Shown: piece by piece, positions 1 to 64,000 of the stretch | Layout: the number at the start of each line of letters is the position of its first letter | Numbering within the stretch: position 1 is the first letter of the stretch | Assembly: GCA_037349105.1 (NCBI GenBank) | Contig: JAYJMM010000097.1 | Coordinates: forward strand, 2,452,001 to 2,516,000 | Reading direction: 5' to 3' | Source: Limnomonas spitsbergensis | Lineage: Eukaryota > Chlorophyta > Chlorophyceae > Chlamydomonadales | DNA length: 64,000 nucleotides | The notes under the pieces: generated by a model | What the model saw: the letters and a program-made list of their open reading frames with translations, nothing else | Database searches by the model: none | What the model was told of the DNA's origin: nothing | Program-made: the position numbers and the translations under genes

Positions 1-365
1 GTGAGGTGTGCAGTAAAGGACCATGTATCAGGAGGGGGTGAGGTGTGCAGTAAAGGACCATGTATCAGGAGGGGGTGAGGTGTGCAGTAAAGGACCATGT
101 ATCAGGAGGGGGTGAGGTGTGCAGTAAAGGACCATGTATCAGGAGGGGGTGAGGTGTGCAGTAAAGGACCATGTATCAGGAGGGGGTGAGGTGTGCAGTA
201 AAGGACCATGTATCAGGAGGGGGTGAGGTGTGCAGTAAAGGACCATGTATCAGGAGGGGGTGAGGTGTGCAGTAAAGGACCATGTATCAGGAGGGGGTGA
301 GGTGTGCAGTAAAGGACCATGTATCAGGAGGGGGTGAGGTGTGCAGTAAAGGACCATGTATCAGG
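1..365. repeat. 37-bp minisatellite, about 10 copies
   Basis: Near-perfect tandem repeat with a 37-bp period, running from the window edge to about 365. Each unit contains GGGGGTGAGG, which resembles a 5' splice site, so the array may be anchored on the donor of an ABC-F exon just left of the window (inference). It lies inside the intron upstream of the first visible ABC-F exon. Confidence 0.95.
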
Positions 366-725
366 GCTGCTAGGGGTGGGATTGAAATCTAGTTCCGTTT
401 ATGGAGGTGTGAGGTGATGAGTCATACAGAGGGGCTGCGTGCCTTGGGTAAGGGGCCTAATTACCTGGCATGCCCTCTACAATCCTCTCATTACCTCTGA
501 CAGCCCCTCTCTATTTCGTAAACCCTCTTCAACCCTCTTATCCTCTGTAATCCCCCCTCTCTTTCCTTCACACCTCTTGATCCCACTTATTTGTTCTGTT
601 ACCTTTCTGTTACCTCCCTGTTGCCTCCCTGTTCTGTTACTCTTCTGTCACATATCTGTTACCTTTCCGTTACCTTTTTGTTACCTAATTGTTACCTTCC
701 TGTTGCCTCCCTGTTGCCTCCCTGT
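366..725. other. intron 3' part with pyrimidine-rich CTGTTACCTTC-like repeats
   Basis: No exon is recognisable in 366-600. From about 590 the sequence is a T/C-rich, short-period degenerate repeat of CTGTTACCTTC, which would act as an extended polypyrimidine tract for the acceptor at 919-920. Open frames here are repeat artefacts. Confidence 0.6.
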
Positions 726-945
726 TACCTTTGTGTCATCTTTGTGTCACCTTCCTGTTACCTTCTTGTCACCTCCCTGTTGCCTGTCAGGTACTTCATG
801 GAGAATATCTGTTACCTTCCTGTTACCTTCTTGTCACCTCCCTGTTGCCTGTCGGGTACTTCATGGAGAATATCTGTAACCTTCCTGTTACCTTCTTGTC
901 ACCTCCCTGTTGCCTGTCAGGTACTTCATGGAGAATATCTGTGAT
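726..945 (+). repeat. 65-bp triplication of the acceptor and head of ABC-F exon 1
   Basis: The polypyrimidine tract, acceptor and first 21 bases of the exon (GTACTTCATGGAGAATATCT) occur at 791, 856 and 921, exactly 65 bp apart. Only the 921 copy continues into the conserved ABC-F sequence. The 791 copy keeps an AG before the echo; the 856 copy has GG instead. Confidence 0.9.
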
Positions 946-3900
946 CGCATTCTTGAGCTGGACAACGGTCGATGCTTCATGCATGACTTCGGGGGAGCAG
1001 GAGCCTACCAGCTGTTTAAGCAGGTCAGTGTGGCAGCAGTGGAGCACGGGGCAGGAGAGCAAGGCGAGGGAGTGCACGCATCTTTCAAGCACTCGCGTGC
1101 GGAGTATGTACTTGGGGAAATATTATTGGGACTGAAATGGCCTGATGTTGAAAGCACCTATTAGCTGGTGACCAGGGGCTGGTGACCATTCCGCCAAAAC
1201 TGGATGAACATCGCCTTGATGGTAGATATGTGCAGGCTGCTCCAAGACATTATCCTGATTTGACATTTCTTTGACCTGGGTTGGACCCGGTTTGACTGCT
1301 GCTTTCAGGCCCGTAAGGTCTGGCAAATGAGCCCGGATAGACCCGGCTGAACAAACCCTTGACCCTGAACCCTGAATCCTGGCTTGACAAGGTTCGACCA
1401 TGGTTTGATGATCGCGTCCTCGCGAGTTCCGTCACATGATCCAGGCCAGGACCGCCGCTCACTCAACCCTTAGTTCAACCCTGGTTTCACACCTGCTGCT
1501 TTCAGGCCCGTAAGTTCCGGCACAAGATCCAGGCCAGGACCGCCGCTGACACAACCCTTAGCTCAACCCTGGTTTCACTCAGGGCCCATAGGGGCCCTTG
1601 ACGAAACCCTTAACCCTGGTCCCCAACCCCTGACTTGCTGCTTTCAGGCCCGTGAGTTCCGGCGCAGGAGTCAGGCCAACGCCGCCGCTGACGCTCGCAC
1701 TCTCTTCAAGAGAGAGGCGGAGTGGTGAGTGCTGCATGCACGGCGGTTATGAAAGAGTGCTGCATGCACGGCGGTTATGAAAGAGTGCTGCATGCACGGC
1801 GGTTATGAAAGAGTGCTGCACGCACGGCGGTTATGAAAGAGTGCTGCATGCACGGCGGTTATGAAAGAGTGCTGCATGCACGGCGGTTATGAAAGAGTGC
1901 TGCATGCACGGCGGTTATGAAAGAGTGCTGCACGCACGGCGGTTATGAAAGAGTGCTGCATGCACGGCGGTTATGAAAGAGTGCTGCATGCACGGCGGTT
2001 ATGAAAGAGTGCTGCACGCACGGCGGTTATGAAAGAGTGCTGCATGCACGGCGGTTATGAAAGAGTGACGCATGCACGGCGGTTATGAAAGAGTGATGCG
2101 TGCACAGCGGTTCTGAAAGGGCTCAGGCCATCGGTCACCTTTCTGATCATTGATCTTCCTGTGGGAGGAAAATAATCAAACTGATGTGGCACTCCGAATT
2201 CAACATTGGCTTGATGCATTTGAAAGTCGAAAATGCAGCACACTGCCTTTGCTCCACATTTCCAGCCGAATAAAATGATTGCATCCATGCATATTTCGAC
2301 CACGATACCAACCTGCAGATTTTTAGGATTTTGAAGCAGCCGAAGGCGAGGCAGGCCAAGTGACTACATTTGAAATCTAAATTGCACGATTTGAATTTTG
2401 AATCCGAATCTTAGGATTGTGAAGCAGCCCAAGGCGAGACAGGCCAAGAGCCAGGCCCGAGTGAATGCATTCGTGGAGCTGACGGAAAAGACCAAGGACA
2501 TGCCGAAAGAGGATCTCAAGGCAGATTTTGGCACCAAGGGCATGATCCGACAAGGTGGGAGCGAGCTGCTCGGGGGAAATAGATTGGGTCTGAAACATAA
2601 GAAGATAAACCTGGGCTTCCCTCCTTTGCGTGCCTGGTCACGCTTGGGCATGCCCCCTGCGCACACCTGGGCATCCTTATGGTACACCCATCACCTAGCC
2701 CTCCAACGTCGAAATACAGCTTCTGTTAAATCTAAATATTGGATCCAGATCTGAAGGTTGAATGAAGAGGTTGGATCAAGAGATGGCTTTTTTTCCTTTT
2801 GTGTTTGCCTCGTATTAGGTTCAACGCTGCTAAGATGTCAAGATGTAGGCTTGCTGAATTGTGGCTGAATTATAGCTGGGTCATACGGAAGTTGAATTGT
2901 AGCCTTGTAGCCAGACTGTTGCTTATAACTTAAAGTACTTGAAGTCAACACACCTGGATTCATTCATGTTTTCGTCTTGCATCCCATTCTGGCAACAATG
3001 GATTCAAGATACGTCTTGCACGCACATTCCGTATGTCAAGGTACCTCTTTCTCACATCTGATTGTGTCTCTTAAGCTGTGATTTTCTTATTCTCTCACCA
3101 CACTTTGTCCCATTCGTGTCCCATACAGGCAACAAGGTAGTCAAGATGCATGGTGTGAGCTACACGCCTCCAGGCTTCACGGCACCGCTTATTAAGGACT
3201 TTGCTTACGAGTTTGCACCAGGTGTGTGGGAGAGCTCGCGTTGCTGTCTCAGCCTGCCTGCCGTATCTTGCATCTTCTGTCAGAGGAACCGGATGGAGCA
3301 AACAGCCGTAGCAGAGAATTAAGCAGAGAGAAGGCAGGAAAGTCAAGTATGGGTTTTGCCCCAAGCCCTTCATGCCTAGTCGAGTACTGACGTCTGTCTG
3401 TAGCCCTTAAAACAGGGCTCTGATTGTTTAAGAATTTCAGGGTTCAGGAATTATAGGGCTTTAGAATGAAAGGGCTGCTTTTAAGAGGCTCTGTCATGAA
3501 AAATGTAGTGGATAGAGGAGGCTGGCCTCAGCCTGCCACCGCCAGCACACATCAGCCTCGCATCGGAGTCAGCCCCCCCCCGACCGACCGCCCCCATCAC
3601 AACATCAGGCGAGCACCTGAAAATGGCGCCCTTGTGTTGAAACTCATAAGTCAGCCAGCCCCTTCTCCCTGCTCCTCTGCTGAAAAACAAACAGGCGAGC
3701 GCTTGGGCATCGTGGGGCGCAACGGCGCCGGTAAGACGTCGCTGCTCAACCTCATCTCAGGCACAGTGGCGCCCACCAGCGGCGTGCGAGAGGTTGGGGA
3801 CACGACAGTGTTTGGGTACTTCACGCAGGTGGGTTCCCACATCAACCGGATTTCAAATTTGAATTCGAAATTTGAAAAACTGTTTTCGGGGCGGTTGCGC

Positions 3901-6900
3901 CCACCCGCTGTGTGAGGGAGGCTGGGAACACCGCGTTGCGGGGATACTTCTCACAGATCTCTCCTTGATTCAACTTTCAAATTTGAAATCGGAAGTTAAT
4001 AAATCGTAATGAATCGTAATGAATCTTACGTTCCCTTGCCACGACGCATCTGAGGTAGCAGCTACCGGAGATACAAATTCGAATCTGATGATGGGCCGGG
4101 GTTTGGAAAAAGGATCCTAATAGCAGTGAAGCGCTGGGCAGCTGGGTGTTGAGAACTGTGATGTGGCTGGGCCGTGCATGCAGGGCGCCGTTGACCCCTC
4201 TTCGCTTCTCCAAGGTCTTCCCTTTGCTTCTTGCTAAGTTAAAAAAACTGAATCATCTCCTAATTTCTGTCATAGGCCCTATCCGCCCCGAGGCGGCCCA
4301 TGGACGGTAATGCAAAAATGCCCCCCCCCCCCCCCCCCCACACACACACACGCTTAGATTATCCCCCACGACTGCTCCCTTATCTTTCTGAACTCTAATA
4401 TTCTTTGTCAGGCGCAGCCTTCTTTCTCTCCCGCGCCCCCCCCCCTCCTTCCAGATTTAGTTTGTACGACCTTCAGGCCATGCCACACGATGTCTCCCAA
4501 CCCAACGATTCAGTTTGCCTGGGTTAAGTCCTTGGAACCGCTTCAACAAGTCGTATGTGCTGCCTGTACTGCCCGCAGTACCCACCCGAGGTACGGCAGG
4601 ACATGCGCGTCATCAGCTACATCAAAGAGATTGCAGATGAGCGGAAGGCGATGGATGCGGGGATTGAGTCGGCAGACACCCCAGAGGTGCTGCTGGAGAA
4701 GGTGCGAGAGGACAGGGATGTGGCACACGGGCATATTGTATGTACCGGTATGAAGAAGGTGCATGAACGCAGGACGGGAGGAGGGGGTCACACATTGGTT
4801 CACACACTGCCACACAAGTACCGGTATACACACTCCTTCTCTGTGTAAGTGCATGGGGCGGGGCTCACACATCAGCACATGTAGAGACGTCTCTTGTCAC
4901 TTTTGTCACACAAAACGGGCGTACTTGGGGATTCAGGTACCAAGATACCGGCGTTCTCTTTTCTTTTCTACCGTATAATCTCCTAGACTTGGCTTATAAT
5001 TAATTAATCATGAGGTGCGTGGACGTGGCTACAAGCTAGTAGTAATTCAAAAATCGCCGGTGCGCGGAGTGTCAGGCAGGTGCCCAAACAGCTATTTTGG
5101 CGGTGCGCGATACGAATTAAAAACAGCTAATATGAAAAAAACGCCGCGCTCGCGCGCGACTGTTTGATTTGACATCCGTCGAGTTATCCTTACGCCAGTC
5201 CCCGTAGCGAAGCTAGATTCTGGAGGCAGAGACGGGTGCTGACGACTGCTGACGTTTCGGGGCCCCAACAGCCACACGTTTCCTGAGGCCGGGAACCAGC
5301 GGAGGAGGAGGATGACGACTATGCTAAGTATTTCAGAACGTGTACTATCCTTGCTAGCATCAAACGAGGGTTTTAACTGAGTTTACTGTACTGGCTGAAA
5401 GTGCTGCGTGGAAGGAAATTTAAATTATTTTCAGCGATGCGCGACATAAAATTAAATTTTGCTGCTGCCGTTTTTTAAATCCTTTTTGGCTGCGCGCCAG
5501 GAGATTTTTTAGGGGGGGGAGTTGTGCGGCCCCTGAGCGGTTGTACGGTATGTTAAAAATAAAAAAATCACAGTCAATGTGCATTTTGTCCACGGGGTTT
5601 GTTACTGATGCTGGTAGATTAATGTCTGGAGCCGGCGCCCATGGTGGTGTTCTGGTCAGCTGGCCCCTGCCCTGCCCTGTCCTCCCTCCCCGCCCTCTGG
5701 TCAGGTATTCCTTCCAGCCTTCCTGTTTGTCACAGCCAACACAACTGACCACCTCCCCTCCCGCCACCCTGCCCTGTCCTCCCTCCCTGCCCTCTGAGAC
5801 TGGTGACGTGTGGAAGGGGAGGTCCAAGATCATCGCTGTTCAGGATAAACTGAGCCCCTGCCCTGCCCTGTCCTCCCTCCCTGCCCTCTGAGACTGGTGA
5901 CGTGTGGAAGGGGAGGTCCAAGGGCATTGCTGTTCAGGATAAACTGAGCCCCTGCCCTGCCCTGTCCTCCCTCCCTGCCCTCTGAGACTGGTGACTTGTG
6001 GAAGGGGAGGTCCAAGATCATCGCTGTTCAGGATGTCTTTGGATATTCCCCTCCCTGCATCATGATCTATACGCTGGTATCGGACGCAAGTTCTACCACC
6101 TCCTCCGCTGACTGAAACTTACACTTCGAATTCGAGGCCTTGCGTATTCCCCACCCCACTGAAGTCCATTCATTTCGGGAAGTGGATGACATGATGCTGA
6201 AGCATGGAAAAATACACAAATCCCCCCCGCCCCCTTCCGGTGCTGTAGCTGGGCTTCCCGCGTGCGCGGCAATATCAGTACGTGTCCTCGCTGAGTGGTG
6301 GGGAGAGGCGTCGCCTGCATCTTGCCTCTGTGCTAGTGGAGCGGCCGAACCTGCTGATCCTGGATGAGCCCACCAACGACCTGGATCTGCAGGTGGGATC
6401 TAGATCTAAGTCCATGGGCAATTTAGAGACGGGAGGGTTGCGACCGATATCTGCTGTTGTCATGGACACAGATTTGTATCCAGAGATGGGTGAGGAGGGG
6501 TGTCACCTACATCTGCACAGGTGATTGATAACAAACTATATTCAGAAACGGGACAGGAGGGGTACCACTTGGATCTGCAGATATGTTTAAACCTGACTTA
6601 GATCCAGAGATGGGGCAGGAGGGGCGCGATTTGGATCTGCCGGTTTGATTGATGCAGATCTAGATCCAGATATAGAATGCCTGATTCCTTCCTGGCTTTC
6701 ACTGGATCTCTCTAGATCTGTTCAGATCCTGGTATCCCCCTCCCCCCTTGCCCCTGCGCCCTACAGACTGTTGAGGTGGTGGAGGAGGTCGTCCGGGGCT
6801 ACAAGGGAGTACTACTGGTGGTCTCTCACGGTGAGTGCGGCGCAGAGGAGGGGGGGCGGCTGAGTTAGCCTTTCCTTTCCCTAGGTTTTGTTGTTGTCCT

Positions 6901-9900
6901 GCCGAGGTTCAAGGGGTGGAGGAGCTGGTCGTTGTTTGCAAGAGAGTGCCCACTGGTGGTCTCACATGGTGAGTGCGCCGCAGAGGGGGGGGGGGCGGCT
7001 GAATCAGCCTTTCCTCTCCCTAGGTTTTGTTGTTGTCCTGCCGAGATTCAAGGGGTGGAGGAGGTGGTTCGTGTTTGCAAGGGAGTGCCCACTGGTGGTC
7101 TCACATGGTGAGTGCGCCGCAGAGGGGAGGGGGGGGCGGCTGAATCAGCCTTTCCTCTCCCTAGGTTTTGTTGGTGTCCCGCCGAGGTGGAGGTGGTGGA
7201 GGAGGTGGTCCGTGGCTACAAGGGAGTGCCTACTGGTGGTCTCTCATGGTGAGTAGGGCGGCTGAATCAGCTCTTACTTCAATGTATTTGTTCTCTGGGC
7301 AGTTCTGCTGGCCTTTTCGTTGTCGTTGCTTTGTTGAGTTGGCTGAGAGAGTCATCCAGGGCCACTGAAGAGTGCTGCTGTCGGTCTCACGCGATGAGAA
7401 TGGCGCAGAGGGGGTAGAAAGAATGGGGCGGTTGAATCAGCTTTTGTTGAGTTGGCTGAGAGATTCGTCCAGGGCCACTGAAGAGTGCTGCTGGTGGTCT
7501 CACACGACGAGAGTGGCGCAGAGGGGTAGAGGGGATGGGGCGGTTGAATCAGCTTTGTTGAGTTGGCTGAGAGATTCGTCCAGGGCCACTGAAGAGTGCT
7601 GCTGGTGGTCTCACACGACGAGAGTGGCGCAGAGGGGTAGAGGGGATGGGGCGGTTGAATCAGCTTTGTTGAGTTGGCTGAGAGATTCGTCCAGGGCCAC
7701 TGAAGAGTGCTGCTGGTGGTCTCACACGACGAGAGTGGCGCAGAGGGGTAGAGGGGATGGGGCGGTTGAATCAGCTTTGTTGAGTTGGCTGAGAGATTCG
7801 TCCAGGGCCACTGAAGAGTGCTGCTGGTGGTCTCACACGACGAGAGTGGCGCAGAGGGGTAGAGGGGATGGGGCGGTTGAATCAGCTTTGTTGAGTTGGC
7901 TGAGAGATTCGTCCAGGGCCACTGAAGAGTGCTGCTGGTGGTCTCACACGACGAGAGTGGCGCAGAGGGGTAGAGGGGATGGGGCGGTTGAATCAGCTTT
8001 GTTGAGTTGGCTGAGAGATTCGTCCAGGGCCACTGAAGAGTGCTGCTGGCGGTCTCACACGAAGAGAGTGGCGCAGAGGGGGTAGAGGGGATGGGGCGGT
8101 TGAATCAGCTTTGTTGAGTTGGCTGAGAGATTCGTCCAGGGCCACTGAAGAGTGCTGCTGGTGGTCTCACACGACGAGAGTGGCGCAGAGGGGTAGAGGG
8201 GATGGGGCGGTTGAATCAGCTTTGTTGAGTTGGCTGAGAGATTCGTCCAGGGCCACTGAAGAGTGCTGCTGGTGGTCTCACACGACGAGAGTGGCGCAGA
8301 GGGGTAGAGGGGATGGGGCGGTTGAATCAGCTTTGTTGAGTTGGCTGAGAGATTCGTCCAGGGCCACTGAGGAGTGCTGCTGGCGGTCTCACACGACGAG
8401 AGTGGCGCAGAGGGGTAGAGGGGATGGGGCGGTTGAATCAGCTTTGTTGAGTTGGCTGAGAGATTCGTCCAGGGCCACTGAAGAGTGCTGCTGGTGGTCT
8501 CACACGACGAGAGTGGCGCAGAGGGGTAGAGGGGATGGGGCGGTTGAATCAGCTTTGTTGAGTTGGCTGAGAGATTCGTCCAGGGCCACTGAGGAGTGCT
8601 GCTGGCGGTCTCACACGACGAGAGTGGCGCAGAGGGTAGAAGGGATGGGGCGGTTGAATCAGCTTTGTTGAGTTGGCTGAGAGATTCGTCCAGGGCCACT
8701 GAAGAGTGCTGCTGGTGGTCTCACACGACGAGAGTGGCGCAGAGGGTAGAAGGGATGGGGCGGTTGAATCAGCTTTGTTGAGTTGGCTGAGAGATTCGTC
8801 CAGGGCCACTGAAGAGTGCTGCTGGTGGTCTCACACGACGAGAGTGGCGCAGAGGGGTAGAGGGGATGGGGCGGTTAAATCAGCTTTGTTGAGTTGGCTG
8901 AGAGATTCGTCCAGGGCCACTGAGGAGTGCTGCTGGTGGTCTCACACGAAGAGAGTGGCGCAGAGGGGTAGAGGGGATGGGGCGGTTGAATCAGCTTTGT
9001 TGAGTTGGCTGAGAGATTCGTCCAGGGCCACTGAAGAGTGCTGCTGGCGGTCTCACACGACGAGAGTGGCGCAGAGGGTAGAAGGGATGGGGCGGTTGAA
9101 TCAGCTTTGTTGAGTTGGCTGAGAGATTCGTCCAGGGCCACTGAAGAGTGCTGCTGGCGGTCTCACACGATGAGGGCGGGTAGAGGGGGGTAGAGAAGTG
9201 TGTGGGGGGGGGAGGGTTGAATCAGCTCTTGCTTCAAGTTATTTTGTCTTCAAGGCAGTATAGCTGGTGGACGCATACTGCGTGGGGCGCACAGGGGATG
9301 GGGCGGTTGAATCGGCCCTTCCGGGTGCTGCAAGGCAGTCTGGCGGGTGGTCTTTCAGTCTGTGGGGTGGGGTTAATTGGGATTTTTCTTCACTGTTTTG
9401 CCGTCATTCTCAGGTAGTACCGATTCCTTATTCTGTTATCCCAGTCAGTACTGCCTGCCACCTTTTAGAAGATTGCGTGAACGGCTACTGGTTGGACATG
9501 TCAGTTGTTCTGTAATGGCAGGTCAGATGCGCTGGTGTTCGGTTTTAGTTTAAGCTGTTACGGTGGTCGAAGTGGGAGGCAGGCCATGTAGGGTTCAGAG
9601 GTCAGCCATGTCCTCAGCTGAGGTTACAAGGTGTGCGGATCAAGGGTCAAGGACATTGGGCCTTAAAGTTTGTGTCATTTGGTGTACGTCTTCTGTATTC
9701 TGGTGCATCTATACCTTGTTTCCAGGGGAAAGCAGTTTGTTAACCGGATTCAGGGGAAAGCAGTTTGTTAACCCAAATCATTGGTGCAGCGTTTGTTTGG
9801 CGCTGTAGCTAAGTCTTTTGCCTCCCTCTTACCCATTTCATCTGCCCTACGATCCGCCCTCCTAATCATCCTCTCCACCATCCTCCTTGCCTACCTATCT

Positions 9901-12897
9901 CTGGTCCTCCTAACCGCCATCCTAACCGCCATCCTAACTGCCATCCCAACCGCCGTCCCGATCGCCTCGTCCCCACACCTTGATCCTCATTCCACACACA
10001 CCAGCCCCTCTCCCCTCTCAGCGTACCGCCAAGCCATGATTTGCCTCTCTCTCCTGAGCCCTGAACCCGACCCCCCTCTCACAGACCGAGCGTTCATGGA
10101 TGCTGTGGCGCCCAAGCTGCTGGTGCTCAAGGGGGACGGGCTGGTCCGCATGTTCCAGGGGACCTACTCGGAGGTGAGGGCAAGGCTTGGCCTGCATCTT
10201 TCAAGGCTTAATTGGTCAGGAGGTCTCATACAGGTATCACACAATTGTATGCAGTGTGATGGGGTCGCATGATTTTCTGCATGGTCTGACGCACTTGTTT
10301 TTGCCCTTTTTTAAATTGATAATATCTTGTCAAATTGTTCACTTCGAGTTTGCGTCCCGCACCGGTTTGGGTGTATTCGGTTCCCAGTTCCCACCAGTTT
10401 GCCTTCGATCTTCGCCAGGAATTAGGCCTCCCTTCTTCAGCACCTCGCCTTGCTTACTAAGAAGAAGGACGCCATGGTTTGCCTCTCACAGATGTATCCC
10501 TACGGACTAAAACAATGGATATTTGTTTGTGTCTCCAGCACCTCGCCTCGCCAACTGCAGATAAGAATGCCTTGGGTTTGCCCCGCGTAGATCTGTACCA
10601 ACTCCGATACTAACATGGATATTTCCTCTTGCTCCTCCAGTCCCTTGCCTTGCTAACTACAGTGTAGGATGCCTTGGTTTGCCTCCTAGAGTTGCACACC
10701 AATACCGGTTCTAAGGCTGGATATGTCCTCTCCTTTCTCCAGTGCCTGGCCTAGCTAGACGAGGGGGGGGGGATGCCTTGGTTTGCCTCGTATGCCAATA
10801 CCCCCTGCCAATAGCCCAATACTAAGGATGGATATTTCCTCTTGTTTCTCCAGTACCTCACCTGGCTACCAAAGAAGAAGGATGCCTTGTTTTGCGTTGT
10901 ATAGTTATATCACTCAAATGGCAATGCCAGTCCTCAGGATCAGTGAAGATGGCCGATCGGTCGTCGCTGAGAACGCCCCCTCCCTCAAAATATGGCCGAT
11001 CGCCCCGCTAGGGGCAATTCGGCGCTGGCCGAGAGAAAAGAGGCGGGGCTTCTGCCTAAGACAGGCCGCAGCCGAAGGCCGGGGAATGGGAGTTCGGTCG
11101 AAGGTAGAATCTTATTTGCCAATACCAGTACTGAGGAGTTAGGATAGTTGTTTTGGCCCATACATGGCCTCGCTAGCCGCGGAGGAGGATGCCTTTGTTT
11201 GTCTTGCATGCCAATACTAAGGGTGGATACTTCCTGTCGCCCCCCCAGTACCTAGCCTTGCTTGCCGAGGAGAAGGAAGATGCCGAGGTGATGCGCCAGC
11301 TTGAGATGGAGGAGCGGAGGGAGTTGGCGGCGGGCGAGCGCAAGCTGTCTAGTGGGGCGGCGTCTGCAAGATCCGACAGCGGGGTGGCCGGTGGAGGGGG
11401 GACAGCGGTGGCTGAGGCGCCTGTGGCTGAGGCTGTTGCGGCGGCGCCCACAAGGAAGATCTCATATTACGAGGTGGGGGGGGCTGGGAGGGCTCAGGGC
11501 TCAGGTTTTCCAAGGTTACGGGTTTTTGCCGTAAAGTTTTCCAGTTGGAGGTTCAGATGTCCAGTCTCTTTAGGTTGGGGACCCGAGGTTATCGGATGCT
11601 TAATATGGCTACGCGGTGCGTGGGTCCCCCCAGTATTCATTATGGAGCGCTCCTGGCGCTTCAACCCTGGCAGGCTGCTGTGCAGCCATCACTGGGCCAA
11701 CAGTGGTCAATGTTGGGTCTGTGGTTAAAGCAGCTGGACTTGCTGAATCTGGTCCCTCAGGTCTTGCTGAACCTGGTCCCACAGGTCATAGTCTGTAGGT
11801 GAGCTTTATTGTAGAGGAGGCACTCAAGCATAGTCAGTCTTAGAGGGTGAAGCTGGTCCCTGGGGCCCTAGGCAGCAATGTAGCTGAGTTGTAGAGGAGG
11901 CACTACCACACAGGAGGCAGTCTTAGGGCAATGTTGACAAGCTCGTTGAATCCTTTGAGTGGAAGGGATCTTGATGGAATGTAATTTGTCTGCCTTGTTT
12001 TTTGTCAGTGCCACCTAGGCATCTGCAAGCCCCAGCGTTCTGCAAGCTCGAGGCATGTAGAGTCTGCATGTTTATGAAGAATGGCGTGGTAATTAATTTT
12101 GCTAAACTAGACCTCTTGCTTTGGGCAGGCACCCCCCCCCCCCTCGCCCGCCCCTTTTTTTGCCTCCAAGAGGTCAATTTGTTTGTACTAACTACGTCAA
12201 ACCTTTGGGGCCTGCCTTGTGTGTGTGACTGTGTGCGTGACGCCATTCACAATGCTGGGAGATTTTTCAGTTTGTTTCTTGCTTCGCGCTGCAGGGCTTG
12301 GAGTACAAGAAGATTTGTAAAGAGATGGAGAAGCTCAATGGCATCAAGGACAAACTGGAGGCCAAGGTCATGGCATTGGCAAAGGTGAGGCGGGTCTTGG
12401 GCTATCAGCACTGGCCGGGGGCGCCTATCAGGGCTGGAGTGGAAAGCCATTGCAGCTCTGTATGCCTCGCATTGTTCGAAAATATGTGTGCGCAGTATTA
12501 GTTTTCTCATAGCTGATCCTCTTGTCTATGAGACATGTCCTCCAGCCCTGAAAATTTGTTTTTTGTTAGCAAGCAAAAAGCAATTTGCTTTTGTACCGCC
12601 AAAAGGGCGTTGATCCTTCCCCACACTCGGTATGAAATATGATTGTATGAACCTCGCCATCAATGATTTCCGACACCCGCTCCCCTGCTCTCTTCCTTCC
12701 CTCCAATGCCCGCACCCGCCCCCCCCTTGAAACTTGCCCCTGCCCCACCCCTGTTGCTGCTGTGAATGGTTTTGCAGGCAGGCAATGACTTCGATGCGTT
12801 GGGTAAGGCGAGCGAGGAGATGGGAGGCATCAGCGACAAGCTGGACGCCCTGAGTGACCGCTGGATGGAGCTTGCAGAGCTGGCAGGAGATCTTTAG
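921..12897 (+). CDS. ABC-F family ATPase (Uup/ABCF5-like), 5' partial, 12 exons
   Basis: Soluble twin-ABC protein without membrane segments; the family acts on ribosomes or in translation (family knowledge). Exons: 921-1023, 1648-1724, 2415-2554, 3129-3221, 3695-3828, 4579-4701, 6249-6392, 6767-6830, 10085-10173, 11249-11473, 12295-12384, 12778-12897. Joined, they give 466 residues after a split first codon, with matching phases and no internal stop. Order: end of ABC domain 1 ([17 protein letters not shown]); inter-domain linker ([16 protein letters not shown]); ABC domain 2 with Walker [10 protein letters not shown], signature LSGGERRRL, Walker [13 protein letters not shown] and H-loop VSHD split between exons 8 and 9; an Ala/Gly-rich segment in exon 10; a charged helical tail like the Uup C-terminal domain. 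Walker A of domain 1 lies left of the window. Stop is TAG at 12895. TGTAA at 13430, the chlorophyte-type poly(A) signal, is a possible 3' end. Plastid or cytosolic location cannot be told without the N-terminus. The exon 10/11 junction is the least certain. Confidence 0.9.
1290..1565 (+). repeat. three degenerate echoes of ABC-F exon 2 head
   Basis: The acceptor plus exon head CTTTCAGGCCCGTGAGTTCC at 1641-1660 has a close copy at about 1499-1560 and weaker ones near 1300-1350 and 1420-1467. The 1499 copy keeps CTTTCAG before the echo and extends about 50 bases into exon-like sequence (CCAGGACCGCCGCTGAC). Confidence 0.8.
1725..2115. repeat. 28-bp minisatellite starting at the exon 2 donor, about 13 copies
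   Basis: Unit GTGCTGCATGCACGGCGGTT plus ATGAAAGA. The array begins at the GTGAGT donor of ABC-F exon 2 (1725) with no intervening sequence and ends near 2110 with degenerate copies. Variants differ at one C/T position (GCATGCAC or GCACGCAC). Confidence 0.95.
2317..2360 (+). repeat. echo of the ABC-F exon 3 head
   Basis: TTAG followed by a sequence nearly identical to the first 38 bases of exon 3 (GAAGCAGCCGAAGGCGAGGC against GAAGCAGCCCAAGGCGAGAC) lies about 94 bp upstream of the real acceptor at 2411-2414. In the exon frame it meets TGA straight after the copied segment. Confidence 0.85.
2555..3128. other. ABC-F intron 3, no feature seen
   Basis: AT-richer intron sequence between exons 3 and 4. 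I see no tandem array, echo or conserved coding segment apart from the splice sites. Confidence 0.5.
3885..3962 (+). repeat. echo of the ABC-F exon 5 tail
   Basis: Degenerate copy of the last ~65 bases of exon 5: GCGCCCACC, then GTGTGAGGGAGG, then GGATACTTCTCACAG, corresponding to exon sequence GCGCCCACC, GTGCGAGAGG and GGGTACTTCACGCAG. The copy ends CACAGAT, so the GT donor is lost. Confidence 0.75.
4319..4351. repeat. poly-C and CA dinucleotide tract
   Basis: Run of about 20 C followed by about six CA units within ABC-F intron 5. Simple sequence; copy number is likely unstable. Confidence 0.9.
4830..5660. other. ABC-F intron 6, 5' part, no gene seen
   Basis: Intronic sequence between exons 6 and 7. 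AT-rich patches and open frames without recognisable protein content. The lower-strand frame at 5420-5833 only reflects the downstream repeat. Confidence 0.45.
5664..6034. repeat. 94-bp tandem repeat in ABC-F intron 6, about 3.5 copies
   Basis: The marker TGGAAGGGGAGGTCCAAG occurs at 5811, 5905 and 5999, exactly 94 bp apart, each preceded by the pyrimidine-rich block CCTGCCCTGTCCTCCCTCC. The pyrimidine block also occurs alone near 5665, so the array starts there. Confidence 0.9.
6831..7260 (+). repeat. three pseudo-exon copies of the ABC-F H-loop exon
   Basis: Three units about 140 bp apart follow exon 8 (6767-6830). Each has a pyrimidine tract and CCCTAG acceptor, then an echo of exon 8 ending CACTGGTGGTCTC or similar, then GTGAGT. 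The third echo (about 7187-7248) matches GTGGTGGAGGAGGTGG of the real exon closely but has an extra base, so VVSHD is destroyed in frame. They look like complete but frame-broken alternative exons. Confidence 0.85.
7330..9175. repeat. 111-bp tandem array derived from the H-loop exon tail, about 16 copies
   Basis: Period 111 bp; each unit contains GCTGCTGGTGGTCTCACAC followed by GACGAGAGTGGCGCAGAGG, which matches the exon 8 tail and its intron start (CTACTGGTGGTCTCTCACG, then GTGAGTGCGGCGCAGAGG). The amplified units have lost the GT donor (ACGACGAG in place of ACGGTGAG). Because 111 is a multiple of three, long frames stay open on both strands; these are not genes. Confidence 0.95.
9180..10084. 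other. ABC-F intron 8, 3' part
   Basis: Decaying copies of the array continue to about 9330. Then unique intron sequence, then a CCAT/AACCGCCATC short-period pyrimidine-rich repeat at about 9895-9965 before the acceptor at 10083-10084. No exon-like coding sequence seen. Confidence 0.5.
10435..11248 (+). repeat. about six head echoes of ABC-F exon 10
   Basis: Upstream of the real acceptor (CCCCCCCAG at 11240-11248) copies of the pattern CTCCAG, TACCT.GCCTTGCT, GAAGAAGGATGCC, TGGTTTGCCTC recur at about 10437, 10535, 10636, 10737, 10850 and 11160, roughly 100 bp apart. They match the exon 10 head TACCTAGCCTTGCTTGCC followed by GAAGGAAGATGCC. Several keep the CCAG acceptor immediately before the echo. 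Confidence 0.85.
11474..12294. other. ABC-F intron 10
   Basis: Contains short local repeats around 11740-11910 (CTGGTCCC and GTAGAGGAGGCACT twice). No exon is recognised. The polypyrimidine stretch 12131-12165 is not followed by a conserved coding segment. Confidence 0.45.
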
Positions 12898-13020
12898 CTA
12901 GGGGTCTTGGATCTGGGAGGAGATTTCGTGGAGCGCCCGAGTGACCGCTGGATGGAGCTTGCAGAGCTGGCAGAAGATCTTTTGTTAGGGGTCTTGGATC
13001 TGGGAGGAGATGTCTCATGG
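12898..13020 (+). repeat. tandem echo of the ABC-F terminal exon past the stop codon
   Basis: The segment GTGACCGCTGGATGGAGCTT at 12854 recurs at 12941, 87 bp (29 codons) downstream, with GGGGTCTTGGATCTGGGAGG copied as well. In the second copy the stop codon position reads TTG instead of TAG, and the same frame stays open to TAA at 13432-13434. Confidence 0.85.
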
Positions 13021-14390
13021 CACAGTGTTGGATCCGTAGGGCAATCCTTGGCGGGGCTGTCTCGGCCTGGCAGTAAGTATGCGGCTGGGCAGTCTGAGGA
13101 GGTGGCAGATCTTCCGAGGTTGAACTGGGCAAGGCTCTTGATTGAGCTGTGGCTGTTTGGCCTCTCCGCTGCGCCCTGCATGTGCGGATTCGTCTCTGTT
13201 AAGCTATGGAGAGGAGTGGAAAGGGCTGCTGAGGGGCGTTTGGGGCTAAAGACCTGGATGCCTGGAATTGTGGATTTGGAAGGATGCCTATATTGTGGAT
13301 TTTTGTCCAGTGGTGAGGTGACATGGGTCTGCAGCATGGCTGAGAGATGCCTTAAGCTACAAAGTGTATGCGTTCATGCAGATTTATTCGTCTTGGCTCT
13401 TGCATGCAGCCAAGTGCGCGGTACATGTGTGTAATACTGTGTATGATTGCATGCAGCCATGTGCGCGGTACGTGTATAACACTGTGAATGATTTTAGGCT
13501 GTGGTCCTCTGCCATCCCGGCCTACCTGGGTGGCATGATGGTCAGGCGCTCAGGCCTGAGGTGATGGGGAACATTGAGGCCTGAAGAGCTGAGTCAGGCC
13601 TCGAGTGGCATGACGGGTATGTCTAGGGTGCAGGGTCTAACAGGTGGCATAGCAGGTTGGTCTGTGGTGCTGAAGGGGTACACATACTGTTGACGGGACA
13701 GATAACCTACTAGCAGACATGCATGGCGGATACTGCAAAATCAGTATGATAGAGACAGTCCACTTGGGTTGTCCTGTACATAGCATGAGGGGACATGGAG
13801 GTATTGTAGGGTATGCTTGGTGGCAGCAGTTGAACCTCATGGTTGTAGCTGACTGTAGCCGGCGATTTTGAAGGTGGAACCCGGACTGAACACAGTGAAA
13901 GGTTTGGAGCTTGGGCGGGATGTTCATCCTCTGCGTACAATGGACTGGTCGACCTTGCAAGATATCTTGCACGCTGCAATAAACTTGACGGATCTTCGCA
14001 TGTGGTATGAGGCCGAATAAAAAGAAATTAAAAGGCTGCAGCATGGCTCGGTAAGGATGGCGTTGAAGTGATGATCTGAAAGCTGATTTGGCAAACCGTA
14101 TGTTTAGACTGCAGATGTGTGTCGAGCATCGACACGGTGTTTGGCCTATTGGACATACAAAAGTCAATGTAGCCATGCACATATCGGATGAAACAGATTG
14201 TGCTTGCCGGTCCAAGGTTTTTAATAACGGGCTTGGTAGTGTGGTGGTGTCTGTGTGTCCGGGCGTGTCCGACTTTCAACCAAATCCGTGTCACCTTTCC
14301 CGCCAAACCGCGTCCTGTTCATTTCTCATCCACGTGGCATCCTCGATGACCTGAATAATCGATTAATTGATTAACTTTAAACACATCATC
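13021..14390. other. ABC-F 3' region and intergenic spacer
   Basis: Contains a two-copy repeat around 13400-13490 (TGCATGCAGCCA.GTGCGCGGTAC) with TGTAA at 13430-13434, a candidate poly(A) signal for the ABC-F transcript. The rest, to the GATA gene promoter, shows no gene I can support. Confidence 0.4.
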
Positions 14391-14394
14391 ACTC

Positions 14395-14402
14395 TATATA
14401 AT
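14395..14402 (+). promoter_or_regulatory. TATA box of the SANT/GATA gene
   Basis: TATATAAT lies 52 bases upstream of the ATG at 14454 in an AT-rich stretch with several ATCGATT-like motifs (14365-14425). Position and match fit a core promoter with a short 5' leader; no transcript supports it. Confidence 0.5.
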
Positions 14403-14453
14403 TCCTGAATCGATCGACAATCAATAACTCGTATCCGGGGCCCAACTCATAGG

Positions 14454-17400
14454 ATGGGAGACCATCTCACCTCGTTTGGCTCCATAGTAGCGCTGCCAGG
14501 GGATTTTGAGGCAGCAGCAGCTCTTGCGATGACGTCTGAGAGGGTCCCATCATCTCTCCTCCCCAGCTCCGCAGCAGGCAACCCCTTGAATTTTAATAGG
14601 ATGGAGGAGCAATCATTGATGCTCGGCGCTGCCCTATTTGGCTCTGACTGGGACAAGGTGGCAAAATTTGTAGGAAGTCGGAAGGTGAGTCATCCAGGAT
14701 TGGATGAATCGATTGATGGACCTGATGATGATGCCACGAACTTTATCTGAACACTTTATATGCCTGGGTCTCTTGCACCAGGCTGTTGAAGTTGAAGACT
14801 ATTTTTCGCAGCAGCAGCTCAGCAACCCGTTTTTGGACATCTTAATAGCGTTACCTGAGGAGCAGAAGAATCTACTGGTGTCCAATCTACGGGCCGCGTC
14901 AAAGAAGCTTTTTGAAGAGGACGTCAGCAGGGAAGGTGCGTTTGTACCTGAGGAGTCTACCGGCATCCCCCGGGCATATCTGATTAGGAAGCTGCGCTTT
15001 TGCATCTGCATCGTTTGCAAATCGATTTTATTGTCTTTATACCAGAAAGGTAGGACTGGATGCAAGCGAATATGCCTCCGTTAACCTGCAACACACATGG
15101 CTGTAGTTGTGTCCCAAATCCTGGTGTGTGCCTCGTCAAGCAATTATTTGAGCTCTGCATTGCCTACCTATGAACCACTGATGAACTCACTGGCCAATTT
15201 TTCAACTTCCATCCCGGTGTCTGAAACAGGCCCCGGCCGCGAGGGTAGCCATGTCATTGCGTCTGCACTGAAGCTGCACGAACAAGGTTTAACATCAGAC
15301 ACCTCCCTGCTGGAAGCTGCCATCACCGCGTTCGGACGAGACAGAGTGGTGGCCAGCATCGACCTGGCAGTCTGCGCCAAGACTGTGCTTAAGGTGCGAT
15401 ACATCTCGTTGCATCATCATCCAATCAATGCAAATCAGTTACATCTCTGGATGGGCGCAGGATGCCTAGCCTAAGATTCTCTCCATCTAGGGTTTTTTCC
15501 TTCCTCTCATCCCGGGACCGATGACACTTCGCGTCTCCGGGATAGGCTCGATGCCGCAGATCGCATGTCAGCCACCATCCGACCCGCATATAAGCCAACG
15601 CCAATGCTCCTCCTCATAAAACGACTGCCATACCGTACAGCCGTGCGTTTTCCAGGATTTTGTGGCTGTGCCTAGTGTGTGTGTGCAGCTGTGCCAGTCA
15701 GAGTATGCATCTCATACCATTGAGTGGCATTGGAAAATACGCATGCTCCCCATGTAACCACCATGGACGGACAAGATGTGGCCACGATACAAGGTTCTCT
15801 CCTAATCACCACACAGCCCTCCTTTTTCGACACCCGACATGTTGCCCATGTGACCAGCACTGACGCTTCCCGCTCCCCCTCTGACCACCACGCACGCTCA
15901 ACCCATGTGACTGCAGGACGAAACATCGCCGAAGCCCACTCTAGGTGGCCCTAGCACCCGGCAGCACATGACACCCGACATAAGCGACGGCATCCCGGCC
16001 TGGCCCGTGGTGGCACCGCTGCAGCAGCCAACGCCCCCTAGCAGTCACCTGTCCGGCCGGAACAAGCGGGGAGGCACACCGCAGACACGCCAGTCGTACG
16101 ACTCAGCGTATGGCGAACCCCCCTGCAAGGTGTGTGCACGCGTACCGCAAGCTGGGGTTGGACGCACTCTGAGTGGCTGATCTTAAGTTCTGCAGGATCA
16201 CATGTACCTCCTGGCCTCTGGCAGGAACCGCTGATCTTCTTGGGTTTGATTATTTTGGCAGGTTTGGCCCCAACCATGATTTGGGCGACCGCGACCTTCC
16301 TTACATGAACATTTTGCTTAATAAAATAACACTGGTTGGAAAAGCAAACCTGACAATCCCTGCCACTAGTGTGCATGGTCTCCATGCGATTGGCGAGATG
16401 GCTCCCACGTTGTCCTTGGTCCCTGCAAGCTCATGGTTTGGGCGCTACTTTCTCATAGGGGGCGTGACGAATCCATGGCAATGTGACATGGGGACTTCAC
16501 AGCCCCTCTGCCTGGCATGGGCCATGCGCCCCTCAGCCACGTGCATAGCGATGCGCATGGCGATCCTGGCACTCGAGAATAACAAGGCTGAAAGTCTCGC
16601 GAGAAGGGGAAAGGACGGGGCATGGGCAAGGATTGAAGGGTACAGGGTTCACAACAGAGATTTGTCCCTTCACCCAAACCACAGAGGATGCTAGCGTTAT
16701 ACTTTTTTTAAAATCAAAACTTGAATGTCAGAAACGTACGCTGCTGCTCTCCTCCCCCTCTAATAACTGTGACCGTAGCAAGCCTCTCTCCCTCACCGCT
16801 ACTCCCTTCGTTTTGCCCATGCACATTCAGATCTGTGCCAACTGCGGCACGAGTAACACGCCTCTCTGGCGCAAGGACGGAGCGCAGCACATGTGCAACG
16901 CGTGTGGCATCTACTACAAGAACCACGGCTTCCACCGACCGGTGGACCTGATCAAGACAGGGTCGTCGCGGCAGGGGGGTGGCCTGTCACATGCTGGATC
17001 GGCGGCAGGTGGCAGGCAGGCCACCGGCGGGCTGTCCTACGATGTTGCGGGGGCAGGCCACCACCATGAAGACACGGCCACATCCCCTTTGGCGAGGAAT
17101 GCAAAGTGAGCCTCTGCGTTGCTTCGGGCACGAGTTGCCAGGGCTGGGGAGAGCGGACGGCGGCGCATATCTTCCTTTTTCTTTTTAGGTTGAGGGACAA
17201 TGTATTTGTGTAATACAGGGTAGGGCAGTTCATGATGTGCTGTGAGAAAAGTGTGAGATCGGCCCACACCCCACCCACACCTATTTAGGGCGCACAGGCC
17301 ACAATTCCGTCAGATTTCACACGCCGTGTGAACTTAAAGCCTCCCCCCACACCCGCAGGGCGCGCAGGTCACCCTTCCGTCAGACAACCAGCAATGAGAA

Positions 17401-20400
17401 TGAGTATGCCGCGGCGCCCAGTGGCGTCGGTGAGGAAGTAGAGCCGAACGGCGGCTCTCGCAGGTCTGGGCGCCGGCGGGCCGCCAAGAACCTGGGTGAT
17501 GACTGGTTTGAACCTGACGAGGTGAGAGAAAAGCCTTGTTTGCCGCGCTCCTTGGACCCAGGGTTGAGAGCTTGGGACTGGTTTCACGTTTGCCCTGTTG
17601 CCCTGTGGATTGATACCTAAGCTCAAAGAGTGCCTCGCTACGGCATCCCTTCAAACATTTTCAGGGAAGAACTACCGCTTGAAAACAAAATCTACCCCGA
17701 CTGACCACTTTTTGCCTTCCGTCACCACCGTGCAGCTTGTCTTGAGGCTGGGTCAGACAGCGGGTCTTAAGCAGCGGCGGCAATATTCGCACCTCCACCC
17801 GCATGACTCGGAGTCGGAGTTTGTCGACGAGGCAGTCAGTGGGGGCCCGGCTATTAGTGGGCTTTACTCTGGCATCCCCCCATCGGGCTCGCGTTATGGC
17901 GGCCGCGGCGGCACGCAGGGCGACAGAGTGTCAGAAGGTGCACCTGGTACCGCTGCGGGTGCAGCGCCTAGCCTGAGCGGGCAGGGGGCACCGTTGCCGT
18001 ACGTTGCTGGGAGAAAACACACAAGCCACTTAAGCGGGGATGTCGGTGGCGGCCGTAGCGCCATGGGGGCGGAGACGACATCTGGCGTTGCGGCTGCTGG
18101 CGAGGAGGGAGGTGACACGTCAGATTCCAGCGATGTGACTGACCTGCGCGTGGACGACGACGTGACGCACGTGGCCACTGCGCTACTTAAGCTGAAGCAG
18201 GCGATGATGATTCGGCCGCGGGGGCACGCCCCTGCTGATCCTGTTGCTGCCGCGACCATGTGGCTGCCGCAAGCAATGAACTATGAGGACGTAGGGATGC
18301 AGGAACAGCAGCAGTGCTTAATGGCCGATGCCGCGATGGGTGTGTGGCCGGAGGGCGGCTTCGATCTGGGTGTTCTCGGCGCGGCCGGCGGTGGCGACGT
18401 GAGCCCAATGCACGACAGCTTTGGTGGCGCTGGCGGGTACTTTGAGGAGGAGGGGGCGGGCGAGGGCGAGCAGGAAGAGGATAAGCAGCTGCTGCAAGGC
18501 TTTGTGAGACATGGGAAGGTGAGTGGCGACAGATACTTGTTACCAAAGCACACATCACAAAACATGCGGAATTCGATTTTACGGCATACCGGTAGAAGTG
18601 GACTTCAGTTACCGTAGTCTTAATTTCATGGCGCTTGAAGCCCCCTGCTGTCTCCTTGACTCCTGCGGTTTCTTAAGTCACCCTGCCTGCCCCTGCTCCA
18701 CTGCCCCTTGCAGCCCCGCAAGAAGCGCGGCCGCAGCCACACGCGCAGGACCTCGTTTGGCGGCGGCAGCAGCGGCCCTGTCACGCGGCGGCCGTCTCCT
18801 GACTCCCGCAATGGCGGCGGGAATACGGTGCGCTTCAGTGTTCATTAAGGGAGCCTTGCCTACTCTTCAGCTACATCTGGAACCACTGTTACCTCACTCC
18901 CCCCTCAATTCCTGTACCCTTTCAGTCCCTGTCATTTTGTGTCCCTCTGGCTCTCTCACTCTTTGGGTTACTGAGGCGCCTGGCTCTCCGGATCCGGATC
19001 CTTTCTTCCTCTCGTCCTATTCAAACTACCAAATATCATATTTTGCACCTCTGGCCCTCGTTTCTCAGTCTTGGTGTTTTAATTTTGCGGTGCAGGTCTG
19101 TGCCAACTGCGGCACGAGCAAGACACCTTTGTGGCGCAAGGACCGCGAGACAGGCCTGACTATGTGCAACGCTTGCGGCATTTACAAGCAAACGCACGGC
19201 TACGACCGAAGCACGGACGGCACGCGGAGCGCCGGCGGAGACGGTCCCCCGCGCAAGCGTACCTCCAACAGCGGTGCGCAGCGGGGTCACAGCGGTGGCC
19301 CGGCCCGACGGACCTCCTCACATGGCAGCCCGTCAGTCGGTCAGGCAGGCTCAGTGGTCGTCGCCGCCGCCGTGCCGACCAACTCGGCCACTCCGCCGGC
19401 CACGGCTGCCACCACCTCGCCAGTCCATGCACCGCACCTGCCGTCAACGCCGATGCCGCCCGGTCGCTCCCCGCTGTCAGGTCGGCCTCCGCTACCGCCG
19501 TCTCGTAGCTCTGGGCGGGCGAGTGGGACGCCTCCTGCTGGTCCCTCGCTGTCGGGAACCATCCCGATGAGCCGCTATTATGAAGAGTCTCTTCAGTACC
19601 AGCCGCACCCGCTCGATACTGCAAGCCCGCTGCACGTGATGGAGGATGCCATCAGCCCCCTGGAGCCTGCAGCTCTGCCCAAGGAGGCTGTTGCTGCGGC
19701 TGCCATCCACGACCAGGGCGGCTGGGGCAGCCCGGTGCCTGTTATGCCGCAGCAGGATTTACCTGCCCAGCATCTGCTGCACCAGCAGCGGGTGGAGGCG
19801 GCGGCAACGGCCTCAGCTCAGGCGCAGCAGCTGCGGGCGCCGACCGCCTCGTCAACAGGCCGGCAGCACCCACTGGCGATGCTCGCAGAGCAGCACATGG
19901 CCATGCTGCAGCAGCTGCGGGCCGCGGGCGCACTGACCGATGTGCTGCAGCAGCAGCAGCTGGAGCAGCAGCAGCGCGTGGCGTTGCTGACGCAGCTGCG
20001 GCTACAAGCGTCGGCAGCTGCCGCTGGTGATAGAAAAGCGGCGACGGCTGGCACCGCAGCATCCATAGGCTCGCCGTCGCGCTCTGGCAGCGATGCTGCA
20101 GCCGCCTCCAGCCGCCCAGCTGATCCTCATCTGGAGAGTAGCAGCAGCAAGTTCCTGCTGCAGGCCATGGCGATGCTGAGTCAGCAACAGCAGGAGGCAG
20201 CGGCGGGTGGGCAGGCCCCGGCAACGTACTATACGCAGCCTGGTGTGGTGTCGTCGCAAGCGGCCAGCGGTGACTTTGCCCCGGGGCCGGCTGCCGCCGC
20301 TGGTGACCTGTCAAGGGGGCTGCTGCCCGAAGCTCCGGTATCTGCAGGAGCGCTAGGGCAAAGACAGGTTGCAAGCGCCTATGCGCCCTTGGCGGCGTTG

Positions 20401-21131
20401 CTACAGATGCAGCATGCAGGAGTCCCGACGGCGGCGGCAGCGGGTCAGCAGCAGCAGGTTGTCGGGCAGCAGCAGCTGCAGGCAGCGCCCCTTCCACCCT
20501 GGCTGGCAGACTACTTGCTGCAGGAGGCGCAGACGGGGCGTCAGCAGCAGTGGGGGCGCGGGCTGGGGCTTGACACGAGCGCTGCCACGTCTCTGGAGGC
20601 GGTGGCGGCCGCAGGCGCGTTGAGCAGCAGTCAGCAGCAGCAGCTTCTGGCATCTGCTGCGGCCATGCAGGCCCTGTCGAGGGTCAGGGGAGGCTCGGAC
20701 AGCAGCAGTATGGAAGCTGCCAGCCACGAGCTCAAGGTGGGGATGGGATTCAACTCCTTATTCCTGCGTCCAGACCCAGAACCCTGCCATTGAACCCCGG
20801 GACTAAATGCAAAAGGTATTAAATATTAAGTTGAGCGCCTGACGGGGTACTTACAGGTAGTGCGGATTCAGGAAGTGTATCCAAACCCTGGGATTCAAAT
20901 ATTCAACCTTCCCCCTCTCAATTGACTGTCGACCCATAACCTTGGGAGCTGGACTTATTTATTTCTTGCAAGGGCCTGGATAGCTTGCAACAGGCTCTTG
21001 ATTGAACGGTGTGTGCCCATGTGGCAGTGCTCCAGATCTCACGCCCCTGCTGTGCCCTAGCTTGTTTGAGTGTCTTATTGACCTCCCCTCTGCAGGGCGG
21101 TACCCCCCTGGACAACCTGCCTGCCGTATGA
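14454..21131 (+). CDS. SANT/Myb-like plus double GATA zinc-finger transcription factor
   Basis: Complete 10-exon gene, 1257 residues: 14454-14684, 14782-14935, 15230-15393, 15917-16129, 16831-17105, 17359-17521, 17736-18518, 18714-18827, 19096-20736, 21096-21131 (TGA). Phases match at every junction. Residues about 50-95 resemble a SANT/Myb repeat (FGSDWDKVAKFVGSRK, then VEVEDYF). GATA finger 1 has Cys 256, 259, 276 and 279 (CANC, 16 residues, CNAC). Finger 2 has Cys 701, 704, 723 and 726 (CANC, 18 residues, CNAC; the plant-type spacing). Both share TPLWRKD. PRKKRGR at 662-668 is a likely nuclear localisation signal. The long last-but-one exon is rich in Gln, Ala and Ser, as in activation domains. 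Role: sequence-specific DNA binding in the nucleus (family knowledge); targets unknown. The exon 3 and exon 7 acceptors are the least certain. TGTAA near 22590 could be the 3' end. Confidence 0.85.
15394..15916. other. GATA gene intron 3, nothing further seen
   Basis: Intron between exons 3 and 4. Open frames on both strands have no recognisable protein content. Confidence 0.45.
16130..16830. other. GATA gene intron 4, nothing further seen
   Basis: Intron between the Pro/Ser-rich exon 4 and the finger 1 exon. An open frame at 16173-16694 has no family signature and crosses no convincing splice site, so I treat it as chance. Confidence 0.45.
17286..17322 (+). repeat. echo of the GATA gene exon 6 head
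   Basis: TTTAG followed by GGCGCACAGGCCACAATTCC matches the exon 6 start GGCGCGCAGGTCACCCTTCC at 17359, and both continue with GTCAGA. The echo lies 71 bp upstream of the real exon start and retains an AG in the acceptor position. Confidence 0.85.
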
Positions 21132-23985
21132 GTCGTGAGCTACAGGACTGCTGCCGGGAAGCTGGAGCCTGCTTGATCTGGGCCCTGTTCTCTAACGGAT
21201 AGGGTAAATGGTGGTTCCTGCTGTGGCCCGGTGATCATGCCATGTTGTGGGACACTAGCCCTGAATGCTGGCCAGGCGTGCATGCCTCTCTCGACTTTAT
21301 GAGCCTTGCATTGCGACCTCTGATTTGGATTATGCTAACTTGAGGGGGCCCGCGATAGGGCTGATAGTTTATCCGGATGGAGAGGCAGGTCGGGTAGCGG
21401 GCCTCCTCTTCGTTTTGAGTGGGCAGCACTGTTCCGCTTTGGAGTGCCTCTATTAAGAGAGACTGATTGTACCATATATATCAGATGTTGATGTGTGCGT
21501 GTGTGTGCACGTCTTTTCGCATGCATCCGGCTGTCCTGCAGCAGGGGCATGGTGCAGGGGAAGAGGCTGGTGCTGTTTCCCAGTTTGAGGGGGGCAGCAA
21601 GCGCCACTCTTGCCTGGCCCTGTCGGGTTGGAGACTGCGCCGGCAAGGCGGACCTGTGCGGAGATACGGGTGAGATGCCTGGGTTATCCACACACGCACG
21701 CACACATCATGTGAGGGAGCAGCGTACCTCTGTAGGCCCCGGAGGAATAGAGTGTGGCGTCTGGGGATATTTTGTTCTGTCGAGGCCTTTTTTATTCTAG
21801 CGACGCTATGTGAGCACTGAGCAGTGTGCCCGAGCCTTGCTGCTTTCGCTATTTAGTGTTGTGTTCGGCAACATGGCCCGCCCCCTTAGTCTGTATAACG
21901 TCAGCAGCAGGTGTAGCTTTGGCTTCTTTTTGTGGGACCTTACGGAGGCTCAGAGAGAGTGCTTCTTTGTCTGTGTCTTATTTAAATGTGGGGTCGTGGT
22001 TTTGTTAACGCCTACAGTTCGCGTGGGGGCGTTTGTGCCCGACGCATAGAGGGCTTCACCCTGAGGTCAGGCCCATGTCACAGAGCCGCCGCATTTCCCA
22101 GTTTGTTGTGGAATTCATGCGGCGCCGAAAGCGTTAATTGTACCGTAATTTGAACCAATATCTCACCTCCTTTGCCGTCTAGATTGTTCTTGCGTCTTTG
22201 CCTCATTGATCGCTCATTTTGCCCCATGGCGTTCTCACTCGTGTTCGGTTGAAGTGTGGCTGCATCGTACCGCTTTGTCTATTTTTAGTGTTTCAAGCCC
22301 CACCCTTTCAGTATGCGGTGTGCCCCACCCACCGCCACGGCCCCGCTTTTTCATGCTGGGAGCAAGGCGATGCAAGTCAACTGTTAATGATTGCTTTTGA
22401 TTCTTGCGAATATTTAAATTCCAATAAAATTTTCTAACTCTTAATTCGTTGACGGCCAGGCGACTGGCTCGCTTGCGGGGGGGCACTCCCCCCACATCCG
22501 TGTGCCAGCCGCGGCCCAGCATCACCCTTGGTGTGGATGCTGCTTCATATTATAGCTAGCTGTTTTGAAGTTCCACCTGGACACTAATGTTTGTAAGGTG
22601 AACCTACTGATGTGAGAAGCTAATTGTTACATGCCCTGGGTCCGCGAAGTCGCGGCTATGCTTTGTTGACATCGCTGGACCACAAAGCAGCACACCTCAA
22701 CTGTCCACATGTACAGGCCTCGGTGGTGCCGGGGGCTGCCTATGTGTGTTGTGTGTGCGCTGTGCTGACAAAACCTATTTCACCCATGATGTCTCTTCGA
22801 TGCGCCAGCAAGTAATATAATTGTTAAAGAGACCACGTCCATGCGTGTCTCTGAACCTCGTCGGTAGATTGTAGGAGGTTCCTACATTCATCTTTGTTTT
22901 GTTGTAGGCTCTAACGGAGGTTTTCTGCGGCGGTACTTGCCCTGGAAGCTTGCATTGTTGATGGTTTTGTGCCCACGCTTTAGGGTCTTTAAGTACTTCA
23001 CCTCTCCCTGTGGATAAGAGATATGTGAATTGAGGATTTCTTGCTCTCCTGGCATGGTCCTTTGTAACTGTCTAGCCACTCTCATCGCCTCTGCATTAGA
23101 TGTCCAAACTAACGACCTGTCTTCATTCATTACCAGCCAACCGCTACAAACCTTCCCTCATGATGATGCCAATGACATTTCACCTCTGGGAATCCTCTGG
23201 GCCCTCATGATGATTTGCACCATGCCCTGTCCAAGGCATTTTCAAGTTCATGCCGCCATCCTTGTCCTCCCACCTGAAACTTTGTGGGAGAGAGGGCGTT
23301 GAGGCCTTACGCATGCCATGCTTCCTCTCAAGTTCCGGGAGTAGTATCTGCAGCAATAATCCAAACATACGTGTAGAGTTGTAATGTCATTGACTAGAGG
23401 AGCGCAAATAACGGCCCCGATTCTGAGCATGCACTACAAAAATCATGAAACCACTCATGGTCCTATTCACACGTACACAAACTTAATTCAAGCAAGTACT
23501 CCCGTTCATAACTGTTTGTTGCATGCTCACGGCTCTCTTTCTCATGCTGAGCAATGGCTTCGGCTGCGAATCCTATGCTTATTGCTTAACCCCATAGACT
23601 GTGTAGAAAGGTCACACACCCATTATTTCGAATGAGATTGCCTTCTTTCGTTGCCAGCAATGTGGAGTAGTTTACACTCCCACACAATGACGCAGACACT
23701 CTCAGCTGCTTATTTGTTTCAATTGCGTGTGTGGTCTGCCAGTGCAAATTTAATTAGGCGCATCGAAGGTTGCTATGCAGCTTTCACTGCGGCATTGGTT
23801 GAACATGAAATCAATTAATTATGAATGAACACGAGCTTGCATACAGTATTAAAAATGGCATTAAATCAGAGCAAGCACCTGTTGGGATCCCTTTTTACGT
23901 GCATGCTCCGTCTTTGAGCATGTCTACTGCTGATCTGCTTAAATTTTCCTCTTTGCATGCCAGCTGCATTTCTTCTGTCCAATGT
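21132..23985. other. 3' flank of the GATA gene and intergenic region
   Basis: No gene recognised on either strand. Short motifs resembling the CAATGACATTTCACCTCTGG part of the downstream repeat family occur near 23170 and, inverted, near 23380. TGTAA occurs near 22590. Confidence 0.4.
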
Positions 23986-24050
23986 CAATTTCATTACCCC
24001 TCTGGACCATGCACAAAAGGCTCGGCCGCATGGGCGCTCGACTGTTTGGT
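23985..24050 (+). repeat. GGCTCGGCCGC repeat, copy 1
   Basis: TGTCAATTTCATTACCCCTC and, after about 20 bases, GGCTCGGCCGCATGGGCGCT. Same architecture as the copies at 24473 (same strand) and 25378 (opposite strand). Member of a small dispersed family; no coding content. Confidence 0.7.
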
Positions 24051-24472
24051 GGGGAGGAAAATAACCTTCAGGCTACGGGAGAAGGGAAATCACAGACCAA
24101 ATGGCGAAAAAAAGGAAAACACCCCAACAAGTACTGGTGAAGGAATCTGATGAATCTCCAACCCGTCCAGAATCCAGATCCCAGCCCTTCACAAAAAGGA
24201 AGGAGACAAACTTAATGGGCAGTTGGTCAGGAGAGGGGAAGGTAGGGTACATACAAATCGCTTCTACAACGCCGCGGTCGCACCAGCAGGACAGCAAGAC
24301 AGCCCACTCATGGCTGCAGCCATGGCGGCCGACATGGAGCTCACTGTCAGGCAGGGCCCCGGAGGGCGCAATTGGTGCAGGGAATTGCTAGGTGCTTTGG
24401 AGGAGCTGGAGCTGGGATCAGCCGTCCCCAAACTGCGTCAGACAGCGACTGACCTACAGCCGCGACTTGTCC

Positions 24473-24540
24473 CAGAGGTCAATAACGTTACACCTCTGAG
24501 CCCGCTCAAAGCTCGGCCGCGTGGGCGCCCAACTGTTCAG
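24473..24540 (+). repeat. GGCTCGGCCGC repeat, copy 2 (left arm)
   Basis: Contains GTTACACCTCTGAGCCCGCT, then GCTCGGCCGCGTGGGCGCCC and AACTGT. Its reverse complement is found at 25378-25450, so the two copies form inverted arms about 0.85 kb apart around the LINE remnant. A shorter piece (CTTGGCCGCGAGGGCGCCCC) lies near 24708. Confidence 0.75.
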
Positions 24541-24737
24541 AAGGGAGTAAAGAAGGAACTAAAAGGAAGAGAGGGGGAAAGGAACAAAAGGAGAGGCCGA
24601 GAAGGCAAAGAAGACCAAGTCCAACACCTGAGTTCCACTAGAGACTAGCCCTCAACAAAGCCTCTAAGAAGAGATAAGTCCAGAAAAGCAAGCGTATCCC
24701 ACCCCTGCTTGGCCGCGAGGGCGCCCCACTGTCCCAG

Positions 24738-25218
24738 AGGTGCTGGCGCTAGTTGATGCAGCTTACGAGTGGGCGCAGCTGGATCCAGCTGGCAGAGAGG
24801 AACCCAGAGATCCTGCCACTGAACACCTGTCCACGGCGGCCTACCGCACCTGGTTTCAGTCTACAGCGGGCACCGTGCTGGCGCACCAGTCGCAGGGGGT
24901 CTGCTTGCGAGCGCACGAACTTGAGGCTGTGGCTCGGCGCCGTCAGCACAGCTGACACTCGAGGACGGCGCAGCGGTCAGCAGCGTGACGGACGGTGCTG
25001 CCAACGGTGTTGGGCAAGGGGAGATGGCGAGCATGTGGAGGATGCGCTGCATGTCTGCTTCCAGTGCCCTAGCGACTAGCGTGAAGGAGAGGCTTAGGGA
25101 GAGAGGCTGGGCAGGCCCCCCAGAAGATGCCACAGAATTTCAACATTTGTACCAGGGCAGGCTTGCATGGGAGGCTCTGACTTTTGTTGAGGACGTCGTT
25201 CGCTTTGTTGAGGCATAG
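24738..25218 (+). pseudogene. decayed 3' end of a LINE-type retrotransposon ORF2
   Basis: Three adjacent frames carry successive parts of one protein. About 24738-24955 reads ALVDAAYEWAQLDPAGREE to SQGVCLRAHELEA. A second frame continues LRLWLGAVSTAD, then CCQRCWARGDGEHVEDALHV and CFQCP, a C-x2-C...H...C pattern typical of the region after the reverse transcriptase in non-LTR elements. A third frame gives VKERLRERGW to EALTFVEDVVRFVEA and ends at TAG 25216-25218. Two frameshifts make it non-functional. The reverse transcriptase itself is absent. A T- and G-rich tail follows. Assignment rests on pattern only. Confidence 0.5.
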
Positions 25219-25377
25219 TTTTGTTGTTTTTCTTTGCCTTCTTAGGGAATAGGCTTGAGAGGGGCAAGGTTTACTTCGGGCTGCCTTTTCCTTTTGGGGG
25301 GGGGTAGTTCTTTCCTTTCTTTTCTTCTCCTTCTCTCCCTCTTAACTTAAGTTTATTTTCTTCCAACGTCACAGACT

Positions 25378-25450
25378 CACAGTTGGGCGCCCACGCGGCC
25401 GAGCCTTTTTGAGCAGGGCCCAGAGGTCAGAGGTGTAATGTCATTGACAT
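25378..25450 (-). repeat. GGCTCGGCCGC repeat, copy 3 (right, inverted arm)
   Basis: ACAGTTGGGCGCCCACGCGG, then CCGAGCC, then CAGAGGTCAGAGGTGTAATG and TCATTGACA: the reverse complement of the 24473 and 23985 copies. Orientation was checked by eye. Confidence 0.75.
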
Positions 25451-26289
25451 ACAGATGGCTGGGGGGATGAAGGCTTGAACAAGTTATCAGAGGTGCTGCT
25501 GCGCTGCACAAAAAACGGCAGAGCTGTCGGGTATGTGACTTTTCAGAGGGCAGGCGCAGCCAGGTGCGGACGGGGTCACCTGGACTCCATGCAAACCCCC
25601 TCGCCATGTTGCAGGATTTCATAATATCTGTCACAACTCTATCGCTGGCTAAGTGCGTGTTTTTAATGATGCGTATCGAATTGCGCATAGAGAAGCAAAG
25701 CCACAGCTGTCGGCCTGTCGCGTGACACCAGGGGACAGCGTGACGACACCTTGCGTCATCCGCTGTGAGATCCAGCCTTGGTAGCTGAGTTTCTCATTTC
25801 TGCACCTCGGCCTTTGAGGTCTGACAGGGATAACCTTAATAAATACAGCCGGTTGATTTGCGCTGTAGCGCATAAAGTTTCCGGGACGTTCCAGAAACAT
25901 CGGGCTGACGGACGGACGGACGGATACGGGGTGACTCTGGGGGCTTCGCTTCGCCCCCGGTGGTATCACACTAGATAGCAACTTCTGTGCCGACCCAAGG
26001 GAAAAGTTGGTATCAACCTGTGAGCATCATTCAAACCTGAGCAAACGCAGTCTTCTGCATTTTTCATTAACCTCTGCATCTCCAATATATTCTACAATGA
26101 AATTCTAACGTGGCCATGACATTCGGCAGACTGTCCTACCCCTCTTCGGATAAAGGAGGGGCACCTGTGCGATCTCTGTCCCTGGAATTGAGGGGTGCAG
26201 TAATATATAATACTGAATTAGGGGTAGGATACGCGGAGGAACCTGGCAAAACGCAAAACCTTGACTTGGTCTTTCTCGATATTCGCTCC
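25451..26289. other. intergenic, only a short ACGG repeat noted
   Basis: A short GACGGACGGACGGACGG microsatellite occurs at about 25908-25924. No gene supported. Confidence 0.4.
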
Positions 26290-26329
26290 GCGCTGCTGTC
26301 ACGTGGAAGAGATCCAAGCATGGTATCCA

Positions 26330-26456
26330 TGGGCCGAAGCCCGTCCAGAAGTTCCTGTCCAGCGGCGATTTCACAGTCGAGCTAGCTCAGCAGATGACGA
26401 GCAGGGGCAAGACGACGACCGCCTGGGACGAAGCCCTGCAGTTCTACAGGCTAGTG
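26330..26456 (+). CDS. possible exon of unknown protein upstream of the 69-bp repeats
   Basis: One frame reads PVQKFLSSGDFTVELAQQ, then AWDEALQFYRLV, with balanced amino-acid usage, followed by CTAGTG and a good donor GTAAGA at 26457. Two CTAGTGGT echoes follow at about 26511 and 26524, as seen after proven exons in this window. The start and the parent protein are unknown. It could be a 5' exon of the repeat-containing ORF downstream. Confidence 0.3.
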
Positions 26457-26559
26457 GTAAGAATTGAGTGATGCATCAGACATTTCCCCTTCCATGCATG
26501 CTCCCATCTAGTGGTCCATGTCCTCTAGTGGTAAAAACTGGAGCCCATAGCGGCATGCA

Positions 26560-27480
26560 GCAGCATGGAGGTGCTGCCTCCCCCCTGTCTGAGCTGTGTA
26601 GGCCTGCTGGAGCCCAGGGCAGCATGCAGCATCATGGAGGTGCTGCCTCCCCCCTGTCTCAGCTGCCTAGGCCTGCTGGAGCTTAGGGCAGCATGCAGCA
26701 TCATGGAGGTGCTGCCTCCCCCCTGTCTCAGCTGCCTAGGCCTGCTGGAGCCCAGGACAGCATGCAGCATCATGGCGGTGCTGCCTCCCCCCTGTCTCAG
26801 CTGCCTAGGCCTGCTGGAGCTTAGGGCAGCATGCAGCATCATGGAGGTGCTGCCTCCCCCCTGTCTCAACCGTGTAGGCCTGCTGGAGCCCAGGGCAGCA
26901 TGCAGCATCATGGAGGTGCTGCCTCCCCCCTGTCTCAGCTGCCTAGGCCTGCTGGAGCTTAGGGCAGCATGCAGCATCATGGAGGTGCTGCCTCCCCCAT
27001 GTCTCAGCTGCCTAGGCCTGCTGGAGCTTAGGGCAGCATGCAGCAGCCTGGAGCTGCTGCCACCCCCTTGTCTAGGCCTGCTGGAGCCCAGGGCAGCATG
27101 CAACAGCCTGGAGGTGCGGCCTCCCCCTTGTCTCAGCTGCTTATGGCTGTTGGAACCCACAGCAGCATGCAGCATCATGGAGCTGCTACCACCCCCCTGT
27201 CTAGGCCTGCTGGAGCCCGCAGCAGCATGCAGCAGCCTGGATCTGCTGCCACCCCCCTGTCTCAGCTGTCTAGGCCTGCTGGAGCCCAGGGCAGCATGCA
27301 GCAGCCTGGAGCTGCTGCCACCCCTATGTCTCAGCTGTCTAGGCCTGCTGGAGGCCACAGCAGCATGCAACAGCATGGAGCTGCTGCCACCCCCCTGTCT
27401 CAGCTGTCTAGGCCTGCTGGAGCCCACAGCAACATGCTGCAGCCTGGAGCTGCTGCCACCCCTTTGTACTTGATGGCTAG
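26560..27480. repeat. coding-like 57/69-bp tandem repeat
   Basis: Units of mostly 69 bp, with 57-bp variants, containing GCATGCAGCATCATGGAGGT and CCTCCCCCCTGTCTCAGCTG. Read in the frame of the downstream Myb-like ORF they give about 23-residue units of the type MQQPGAAATPLSQLSRPAGA. Four upstream units carry TAG where others have CAG (for example at 27029-27031). Other frames on both strands are also open over 300 codons because of the repeat. Confidence 0.9.
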
Positions 27481-28174
27481 AGCTGCTGGAGCTCAGGTCA
27501 TGCTTCAACAGCCCGGAGCTGCTGCCACCCCCCTTGGCCTGCCATCTTCGTTGGACAGCCAGGTCCTTTTACAGGAGTGCCCTAGGCTCATGAGGCCTGC
27601 TCCTCAGGATAAGGCACCCAACAAGCATGCCAAGGTGGGTGTGGTCAAGTCCAATCAGAGGAAAGGGATGTGGCTCAGGCACCATGTGGGGGCTAAGCGT
27701 GCTACATTGTCGTCAGCATGCACGCCTATCAGTACCCCATCAGAGATATCCCTGCTCAACCAACTCTTCCCCAAGTTCTCCAGCAAAGGACGGACGACAG
27801 ACTGGGATGCAATGGCTAGGGAGTTCAATAATGAGGTGGTTCATGCCCTGGGCCAACAGCAGTCTGCAGGGGCCCAGGGCAACAGCCTCAGACCAAAGAC
27901 CTCGAGGCAACTGCTTGAATTCCAGAAGAGGGTCACCAATGAGCTGTGTAGGAGGGACACTGCTGCTTTGAGTGAGGCACTGAGCTGCACATCCATGCAG
28001 CCCCCTCCCTTCACTCCTGGTGTGCAGAACGCCATTGACGCCATCAGCCTGGTTCTGGATGCAGCCAAGGCCATCAAGAGGATGGACAGTGCTTCTCCAG
28101 CATCAGCTGCTGCTCTTGTTGTGTCCAGGAAGCAGTTTGCCAGCAAGGCCAAGGAGAACAAGGGCACACGGTAG
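27038..28174 (+). CDS. repeat-coded protein with Myb/SANT-like region, probably mobile-element derived
   Basis: A 378-codon frame. The first ~165 residues are Ala/Pro/Gln-rich repeats. Then comes a unique part with SEISLLNQLFPKFSSKGRTT, DWDAMAREFNNEV and LRPKTSRQLLEFQKRV, whose Trp/Phe spacing recalls the Myb/SANT-like DNA-binding regions of plant and algal transposon proteins (similarity judged by eye). It ends at TAG 28172-28174. The same frame then stays open for 37 more codons with a zinc-binding motif. Start at 27038 is simply the first ATG after the last in-frame TAG; the true start may be an upstream exon. No promoter seen. It may be a pseudogene. Confidence 0.4.
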   Translation: MQQPGAAATPLSRPAGAQGSMQQPGGAASPLSQLLMAVGTHSSMQHHGAATTPLSRPAGARSSMQQPGSAATPLSQLSRPAGAQGSMQQPGAAATPMSQLSRPAGGHSSMQQHGAAATPLSQLSRPAGAHSNMLQPGAAATPLYLMARAAGAQVMLQQPGAAATPLGLPSSLDSQVLLQECPRLMRPAPQDKAPNKHAKVGVVKSNQRKGMWLRHHVGAKRATLSSACTPISTPSEISLLNQLFPKFSSKGRTTDWDAMAREFNNEVVHALGQQQSAGAQGNSLRPKTSRQLLEFQKRVTNELCRRDTAALSEALSCTSMQPPPFTPGVQNAIDAISLVLDAAKAIKRMDSASPASAAALVVSRKQFASKAKENKGTR

Positions 28175-28288
28175 GGGGAGGGACAGAAGAGGTGTGCTGC
28201 TTGCAACACGATGCCTAAGGATGGCGTCGGGTTGTATCAGCACCGGGCCACTTGTGAGGCATACAAGGCAAAGTATGGGAAGAAGTAG
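28175..28288 (+). pseudogene. C2HC-like zinc motif in frame after an amber codon
   Basis: Directly after TAG 28172-28174 the same frame encodes 37 residues: GEGQKRCAACNTMPKDGVGL, then YQHRATCEAYKAKYGKK, then TAG. C-x2-C...H-x3-C spacing suggests a zinc finger. It looks like the original C-terminus of the preceding ORF, cut off by one nonsense change or reached by readthrough. Confidence 0.5.
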
Positions 28289-31133
28289 GGTGTGTTCTTC
28301 ACTTCTGCAACCTCTACTCATGCTTCAGAATGCTGACTGATTCATTTGGTATTTGAGATCAATTATGGATTCAGACAGGATTAACAAGGAGCATGATTGC
28401 CAGCATACTTGCTATTTTGTTTGCTTTGTTAATTTGATTTTAAATTTAGAACAACCAGAAACATTGGCAGTAGTTTCCTGTACTTTTTGGAATGTGTGAA
28501 TTGGATTCGTCTGATCAGGCCATGTAGGAGCCTGAGTGTGGATGAGAAGCTTTGCATGAAGCTGGATACAAGAACGGCTCGTTATCTTGGTTTGTTTCAT
28601 GGCTGACCTGCAATTTTTTCTGTGCATGCATGCTGCCTACAGAGTGAAAGGTGTGACTGTGTATCCCGAGTGTGGGATGTGAGGCCGCTGCCACTTTTTG
28701 TCGTCTGATGACCGACAACTGGCATGCATAAGCAGAATATATTTAATAGCAAGTTCAATAACAACTGGGTTGCCCTCGAGGCCCACTGCAATTCGACGGT
28801 CGGTACATGCAACTTCCCCTTGAGGTAGATCACGTGCTGCAACTTCTCCCATAAATGCGCCTACGGTCTAAGAAGTTGCTCTGTTAATATCGCTTGCAGC
28901 GCTGCGCGCTGCACGCGTCTCCCTATTTCCCCCTACTTCCACACATTCTCTCCCTATGTAGTTGCTATTTCCCCTTCGCCCCCGCGACCTTCGGCCGCCC
29001 GGGGGGGCTCTGCCAAAAAGGAAGCCCCAGCCTCTGAAACGCATGCTATCCCAGCAGCTCTGTCCTCTGAACAGGCCTGCTACTTTCACCATCTTGCATG
29101 CTTGCTGCCGTCTTGGATTGTCCGCTGTGTGGAAATGTGCATATCTGTTGCAGTGCTGTCTTGCCCAAAGTGCATGCATAACGCTAGCAAATACGGTAGC
29201 GTGCATGCATGCTGATTTTTCCAACGCGCTGCTTTGGCCGCTGCATCTGGAACGACCTCTAAACCAAACTAGCTTTGTGGTAATTTCACTCGTGCAGCAT
29301 GACAACATCACGGCCTACATCCTGGAGCATGGTAGCACGATCTAGCTGATCCTGTGCCGTGCTGTATTGTGCGCCCTGGGTAGCACAATCCAGCTAATCC
29401 TTGACTGTACTGTATCGTGCCGGTTCATACCGTATCATGCTATAATACCTGGGTGGAGCCGCCCTCCAGCTGTAGGCTGGTCAATGTATGGTCCGCATTA
29501 TCCACCCAGTTGTGTGCTTGTGGCGGCTGCATACAAAGAGCTGAGCCATAAGTGGTCTGATACATAGGTACATAAATAATGGGTTTCATCTGGGAGTTCC
29601 CATTACCTGCCGTTTTTGAGATGTTTGATTGTTTTTTTAGATTTTTGCTGAAATTATCTCGGAAATTACTGGAAAAATACCCGGGGCCTTTATGGCTTCA
29701 TGCACCACTCCCCCCCCGGGTCGTGAGTGTACACCGTGGGAAAATGCATCACTCTTGAATCGTTCAAAATGCAGCCCACTTTACACCCCACAGCGTCACT
29801 TCACGTAGCCCGGATTTGGCTGCGGCACACATGGTCGAACCATTGTTGCTGCAGAGCATCAAGCTGGCGGCAAGTTCGCAGCCCCCACGGCTGAGTGACG
29901 GGAAGTGTGACGCATCATATCTCGGACGGTCGACCTCGGGCGCTTAAGGGAGGTTAGGACTGCTGACCGATGAAGGCAGAAGAGCCCAGCCCGCAGGAGG
30001 GGAAGCGCGTAGTAAAGCCCGGCTGCTGTTCGGCATTCTGGACAAGCCTAGTTTAGGGTTGTCGGGGAAACCTGTTTGTTGACCCTGGAGGGGATCAACC
30101 GCCAGTGGGACAATGGGCGTACTCGACATGACATATACGACATCTTATCCACACCCGCGAGGTGCAAGCGACAGCGATGTTGGGGTATGGCGCAGCAGGT
30201 TTCCTAGAGGCCGCAGCGAATCTTATCGCTATGCATGCTGCCAGAGCCACCGGACACTTTAGCGCTCAATCCCAGGTTTGAATTCACAAAAGCCAGATCG
30301 AGGTGCGAGTTTAAACCTGCTGGGCAAAAAATCGCATATGATGCGGCTGGTCCTTTAGTCAGGAAGTGCCTTTATCTCAAGCCAAGTTACATTCACTCGC
30401 GGCCGAATACCAACCGTGCTCAATAACTGCACTTTTACCTGGTTCTGCCCATGCGAGTGACTATTACGTAGGGGCTCCAGCCTCCAGCGCAGCAGCTCAC
30501 CGACAAGTGCTAGCACAAACCTACTCGGCGACACGATCATGCTCAGTCGCCTCGAGCTTGCCTCAGTAAATACACGCTAGCATGAGTGACGCGTATGTGC
30601 AACATAGTGGCAACTGTATACTGTCAATCGGATTGTAATTGCAACCTGTTCCAGGCCTCGAACCAAATGACGGGGACTGGGATAGGATAACCTGACCTCA
30701 TGTTCGACCTTGATATAGACCACACACGGGTTTCAAGTCCACGATGCCGCCTCCAGCCAGTCAGCCCACCATTGTCGTGGACGTAAATGCGCAGCGTCAA
30801 CAAGTGGACACGATTCACACAAGTTCACTCAACAGGCAGGCGTGGATAGCAGCTACCCCGTAACATAGAGCAGAGCTCTCAACAAAGCAGCCATCAGCTA
30901 TGACCCTTGGCTTGCTGCACACCATGTGCTAGTAAACCTCAATCAGGACGTGTTGACTTCTTTAACACACCCACTTTTGCAACCAACGTGCATGGCTGCA
31001 TGCACCGCTATCCCCTAGTCGCTTGCCCTTCATTCACGATCCAGGACTCTCAACCATACCACTGCCACACCAGTACCCATCTTGGCTACGGTACTGTTTT
31101 ATACCCTCGCTGTCGCTGTTCTTGTCGTCCAAG
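28289..31133. other. intergenic, no gene supported
   Basis: Open frames on both strands (for example 28868-29311 minus, 28962-29345 plus) have no recognisable domains or splice context. A short match to the GGCTGGTCAGGGTTTGGTCC dispersed family occurs near 29472. TTTTATACC at about 31097 is a weak TATA candidate only ~35 bp from the methyltransferase ATG. Confidence 0.4.
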
Positions 31134-34100
31134 ATGCAGAAGCGCGCCGCCCTCCCCTCTTCTAGCGTTTGGCATGACTATTACTCGCGTGGACACCTCC
31201 CCTGGGACTCCCAAAGGGCCTCCTCGCAGCTGAAGCACTACCTTGGCCACTGCACAGCTCACTTGCTCGGCAGAGACAGGCTAGACGTCATCACCTTTGA
31301 CGAATCAGGCCAACTAAGCAGCAGCGGCAGCAACCGCATCAGCAACAGCAGAGCAGCTGACCCCAACCTGCCGAGCAGGAAGGCAGGCGTAGGTCTCATC
31401 AGCGGAAGCGCTGGCCTCCATGTCTGCCCCGACTGTGCCGCGATGAAGCCAGTGGCAAGGGCGGCGTCCTCTGCCCTCGAGCTCGCATGTGGCACCGGAG
31501 CCAGCTGCGTGCACATGGCGGCCGTGGCGTTCCAAGATGGCCGCGTCATCGGTGTGGACCTTGTGGCGGAAGCGGTGGACGAGGCGAGGCGGAGGGCTGG
31601 CGGGGCGGGTGTGCAGGGCACGTGCGCTTTCCTGCAGGTGTGTGTGATGCGGCAGGCGCTACTAGTGGGCGCCATTTATTATTTTAGCGCGCTTCAGCTG
31701 CAATTCAGCTACATCACGGCATACGGCTGTGGGGGTCTGGTGCAGGAAGCCCTACTGATCTGGCTACCGGCCGTAGCCCGGTCAAGGTTTGGTCCCAATC
31801 GGCCCAGAAATGGCTGACCGGTGGCCCCCCGAAGGTGCCCTGACACGTACTAAAATAATCACTTGTGGGAGCCTTTCAAATAAATGCTCCGTGCGACACA
31901 ATCCTGAAAGGGTGGAGGGCGCTTGCACCTGTCCTTAGGGGTGTGAAATGAGGGGCTGGACGACAGTGGGTCGTTGCTTGGGGTTCTAGGTTGAGCCCTG
32001 CACCCTGCCATCCTACACTTGAAACCCCATTTACACAAGGTTGAGGGTTTAAGGCTGAATCGGAACCCTGAACCTTAAACCCTGCCTGGCAGGTGAGTGG
32101 GATGAGGTCAACACTGTTATTGGGAGCCTGAGACGATTCGTGAATAAATTCTTGACAGGTTGATCTATTAACCTTCTAGGCATCAGGACACCTCAAAGAT
32201 CACAGCCAACAAGGTAAGAACGGTGCATACCCGCTTGGCCCGGCTGGACGCTCGACCGCGTGGGGCTAGTAGGGAATGGCTGAGCTCAATTACAGCTACC
32301 TTGCACAGCCTGGGCCATGGTGCAGCCTTGCTATCCTCCTATGTGAGGGGGGCAGGAACATGGAACCCGACGATCTAGGCAGGGGGAGAGGGTGGGTCCT
32401 TTGGCGGGTTCTGACAACAAGGACGAAAGCTGACTTGGTGACTTGAAGAGGAGGCATCACAACGAACCTGGAGCACACTCATTGCTGTACTTTATGAGGC
32501 TGTACACAAGCAGTACAAAAGCAATGAGCAAAGCATTATCTGTGTTCTGGAAGCGCTGTAATGCTCGGGCCACAAACCTCCACAGAGCATGACTGGGGCC
32601 GGCCAACAGCGAACCTCCCTGGAGCCTCTGGAGCGTTTGGGCATCAAAACCTGAACAGAGGGGCTGGGCGTGATCCAGTGCCGACATCTGCTTATCCCGC
32701 TTATCTGCTTTTCCCGCTTATCCCGCTTATCTGCTTTTCCCGCTTATCTGCTTATCTGCTTTTCCCGCTCCTTGGTTGTTAGTCCCACCTGTCCCTGTAT
32801 TCAGCCAGTAGGCTGACCCACGGCACGCACACCCTGTTTCTTTTTCTACAGGCAGAAGTGACAAATTGCTGAAAATCACCGGGAACGTCTTCCCCTGGGC
32901 AATGACACCAGCCTGAGCCCACTAGACGGCCAGCCTGCTATGATGCACTCATTTCAACCCTGAAGAGCCTTTAAACCTCAACCCTTTAAACCTCAACCCT
33001 GCCCTGAAACAAACACTAGATTTAAGATGGAAACCTTCCTTTCGGTCAGGGCTGCTAAGTGAAGGCAGTCAAGTGGAGGATAACAGCTTGAACGCCTGCT
33101 CTCTCCATGTTTCCATCCTGCCGAATGATGAAATGAATAACCCATGGGTCCTTGACGTCACCATTTGATGGTGTGGACATTTAAGTTGCGCACCTGCTTT
33201 GCGCTCCATCCCCCAAGGCGGATGTTTTCAGCCTGCTGGAGGATGAGATCCTTGGCCCCTGGGGAGCTGACACGGCATGGCTCAGGGCGCAGCAACAGCA
33301 ACAGCAGCAACTGCAGGACCAGGGGCCACAAGCAGTACAAGATGACGCAAGTGCGAAGCAAAGACAGACACTGCAGCCAAAGGAGCAGGATCGAGATAAC
33401 GAGCGGGAACACGAGCAGGAGCAAGGTCAGGAGCGGGAGCACAATCAGGAGCAGGAGCGAAATCAGAATCACGCGCAGGAGCAAGAGCAAGCGATGCATC
33501 CAAGTTTATTTAGTCCAGGCAACAGAAGTGCCCGCGGGCGGGACGATGCCCAACCTCCATTTGACTTTGTTTACGACTGCCAGGTGGGGCCACGTGATGC
33601 AGTAGCTGCTCGGTAGCTGCAGACTAGCTGTCACTCGGCAGCTTCTGCAAAGTAACCATGTGATCTTACTGTATGACCTATCTGCCCCCACCCCCCCATG
33701 TCCGCCTAAGTGCACATACATCCTGCCCCCAGATGTGACCTCGTATCCATCCGCTAAACACGCCCTCATGTCCCAACTATGTTTGTTACTGAACACCCCC
33801 CGTGTGCCGCTGCAGGCAAGCCCGCTGATAATTGAACTAGCACCCCCCTTTGCTCCCTTGTGTCGCTTCAGCCTAACCAGCCTTGAGGACTGTGGAAGAG
33901 GCTGCCTACTTGTCCCTGCAGCAACACTCACTAGCGATTTACGGGCAGTTATCCCATAAGTCTCAGCAATGCAGCCAGTAACAAACACCCCCCTTACTTG
34001 GCCCAAGCAGGTGGCCCATGCAAGTGGTCCCAGTATTACCCCCCCCTCCCCCCTTCGCCCCTACAGACTTTCCATACCCTTAGGCATCTGGTATTATGGA

Positions 34101-36933
34101 TGAGGCTGCCTTCACATCCCTGCTGCACCCCTCTCGAGTGCCATGCGGCCACCTCAGTTATCCCAGTCACAATCACCTACCTGCACCCCTGGGGTTTTCC
34201 ATGCCATGAGGCGTGTCAGGAGGCTGCTTACTTGTCCCTGTTGCACCACTCACCAGGGCCATGCGGCCATCTCCGTTGTCCCAGTCCCAAAAACCTACCT
34301 GACCCCCTGGAGCTTTTCATGCCCTGAGGCGTATGGATGAGACCCCTACGTTTCCCCTGTTGCGCCACTCACCAGTGCCAGGCAGCCACCTCAGTTATCC
34401 CAGTCACAATCACCTACCTGTACCCCTGGTGCTATCCATGCCCTGAGGCGTGTCAGGAGGCTGCTTACTTGTCCCTGCTGCACCACTCACCAGCGCCAGG
34501 CGGCCACCTCGGTTATAAGTCTCAGTAATACCAGTAAGCACCCCCTGGGCCCTTGCAAGCTTTCCATGCCCTGGGGCGTGTGAATAAGGCTCACTACCTG
34601 TCCCTGTTGCACCGCACACTAGCACGGGGCAGCCATCTCACTTATCCAGTCACAGGCACCTACCTGTACCCCTGGTAGTGTTGCCCAGGTTGAAAAAAAA
34701 GGACATATAATGCAGATGTACAATATTGAAAGGTTTACATAACCTGTCCAATGCCTTCAGCTATTGTCCCCTGTGGGTGAGTTGCACCAACGGTGCACCC
34801 AGTAAAAGTGATCTGAGCCAGGCTGGGGCTTTCCATGCCCTGAGACGTGTACAGACGCTACTTACTTGTCCCTGTTGTACCCCTCTGTAGTGCAAGGCGA
34901 CCATCCCGTTAGTCTCAGTAATACCAGTGGCAAACACCCCCCTGGGCCCATGCAGGCTTTCCATGCCCTGAGGCGTGTGAATAAGGCTCATTGCCTGTCC
35001 CTGTTGCACCACCCACTAGCACCAGGCGGCCTCCCAGAATAATCCAAGTCAGGTGCACCCCCTGGGCCCATGCAGGCTATTCATGCCCTGAGGCGTGTGA
35101 ATAAGGCTCATTGCCTGTCCCTGTTGCACCACCCACTAGCACCAGGCGGCCTCCCAGATTAATCCAAGTCAGGTGCACCCCCTTGGCCCATGCAGGCTAT
35201 CCATGCCCTGAGGCGTGTGAATAAGGCCCATTACCTGTCCCTGTTGCACCACCCACTAGCACCAGGCGGCCTCCCAGATTAATCCAAGTCAGGTGCATCC
35301 CCTGTGTCTGCAGGCTTTCCATGCCCTGAGGCGTGTTGATGAGGCTGCCTACATATCACTTTTGAACCACTCACTGGTGCCGGGCGGCTTTCTGATGCTG
35401 CTGACGGGGAATGCCAACGAGCCTGAATGCGGCCCAGCAGTCCTCACTGAACAGGTGAGGTCAGTCCCTGGATTGGGGTTTAGGGTTTAGGGACGAGCCT
35501 AAGTGTGGCCCAGCAGTCCTCACTGAACAAGTGAGGTCAGTCCCTGGATTGGGGTTCAGGGTTTAGGGACGAGCCTAAGTGTGGCCCAGCAGTCCTCACT
35601 GAACAGGTGAGGTCAGTCCCTGGATTGGGGTTCAGGGTTTAGGGACGAGTCTAAGTGTGGCCCAGCAGTCCTCACTGAACAGGTGAGGTCAGTCCCTGGA
35701 TTGGGGTTCAGGGTTTAGGGACGAGCCTAAGTGTGGCCCAGCAGTCCTCACTGAACAGGTGAGGTCAGTCCCTGGATTGGGGTTCAGGGTTTAGGGACGA
35801 GTCTAAGTGTGGCCCAGCAGTCCTCACTGAACAGGTGAGGTCAGTCCCTGGATTGGGGTTCAGGGTTTAGGGACGAGCCTAAGTGTGGCCCAGCAGTCCT
35901 CACTGAACAGGTGAGGTCAGTCCCTGGATTGGGGTTCAGGGTCTAGGGACGAGCCTAAGTGTGGCCCAGTAGTCCTCACTGAACAGGTGAGGTCAGTCCC
36001 TGGATTGGGGTTCAGGGTCTAGGGACGAGCCTAAGTGTGGCCCAGTAGTCCTCACTGAACAGGTGAGGTCAGTCCCTGGATTGGGGTTCAGGGTCTAGGG
36101 ACGAGCCTAAGTGTGGCCCAGCAGTCCTCACTGAACAGGCCAGGGCTTTGCCGGAATACGAGTGTGGGGTGGAGAATGGGGAAACATCCTTAGGTATCCA
36201 GCACTCACTAAACAGGCGAGACCTGCGCTGGATTGTGGGTGTGGGGTGGAGGTGGGGGGAAAGGCCATGAGGCGTCCATGAGGCATCCATGAGAAATCCA
36301 AGACGCATCCATGAGGCATCCAGTCCTCTCTCGACAGGCAACAGCAGCTGCATGGAGGGAGTTAGGAAAGCTGTTCCCTTGCCCAAGGCCGCGTCCGTGC
36401 CGTCACCTTTTGAGCCTGTGGCATACTGCACACTGGTTTCCCAAGGGTCCCAGCTGGATCTGCCCCGGTGTAAACATCAAAAGTAAAGCCTGCCTGAATA
36501 CAAGTTGTGTTGCCTCACAACGCCCCTGTCCTGCCATATGCCCTCATCTCTGAACCCTGGATTCCTTATCGCTTGTCATTGCGCCTTGTGCGTGCATCAC
36601 AGGACCCCGTTTGTAACCCCATTTGTAACCTAAAAAAGAAACCCTATTGGATTATGTTAAAATTCCTCTTAACCGTCCTCTCCTCCGGAATGCTACCCCA
36701 CATCCTCCGTCCTCTTTAAAAACCAGACTCTTCATCTCTTGCTGTCATGCCTTACTTCTGGCCCTCGTCGCATGCATGTGAAATTGCAGGAGCTTCTTAC
36801 AGCGTTTGCCCCGTCACATTGGGAGTGGATGTTCCTGCTGCCGACACGCTTTGATACCACGCCGGTGTATGAGAGCAGCGGGCAGGCGCTCCCGCTGGCT
36901 TGGTGGGGGCTGTTGCGTAAGAGAGGCAGCTAG
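31134..36933 (+). CDS. class I SAM-dependent methyltransferase, 4 exons, complete
   Basis: Exons 31134-31637, 33218-33583, 35314-35454, 36790-36933 (TAG) give 384 residues; all three introns are phase 0. N-terminus WHDYYSRGHLPWDSQ resembles the entry of small-molecule methyltransferases of the TPMT-like group. SAM motif I is LELACGTG at 115-122, followed by GVDLV at 140-144 (acidic ribose-binding residue) and CAFLQADVF across the exon 1/2 junction. Post-motif FDFVYDCQ is at 283-290, then FHALRR, LVPGGFLMLLTGNANEPECG and the C-terminal PLAWWGLLRKR. Residues about 187-280 are a Gln/Glu-rich insert (QQQQQQ, many EQ repeats) between the SAM-binding core and FDFVYDCQ. Substrate unknown; soluble, no signal peptide seen. 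The first in-frame ATG is 31134. TGTAA at 37193 could be the poly(A) signal. Introns 2 and 3 are filled with copies of exon 3 edges. Confidence 0.88.
31675..31862 (+). repeat. dispersed ~190-bp repeat, copy A
   Basis: ATTATTTTAGCGCGCTTCAG, CAGCTACATCACGG, GGTTTGGTCCCAATCGGCCC and finally AAATAATCACT. The same blocks in the same order occur at 54165-54355 in an intron of the agenet gene. Shorter pieces (GGCTGGTC..GGTTTGGTC) occur near 37790 and 40573. Non-coding element of unknown class, perhaps a MITE or SINE. Confidence 0.75.
31863..33217. other. methyltransferase intron 1, remaining sequence
   Basis: Holds a second dispersed repeat (32220-32400), a short CCCGCTTATCTGCTTTTCCC repeat at about 32694-32770 and AACCCTGAACC-type motifs near 32070 and 32960-33005. 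No missing exon is needed: FLQ joins ADV directly. Confidence 0.5.
32220..32400 (+). repeat. dispersed ~180-bp repeat, copy A
   Basis: GCGTGGGGCTAGTAG (written here as CGCGTGGGGCTAGTAG), GGCCATGGTGCAGCC and TCCTCCTATGTGAG are shared, in order, with 37525-37700 (GCGTGGGGCTGGTAG, GACCATGGTGCAGCC, CCTCCTATGTGAG). Non-coding. Confidence 0.65.
33875..35313 (+). repeat. about 10 head echoes of methyltransferase exon 3
   Basis: Copies of GCTTTCCATGCCCTGAGGCG plus the following ~65 exon bases recur at about 34062, 34193, 34312, 34430, 34556, 34832, 34955, 35075 and 35195, mostly 118-126 bp apart, with a weaker one near 33885. The real exon starts at 35314. The nearest copies keep CAG directly before GCT, so they are intact decoy acceptors. 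Divergence is greater in the distal copies. Confidence 0.93.
35455..36138 (+). repeat. 76-bp array of the methyltransferase exon 3 tail and donor, 9 copies
   Basis: The real donor at 35455 is followed by donors every 76 bp (35531, 35607, 35683 ... 36063), each preceded by CAGTCCTCACTGAACA and G as in the exon tail; the second copy has ACAA. The last copy, at 36139, has GC instead of GT. Degenerate echoes continue to about 36330. Confidence 0.95.
36140..36789. other. methyltransferase intron 3, 3' part
   Basis: Degenerate tail echoes to about 36340 and a short GAGGCATCCATGAG repeat near 36270-36325, then unique sequence up to the acceptor at 36788-36789. No exon seen. Confidence 0.5.
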
Positions 36934-37524
36934 CTGATGGCTGTTGCGATTTTCCAATCTGTACAAGTACGGGATTTCCCATCGATGTCATTCTTTCTGG
37001 TTTTCCATGCCTTGAGCATAGAGGAGAGTGGGCCTGGCGTCGATTAGCGATGCTACTCTTACCCAGAGTGCCTGAGCAGGGGTGCCTGAGGCTCATTATG
37101 TGCTAAAAAGTTTGCTGTTGCTCTGTTGCCTTTGACGGCTTGCTTGCTTGATGGACTCTCAAGGAGGCAATTTAGGGTTCAGGGTTTGTTTTTGTAAGTA
37201 AACAGCTGACTCAGCTCCAGCTTGTCTGCTGGCTTGATGGATCTGGCCCTCACTCTCTCAGTATAACTTGATTTTTTATCTTTAAGGGGAAGTATAAAGC
37301 TATATCAGCCCCAGCTGACCAGCTTGAATATTGCATGGAGCCAGCTGATCCCTGAGCCAAGTGGTGGAGAAACAATCCTAAACTGCAATGGTCAGAAGTG
37401 TGATGACAAAACAGGATGCCTTGATGACTGTAAATCCAGAACAAAATGAAAACTGTGTGGGTGATGCAGGAGGAAATCGCTTTCCACCCGAAGTATATTT
37501 CCTAGGGTCTTTGCATGGGTCCAG

Positions 37525-37700
37525 AGCGGCACATACCTGCTGGGCCCAGCTAAAAGCTTGAGTGCGTGGGGCTGGTAGATAGGGGATGAGCTACCTCACG
37601 TCCAGCTATCATGCACTGACAGCCAGGACCATGGTGCAGCCATGCCCCCCTCCTATGTGAGAGTGTGAAGGGCACAGGATCATGGGACCATGGGGCACTG
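37525..37700 (+). repeat. dispersed ~180-bp repeat, copy B
   Basis: Partner of 32220-32400 (see there). Lies in the spacer between the methyltransferase and agenet genes. Confidence 0.65.
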
Positions 37701-39663
37701 CATGGGTGCTGATGTGTATTTTAGCGACCTAACGCGAAATAATTGTAGCAACGGTCCAAGGCCCAAGCCCTGTTGTTAGGGACATAGGCTGGTCGAGGTT
37801 TGGTCCCCACTAGCCAAGTGGCATGCATTTGCAGATGGTATGACGCAATCAAATTATGTCGTGGCTGAGGGGTGCACCCTAAGGAATGGGTGACCCAAGC
37901 AAAAATAACACGACATCTAGGGGGAATACTGATTGACTGGTACCTCCACGTGTGTTTGTATGGGTGTTGGCTGAGGAGCCGACTCAGAGGTTGGGTAGGT
38001 TAGCTGCTCAGGACAGTGGGAATGAAGTTCTCACTTAAGTCCATGCAGACGATCGATGGAAGAGAGGAGAGGTACCCCTGTAATACTTCGCTGCCATGCA
38101 AGCACGTCGGACGTGCCACGGATAAAACACCCGTAACGCGCGCTTCTCCAGCAGCCACTCGCACATCCCAGCTTGCTTGCGTGCGTGCACCAACTACCAC
38201 GTCCGCTGTAACATACCTGCTGCCTGCGAATGCCAGCTACATACACCTGCCATCTGTATGTACATAGAGTAGGACTGCGCACGCTCGCTGTCAGTCAATG
38301 ACAGTATCAAACTAATGACCTTCCGTGGCAAAACCAAAAGCGGTTCTCATCATTATCGATCGTATCCCGGCCATTCCTGGTGTTGGACTGTGAGTGATAT
38401 CACATTTCGCCAACGAGGTTGTTTCTTACGTTGACGAGGGCTACTGGGCGCATCAGTCTCCAAATACTCATCAAACATTATAGGCGTCGAGTCGATGCAA
38501 ATCAGAGCTATGTCGAAGACTGATCGCGCGCATGCTTGTGCATGGAACGTATGTAGGAAGCAGGTACAGAGTGACATCGCCCTCGCGATGTTCTCAGATG
38601 CCACCCTCCTAGCTTGTATGATCCATGGTACTAAGCTAGGTATGATGCAGTATTGCAGTACCGGTAATGAAGTATTAACCAGTGGTTATTTGCGCAAATG
38701 CCCTGGTGTTCAGGGTGTATTCCAGCTGGCTGTGTTTCATAATACAGTAATTCTCGAAATGTATCACACTTTGCCACAGCGAATACGTCACGCATGGCGT
38801 GTGTGATGCAACGCACAATTTTTATTTCCAGTTTTGCTCTCTCGAGCGGCGATCGCTTAAATGCGGCAAGCCTGTGAGCACACTCTGCCATCCTCAAATC
38901 CACGCCTTTAAACGGAGTTCCTTCCTTTCCTTTCCAATTTCCGTTCCGTTTCACTTCACACGGGAACTAGGATAGCACTAGTGCTGATATCGCCTGCCTA
39001 CCGATCTATTACTACCGACAGCTGACATACCGGTAGTAGGGCGGAATTACCTCAATTCGTTATCAAGTTGCGCGTGCTCTTTATCGCGCAACATGCATCA
39101 TACCACGTGTATTGACCATCTGTAGGTCGAGTACAATGCCACCAATGCTTCGGTAGCATGTTGATTGCTACTCTACGCTACTCCAGGCAGGAGCAGCACG
39201 TTGACCTTCGAGCAAGACAGAGAATGCATACTGGCGATACTTGATGAGTCCAGCTACAGCCTACTTGCAGGTTTTTGTCAGAGTGGGTGGATGGGAACAT
39301 CCATCAATGGTGGAAGACCTGTGACCAAAGCATGTATTCAGTAGTGTGGACACGGTGCGGACTCTTGTCGATCAGATACGTACGTACATGGCATGCCCGT
39401 TCGAGCCAGTTTGATTCATCAGTTTTTGTCCAGTCGGAGGGATGTCGGTATTGACGTACGCGCATGAAACCACGCCAAATATTTCACAAGCTCAAGCAGC
39501 ATTACTTGCATAGTTGTTTCCTCAGTTGACCTTTTGACCATTTTTTCTTTTACCACCTCCCTTGGCTGTGACGTGTTTCACAACGATTACAAGCTATCTG
39601 CATTCATTTTCCATGACGAACTTGTAAAAATAGAATTGTACCCACTTCTGACTACCAAAAATA
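37701..39663. other. spacer before the agenet gene, no gene seen
   Basis: Open frames on both strands lack recognisable content. A piece of the GGTTTGGTCC dispersed family lies near 37790. No convincing TATA box before ATG 39664. Confidence 0.4.
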
Positions 39664-42600
39664 ATGACATCGAAAGAGGTTGAAGAGGGGCTCGAAAAGG
39701 TGCGGCTGGCTTCATCTTCGATACTGCAACAACATGATTGCTCTCCCGCCCGCGCTGCCCCTTTTTGTTACTTGAAGTAGTGCATGGCGATGCACGACAT
39801 TTGCCACACTACAAATTTAGCATCTGACGCTGGGCGCTGGGCAACACCTCTGCAGGTCCGGGTTTGGTGGGAGCCTACAGACGACAAGGGAAAAGAAGGA
39901 TTCGCAGGCGCCTACTGGCCAGCCAGGGTGAGGTGGCCTCCAATCCAACTGTCTCTGATCGTTTTTCGTACGCCCCCATGCACACGCTGTCTGACACGCC
40001 GCTACCACTTTTCTCCGCACGCGCTTTTCATCGCCAGAACCTCGCAGAACTCCAGCCGTGCTGTGCGCTCGCAGGTTGTGTCGAAGAGCAAGAACAAGTT
40101 CCGGGTCAAGTATGACAACGGAGAGATCGAGGAGGTTCACGGAGATCACGTGTCTCAAATAGACACGTTGCCTATCCCTTTCGGCGGGGAGCAGGAGCCC
40201 TTACAAGTAAGGGATACAGGTCACTGCTGCCAGGGTACCTCAATACCCACCATCAGTAACTTCCTGCCACATGCCTCTACTGAACAGCAAGCCGCTGTCA
40301 GGCAGCCAGTCGTCAGTCCTCAAGCCGCCGGGCCATGCATTGACGAAGCAGCCCTGCCTCAGCCATGCTGTCTCGCACAGGCGCTTGCGAGCAGATTCAA
40401 AACCACCGAAATGGGAGGCTGAGCATAGCATCTCATGCTCATGCACGTGCATGGCCTCCATGCAGAGTCGCTGTTTCATTTAGTGCACTTCAGCCACATT
40501 GCAGCCACACCATGGCCTGCAGTCAAGGGGTCCTAGTGCAACAAGTCCTGCTCTAAAGGTCACCGGCAGTTGGCTGGTCCAGGTTTGGTCTTCATTGGCC
40601 CTCAAGTGGCTACCTGCAACCTACCAAAGGTGGCCCTGTGCGCACTCCAACAAGCCCTGGTAATCATTGCCGCGTCGGAGCCTCTGGCCTCGGTTGGAAG
40701 CCCCGTGCTAGTGGCTACTGCTGGGCAGGGTTGGAGGACCAATGGGGCCATGGGCCTTCCAAAGCATCAGAACACATAACATCGATGTCACGATGTGTCA
40801 TGGACCCAGGTCCTAAGAGATGCCTTGGACAGCACGCAGATACGCCTCTCCCAGCGCCTCCCACGCTTCAGGGGCCTATCTGGGAATGGGAGCTGCGTCC
40901 ATTAACAGAGCTGTGTCTAAGGGGTTAGGGTTCCAGCGTCAACACATCGACCCAGCAGCTCTATTCAAGCAGGCCGGGCCTTGTGAACTAGAAGGACAGA
41001 GAATCTGTCTTTCTCTCCTGCTCCTCTCAGGCTGAAGCTCTCCGGCTGGCAAAGGGCGCAGATCTGTTTGTTTTGCGGGCACACATGCTCTATCTGACGC
41101 GCATGCATGCTAGCCATGCATGCTTGCATGTCAGAAAGAGTTGCATGCATGTCAGCCATGCATCCATGCCCCATCTGACGTCCATGCTTACTCGGCCTGA
41201 CGTGCCCGCAGCCCGGCGAGTTCTGTGAGGTCTCCAACGGCAGTAAAACAGACCCATGCGCCTGGTTCGGCCGAGTGGTCAAGTCTTACAAGTCCGGCCA
41301 ATGCGTGGTGGGTTCCCTGAGGGCTGATTCTGGAGGGGAGTTGGTCAAATGGAGGTGCAGTGCAGGGGCGTACAAAGAGTGGAGGTGCAGTGCAGGGGCG
41401 TAGAAAGAGTGGAGGTGCAGTGCAGGGGCGCAGAAAGAGTGGAAGTGCAAGCGTACAAAGAGTGGAGGTGCAGTGCAGGGGCGTACAAAGAGTGGAGGTG
41501 CAGTGCAGGGGCGTAGAAAGAGTGGCAGTGCAAGCGTACAAAGAGTGGAGGTGCAGTGCAGGGGCGTACAAAGAGTGGAGGTGCAATGCAGGGGCGTAGA
41601 AAGAGTGGAGGTGCAAGCGTACAAAGAGTGGAGGTGCAGTGCAGGGGCGTAGAAAGAGTGGAGGTGCAAACGTACAAAGAGTGGAGGTGCAGTGCAGGGG
41701 TGTAGAATGAATGGAGGTGCAATCCAGGGGCGTAGAAAGAGTGGAGGTGCAAGCGTACAAAGAGTGGAGGTGCAATGCAGGGGCGTAGAAAGAGTGGAGG
41801 TGCAAGCGTACAAAGAGTGTAGGTGCAGTGCAGGGGCGTAGAAAGAGTGGAGGTGCAGTGCAGGGGCGTAGAAAGAGTGGAGGTGCAAGCGTACAAAGAG
41901 TGGAGGTGCAGTGCAGGGGCGTATAAAGAGTGGAGATGCAATGCAGGGGCGTAGAAAGAGTGGAGGTGCAAGCGTACAAAGAGTGGAGGTGCAGTGCAGG
42001 GGCGTAGAAAGAGTGGAGGTGCAGTGCAGGGGTGTAGAATGAGTGGAGGTGCAATGCAGGGGCGTAGAAAGAGTGGAGGTGCAAGCGTACAAAGAGTGGA
42101 GGTGCAGTGCAGGGGCGTAGAAAGAGTGGAGGTGCAAACGTACAAAGAGTGGAGGTGCAGTGCAGGGGTGTAGAATGAGTGGAGGTGCAATGCAGGGGCG
42201 TAGAAAGAGTGGAGGTGCAAGCGTACAAAGAGTGGAGGTGCAATGCAGGGGCGTAGAAAGAGTGGAGGTGCAAGCGTACAAAGAGTGGAGGTGCAGTGCA
42301 GGGGTGTAGAAAGAGTGGAGGTGCAGTGCAGGGGCGTAGAAAGAGTGGAGGTGCAAGCGTACAAAGAGTGGAGGTGCAGTGCAGGGGCGTATAAAGAGTG
42401 GAGATGCAATGCAGGGGCGTAGAAAGAGTGGAGGTGCAAGCGTACAAAGAGTGGAGGTGCGGTGCAGGGGCGTAGAAAGAGTGGATGTGCAAGCGTACAA
42501 AGAGTGGAGGTGCAGTGCAGGGGTGTAGAATGAGTGGAGGTGCAATGCAGGGGCGTAGAAAGAGTGTAGGTGCAAGCATACAAAGAGTGGAGATGCAATG

Positions 42601-45600
42601 CAGGGGCGTAGAAAGAGTGGGGAGAAGGGGCCCAGGCTGGCTAGGCAGGAACATGTTTCCACCCTGCCCCAATGCATGCAAAGGCCTTAGAACAGTGAGC
42701 GTTGAGGGGGAAGGGGTGGGGGGTAGCCCCTTGGCATGCTCAGGCTTGTAAGAGGGAGTGTTAAGAAAGGAGAAGGGAGGGGGGTTTAAGGCCGATGCAT
42801 GGGGTTTGTACATGCCCCAAGCTTCGCACTTGCCCCCAAGCTCCGTTCATGCCGCAGGCAGGCGTTGATAGCCCCCACATCATGTGCCCCGCATGCCTCA
42901 ATCTACCTCCATGAAATCTGAGGCCCTGTCCTGTACCTCTCCCCTGCCTGTTGCATGAATAGGTGGAGTATCCCTTTCATGACTCCAAGTCAGAACGCAT
43001 AGAGGTGCGTGTGCATGTGCCGATATCACGCAATTTGCTAATCATTAGGCTGAATCACCTGGCTGCTTGTCTTCGCTGCCTGCCTGCCTTGCTGACTGGC
43101 TGGCTGGTTCCTCTATTATGTCTGGCCTGGCTTAACCGCGTGATTGGCTCACAAAATCTTTCCCTAAAAGCTGCATTTGTCTTTCCTAAATCCTCAACCT
43201 GTCTTTACCCCAAACCTGGACTCTTATTTACCTAAACCCTGGACCCATGTTTTCCCTTAAACATGTCTTAGCGACTGGCTGGCAATTGTCCCTCTAAAAC
43301 TTGTATTCCCCTAAAGTCGTATCTCGCGTGGCCCTGCATCCTGAACTGTCTTTATCTGAACCCTGAACCCTGAACCCTGAACCCACCTGAACTGTATTTT
43401 TCTTAACCCTGAACCCTGAACCCAATAGCGCAACCTGCTGCGGAGGGCTCGTGTGATGGAGGACGGCGAGTGGAGGCTGGTTCGACCCAACCAAAAGTGG
43501 GAGGAGCGGGAGGTGAGCAAGCCCAAGTTTTCTTAACCCTAAGCTCTTGACGCTAAATCAAAAGTGGGAGGAGCGGGAGGTGAGCACGCCCAAGCTTTCT
43601 AAAAAAGAAAGAAAGAAATAAAGAAAACTACGCCCCACAGGGGCCTGAGGGTCAAGGAAACAGAGCGGCATGGGCCTAGGCCGCGTCCGTGCCGTTACGA
43701 TTGGAAGTTTCTGAATCCCTGAGCTGTTGATGCTAAACCTACATTGGGAGGAGCGGGAGGTGAGCAGGTCAGCATGCCCAAGCTTTCTCGACCCTAAGCC
43801 CTTCACCTGAATCAACAGTGGGAGGAGTGGGGGGAAATGACCATGCCTGTCCGTTTGCCTCCAGGCATGCTGGCCAATCAGGTCCCGCATGGTGGCCAAT
43901 CAGGTCCCGCATGGTGGCCAATCAGGTCCCGCATGCTGGCCAATCAGGTCCCGCATGGTGGCCAATCAGATCCCGCATGCTGGCCAATCAGGTCCCGCAT
44001 GCTGGCCAATCAGGTCCCGCATGCTGGCCAATCAGGTCCCGCATGGTGGCCAATCAGGTCCCGCATGGTGGCCAATCAGGTCCCGCATGCTGGCCAATCA
44101 GGTCCCGCATGCTGGCCAATCAGGTCCCGCATGCTGGCCAATCAGGTCCCGCATGGTGGCCAATCAGGTCCTGCATGGTGGCCAATCAGGTCCCGCATGC
44201 TGGCCAAGCAGGTCCCGCATGCTGGCCAATCAGGTCCCGCATGCTGGCCAATCAGGTCCCGCATGCTGGCCAATCAGGTCCCGCATGGTGGCCAATCAGG
44301 TCCCGCATGCTGGCCAATCAGGTCCCGCATGCTGGCCAATCAGGTCCCGCATGCTGGCCAATCAGGTCCCGCATGGTGGCGAGTCGGGAGTCCGGGACTC
44401 GCTTGGTGGCCAGGTGGAACTTGCATGGCAGTGCTTATTTTTCCGGCCATGAGTCCACCTTCCACAGGCCACCACTCCCTCACTGGACCAAACCTGGAAC
44501 GGCCTATGACTGATGGCCAAGGCAGCATGGCTGGCCACAAATGGGGCCTCCGGCCAGAAACTTGAGTTTTGCTGACGGGCAGCTGAGTCACGAAAAAAGA
44601 AACGCTGACACATGTCCAGCCGCACTGAGGGCCTGTGATGTGGTCTTGGCCGGCAAGGTCGCTGACAAGCACGGCCCTGTTCTTCCACTCAGCAGAGGGA
44701 ACGGACACAAAAAATAATGTGTCTGTCCGGAGGGAACATCAAAAACAATGATTTCCCCCCCAGGGCAAAGCATGAAACAAATGATTCATATCCGAGATTC
44801 ATATCCGAGGGAGGGCACAGCAAACCTGTGGTATTGTGAGCTTTGCAGCCCGGGCAGCTGGGATAGGGCATTGTGGCCATGCAAATTGCAATGACCAGCT
44901 GCTCCATACCAAGCAATCATTCATTAGGGGGGGGCGGAGACAGGCCATATGCTGAATGGGATGGGCCGAGAGGTGCAGAACAGCCGGATCCATGCATGAG
45001 GGCTGAGTGGCCAATGCATGCAGATTGCCTGTTCCCCTCTGCTTTCCCTTCATAGTAATGAAACCTTGCCCCACATCCATCTGGTCTCGCTCCCCCCCTC
45101 TCCTCCCACATGCATGAGGGCTGAGTGGCCAATGCATGCAGATTGCCTGTTCCCCTCTGCTCTCCCTTCATAGTAATGAAACCTTGCCCCACATCCATCT
45201 GGTCTCGCTCCCCCCCTCTCCTCCCACATGCATGAGGGCTGAGTGGCCAATGCATGCAGATTGCCTGTTCCCCTCTGCTCTCCCTTCATAGTAATGAAAC
45301 CTTGCCCCACATCCATCTGGTCTCGCTCCCCCCCTCTCCTCCCACATGCATGAGGGCTGAGTGGCTGATGCATGCAGATTGCCTGTTCCCCTCTGCTCTC
45401 CCTTCATAGTAATGAAACCTTGCCCCACATCCATCTGGTCTCGCTCCCCCCCTCTCCTCCCACATGCATGAGGGCTGAGTGGCCGATGCATGCAGATTGC
45501 CTGTTCCCCTCTGCTCTCCCTTCATAGTAATGAAACCTTGCCCCACATCCATCTGGTCTCGCTCCCCCCCTCTCCTCCCACATGCATGAGGGCTGAGTGG

Positions 45601-48600
45601 CCAATGCATGCAGATTGCCTGTTCCCCTCTGCTTTCCCTTCATAGTAATGAAACCTTGCCCCACATCCATCTGGTCTCGCTCCCCCCCTCTCCTCCCACA
45701 TGCATGAGGGCTGAGTGGCTGATGCATGCAGATTGCCTGTTCCCCTCTGCTCTCCCTTCATAGTAATGAAACCTTGCCCCACATCCATCTGGTCTCGCTC
45801 CCCCCCTCTCCTCCCACATGCATGAGGGCTGAGTGGCCGATGCATGCAGATTGCCTGTTCCCCTCTGCTCTCCCTTCATAGTAATGAAACCTTGCCCCAC
45901 ATCCATCTGGTCTCGCTCCCCCCCTCTCCTCCCACATGCATGAGGGCTGAGTGGCCGATGCATGCAGATTGCCTGTTCCCCTCTGCTCTCCCTTCATAGT
46001 AATGAAACCTTGCCCCACATCCATCTGGTCTCGCTCCCCCCCTCTCCTCCCACATGCATGAGGGCTGAGTGGCCGATGCATGCAGATTGCCTGTTCCCCT
46101 CTGCTTTCCCTTCATAGTAATGAAACCTTGCCCCACATCCATCTGGTCTCGCTCCCCCCCTCTCCTCCCACATGCATGAGGGCTGAGTGGCCAATGCATG
46201 CAGATTGCCTGTTCCCCTCTGCTTTCCCTTCATAGTAATGAAACCTTGCCCCACATCCATCTGGTCTTGCTCCCCCCCTCTCCTCCCACATGCATGAGGG
46301 CTGAGTGGCCAATGCATGCAGATTGCCTGTTCCCCTCTGCTCTCCCTTCATAGTAATGAAACCTTGCCCCACATCCATCTGGTCTCGCTCCCCCCCTCTC
46401 CTCCCACATGCATGAGGGCTGAGTGGCCGATGCATGCAGATTGCCTGTTCCCCTCTGCTCTCCCTTCATAGTAATGCAACCTTGCCCCACATCCATCTGG
46501 TCTCGCTCCCCCCCTCTCCTCCCACATGCATGAGGGCTGAGTGGCCAATGCATGCAGATTGCCTGTTCCCCTCTGCTTTCCCTTCATAGTAATGAAACCT
46601 TGCCCCACATCCATCTGGTCTCGCTCCCCCCCTCTCCTCCCACATGCATGAGGGCTGAGTGGCTGATGCATGCAGATTGCCTGTTCCCCTCTGCTTTCCC
46701 TTCATAGTAATGAAACCTTGCCCCACATCCATCTGGTCTCGCTCCCCCCCTCTCCTCCCACATGCATGAGGGCTGAGTGGCTGATGCATGCAGATTGCCT
46801 GTTCCCCTCTGCTCTCCCTTCATAGTAATGAAACCTTGCCCCACATCCATCTGGTCTCGCTCCCCCCCTCTCCTCCCACATGCATGAGGGCTGAGTGGCC
46901 GATGCATGCAGATTGCCTGTTCCCCTCTGCTCTCCCTTCATAGTAATGAAACCTTGCCCCACATCCATCTGGTCTTGCTCCCCCCCTCTCCTCCCACATG
47001 CAGATTGCCTATTCCCCTCTGCTTTCTGGTCCTGCGTACCCCCCCCTCTCCTCCCACATGCTCTGGTCCTGCGTACCCCCCCCTCTCCTTCCACATCCCC
47101 TGCCCCTGTCTTACTCCCCCTCTCCTCGCACATGTCTTGCCCCCGCCTTAATCACCCTCTCACCCCCACATGGTCTTAATCTGTCTCACCCCCCCTCTCC
47201 TACCGCGTGCCCTGCCTCTCCCTGTCCCCCCCACACATGTCCTGCCTCTGCCTTTACCCCCCTCCCTGCCCTCCCTGTCCTCCCACATGTTATGCGTCTG
47301 CCTCTTTCTCTTCCCCCCCACATGTCATGTGTCTGCCTCTCCCTCTCCCCTTCCCACATGGCCTGCCTCTCTTCCTCTCATGCCTCTCCCCTTCGCACAT
47401 GGCCTGCCTCTCTCCCACTCATGCCTCTCCCCCCCCCACATGGCCTGCCTCTCTCCCTTTCCTGCATGATGAGCAGGTGACATCGCCGCTGGAGCTGGAA
47501 CTTATTCACGAGGATGACCTAGGGGAGTTCCTCAATGACCTGGTGAGCTCAGGGGGGGAGGGGGAGGCCATGTCCTCAGGACAGGAGTCATGTGGGGCAG
47601 AGGATGTGGGGGGAGGGGGAGGGGGAGGGGGGGAGGGGGAGGCCATGTCCTCAGGACAGGATTCATGTGGGGCAGAGGATGTGGGGGGAGGGGGAGGGGG
47701 AGGGGGGGAGGGGGAGGCCATGTCCTCAGGACAGGATTCATGTGGGGCAGAGGATGTGGGGGGAGGGGGAGGGGGAGGGGGGGAGGGGGAGGCCATGTCC
47801 TCAGGACAGGATTCATGTGGGGCAGAGGATGTGGGGGGAGGGGGAGGCCCTTTCCACCGGACAGGATTGGAGAGGATGATCTTGGGAACAGGTTTCCTCA
47901 ACTTCCCTGGAGACCTCATTGGGGTGGGGTGGAGGCCCTTTCTCCACAGGACAGGATTTACAATATTGATCATGAGAGCAGTTTTCTTAATTGACGTGGT
48001 GAGCTCAGGGGGGTGGGGTGGAGGTCATTTCCACCGGACAGGATCCATGTGGGGTGGGGTGGAGGCCCTTCCCTCAGGACCGGGTGGGGTGGGGTGGAGG
48101 GTGGGGTTGACGCCCTTTCCTCAGGATGATTCACGAGGATGATCATGGAGCAGGTTTCCTGATTGGACATGGTGAGCTCAGGCCTGAGGGCTTAAGGGGG
48201 CAGGTATGGTGCTGTACTCTACCTACTGTCATAATATGGTTCTTAAGTAGAGTACTGGGACCGTAGATTTGCCTTGCCTTCCTTTATATTAAGCGTTGTT
48301 TGGGGCTGAGGGATCCTTGAATACAGTAATTCTCGATTGTCGACGCCAGTTTACAGAAATTAACAGTTTGTATCGATAATTTGTACCTAGGGCAGCAGTA
48401 AAAGAAAACATTTTTTCTTACCTGAAGGAAGGCAAATCAAATCTTTGGTGTATATGATTTGTAGTTTTGAAGTGCCTCCCCTCAGGCATGAGGACCGCGC
48501 TCTGGATCCTGAGGCACCTTGAGATCCTATTTTAGAAAATGGCCCCTATAAGACATGAAGACTGCGCCCTGGATCCTGTGGCACCATAAGCTCCTTTAGC

Positions 48601-51600
48601 GTCTGCCAGGGCACCCACGCTCTTGATCTTTGCTGCCCGCAGGCGCAACCAGAAGAGGACGGTCCCGCCGTGGCCACAGCCCTTCCGTCAAGAACGAAGG
48701 TGTGATAGGGTTGCGGCTGAACAGGGTGGGGGGTGGGGGGGGCCCGCGGAGCGGCCCGCGGATTCAGGCTGACAGAAGGTACTGTCTGATTATGTGGGCC
48801 ATGCATGCTGCCAAGCAGATTTTTTGTAAAGACGGCCTAGGACATGCAGGCTCACAGCGACACTGCCTAGCTCTGGGAAAAAGTATGGGATGAATGCATG
48901 GATAACGCAACAACCATGGGGTGTTGTGGGCTGTATTGGATACTGCTGCTGATGGAATTTTATGACACTACTGAATACACATACTTGCAGAAACTGATAC
49001 TGCTGATACGTATACTTGCGGGTACTGCAGCGAGCCATTTACTTGAATAAGATGACGTTTCTCGGCAGGCTCCTTAGTTGCTTGGTTTGGGCGTGCGATA
49101 TAACTGCCTGGGTCTGGCCCTGTGACCTGGGGTGTGGGCCTGCATGTAAAGATCTGGCACCCAGCGCTAAAATCTGTTAAACAGTGCCCCTCAGGTTCTC
49201 AGGTGCCTCACGCCCCTCAGGTTGTCAGAGGCCTCACTCCATGCACCTCTGCCACATGACCCCATGCACCTCTGCCTCATGACCCCATGCAACTCTGCCT
49301 CATGACCCCATGCACCTCTGCCTGGTGACCCCATGCACCTCTGCCTGGTGACCCCATGCACCTCTGCCTGGTGACCCCATGCACCTCTGCCTCATGACCC
49401 CATGCAACCCTGCCTCATGACCCCATGCACCCCTGCCTCATGACCCCATGCAACCCTGCCTCATGACTCCATGCACCTCTGCCTCATGACCCCGTGCACC
49501 TCTGCCTCATGACCCCATGCACCTCTGCCTCATGACCCCAAGCACCCCTGCCTCATGACCTCGTGCACCTCTGCCTCATGACCCCATGCAACCCTGCATC
49601 ATGCCCCGTGCACCCCTGCCTCATGACCCCATGCACCTCTGCCTCATGACCCCATGCACCCCTGCCTCATGCTCCCGTGCACCCCTGCCTCATGACCCCG
49701 TGCACCCCTGCCTCATGCTCCCGTGCACCCCTGCCTCATGACCCCATGCAACCCTGCCTCATGACCCCATGCAACCCTGCCTCATGACCCCATGCAACCC
49801 TGCCTTATGACCCCATGCACCCCTGCCTCATGACCTCATGTAACCCTGCCTCATGCTCCTGTGCACCCCTGCCTCATGACCCCATGCAACCCTGCCTCAT
49901 GACCCCATGCAACCTTGCCTCATGACCCCATGCAACCCTGCCTCATGACCCCATGCAACCCTGCCTCATGACCCCATGCAACCCTGCCTCATGACCCCAC
50001 GCAACCCTGCCTCATGACCCCATGCAACCCTGCCTCATGACCCCATGCAACCCTGCCTCATGACCCCATGCAACCCTGCCTCATGACCCCATGCAACCCT
50101 GCTTCATGCAATCATGCCCTTTACCTGTTCTCAGGGCGTTACTAAGCTCCAATCGGAGGTTGTGGAGATGCAAGTTATCAACAAGCCCCCAGGGCGACGC
50201 AGGAAGGGCCCGTCAGAGCTGCCCAATGAATTGTCGTTGCCTTTGCCGTTTGACTTTGGCGAGGAGCACACAGACCTTGAGGTGGGGACTCGGGCATGGG
50301 TTGCAATGAGACAGACTGCAGGGGGGGGCGGTGGGGATTCAGGAATGGATTGCAATGAGACAGACTGCAGAGGGGGGCGGTGGGATTCAGGAATGGCCGC
50401 ATAGATTGCAATGAGACAGACTGCAGGGGGGGGCGGTGGAGATTTAGGAATGGCTTGCAATGAGACAGCCTGCAGTCCTTCATCCCGTACCCCTCTCCCT
50501 AATCACCTTATCTCTTGGCTTCTCCCTAATCCTTCATCCCGTTGCCACCTTGATCCTTGATCCCTTGGCCTCCCCTCAGTCTTCGTCTATTGATGTCCCT
50601 AGTTCACATAATTATCTTCATGTATCCTTATTTTGTCCTTTGTGTTGCAGCCCGGCGAGTTCTGTCAGGTATACCGAGGTAGAAACGAGGAGGCCTGGTT
50701 TGGCAGAGTCCTCAAAAGAGTAAAGGGAGGCAAGGAGGGAGTATACACGGTGAGAGGCGGGTGCGGTAAAACCCTTAACCCTAAGGGAGGCAAGGAGGGA
50801 GTATACACGGTGAGAGGCAGGTGCGGTGACGTTGAGGATTGGGTAGGGTCAGAATCACATGAAGGCGCGTAGAGCAAGCAAGAAAAGGAAATGCCTTGGG
50901 GCTCTGATATGAGAGGCCTTTCGTTTTCTGCCGAAGCTCGGCATTTTGTGTCCATGACCCAGGATGGTACATATGAATGGCGCATCTGGGCTCGGTGTGC
51001 CTTATGCTAGACAGGAGTTGAGACGGTTCCCTCTCCATGCCTTGCTCTGCAAAGCCTTTGGTAGTGGCCACTGGTCACTCAAATGATGAGTAGTGGCCAC
51101 TGGTCACTCAAATGATTAGTAGTGGCCACTGGTCACTCAAATGATGAGCAGTGGCCACTGGTCACTCAAATGATGAGTAGTGGCCACTGGTCACTCGAAG
51201 GATGAGTAGTGGCCACTGGTCACTCGAAGGATGAGTAGTGGCCACTGGTCACTCAAATGATGAGTAGTGGCCACTGGTCACTCAAATGATGAGTAGTGGC
51301 CACTGGTCACTCAAATGATGAGTAGTGGCCACTGGTCACTCAAATGATGAGCAGTGGCCACTGGTCACTCAAATGATGAGTAGTGGCCACTGGTCACTCG
51401 AAGGATGAGTAGTGGCCACTGGTCACTCAAATGATGAGTACTGGCCACTGGTCACTCAAATGATGAGTTGTGGCCACTGGTCACTCTAATGATGAGTAGT
51501 GGCCACTGGTCACTCAAATGATGAGTAGTGGCCACTGGTCACTCAAATGATGAGTAGTGGCCACTACTGCTCAGCTTTCAAGAAATTGCAGAAAAAGCCT

Positions 51601-54482
51601 CAGACGCATCGCATATATTTCATGTTTTTGAACGGAAGGGGAAGCTGTAGGCGAGCAGCGGTGATGTTTGATGAGGGGGGTCTGTAATTCTACATTTTGC
51701 GCCCACTGCTGTACAGGTCGAGTTCCCCTTCAACGAGATGGTCAGGGCAAACATCGAGGTGTGCTCAGTGTTCATGCTTTGCCCTTTGTCTGAATGCCTG
51801 TCATCCATAGAAGGACTGCGGTGTGTCTGCAGGAGCATACTTTCGTCTAGGCCCAAAGCTCCGTTTCATCTGATTCCGCCATCAGTTGGCCTATGAGGGA
51901 AAGTAGGGTTGAGGGTTAGGGTGAAAGCCTTCAACCCTTGCTCTATCGGTTGGGTGGGTTGTGGATAAGGGTTTAGGGTTGAATACCGTAAAGCCTCCCT
52001 CTATCGGTTGGGTGGGCTGTAGATAAGGGTTTAAGGTTGAATACCGTAAAGCCTCCCTCTATCGGTTGGGTGGGCTGTAGATAAGGGTTTAGGGTTGAAT
52101 ACCGTAAAGCCTCCCTCTATCAGTTGGGTGGGCTGTGGATAAGGGTTTAGGGTTGAATACCGTAAAGCCTTCCTCTATCGGTTTGGTGGGTTGTGGATAA
52201 GGGTTTAGGGTTGACTACCGTAAAGCCTTCCTCTATCGGTTTGGTGGGTTGTGGATAAGGGTTTGGGGTTGAATACCGTAAAGCCTTCCTCCATGGGTGG
52301 CGTGGGCGAAGCTTGCAGTGTCCATCTTAAACTCTGTGTACACATTCGACTAGGGAGTCCTCTTGACTCGCCCACCTGCAAGCCTGCTAGGGGCGGTACC
52401 TATGGGCCCGCGGATTGTTTACAGTCTGAACTGTGAGTCCGTACCCTTGGCCCAATACCCTAAGGCCTTATCCTAAGCTCTTTACTTTCATTGATTACCC
52501 TAGGTCGTAGGTCCTCACCCTAAACCCTAAGCCCTTAGCCCAAGTCCTTACCCTAGGCCTGAACTCAAATTCCTTACCCTAAACCCTCAACCCCTGACTG
52601 CTTCAGGCGTCCATCATCCGACGGGCCCGCGTGCTGGAGCGTGGCACATGGAAGCTTCTGAGACCCTTCCAGAAGTGGAATGAGGGCGAGGTGAGAAGAC
52701 TGGCATTCAGGCAACCTTTGTCCCCCACAGCCTCTGCTGAGGCCCTTCCAGAAGAGGAATGAGGGCGAGGTGCCGAGGTGAGAAGACTGGCATTCAGGCA
52801 ACCTTTGCCCCCCACAGCCTCTTCTGAGCTGCATGCCTGCACTGCTCTGCTGCCTGATCTGACCCTGAACCCTAAACCTGATCTAGATCTTGCGTGTGAC
52901 ACTGTGTGTGACCCCAGGTGTTGTCGCCGCTGGAGCTGGACCCCATCAATGAGGATGACCTTCAAGCATACCTGCCTGACTACCCAGATGTAAGCTAGGG
53001 AGGGTTTTGTGGTTTAGTTTATATTTAAACCCTCAACCCTCAATAAGGCAAGCGTACCTGCCTGACTAAACAGATGTAAGCTCGGGAGGGTTTTGTGGTT
53101 TAATATATGTTTTAAACCCTCAAGTAAGGCAAGCATACCTGTCTGACTAAACCGATGTAAGATGGGGAAGGGATTATGGCCAGGGTTATGTTTACTCACC
53201 CGAAACACTGACAGGTATACATGCATACCTGTCTGACTTCTCCATCGTAAGCTGGGGAAGGGTTTATGGGGGTTTTAAGGTACGTTTTAAAACCTGAAAC
53301 CCTCAAAGAAGATAAGCATACCTGTCTGACTTCCCCATCGCAAGCTGGGGAAGGGTTGACGGAGAACATTATGGTTAAAATCTGTTCCTGAAGGTAGGCA
53401 AGCATACCTGCCTGACTGCCCAGATGTAAGCTGGGGAAGGGTTTATGGTGAACGTTGTTTTTAAAATTCTGATTCTCAAGGTAGGCAAGCAGGTATTTCT
53501 GCTTGACTTCCAGCTGGGCCAGGGTTCAGTTGCTGACAGTGCGTAGCCACCTCGTTCTTTGCTGGGAGTGATGTCAAGGAGTGCAGCCACCCAGCTGGAC
53601 AGGGGTCACGTACTCAAGCTCTTCCGTCCAGCTTTTGTGTCTGGAGATGACTGTTGATGCGCTTTGCCTTCTCTCATTGAAATCGTTTCTTGGGGGTGAA
53701 CGATGCGTACAAACAGTATAAAATTATCGTCGAGTGGTATTATTCCAGGAGGAAATCAAGTCGAGTGGTATTATTCCAGGAGGAAATCAAGTCGAGTGGT
53801 ATTATTCCAGGAGGAAATCAAGTCGAGTGGTATTATTCCAGGAGGAAATCAAGTCGAGTGGTATTATTCCAGGAGGAAATCAAGTCGAGTGGTATTATTC
53901 CAGGAGGAAATCAAGTCGAGTTTGGGTCGAAATTGTGCCCTGAGACGAGCATTACAGGAAATTATCTATTCATACCAAAGGCAAATCAAAACTACAATCC
54001 TCTGACCGTACAGTTATGTTTGGGGGAAGAGGGAGAAGAGGGAGAGACCATCTTGTGCTTCATGCTCTCTCATTGTCATTTCCTCTTCCTCATTCACTCC
54101 ACAGGATCAGCTGCTTGAAGGGAGGGCCCCCCGGTACTTAAAGCCGTCACCATTGATTGTTCCAGTCATTATTTTAGCATGCTTCAGCTAAAAATCAGCT
54201 ACATCACGGTCCACAGCTGTGAGGGGCTGGCACGGCACGCCCTGCTGCTTGGACCACCAGCCGTAGGCTGGTCAGGGTTTGGTCCCAATCTGCCCAGTGG
54301 TGGCCTCCCGGCGGCTGCTGGACGGTGGTCTTGCGTGCACTGAAATAATCACTGGTCTGGTCATTGTCCCCTCCCCCTCTTCTGATTCACAGGAGCAGCT
54401 GCCGGGGTTGAAGGGCTCCGCACAAAGCAACAAGCGTCGTCAGAATCAGGATGAGGATCCCGGATACCTCGCACCTGGAGTG
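39664..54482 (+). CDS. Tudor plus tandem agenet-like domain protein, 3' partial, 14 exons
   Basis: Exons: 39664-39699, 39856-39927, 40075-40206, 41212-41307, 42963-43004, 43429-43512, 47477-47542, 48643-48699, 50135-50281, 50651-50749, 51717-51758, 52607-52690, 52918-52989, 54393-54482. All lengths are multiples of three, so every visible intron is phase 0; 373 residues so far, no stop reached. Residues 13-70 are Tudor-like (VRVWWEPTDD, then FRVKYDNGEIEEV). Two agenet-like modules follow: PGEFCEV..AWFGRVVKSY..VEYPF..LLRRARVMEDGEWRLVRPNQKW..SPLELELIHEDDL, and PGEFCQV..AWFGRVLKRV..VEFPF..IIRRARVLERGTWKLLRPFQKW..SPLELDPINEDDL. Such domains usually bind chromatin or histone marks in plants (family knowledge); function here unknown. 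Gly-Arg-Arg-Arg-Lys near 219 and NKRRQ in the last exon are basic patches. The 57-nt exon 8 is the least certain. Confidence 0.85.
40207..41211. other. agenet gene intron 3
   Basis: Holds a piece of the dispersed GGTTTGGTC family near 40573 and a GCATGCATG-rich stretch at 41098-41170. No exon needed: EPLQ joins PGEF as in the second module. Confidence 0.45.
41350..42625. repeat. composite minisatellite of 30-bp and 23-bp units
   Basis: Two unit types alternate irregularly: GTGCAGTGCAGGGGCGTAGA plus AAGAGTGGAG (30 bp) and GTGCAAGCGTACAAAGAGTG plus GAG (23 bp). Blocks of several units are themselves repeated. All three lower-strand frames are open for 400-540 codons (LHLHSFYAP-type repeats); these are artefacts of an intronic array. 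Confidence 0.95.
43545..43835 (+). repeat. tail echoes of agenet exon 6
   Basis: Exon 6 ends AGTGGGAGGAGCGGGAG with donor GTGAGC at 43513. The same tail plus GTGAGC recurs at about 43561-43585 and 43743-43766, and a weaker copy lies at about 43819. CCCAAGCTTTCT or a similar block follows each. The first two echoes keep GT donors. Confidence 0.88.
43866..44388. repeat. 22-bp CCAAT-box array, about 24 copies
   Basis: Unit CATGCTGGCCAATCAGGTCC plus CG, with C/G alternation (GCTGG or GGTGG). GGCCAATCAG fits the NF-Y CCAAT consensus. As 22 is not a multiple of three, each frame cycles through all phases and all three + frames are open (MLANQVPHAGQSGPACWPIR type); not coding. Confidence 0.95.
44389..44985. 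other. agenet intron 6, between arrays
   Basis: Unique intron sequence with a short internal repeat (ATTCATATCCGAG twice near 44785-44810). No gene. Confidence 0.45.
44990..46999. repeat. 118-bp tandem repeat, about 17 copies
   Basis: Very regular 118-bp unit with CATGCATGAGGGCTGAGTGG, CATAGTAATGAAACCTTGCC and CTCGCTCCCCCCCTCTCCTC. Copies differ at a few fixed sites (GGCCGATG, GGCCAATG or GGCTGATG; TCTCCC or TTTCCC). The repeated lower-strand 107-codon frames are artefacts. Confidence 0.97.
47000..47476. repeat. pyrimidine-rich degenerate repeat before agenet exon 7
   Basis: Decayed units built from CCCCCCTCTCCTCCCACATG, the end of the 118-bp unit. They form a ~470-bp C/T-rich tract leading into the acceptor at 47475-47476. 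Confidence 0.75.
47543..47865. repeat. 75-bp G-rich tandem repeat, 4 copies
   Basis: GGCCATGTCCTCAGGACAGG recurs every 75 bp (CCATG at 47568, 47643, 47718, 47793), followed by GGGGCAGAGGATGTGG and a run of GGGGGA units. It begins at the GTGAGCTC donor of exon 7. Several G-runs could form G-quadruplexes on the transcribed RNA. Confidence 0.93.
47868..48185 (+). repeat. tail echoes of agenet exon 7
   Basis: Exon 7 ends GAGGATGACCTAGGGGAGTT, CCTCAATGACCTG, donor GTGAGCTC. Echoes: about 47871-47915 (GAGGATGATCTTGGGAACAG), 47965-48010 (ending TTGACGTG with GTGAGCTCAGG) and 48127-48182 (GATTCACGAGGATGATCATG, ending GGACATG with GTGAGCTCAGG). The last two keep the donor. Confidence 0.85.
48186..48642. 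other. agenet intron 7, 3' part
   Basis: Contains a two-copy repeat (CTGGATCCTGAGGCACC and CTGGATCCTGTGGCACC) at about 48502 and 48571. No exon before 48643. Confidence 0.45.
49235..50118. repeat. 23-bp minisatellite, about 38 copies
   Basis: Unit ACCCTGCCTCATGACCCCAT plus GCA, with variants CTCTGCC and TGGTGACC in the upstream third. It fills the 3' part of agenet intron 8 and ends about 15 bp before the acceptor region of exon 9. Confidence 0.95.
50290..50475. repeat. 50-60-bp repeat after agenet exon 9, 4 copies
   Basis: TTGCAATGAGACAGACTGCAG followed by GGGGGGCGGTGG recurs at about 50309, 50350, 50407 and 50455. The array begins directly after the exon 9 donor GTGGGG (50282). Each unit ends CTGCAG, a possible cryptic acceptor. 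Confidence 0.85.
50780..50830 (+). repeat. tail echo of agenet exon 10
   Basis: The last 27 bases of exon 10 and its donor (GGAGGCAAGGAGGGAGTATA, then CACGGTGAGAGGC) are repeated perfectly 58 bp downstream at about 50783-50818, including an intact GTGAGA donor. Confidence 0.92.
51068..51569. repeat. 29-bp minisatellite with AGTGGCCACT palindrome, about 17 copies
   Basis: Unit AGTAGTGGCCACTGGTCACT plus CAAATGATG. Each unit carries the perfect 10-bp palindrome AGTGGCCACT. Located in agenet intron 10. Confidence 0.95.
51941..52298. repeat. 58-bp tandem repeat with TTTAGGG motifs, about 6 copies
   Basis: Unit includes CTATCGGTTGGGTGGGCTGT, AGATAAGGGTTTAGGGTTGA and ATACCGTAAAGCC, spaced 58 bp. 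GGGTTTAGGG equals the plant-type telomere motif. Further CCCTAAACCCT motifs occur at 52500-52595, just before exon 12. Confidence 0.9.
52738..52800 (+). repeat. tail echo of agenet exon 12
   Basis: Exon 12 ends CCCTTCCAGAAGTGGAATGA, GGGCGAG, donor GTGAGAAGAC (52691). Copy at about 52742-52795: CCCTTCCAGAAGAGGAATGA, GGGCGAG, then GTGCCGAG and GTGAGAAGACTGGCATTCAG. The donor is preserved. Confidence 0.92.
53045..53495 (+). repeat. about six tail echoes of agenet exon 13
   Basis: Exon 13 ends CAAGCATACCTGCCTGACTA, CCCAGAT, donor GTAAGC (52990). Echoes with AAGCATACCTG.CTGACT recur at about 53049, 53130, 53222, 53316, 53398 and 53485. Most keep GATGTAAG, CATCGTAAG or GATGTAAGC, that is, functional-looking donors; the 53316 copy reads CATCGCAAG. 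Confidence 0.92.
53731..53922. repeat. 31-bp minisatellite, about 6 copies
   Basis: Unit CGAGTGGTATTATTCCAGGA plus GGAAATCAAGT, near-perfect. Intron 13 of the agenet gene. All three + frames are open across it; not coding. Confidence 0.95.
54099..54140 (+). repeat. head echo of agenet exon 14
   Basis: CCACAG then GATCAGCTGCTTGAAGGGAG, resembling the real acceptor and head TTCACAG then GAGCAGCTGCCGGGGTTGAA with GGG. The echo lies 288 bp upstream of exon 14 and keeps CAG. Confidence 0.65.
54165..54355 (+). repeat. dispersed ~190-bp repeat, copy B
   Basis: Partner of 31675-31862, same orientation and block order. It sits between the exon 14 head echo and the real exon 14, so it may have separated them. 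Confidence 0.75.
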
Positions 54483-55140
54483 GTGAGCTTGTCTTGGGGG
54501 GCGCCGAGGGGGAGCAATGGAGAAGGGGGGGGTCAGGGGGGGCAATGGAGAGGAGGGGGTCAGGGGGGCAATGGAGAGAGGGGAAGGGTGAGCAATGGAG
54601 AGGAGGGGGCCAGGGGGGCAATGGAGAGGGGAGGAAGGGTGAGCAATGGAGAGGAGGGGGTCAGGGGGGCAATGGAGAGGGGGGGAAGGGTGAGCAATGG
54701 AGAGGAGGGGGTCAGGGGGAGCAATGGTGAGGGGGGGGGGGTCAGAGGGAGCAATGGAGAGGGGGGGGGCAGGGGGGGCAATGGAGAGGGGGGGAAGGGG
54801 GAGCAATAGAGAGGGGGGGGTCAGGGGGAGCAATGGAGAGGGGGGGGGCAGGGTGAGCAATGGAGAGGGGGGGGGCAGGGGGGGCAATGGAGAGGGGGGG
54901 GGCAGGGGGGGCAATGGAGAGGGGGGGGGCAGGGGGGGCAATGGAGAGGGGGGGAAGGGTGAGCAATGGAGAGGGGGGGGAGGGTGAGCAATGGAGAGAG
55001 GGGAAGGGTGAGCAATGGAGGGAGGGGAAGGGTGAGCAATGAAGAGGGGGGGGAGGGGGAGCAATGGAGAGGGGGGGAAGGGTAAGCAATGGAGAGGGGG
55101 GGGGGGGGGAGCAATGGAGAGGGGGGGAAGGGTGAGCAAT
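54483..55140. repeat. G-rich array, segment A (CAATGGAGAGG units)
   Basis: Starts at the donor of agenet exon 14 (GTGAGC). Units of about 26-40 bp: GGGGGGCAATGGAGAGGGGG with GGTCAGG, GGCAGG or AAGGGTGA spacers. Strand asymmetry is extreme, with almost no C or T on the + strand. Confidence 0.95.
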
Positions 55141-58100
55141 GGGGGAGGAGGGCGCTTAGAGGGGGCAATGGGGGAGGAGGGTGCTTAGGGGGAGCAAGGG
55201 GGAGGAGGGTGCTTAGGGGGAGCAATGGGGGAGGAGGGTGCTTAAGGGGGGGCAATGGGGGAGGAGGGTGCTTAGGGGGGCAGTGGGGGAGGAGGGTGCT
55301 TAGGGGGGGCAATGGGGAGGAGGGTGCTTAGGGGGGGGCAATGGGGGAGGAGGGTGCTTAGGGGGGGGCAATGGGGGAGGAGGGTGCTTAGGGGGGGCAA
55401 TGGGGGAGGAGGGTGCTTAGGGGGACTATGGGGGAGGAGGGTGCTTAGGGGGGCAATGGGGGGAGGAGGGCGCTTAGGGGGGCAATGGGGGAGGAGGGTG
55501 CTTAGGGGGGGGCAATGGGGGAGGAGGGTGCTTAGGGGGGCAATGGGGGAGGAGGGTGCTTAGGGGGGCAATGGGGGAGGAGGGTGCTTAGGGGGGGGCA
55601 ATGGGGGAGGAGGGTGCTTAGGGGGGCAATGGGGGGAGGAGGGCGCTTAGGGGGGGCAATGGGGGAGGAGGGTGCTTAGGGGGGGGCAATGGGGGAGGAG
55701 GGTGCTTAGGGGGGGCAATGGGGGAGGAGGGTGCTTAGGGGGGCAATGGGGGAGGAGGGTGCTTAGGGGGGGGGCAATGGGGGAGGAGGGTGCTTAGGGG
55801 GGCAATGGGGGAGGAGGGTGCTTAGGGGGGGCAATGGGGGAGGAGGGTGCTTAGGGGGGGGCAATGGGGGAGGAGGGTGCTTAGGGGGGGGGCAATGGGG
55901 GAGGAGGGTGCTCAGGGGGGGGCAATGGGGGAGGAGGGTGCTTAGGGGGGGGCAATAGGGGAGGAGGGTGCTTAGGGGGGCAATGGGGGAGGAGGGTGCT
56001 TAGGGGGGGCAATGGGGGAGGAGGGTGCTTAAGGGGGGGCAATGGGGGAGGAGGGTGCTTAGGGGGGCAACGGGGGAGGAGGGTGCTTAGGGGGGGGCAA
56101 TGGGGGAGGAGGGTGCTTAGGGGGACTATGGGGGAGGAGGTTGCTTAGGGGGGGCAATGGGGGAGGAGGGTGCTTAGGGGGACTATGGGGGAGGAGGGTG
56201 CTTAGAGGGGGGCAATGGGGGAGGAGGGTGCTTAGGGGGGGCATTGGGGGAGGAGGGTGCTTAGGGGGGCAATGGGGGAGGAGGGTGCTTAGGGGGGGCA
56301 ATGGGGGAGGAGGGTGCTTAGGGGGGCAATGGGGAGGAGGGTGCTTAGGGGGGGGCAATGGGGGAGGAGGGTGCTTAGGGGGGGGCAATGGGGGAGGAGG
56401 TTGCTTAGGGGGGCAACGGGGGAGGAAGGTGCTTAGGGGGGGGCAATGGGGGAGGAGGGTGCTTAAGGGGGGCCATGGGGGAGGAGGGTGCTTAGGGGGG
56501 GGCAATGGGGGAGGAGGGTGCTTAGGGGGGGGGCAATGGGGGAGGAGGGTGCTTAGGGGGGCAATGGGGGAGGAGGGTGCTTAAGGGGGGGCAATGGGGG
56601 AGGAGGGTGCTTAGGGGGGGGCAATGGGGGAGGAGGGTGCTTAGGGGGGCAATGGGGGAGGATGGTGCTTAAGGGGGAGCAATGGGGGAGGAGGGTGCTT
56701 AGGGGGGGGCAATGGGGGAGGAGGATGCTTAGGGGGGCAATGGGGGAGGAGGGTGCTTAGGGGGGGGCAATGGGGGAGGAGGGTGCTTAGGGGGGGGCAA
56801 TGGGGGAGGAGGGTGCTGAGGGGGGCAATGGGGGAGGAGGGTGATTAGGGGGGGCAAGGGGGAGGAGGGTGCTTAGGGGGAGCAATGGGGGAGGAGGGTG
56901 CTTAAGGGGGGGCAATGGGGGAGGAGGGTGCTTAGGGGGGCAGTGGGGGAGGAGGGTGCTTAGGGGGGGCAATGGGGAGGAGGGTGCTTAGGGGGGGGCA
57001 ATGGGGGAGGAGGGTGCTTAGGGGGGGGCAATGGGGGAGGAGGGTGCTTAGGGGGGCAATGGGGGAGGAGGGTGCTTAGGGGGGGGCAATGGGGGAGGAG
57101 GGTGCTTAGGGGGGCAATGGGGGAGGAGGGTGCTTAGGGGGGGGGCAATGGGGGAGGAGGGTGCTTAGGGGGGGCAATGGGGGAGGAGGGTGCTAAGGGG
57201 GGGGCAATGGGGGAGGAGGGTTCTTAGGGGGGGCAATGGGGGGGGAGGGTGCTTAGGGGGGGGCAACGGGGGAGGAGGGTGCTTAGGGGGGGGCAATGGG
57301 GGAGGAGGGTGCTTAGGGGGACTATGGGGGAGGAGGGTGCTTAGGGGGGGGCAATGGGGGAGGAGGGTGCTTAGGGGGACTATGGGGGAGGAGGGTGCTT
57401 AGAGGGGGGCAATGGGGGAGGAGGGTGCTTAGGGGGACTATGGTGGAGGAGGTTGCTTAGGGGGGGCAATGGGGGAGGAGGGTGCTTAGGGGGGCAATGG
57501 GGGAGGAGGGTGCTTAGGGGGACTATGGGGGAGGAGGGTGCTTAGGGGGGGGCAATGGGGGAGGAGGGTGCTTAGGGGGACTATGGGGGAGGAGGGTGCT
57601 TAGGGGGGCAATGGGGGAGGAGGGTGCTTAGGGGGGGCAATGGGGGAGGAGGGTGCTTAGGGGGACTATGGGGGAGGAGGTTGCTTAGGGGGGGGGCAAT
57701 GGGGGAGGAGGGTGCTTAGGGGGGGCAATGGGGGAGGAGGGTGCTTAGGGGGGGGCAATGGGGGAGGAGGGTGCTTAGGGGGGCAATGGGGGAGGAGGGT
57801 GCTTAGGGGGGCAATGGGGGAGGAGGGTGCTTAGGGGGGGGCAATGGGGGAGGAGGGTGCTTAGGGGGGGGCAATGGGGGAGGAGGGTGCTTAGGGGGGC
57901 AATGGGGGGAGGAGGGCGCTTAGGGGGGGCAATGGGGGAGGAGGGTGCTTAGGGGGGGGCAATGGGGGAGGAGGGTGCTTAGGGGGGGCAATGGGGGAGG
58001 AGGGTGCTTAGGGGGGCAATGGGGGAGGAGGGTGCTTAGGGGGGGGGCAATGGGGGAGGAGGGTGCTTAGGGGGGCAATGGGGGAGGAGGGTGCTTAGGG

Positions 58101-61100
58101 GGGGGGCAATGGGGGAGGAGGGTGCTTAGGGGGGGGCAATGGGGGAGGAGGGTGCTTAGGGGGGGGGCAATGGGGGAGGAGGGTGCTCAGGGGGGGGCAA
58201 TGGGGGAGGAGGGTGCTTAGGGGGGGGCAATAGGGGAGGAGGGTGCTTAGGGGGGCAATGGGGGAGGAGGGTGCTTAGGGGGGGCAATGGGGGAGGAGGG
58301 TGCTTAAGGGGGGGCAATGGGGGAGGAGGGTGCTTAGGGGGGCAACGGGGGAGGAGGGTGCTTAGGGGGGGGCAATGGGGGAGGAGGGTGCTTAGGGGGA
58401 CTATGGGGGAGGAGGTTGCTTAGGGGGGGCAATGGGGGAGGAGGGTGCTTAGGGGGACTATGGGGGAGGAGGGTGCTTAGAGGGGGGCAATGGGGGAGGA
58501 GGGTGCTTAGGGGGGGCAATGGGGGAGGAGGGTGCTTAGGGGGGCAATGGGGGAGGAGGGTGCTTAGGGGGGGCAATGGGGGAGGAGGTTGCTTAGGGGG
58601 GCAACGGGGGAGGAGGGTGCTTAGGGGGGGGCAATGGGGGAGGAGGGTGCTTAGAGGGGGGCAATGGGGGAGGAGGGTGCTTAGGGGGGGCAATGGGGGA
58701 GGAGGGTGCTTAGAGGGGGGCAATGGGGGAGGAGGGTGCTTAGGGGGGGCAATGGGGGAGGAGGGTGCTTAAGGGGGGGCGATGGGGGAGGAGGGTGCTT
58801 AGGGGGGGGCAATGGGGGAGGAGGGTGCTTAGGGGGGGGCAATGGGGGAGGAGGGTGCTTAGGGGGGCAATGGGGGAGGAGGGTGCTTAGGGGGACTATG
58901 GGGGAGGAGGGTGCTTAGGGGGGGGGCAATGGGGGAGGAGGGTGCTTAGGGGGGCAATGGGGGAGGAGGGTGCTTAGGGGGACTATGGGGGAGGAGGGTG
59001 CTTAGGGGGGGGCAATGGGGGAGGAGGGTGCTTAGGGGGGGCAATGGGGGAGGAGGGTGCTTAGAGGGGGGCAATGGGGGAGGAGGGTGCTTAGGGGGAC
59101 TATTGGGGAGGAGGTTGCTTAGGGGGGGCAATGGGGGAGGAGGGTGCTTAGGGGGACTATGGGGGAGGAGGGTGCTTGGGGGGGGGGCAATGGGGGAGGA
59201 GGGTGCTTAGGGGGACTATGGGGGAGGAGGGTGCTTAGGGGGGCAGTGGGGGAGGAGGGTGCTTAGGGGGGGCAATGGGGAGGAGGGTGCTTAGGGGGGG
59301 GCAATGGGGGAGGAGGGTGCTTAGGGGGGGGCAATGGGGGAGGAGGGTGCTTAGGGGGGGCAATGGGGGAGGAGGGTGCTTAGGGGGGGGCAATGGGGGA
59401 GGAGGGTGCTTAGGGGGGCAATGGGGGAGGAGGGTGCTTAGGGGGGGGGCAATGGGGGAGGAGGGTGCTTAGGGGGGGGCAATGGGGGAGGAGGGTGCTA
59501 AGGGGGGGGCAATGGGGGAGGAGGGTTCTTAGGGGGGGCAATGGGGGGGGAGGGTGCTTAGGGGGGGGCAACGGGGGAGGAGGGTGCTTAGGGGGGGGCA
59601 ATGGGGGAGGAGGGTGCTTAGGGGGACTATGGGGGAGGAGGGTGCTTAGGGGGGGGCAATGGGGGAGGAGGGTGCTTAGGGGGACTATGGGGGAGGAGGG
59701 TGCTTAGAGGGGGGCAATGGGGGAGGAGGGTGCTTAGGGGGACTATGGTGGAGGAGGTTGCTTAGGGGGGGCAATGGGGGAGGAGGGTGCTTAGGGGGGC
59801 AATGGGGGAGGAGGGTGCTTAGGGGGACTATGGGGGAGGAGGGTGCTTAGGGGGGGGCAATGGGGGAGGAGGGTGCTTAGGGGGACTATGGGGGAGGAGG
59901 GTGCTTAGGGGGGCAATGGGGGAGGAGGGTGCTTAGGGGGGGCAATGGGAGAGGAGGGTGCTTAGGGGGACTATGGGGGAGGAGGTTGCTTAGGGGGGGG
60001 GCAATGGGGGAGGAGGGTGCTTAGGGGGGGCAATGGGGGAGGAGGGTGCTTAGGGGGGGGCAATGGGGGAGGAGGGTGCTTAGGGGGGCAATGGGGGAGG
60101 AGGGTGCTTAGGGGGGCAATGGGGGAGGAGGGTGCTTAGGGGGGGGCAATGGGGGAGGAGGGTGCTTAGGGGGGGGCAATGGGGGAGGAGGGTGCTTAGG
60201 GGGGCAATGGGGGAGGAGGGCGCTTAGGGGGGGCAATGGGGGAGGAGGGTGCTTAGGGGGGGGCAATGGGGGAGGAGGGTGCTTAGGGGGGGCAATGGGG
60301 GAGGAGGGTGCTTAGGGGGGCAATGGGGGAGGAGGGTGCTTAGGGGGGGGGCAATGGGGGAGGAGGGTGCTTAGGGGGGCAATGGGGGAGGAGGGTGCTT
60401 AGGGGGGGGGCAATGGGGGAGGAGGGTGCTTAGGGGGGGGCAATGGGGGAGGAGGGTGCTTAGGGGGGGGGCAATGGGGGAGGAGGGTGCTCAGGGGGGG
60501 GCAATGGGGGAGGAGGGTGCTTAGGGGGGGGCAATAGGGGAGGAGGGTGCTTAGGGGGGCAATGGGGGAGGAGGGTGCTTAGGGGGGGCAATGGGGGAGG
60601 AGGGTGCTTAAGGGGGGGCAATGGGGGAGGAGGGTGCTTAGGGGGGCAACGGGGGAGGAGGGTGCTTAGGGGGGGGCAATGGGGGAGGAGGGTGCTTAGG
60701 GGGACTATGGGGGAGGAGGTTGCTTAGGGGGGGCAATGGGGGAGGAGGGTGCTTAGGGGGACTATGGGGGAGGAGGGTGCTTAGAGGGGGGCAATGGGGG
60801 AGGAGGGTGCTTAGGGGGGGCAATGGGGGAGGAGGGTGCTTAGGGGGGCAATGGGGGAGGAGGGTGCTTAGGGGGGGCAATGGGGGAGGAGGTTGCTTAG
60901 GGGGGCAACGGGGGAGGAGGGTGCTTAGGGGGGGGCAATGGGGGAGGAGGGTGCTTAGAGGGGGGCAATGGGGGAGGAGGGTGCTTAGGGGGGGCAATGG
61001 GGGAGGAGGGTGCTTAGAGGGGGGCAATGGGGGAGGAGGGTGCTTAGGGGGGGCAATGGGGGAGGAGGGTGCTTAAGGGGGGGCGATGGGGGAGGAGGGT

Positions 61101-64000
61101 GCTTAGGGGGGGGCAATGGGGGAGGAGGGTGCTTAGGGGGGGGCAATGGGGGAGGAGGGTGCTTAGGGGGGCAATGGGGGAGGAGGGTGCTTAGGGGGAC
61201 TATGGGGGAGGAGGGTGCTTAGGGGGGGGCAATGGGGGAGGAGGGTGCTTAGGGGGGCAATGGGGGAGGAGGGTGCTTAGGGGGACTATGGGGGAGGAGG
61301 GTGCTTAGGGGGGGGCAATGGGGGAGGAGGGTGCTTAGGGGGGGCAATGGGGGAGGAGGGTGCTTAGAGGGGGGCAATGGGGGAGGAGGGTGCTTAGGGG
61401 GACTATTGGGGAGGAGGTTGCTTAGGGGGGGCAATGGGGGAGGAGGGTGCTTAGGGGGACTATGGGGGAGGAGGGTGCTTGGGGGGGGGGCAATGGGGGA
61501 GGAGGGTGCTTAGGGGGACTATGGGGGAGGAGGGTGCTTAGGGGGGGGCAATGGGGGAGGAGGGTGCTTAGGGGGACTATGGGGGAGGAGGGTGCTTAGG
61601 GGGAGGAGGGTGCTTAGGGGGGGCAATGGGGGAGGAGGGTGCTTAGGGGGACTATGGGGGAGGAGGGTGCTTAGGGGGGGGGCAATGGGGGAGGAGGGTG
61701 CTTAGGGGGGACTATGGGGGAGGAGGGTGCTTAGGGGGGGCAATGGGGGAGGAGGGTTCTTAGGGGGGGCAATGGGGGGGGAGGATGCTTAGGGGGGGGC
61801 AACGGGGGAGGAGGGTGCTTAGGGGGGGGCAATGGGGGGAGGAGGGCGCTTAGGGGGGGCAATGGGGGAGGAGGGTGCTTAGGGGGGGGCAATGGGGGAG
61901 GAGGGTGCTTAGGGGGGGCAATGGGGGAGGAGGGTGCTTAGGGGGGCAATGGGGGAGGAGGGTGCTTAGGGGGGGGGCAATGGGGGAGGAGGGTGCTTAG
62001 GGGGGCAATGGGGGAGGAGGGTGCTTAGGGGGACTATGGGGGAGGAGGGTGCTTAGGGGGGGGCAATGGGGGAGGAGGGTGCTTAGGGGGACTATGGGGG
62101 AGGAGGGTGCTTAGAGGGGGGCAATGGGGGAGGAGGGTGCTTAGGGGGACTATGGTGGAGGAGGTTGCTTAGGGGGGGCAATGGGGGAGGAGGGTGCTTA
62201 GGGGGGCAATGGGGGAGGAGGGTGCTTAGGGGGACTATGGGGGAGGAGGGTGCTTAGGGGGGGGCAATGGGGGAGGAGGGTGCTTAGGGGGACTATGGGG
62301 GAGGAGGGTGCTTAGGGGGGCAATGGGGGAGGAGGGTGCTTAGGGGGGGCAATGGGGGAGGAGGGTGCTTAGGGGGACTATGGGGGAGGAGGTTGCTTAG
62401 GGGGGGGGCAATGGGGGAGGAGGGTGCTTAGGGGGGGCAATGGGGGAGGAGGGTGCTTAGGGGGGGGCAATGGGGGAGGAGGGTGCTTAGGGGGGCAATG
62501 GGGGAGGAGGGTGCTTAGGGGGGCAATGGGGGAGGAGGGTGCTTAGGGGGGGGCAATGGGGGAGGAGGATGCTTAGGGGGGGGCAATGGGGGAGGAGGGT
62601 GCTTAGGGGGGCAATGGGGGGAGGAGGGCGCTTAGGGGGGGCAATGGGGGAGGAGGGTGCTTAGGGGGGGGCAATGGGGGAGGAGGGTGCTTAGGGGGGG
62701 CAATGGGGGAGGAGGGTGCTTAGGGGGGCAATGGGGGAGGAGGGTGCTTAGGGGGGGGGCAATGGGGGAGGAGGGTGCTTAGGGGGGCAATGGGGGAGGA
62801 GGGTGCTTAGGGGGGGCAATGGGGGAGGAGGGTGCTTAGGGGGGGGCAATGGGGGAGGAGGGTGCTTAGGGGGGGGGCAATGGGGGAGGAGGGTGCTCAG
62901 GGGGGGGCAATGGGGGAGGAGGGTGCTTAGGGGGGGGCAATAGGGGAGGAGGGTGCTTAGGGGGGCAATGGGGGAGGAGGGTGCTTAGGGGGGGCAATGG
63001 GGGAGGAGGGTGCTTAAGGGGGGGCAATGGGGGAGGAGGGTGCTTAGGGGGGCAACGGGGGAGGAGGGTGCTTAGGGGGGGGCAATGGGGGAGGAGGGTG
63101 CTTAGGGGGACTATGGGGGAGGAGGTTGCTTAGGGGGGGCAATGGGGGAGGAGGGTGCTTAGGGGGACTATGGGGGAGGAGGGTGCTTAGAGGGGGGCAA
63201 TGGGGGAGGAGGGTGCTTAGGGGGGGCAATGGGGGAGGAGGGTGCTTAGGGGGGCAATGGGGGAGGAGGGTGCTTAGGGGGGGCAATGGGGGAGGAGGGT
63301 GCTTAGGGGGGCAATGGGGGAGGAGGGTGCTTAGGGGGGGGCAATGGGGGAGGAGGGTGCTTAGGGGGGGGGCAATGGGGGAGGAGGTTGCTTAGGGGGC
63401 AACGGGGGAGGAGGGTGCTTAGGGGGGGGCAATGGGGGAGGAGGGTGCTTAAGGGGGGCCATGGGGGAGGAGGGTGCTTAGGGGGGGCAATGGGGGAGGA
63501 GGGTGCTTAGGGGGGGGGCAATGGGGGAGGAGGGTGCTTAGGGGGGCAATGGGGGAGGAGGGTGCTTAAGGGGGGCAATGGGGGAGGAGGGTGCTTAGGG
63601 GGGGGCAATGGGGGAGGAGGGTGCTTAGGGGGGCAATGGGGGAGGATGGTGCTTAAGGGGGAGCAATGGGGGAGGAGGGTGCTTAAGGGGGGCAATGGGG
63701 GAGGAGGGTGCTTAGGGGGGGCAATGGGGGAGGAGGGTGCTTAGGGGGGGCAATGGGGGAGGAGGGTGCTTAGGGGGACTATGGGGGAGGAGGGTGCTTA
63801 GGGGGGGCAATGGGGGAGGAGGGTGCTTAAGGGGGGGCAATGGGGGAGGAGGGTGCTTAGGGGGGGGCAATGGGGGAGGAGGGTGCTTAGGGGGGGGCAA
63901 TGGGGGAGGAGGGTGCTTAGGGGGGGGCAATGGGGGAGGAGGGTGCTTAGGGGGGCAATGGGGGAGGAGGGTGCTTAGGGGGACTATGGGGGAGGAGGGT
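55141..64000. repeat. giant G-rich satellite, segment B, with higher-order structure
   Basis: Roughly 280 units of 29-34 bp, AATGGGGGAGGAGGGTGCTT plus AGGGGGGGC, run to the window end. Two main unit types differ at CAATGGGG versus ACTATGGGG. Rare variants recur in the same order: CAATAGGGGAGG at 55953, 58228, 60532 and 62938 gives higher-order periods of 2275, 2304 and 2406 bp. Each unit has four or more G-runs and can in principle form a G-quadruplex. Open frames here (GGNGGGGCLG and PPPPLPP types) are artefacts. Confidence 0.97.

Follow-up and report, generated by a model that had tools for sequence, protein, structure and literature searches.

In the genes sampled here, introns of the green alga Limnomonas spitsbergensis frequently contain copies of the exon edges that they adjoin. 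These copies, here called echoes, repeat either the acceptor and exon start upstream of an exon (head echoes) or the exon end and donor downstream of it (tail echoes). In a set of 152 introns, 31 exon heads and 28 exon tails had a copy in the adjoining intron, while only 0.57 and 0.30 were expected from non-cognate edges, an excess of about 54-fold and 93-fold. The non-cognate control contains occasional self draws, and the expectation is therefore if anything too high. A preliminary description of this DNA had read such copies as duplications centred on splice junctions. We consider it probable that they result from a general process of local, often tandem, duplication that acts anywhere in introns, with the junction-spanning pieces being tolerated and staying visible the longest.

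Exon-edge copies in the window

The window, i.e. the whole stretch of 64 kb analysed here, belongs to an assembly of 260 Mb in 124 contigs and is rich in tandem arrays (71 rows in the TRF output). Exons of its ABC-F gene, whose protein has its best match in Chlamydomonas eustigma (79% identity), were set by spliced alignment to P0001 of that species with a purpose-written aligner, and the exons of the GATA, methyltransferase and agenet genes were placed by hand from the sequence. Three of the 32 introns modelled in this way (GATA 4, methyltransferase 1 and agenet 1) lack GT..AG as set, so those models are approximate. At a score of at least 32, five heads and five tails were copied in these 32 introns, a set without the intron that precedes ABC-F exon 1 and without the one following the last agenet exon, compared to 0.03 and 0.00 expected. 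The echoes listed below and the duplication over the ABC-F stop codon lie on the plus strand.

Six head echoes had been proposed in the preliminary description, and each of them was clear when exon edges were scored against their own introns. The acceptor of ABC-F exon 1 (921-1023) is covered by a 65-bp array of three units (745-942, TRF) that includes 22 nt of the exon, identical at 22/22 positions. The acceptor and first bases of ABC-F exon 2 (1648-1724) recur in two decayed copies within 1425-1597 (TRF), one of them matching 25/30 at 1506-1535, and the start of ABC-F exon 3 (2415-2554) is copied once, at 2327-2356 (27/30). Upstream of ABC-F exon 10 (11249-11473), the region 10442-11248 holds three decayed copies of the exon start at a score of at least 26, the best being 10442-10469 (23/28). 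The start of GATA exon 6 (17359-17521) is copied at 17289-17314 (22/26). For methyltransferase exon 3 (35314-35454), arrays of 118/120 bp (34117-35336, TRF) carry as much as about 70 nt of the exon start, with a best match of 27/30; 11 copies were counted in 33584-35313.

Seven of the eight tail echoes proposed were likewise clear, while the one attributed to agenet exon 47477-47542 is doubtful: its weak, gapped copy (47543-48175, extent by eye) matches 32/43 with p 0.016. The end of ABC-F exon 5 (3695-3828) recurs in decayed form at 3897-3956, where 43/60 positions match when a 60-nt edge is used (p <= 0.004, the edge itself being part of the control set), the 30-nt edge giving a score of only 18. 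Downstream of ABC-F exon 8 (6767-6830), arrays of 139 bp and 111 bp (6778-9188, TRF) contain 20 copies of the exon end at a score of at least 26 within 6831-9400, with a best match of 27/29. The end and donor of methyltransferase exon 3 are repeated in nine copies (best match 26/27) by a 76-bp array of 9.5 units (35417-36139, TRF). In the agenet gene, single copies of exon ends were found at 43556-43579 for exon 43429-43512 (23/24), at 50783-50809 for exon 50651-50749 (27/27) and at 52740-52769 for exon 52607-52690 (28/30), and arrays of 81-86 bp (52963-53491, TRF) hold five copies of the end of exon 52918-52990, the best of them matching 27/28. An 87-bp tandem duplication of two units (12842-13011, TRF, 42/43) covers the ABC-F stop codon and its 3' flank, a place without splice junction.

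It had also been stated that copies are oldest far from the exon and best near it, but we found no such distance gradient in the arrays measured, where copies are about equally diverged from the exon at every position. All nine copies in the methyltransferase tail array are alike (34-35 of 37-38 positions); among the tail copies of ABC-F exon 8, the third matches best and those after it are level; in the tail array of agenet exon 52918-52990 the best copy is the one farthest from the exon; and in the methyltransferase head array distant copies (53/66) match at least as well as the nearest one (48/62).

The window contains a number of other repeats. Two adjoining arrays of related G-rich units of 27-58 bp fill its last 9.5 kb (54507-64000), with a GC skew of 0.63 rising to 0.79. 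A dispersed repeat of about 165 bp occurs in three diverged copies at 31672-31842, 40479-40638 and 54162-54327, the second and third being identical to the first in 125/166 and 110/161 aligned columns. The arrays at 1-365 (37 bp, 9.9 copies) and 53729-53921 (31 bp, 6.2 copies) show 100% matches between copies and are thus very young or homogenised. By eye, a set of four exons (PGEFC.., VE(Y/F)PF.., RARV.. and SPLEL..) is seemingly repeated in the agenet gene (39781-54500). No window match to Rfam was obtained at gathering scores.

Frequency beyond the window

For a wider sample, dynein heavy-chain genes were located by a Pfam search (PF12774). The resulting set of 152 introns comes from 13 stretches, with 15 introns from the ABC-F gene and 137 from this one gene family (12 stretches, 11 dynein genes). 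Fifteen dynein stretches were aligned to reference proteins, three of which (C39, C122 and C119:319482) yielded no intron passing the filter, which drops introns whose flanking exons have fewer than 20 aligned residues or less than 55% identity, are gapped, or are non-contiguous in the reference. An echo was called for a 30-nt edge at a score of at least 32; thresholds and tolerances were the analyst's choice.

The echoes are not peculiar to the window, but are real and common in the genes sampled. At least one echo was present in 52 of the 152 introns, about a third, and in 11 of 13 stretches, the two others being short with three introns each; with the ABC-F gene left out, the remaining 137 introns still gave 27 heads and 27 tails. 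At score 32, exon edges matched other introns in just 0.38% (heads) and 0.20% (tails) of draws, reverse-complemented edges matched in 0/152 introns for heads as well as for tails, and in the intron bordering the opposite end of the exon the same edge was found in 1/134 and 0/134 cases. Stretches from the exon interior (60-90 nt deep) had a copy in the adjoining intron in 0/121 and 1/120 cases.

The share of introns with an echo rises with intron length. Echoes were found in 4/27 introns shorter than 300 nt, 8/51 of 300-500 nt, 23/45 of 500-800 nt and 17/29 longer than 800 nt, and the median length was 644.5 nt for introns with an echo vs 412.5 nt for those without (p 8.5e-7). Local duplicates altogether make up 33% of the intron bases examined.

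The dynein gene on contig C86 (L038-L041) is matched by P0122, with 4048/4422 residues identical and four gaps in all, none of them in the exons flanking its echo junctions. P0122 has a jgi source and stems from a contig of 13,676 bases for 4,426 residues, which is therefore probably a transcript. A candidate echo at the coding end of the C86 gene scored just 23 and was not counted.

Structure of the echoes

The 59 echoes reach a median of 40 nt and at most 76 nt into the exon, and the spacing to the nearest copy ranges from 66 to 155 nt (10th to 90th percentile). Exon-part identity of the copies has a median of 0.93 and a range of 0.77-1.00. In 27 of 59 cases copy and source are separated by no more than 5 nt and are thus tandem, seven have spacers of 6-25 nt and 25 have longer ones. 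Among 28 spacers tested, eight resemble the sequence flanking the other copy (p<0.05) and therefore look like decayed tandem units; the other 20 are unrelated to it. Of the simple two-copy pairs, 18/24 have sequence between the copies and do not abut. The simple pure tandem pairs, a small sample, showed a breakpoint overlap of at least 4 nt in 6/6 cases, one of them of 28 nt, compared to simulated random breakpoints with an overlap of at least 3 nt in 13%. The overlaps seen in pure tandem pairs suggest slippage or microhomology-mediated repair, and the spaced pairs suggest break repair with filler.

Beyond the junction, 27 of 59 copies continue into the intron flank and none (0/59) into the spliced neighbouring exon; for four of the 59, no alignment at the junction was obtained. 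As described previously, many copies keep the splice dinucleotide, AG in 21/28 and GT in 19/27 alignable copies. These rates (75% and 70%) fall between those of neighbouring exon dinucleotides (84% and 72%) and intron dinucleotides (67% and 59%), so that selection for decoy sites was rejected. The suggested built-in supply of decoys therefore shows no sign of being maintained, as AG and GT have been preserved to much the same degree as the sequence around them.

Only 3/26 clean tandem echoes reach more than 60 nt into the exon vs 8.9 expected under random placement, and none more than 80 nt vs 4.1 expected, while for spaced echoes, measured by patch length, 5/30 exceed 60 nt vs 4.8 expected. 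Long exon copies may thus be selected against, and their tolerance may be incomplete.

Position of duplications relative to splice junctions

Duplications are not confined to junctions. In a position profile covering 116 introns from three genes, with ABC-F contributing 17, the 30-mers with a copy within 400 nt made up 17% at head and 15.5% at tail junctions, and 10-26% at intron positions. On the exon side the values dropped to 6% and 2.6% at 30 nt and to 0 at 60 nt, with one of 94 heads at 90 nt. Within introns of at least 420 nt, junctions were compared to the interior of the same introns, giving 0.322 vs 0.251 for heads (90 introns) and 0.242 vs 0.223 for tails (91 introns). Both matched differences, +0.07 (95% CI -0.04 to 0.18) and +0.02 (-0.08 to 0.12), have intervals that span zero. 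The pooled interior rates (0.397 and 0.408) are higher than the per-intron means because arrays fill many positions.

A count of repeat families first seems to indicate otherwise, since 61 of 143 families lie at junctions vs 14 expected. We set this count aside as biased by the freezing of exons and by the use of the matched length as unit length. Families at junctions are detectable for longer because the exon copy does not drift. With only those families considered that are detectable from intron sequence alone (both corrections were devised by the analyst), 11 and 11 were found at the two intron ends vs 12.6 and 12.6 expected, and 15 and 12 vs 13.8 expected at a tolerance of 8 nt. Families with an identity of at least 0.90 numbered nine at the 3' end and seven at the 5' end vs 5.7 expected. 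The youngest (identity at least 0.95) numbered eight and four vs 3.4 expected, counts that are uncorrected for multiple looks, and a wider tolerance gave 11 at the 3' end vs 4.4 expected. We conclude that duplication has no general targeting to junctions and that the young excess at acceptors is unexplained. Junction echoes look enriched because exons preserve the source copy.

Origin of the echoes

Intron gain of the type described by Rogers starts from the duplication of an AGGT-containing segment inside an exon, by which a new intron is created, and introner elements are introns that are made up of a dispersed family of similar sequences. Human introns are also said to derive from tandem arrays (Zhuo et al. 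2007). The Rogers type does not apply to the echoes, as they adjoin existing junctions and copies of deep exon stretches are practically absent (see above).

The probable explanation given at the outset would work as follows. Short local DNA duplications would arise throughout the introns of this genome, about half of them cleanly tandem and some interrupted by filler of unrelated sequence. A duplication that straddles the border between intron and exon would leave a complete junction and an entire exon in place, and it would survive for this reason. Splicing would use the intact copy, so that the encoded protein stays as it was and the surplus exon edge becomes part of the intron, whereas duplications within exons would be purged by selection. 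From then on, selection would hold the exonic source constant while its copy in the intron drifts, and since the exon copy is frozen, junction-spanning duplications would be recognisable for longer than purely intronic ones. Repeated rounds at one place would build arrays. We infer that the outer copies are unspliced and that exon duplications are purged, and the same holds for the underlying enzymology, be it slippage, microhomology-mediated repair or fill-in at staggered breaks. The duplication over the ABC-F stop codon follows the same rule without a splice site.

As an alternative, duplication might be targeted to splice junctions, e.g. through R-loops or paused polymerase near acceptors, and thereby be the source of intron growth. 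The naive family count, the youngest families at acceptors and the positive head difference in matched introns would speak for such targeting. But the confidence interval of that difference includes zero, the equal-detectability counts over all ages do not exceed expectation, duplications are equally dense in the intron interior, and a non-splice boundary of coding sequence, the ABC-F stop codon, is echoed as well; we regard targeting as unlikely. The preliminary interpretation, which combined centring on junctions with intron growth, was thus partly supported: the centring is not borne out by the matched and equal-detectability tests, whereas echo-bearing introns are indeed longer. Repair from spliced RNA, also put forward there, or retro-insertion of exon pieces would account for exon sequence occurring in introns. 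This is highly improbable, since copies run on into the intron flank and never into the neighbouring exon, and since they adjoin their own junction and hardly ever occur in the intron on the other side. We assign just as little probability to an assembly artefact or to chance similarity. Repeat arrays are hard to assemble, and the analysis covered a single assembly, but most copies are diverged from their source, and cognate matches far exceed the non-cognate expectation.

As a source of the local duplications, simple slippage does not predict the limited share of clean tandem echoes, even with the eight decayed units added, or the unrelated sequence of most spacers tested. Repair of staggered double-strand breaks that leaves a patch and filler, by 3'-overhang fill-in and end joining, is a possible sub-mechanism that we hold only tentatively and that is compatible with local duplication as the overall process. 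It agrees with the many separated two-copy pairs and unrelated spacers, and the available part of one report describes that fill-in at 3' overhangs makes small tandem duplications (PMC8355091). On the other hand, all pure tandem pairs overlap at the breakpoint while fill-in needs no overlap, and eight of the spacers tested look like decayed tandem units. Telomere-like repeats were considered as a possible filler. Heptamers of the TTTAGGG/CCCTAAA type are abundant in the 152 introns (907 seen vs 132.8 expected; 9.8 per kb in introns vs 0.18 in exons) and occur in 29/52 echo introns vs 40/100 others. A few spacers look telomeric, and 5/26 contain such a heptamer vs 7-11% in four controls, but as they are not clearly richer we did not count this as a difference and dropped the idea.

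Relation to known structures

The preliminary description knew of no standard feature type for these copies. This was wrong, because the 'mirages' of amphioxus have already been described as tandem repeats with units of 10-160 bp that lie across the exon-intron boundary (PMC3087553, which lists Canestro et al. 2002 as reference 68). In mirages both the 5' and 3' boundaries are duplicated, many but not all copies retain AG/GT, normal splicing is undisturbed, and concerted evolution in the cluster as well as length polymorphism or somatic instability are reported (PMC3087553). The algal echoes are of the mirage kind. Their units join an intron end to an exon edge and fall in the same length range, arrays lie over junctions, close to half of the spacers are 5 nt or shorter, both boundaries are affected, and most alignable copies keep their dinucleotide. 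They differ from amphioxus mirages in their green-algal host, in their occurrence in 52/152 introns, and in that about half are not clean tandem; the comparison of echo density with intron interiors also goes beyond the mirage account. New here are thus the frequency, the host and the test against junction targeting.

Related cases are known from other organisms, as far as the available parts of the respective reports go. In a potato RdRp gene, one tandem duplication across an intron-exon boundary made a new intron (PMC4974935). As in the algal echoes, the duplicated piece consists of the intron 3' end and exon start, and the exonic bit of the upstream copy ends up in the intron; unlike in the potato case, the algal introns already existed and were lengthened, with the protein model unchanged. 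For human genes in segmental duplications, the accessible text describes internal tandem repeats at exon-intron boundaries and alternative transcripts (PMC2812944); boundary repeats alter introns there as well, but are those of recent paralogues. Tandem repeats in Chlamydomonas and Volvox are given as more frequent near intron ends (PMC3887541), a parallel in green algae, introns and position near junctions, although this report, in the part available, treats density and motifs rather than exon edges as a source. Intron gain through tandem duplication is likewise recorded for Drosophila in the available part of PMC2891723. Among the matches listed from one open-access literature collection, there was no account of the pattern in algae and none of the genome-wide frequency of such structures.

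Significance

We think it improbable that intron growth in this algal lineage is driven mainly by local duplication with its newest events preferring 3' splice sites, such that growth would be seeded by transcription or splicing itself. If this were true, the frozen exon side would make each echo a datable fossil of one growth event. Our controls warn that an apparent enrichment at junctions can come from exon preservation. What appears worth keeping is the frequency of the echoes, their link to intron length, introns with echoes exceeding the others in length by about half, and the clock that exon edges provide: with one copy frozen and one drifting, rates of duplication and of intron growth could become measurable in a single genome.
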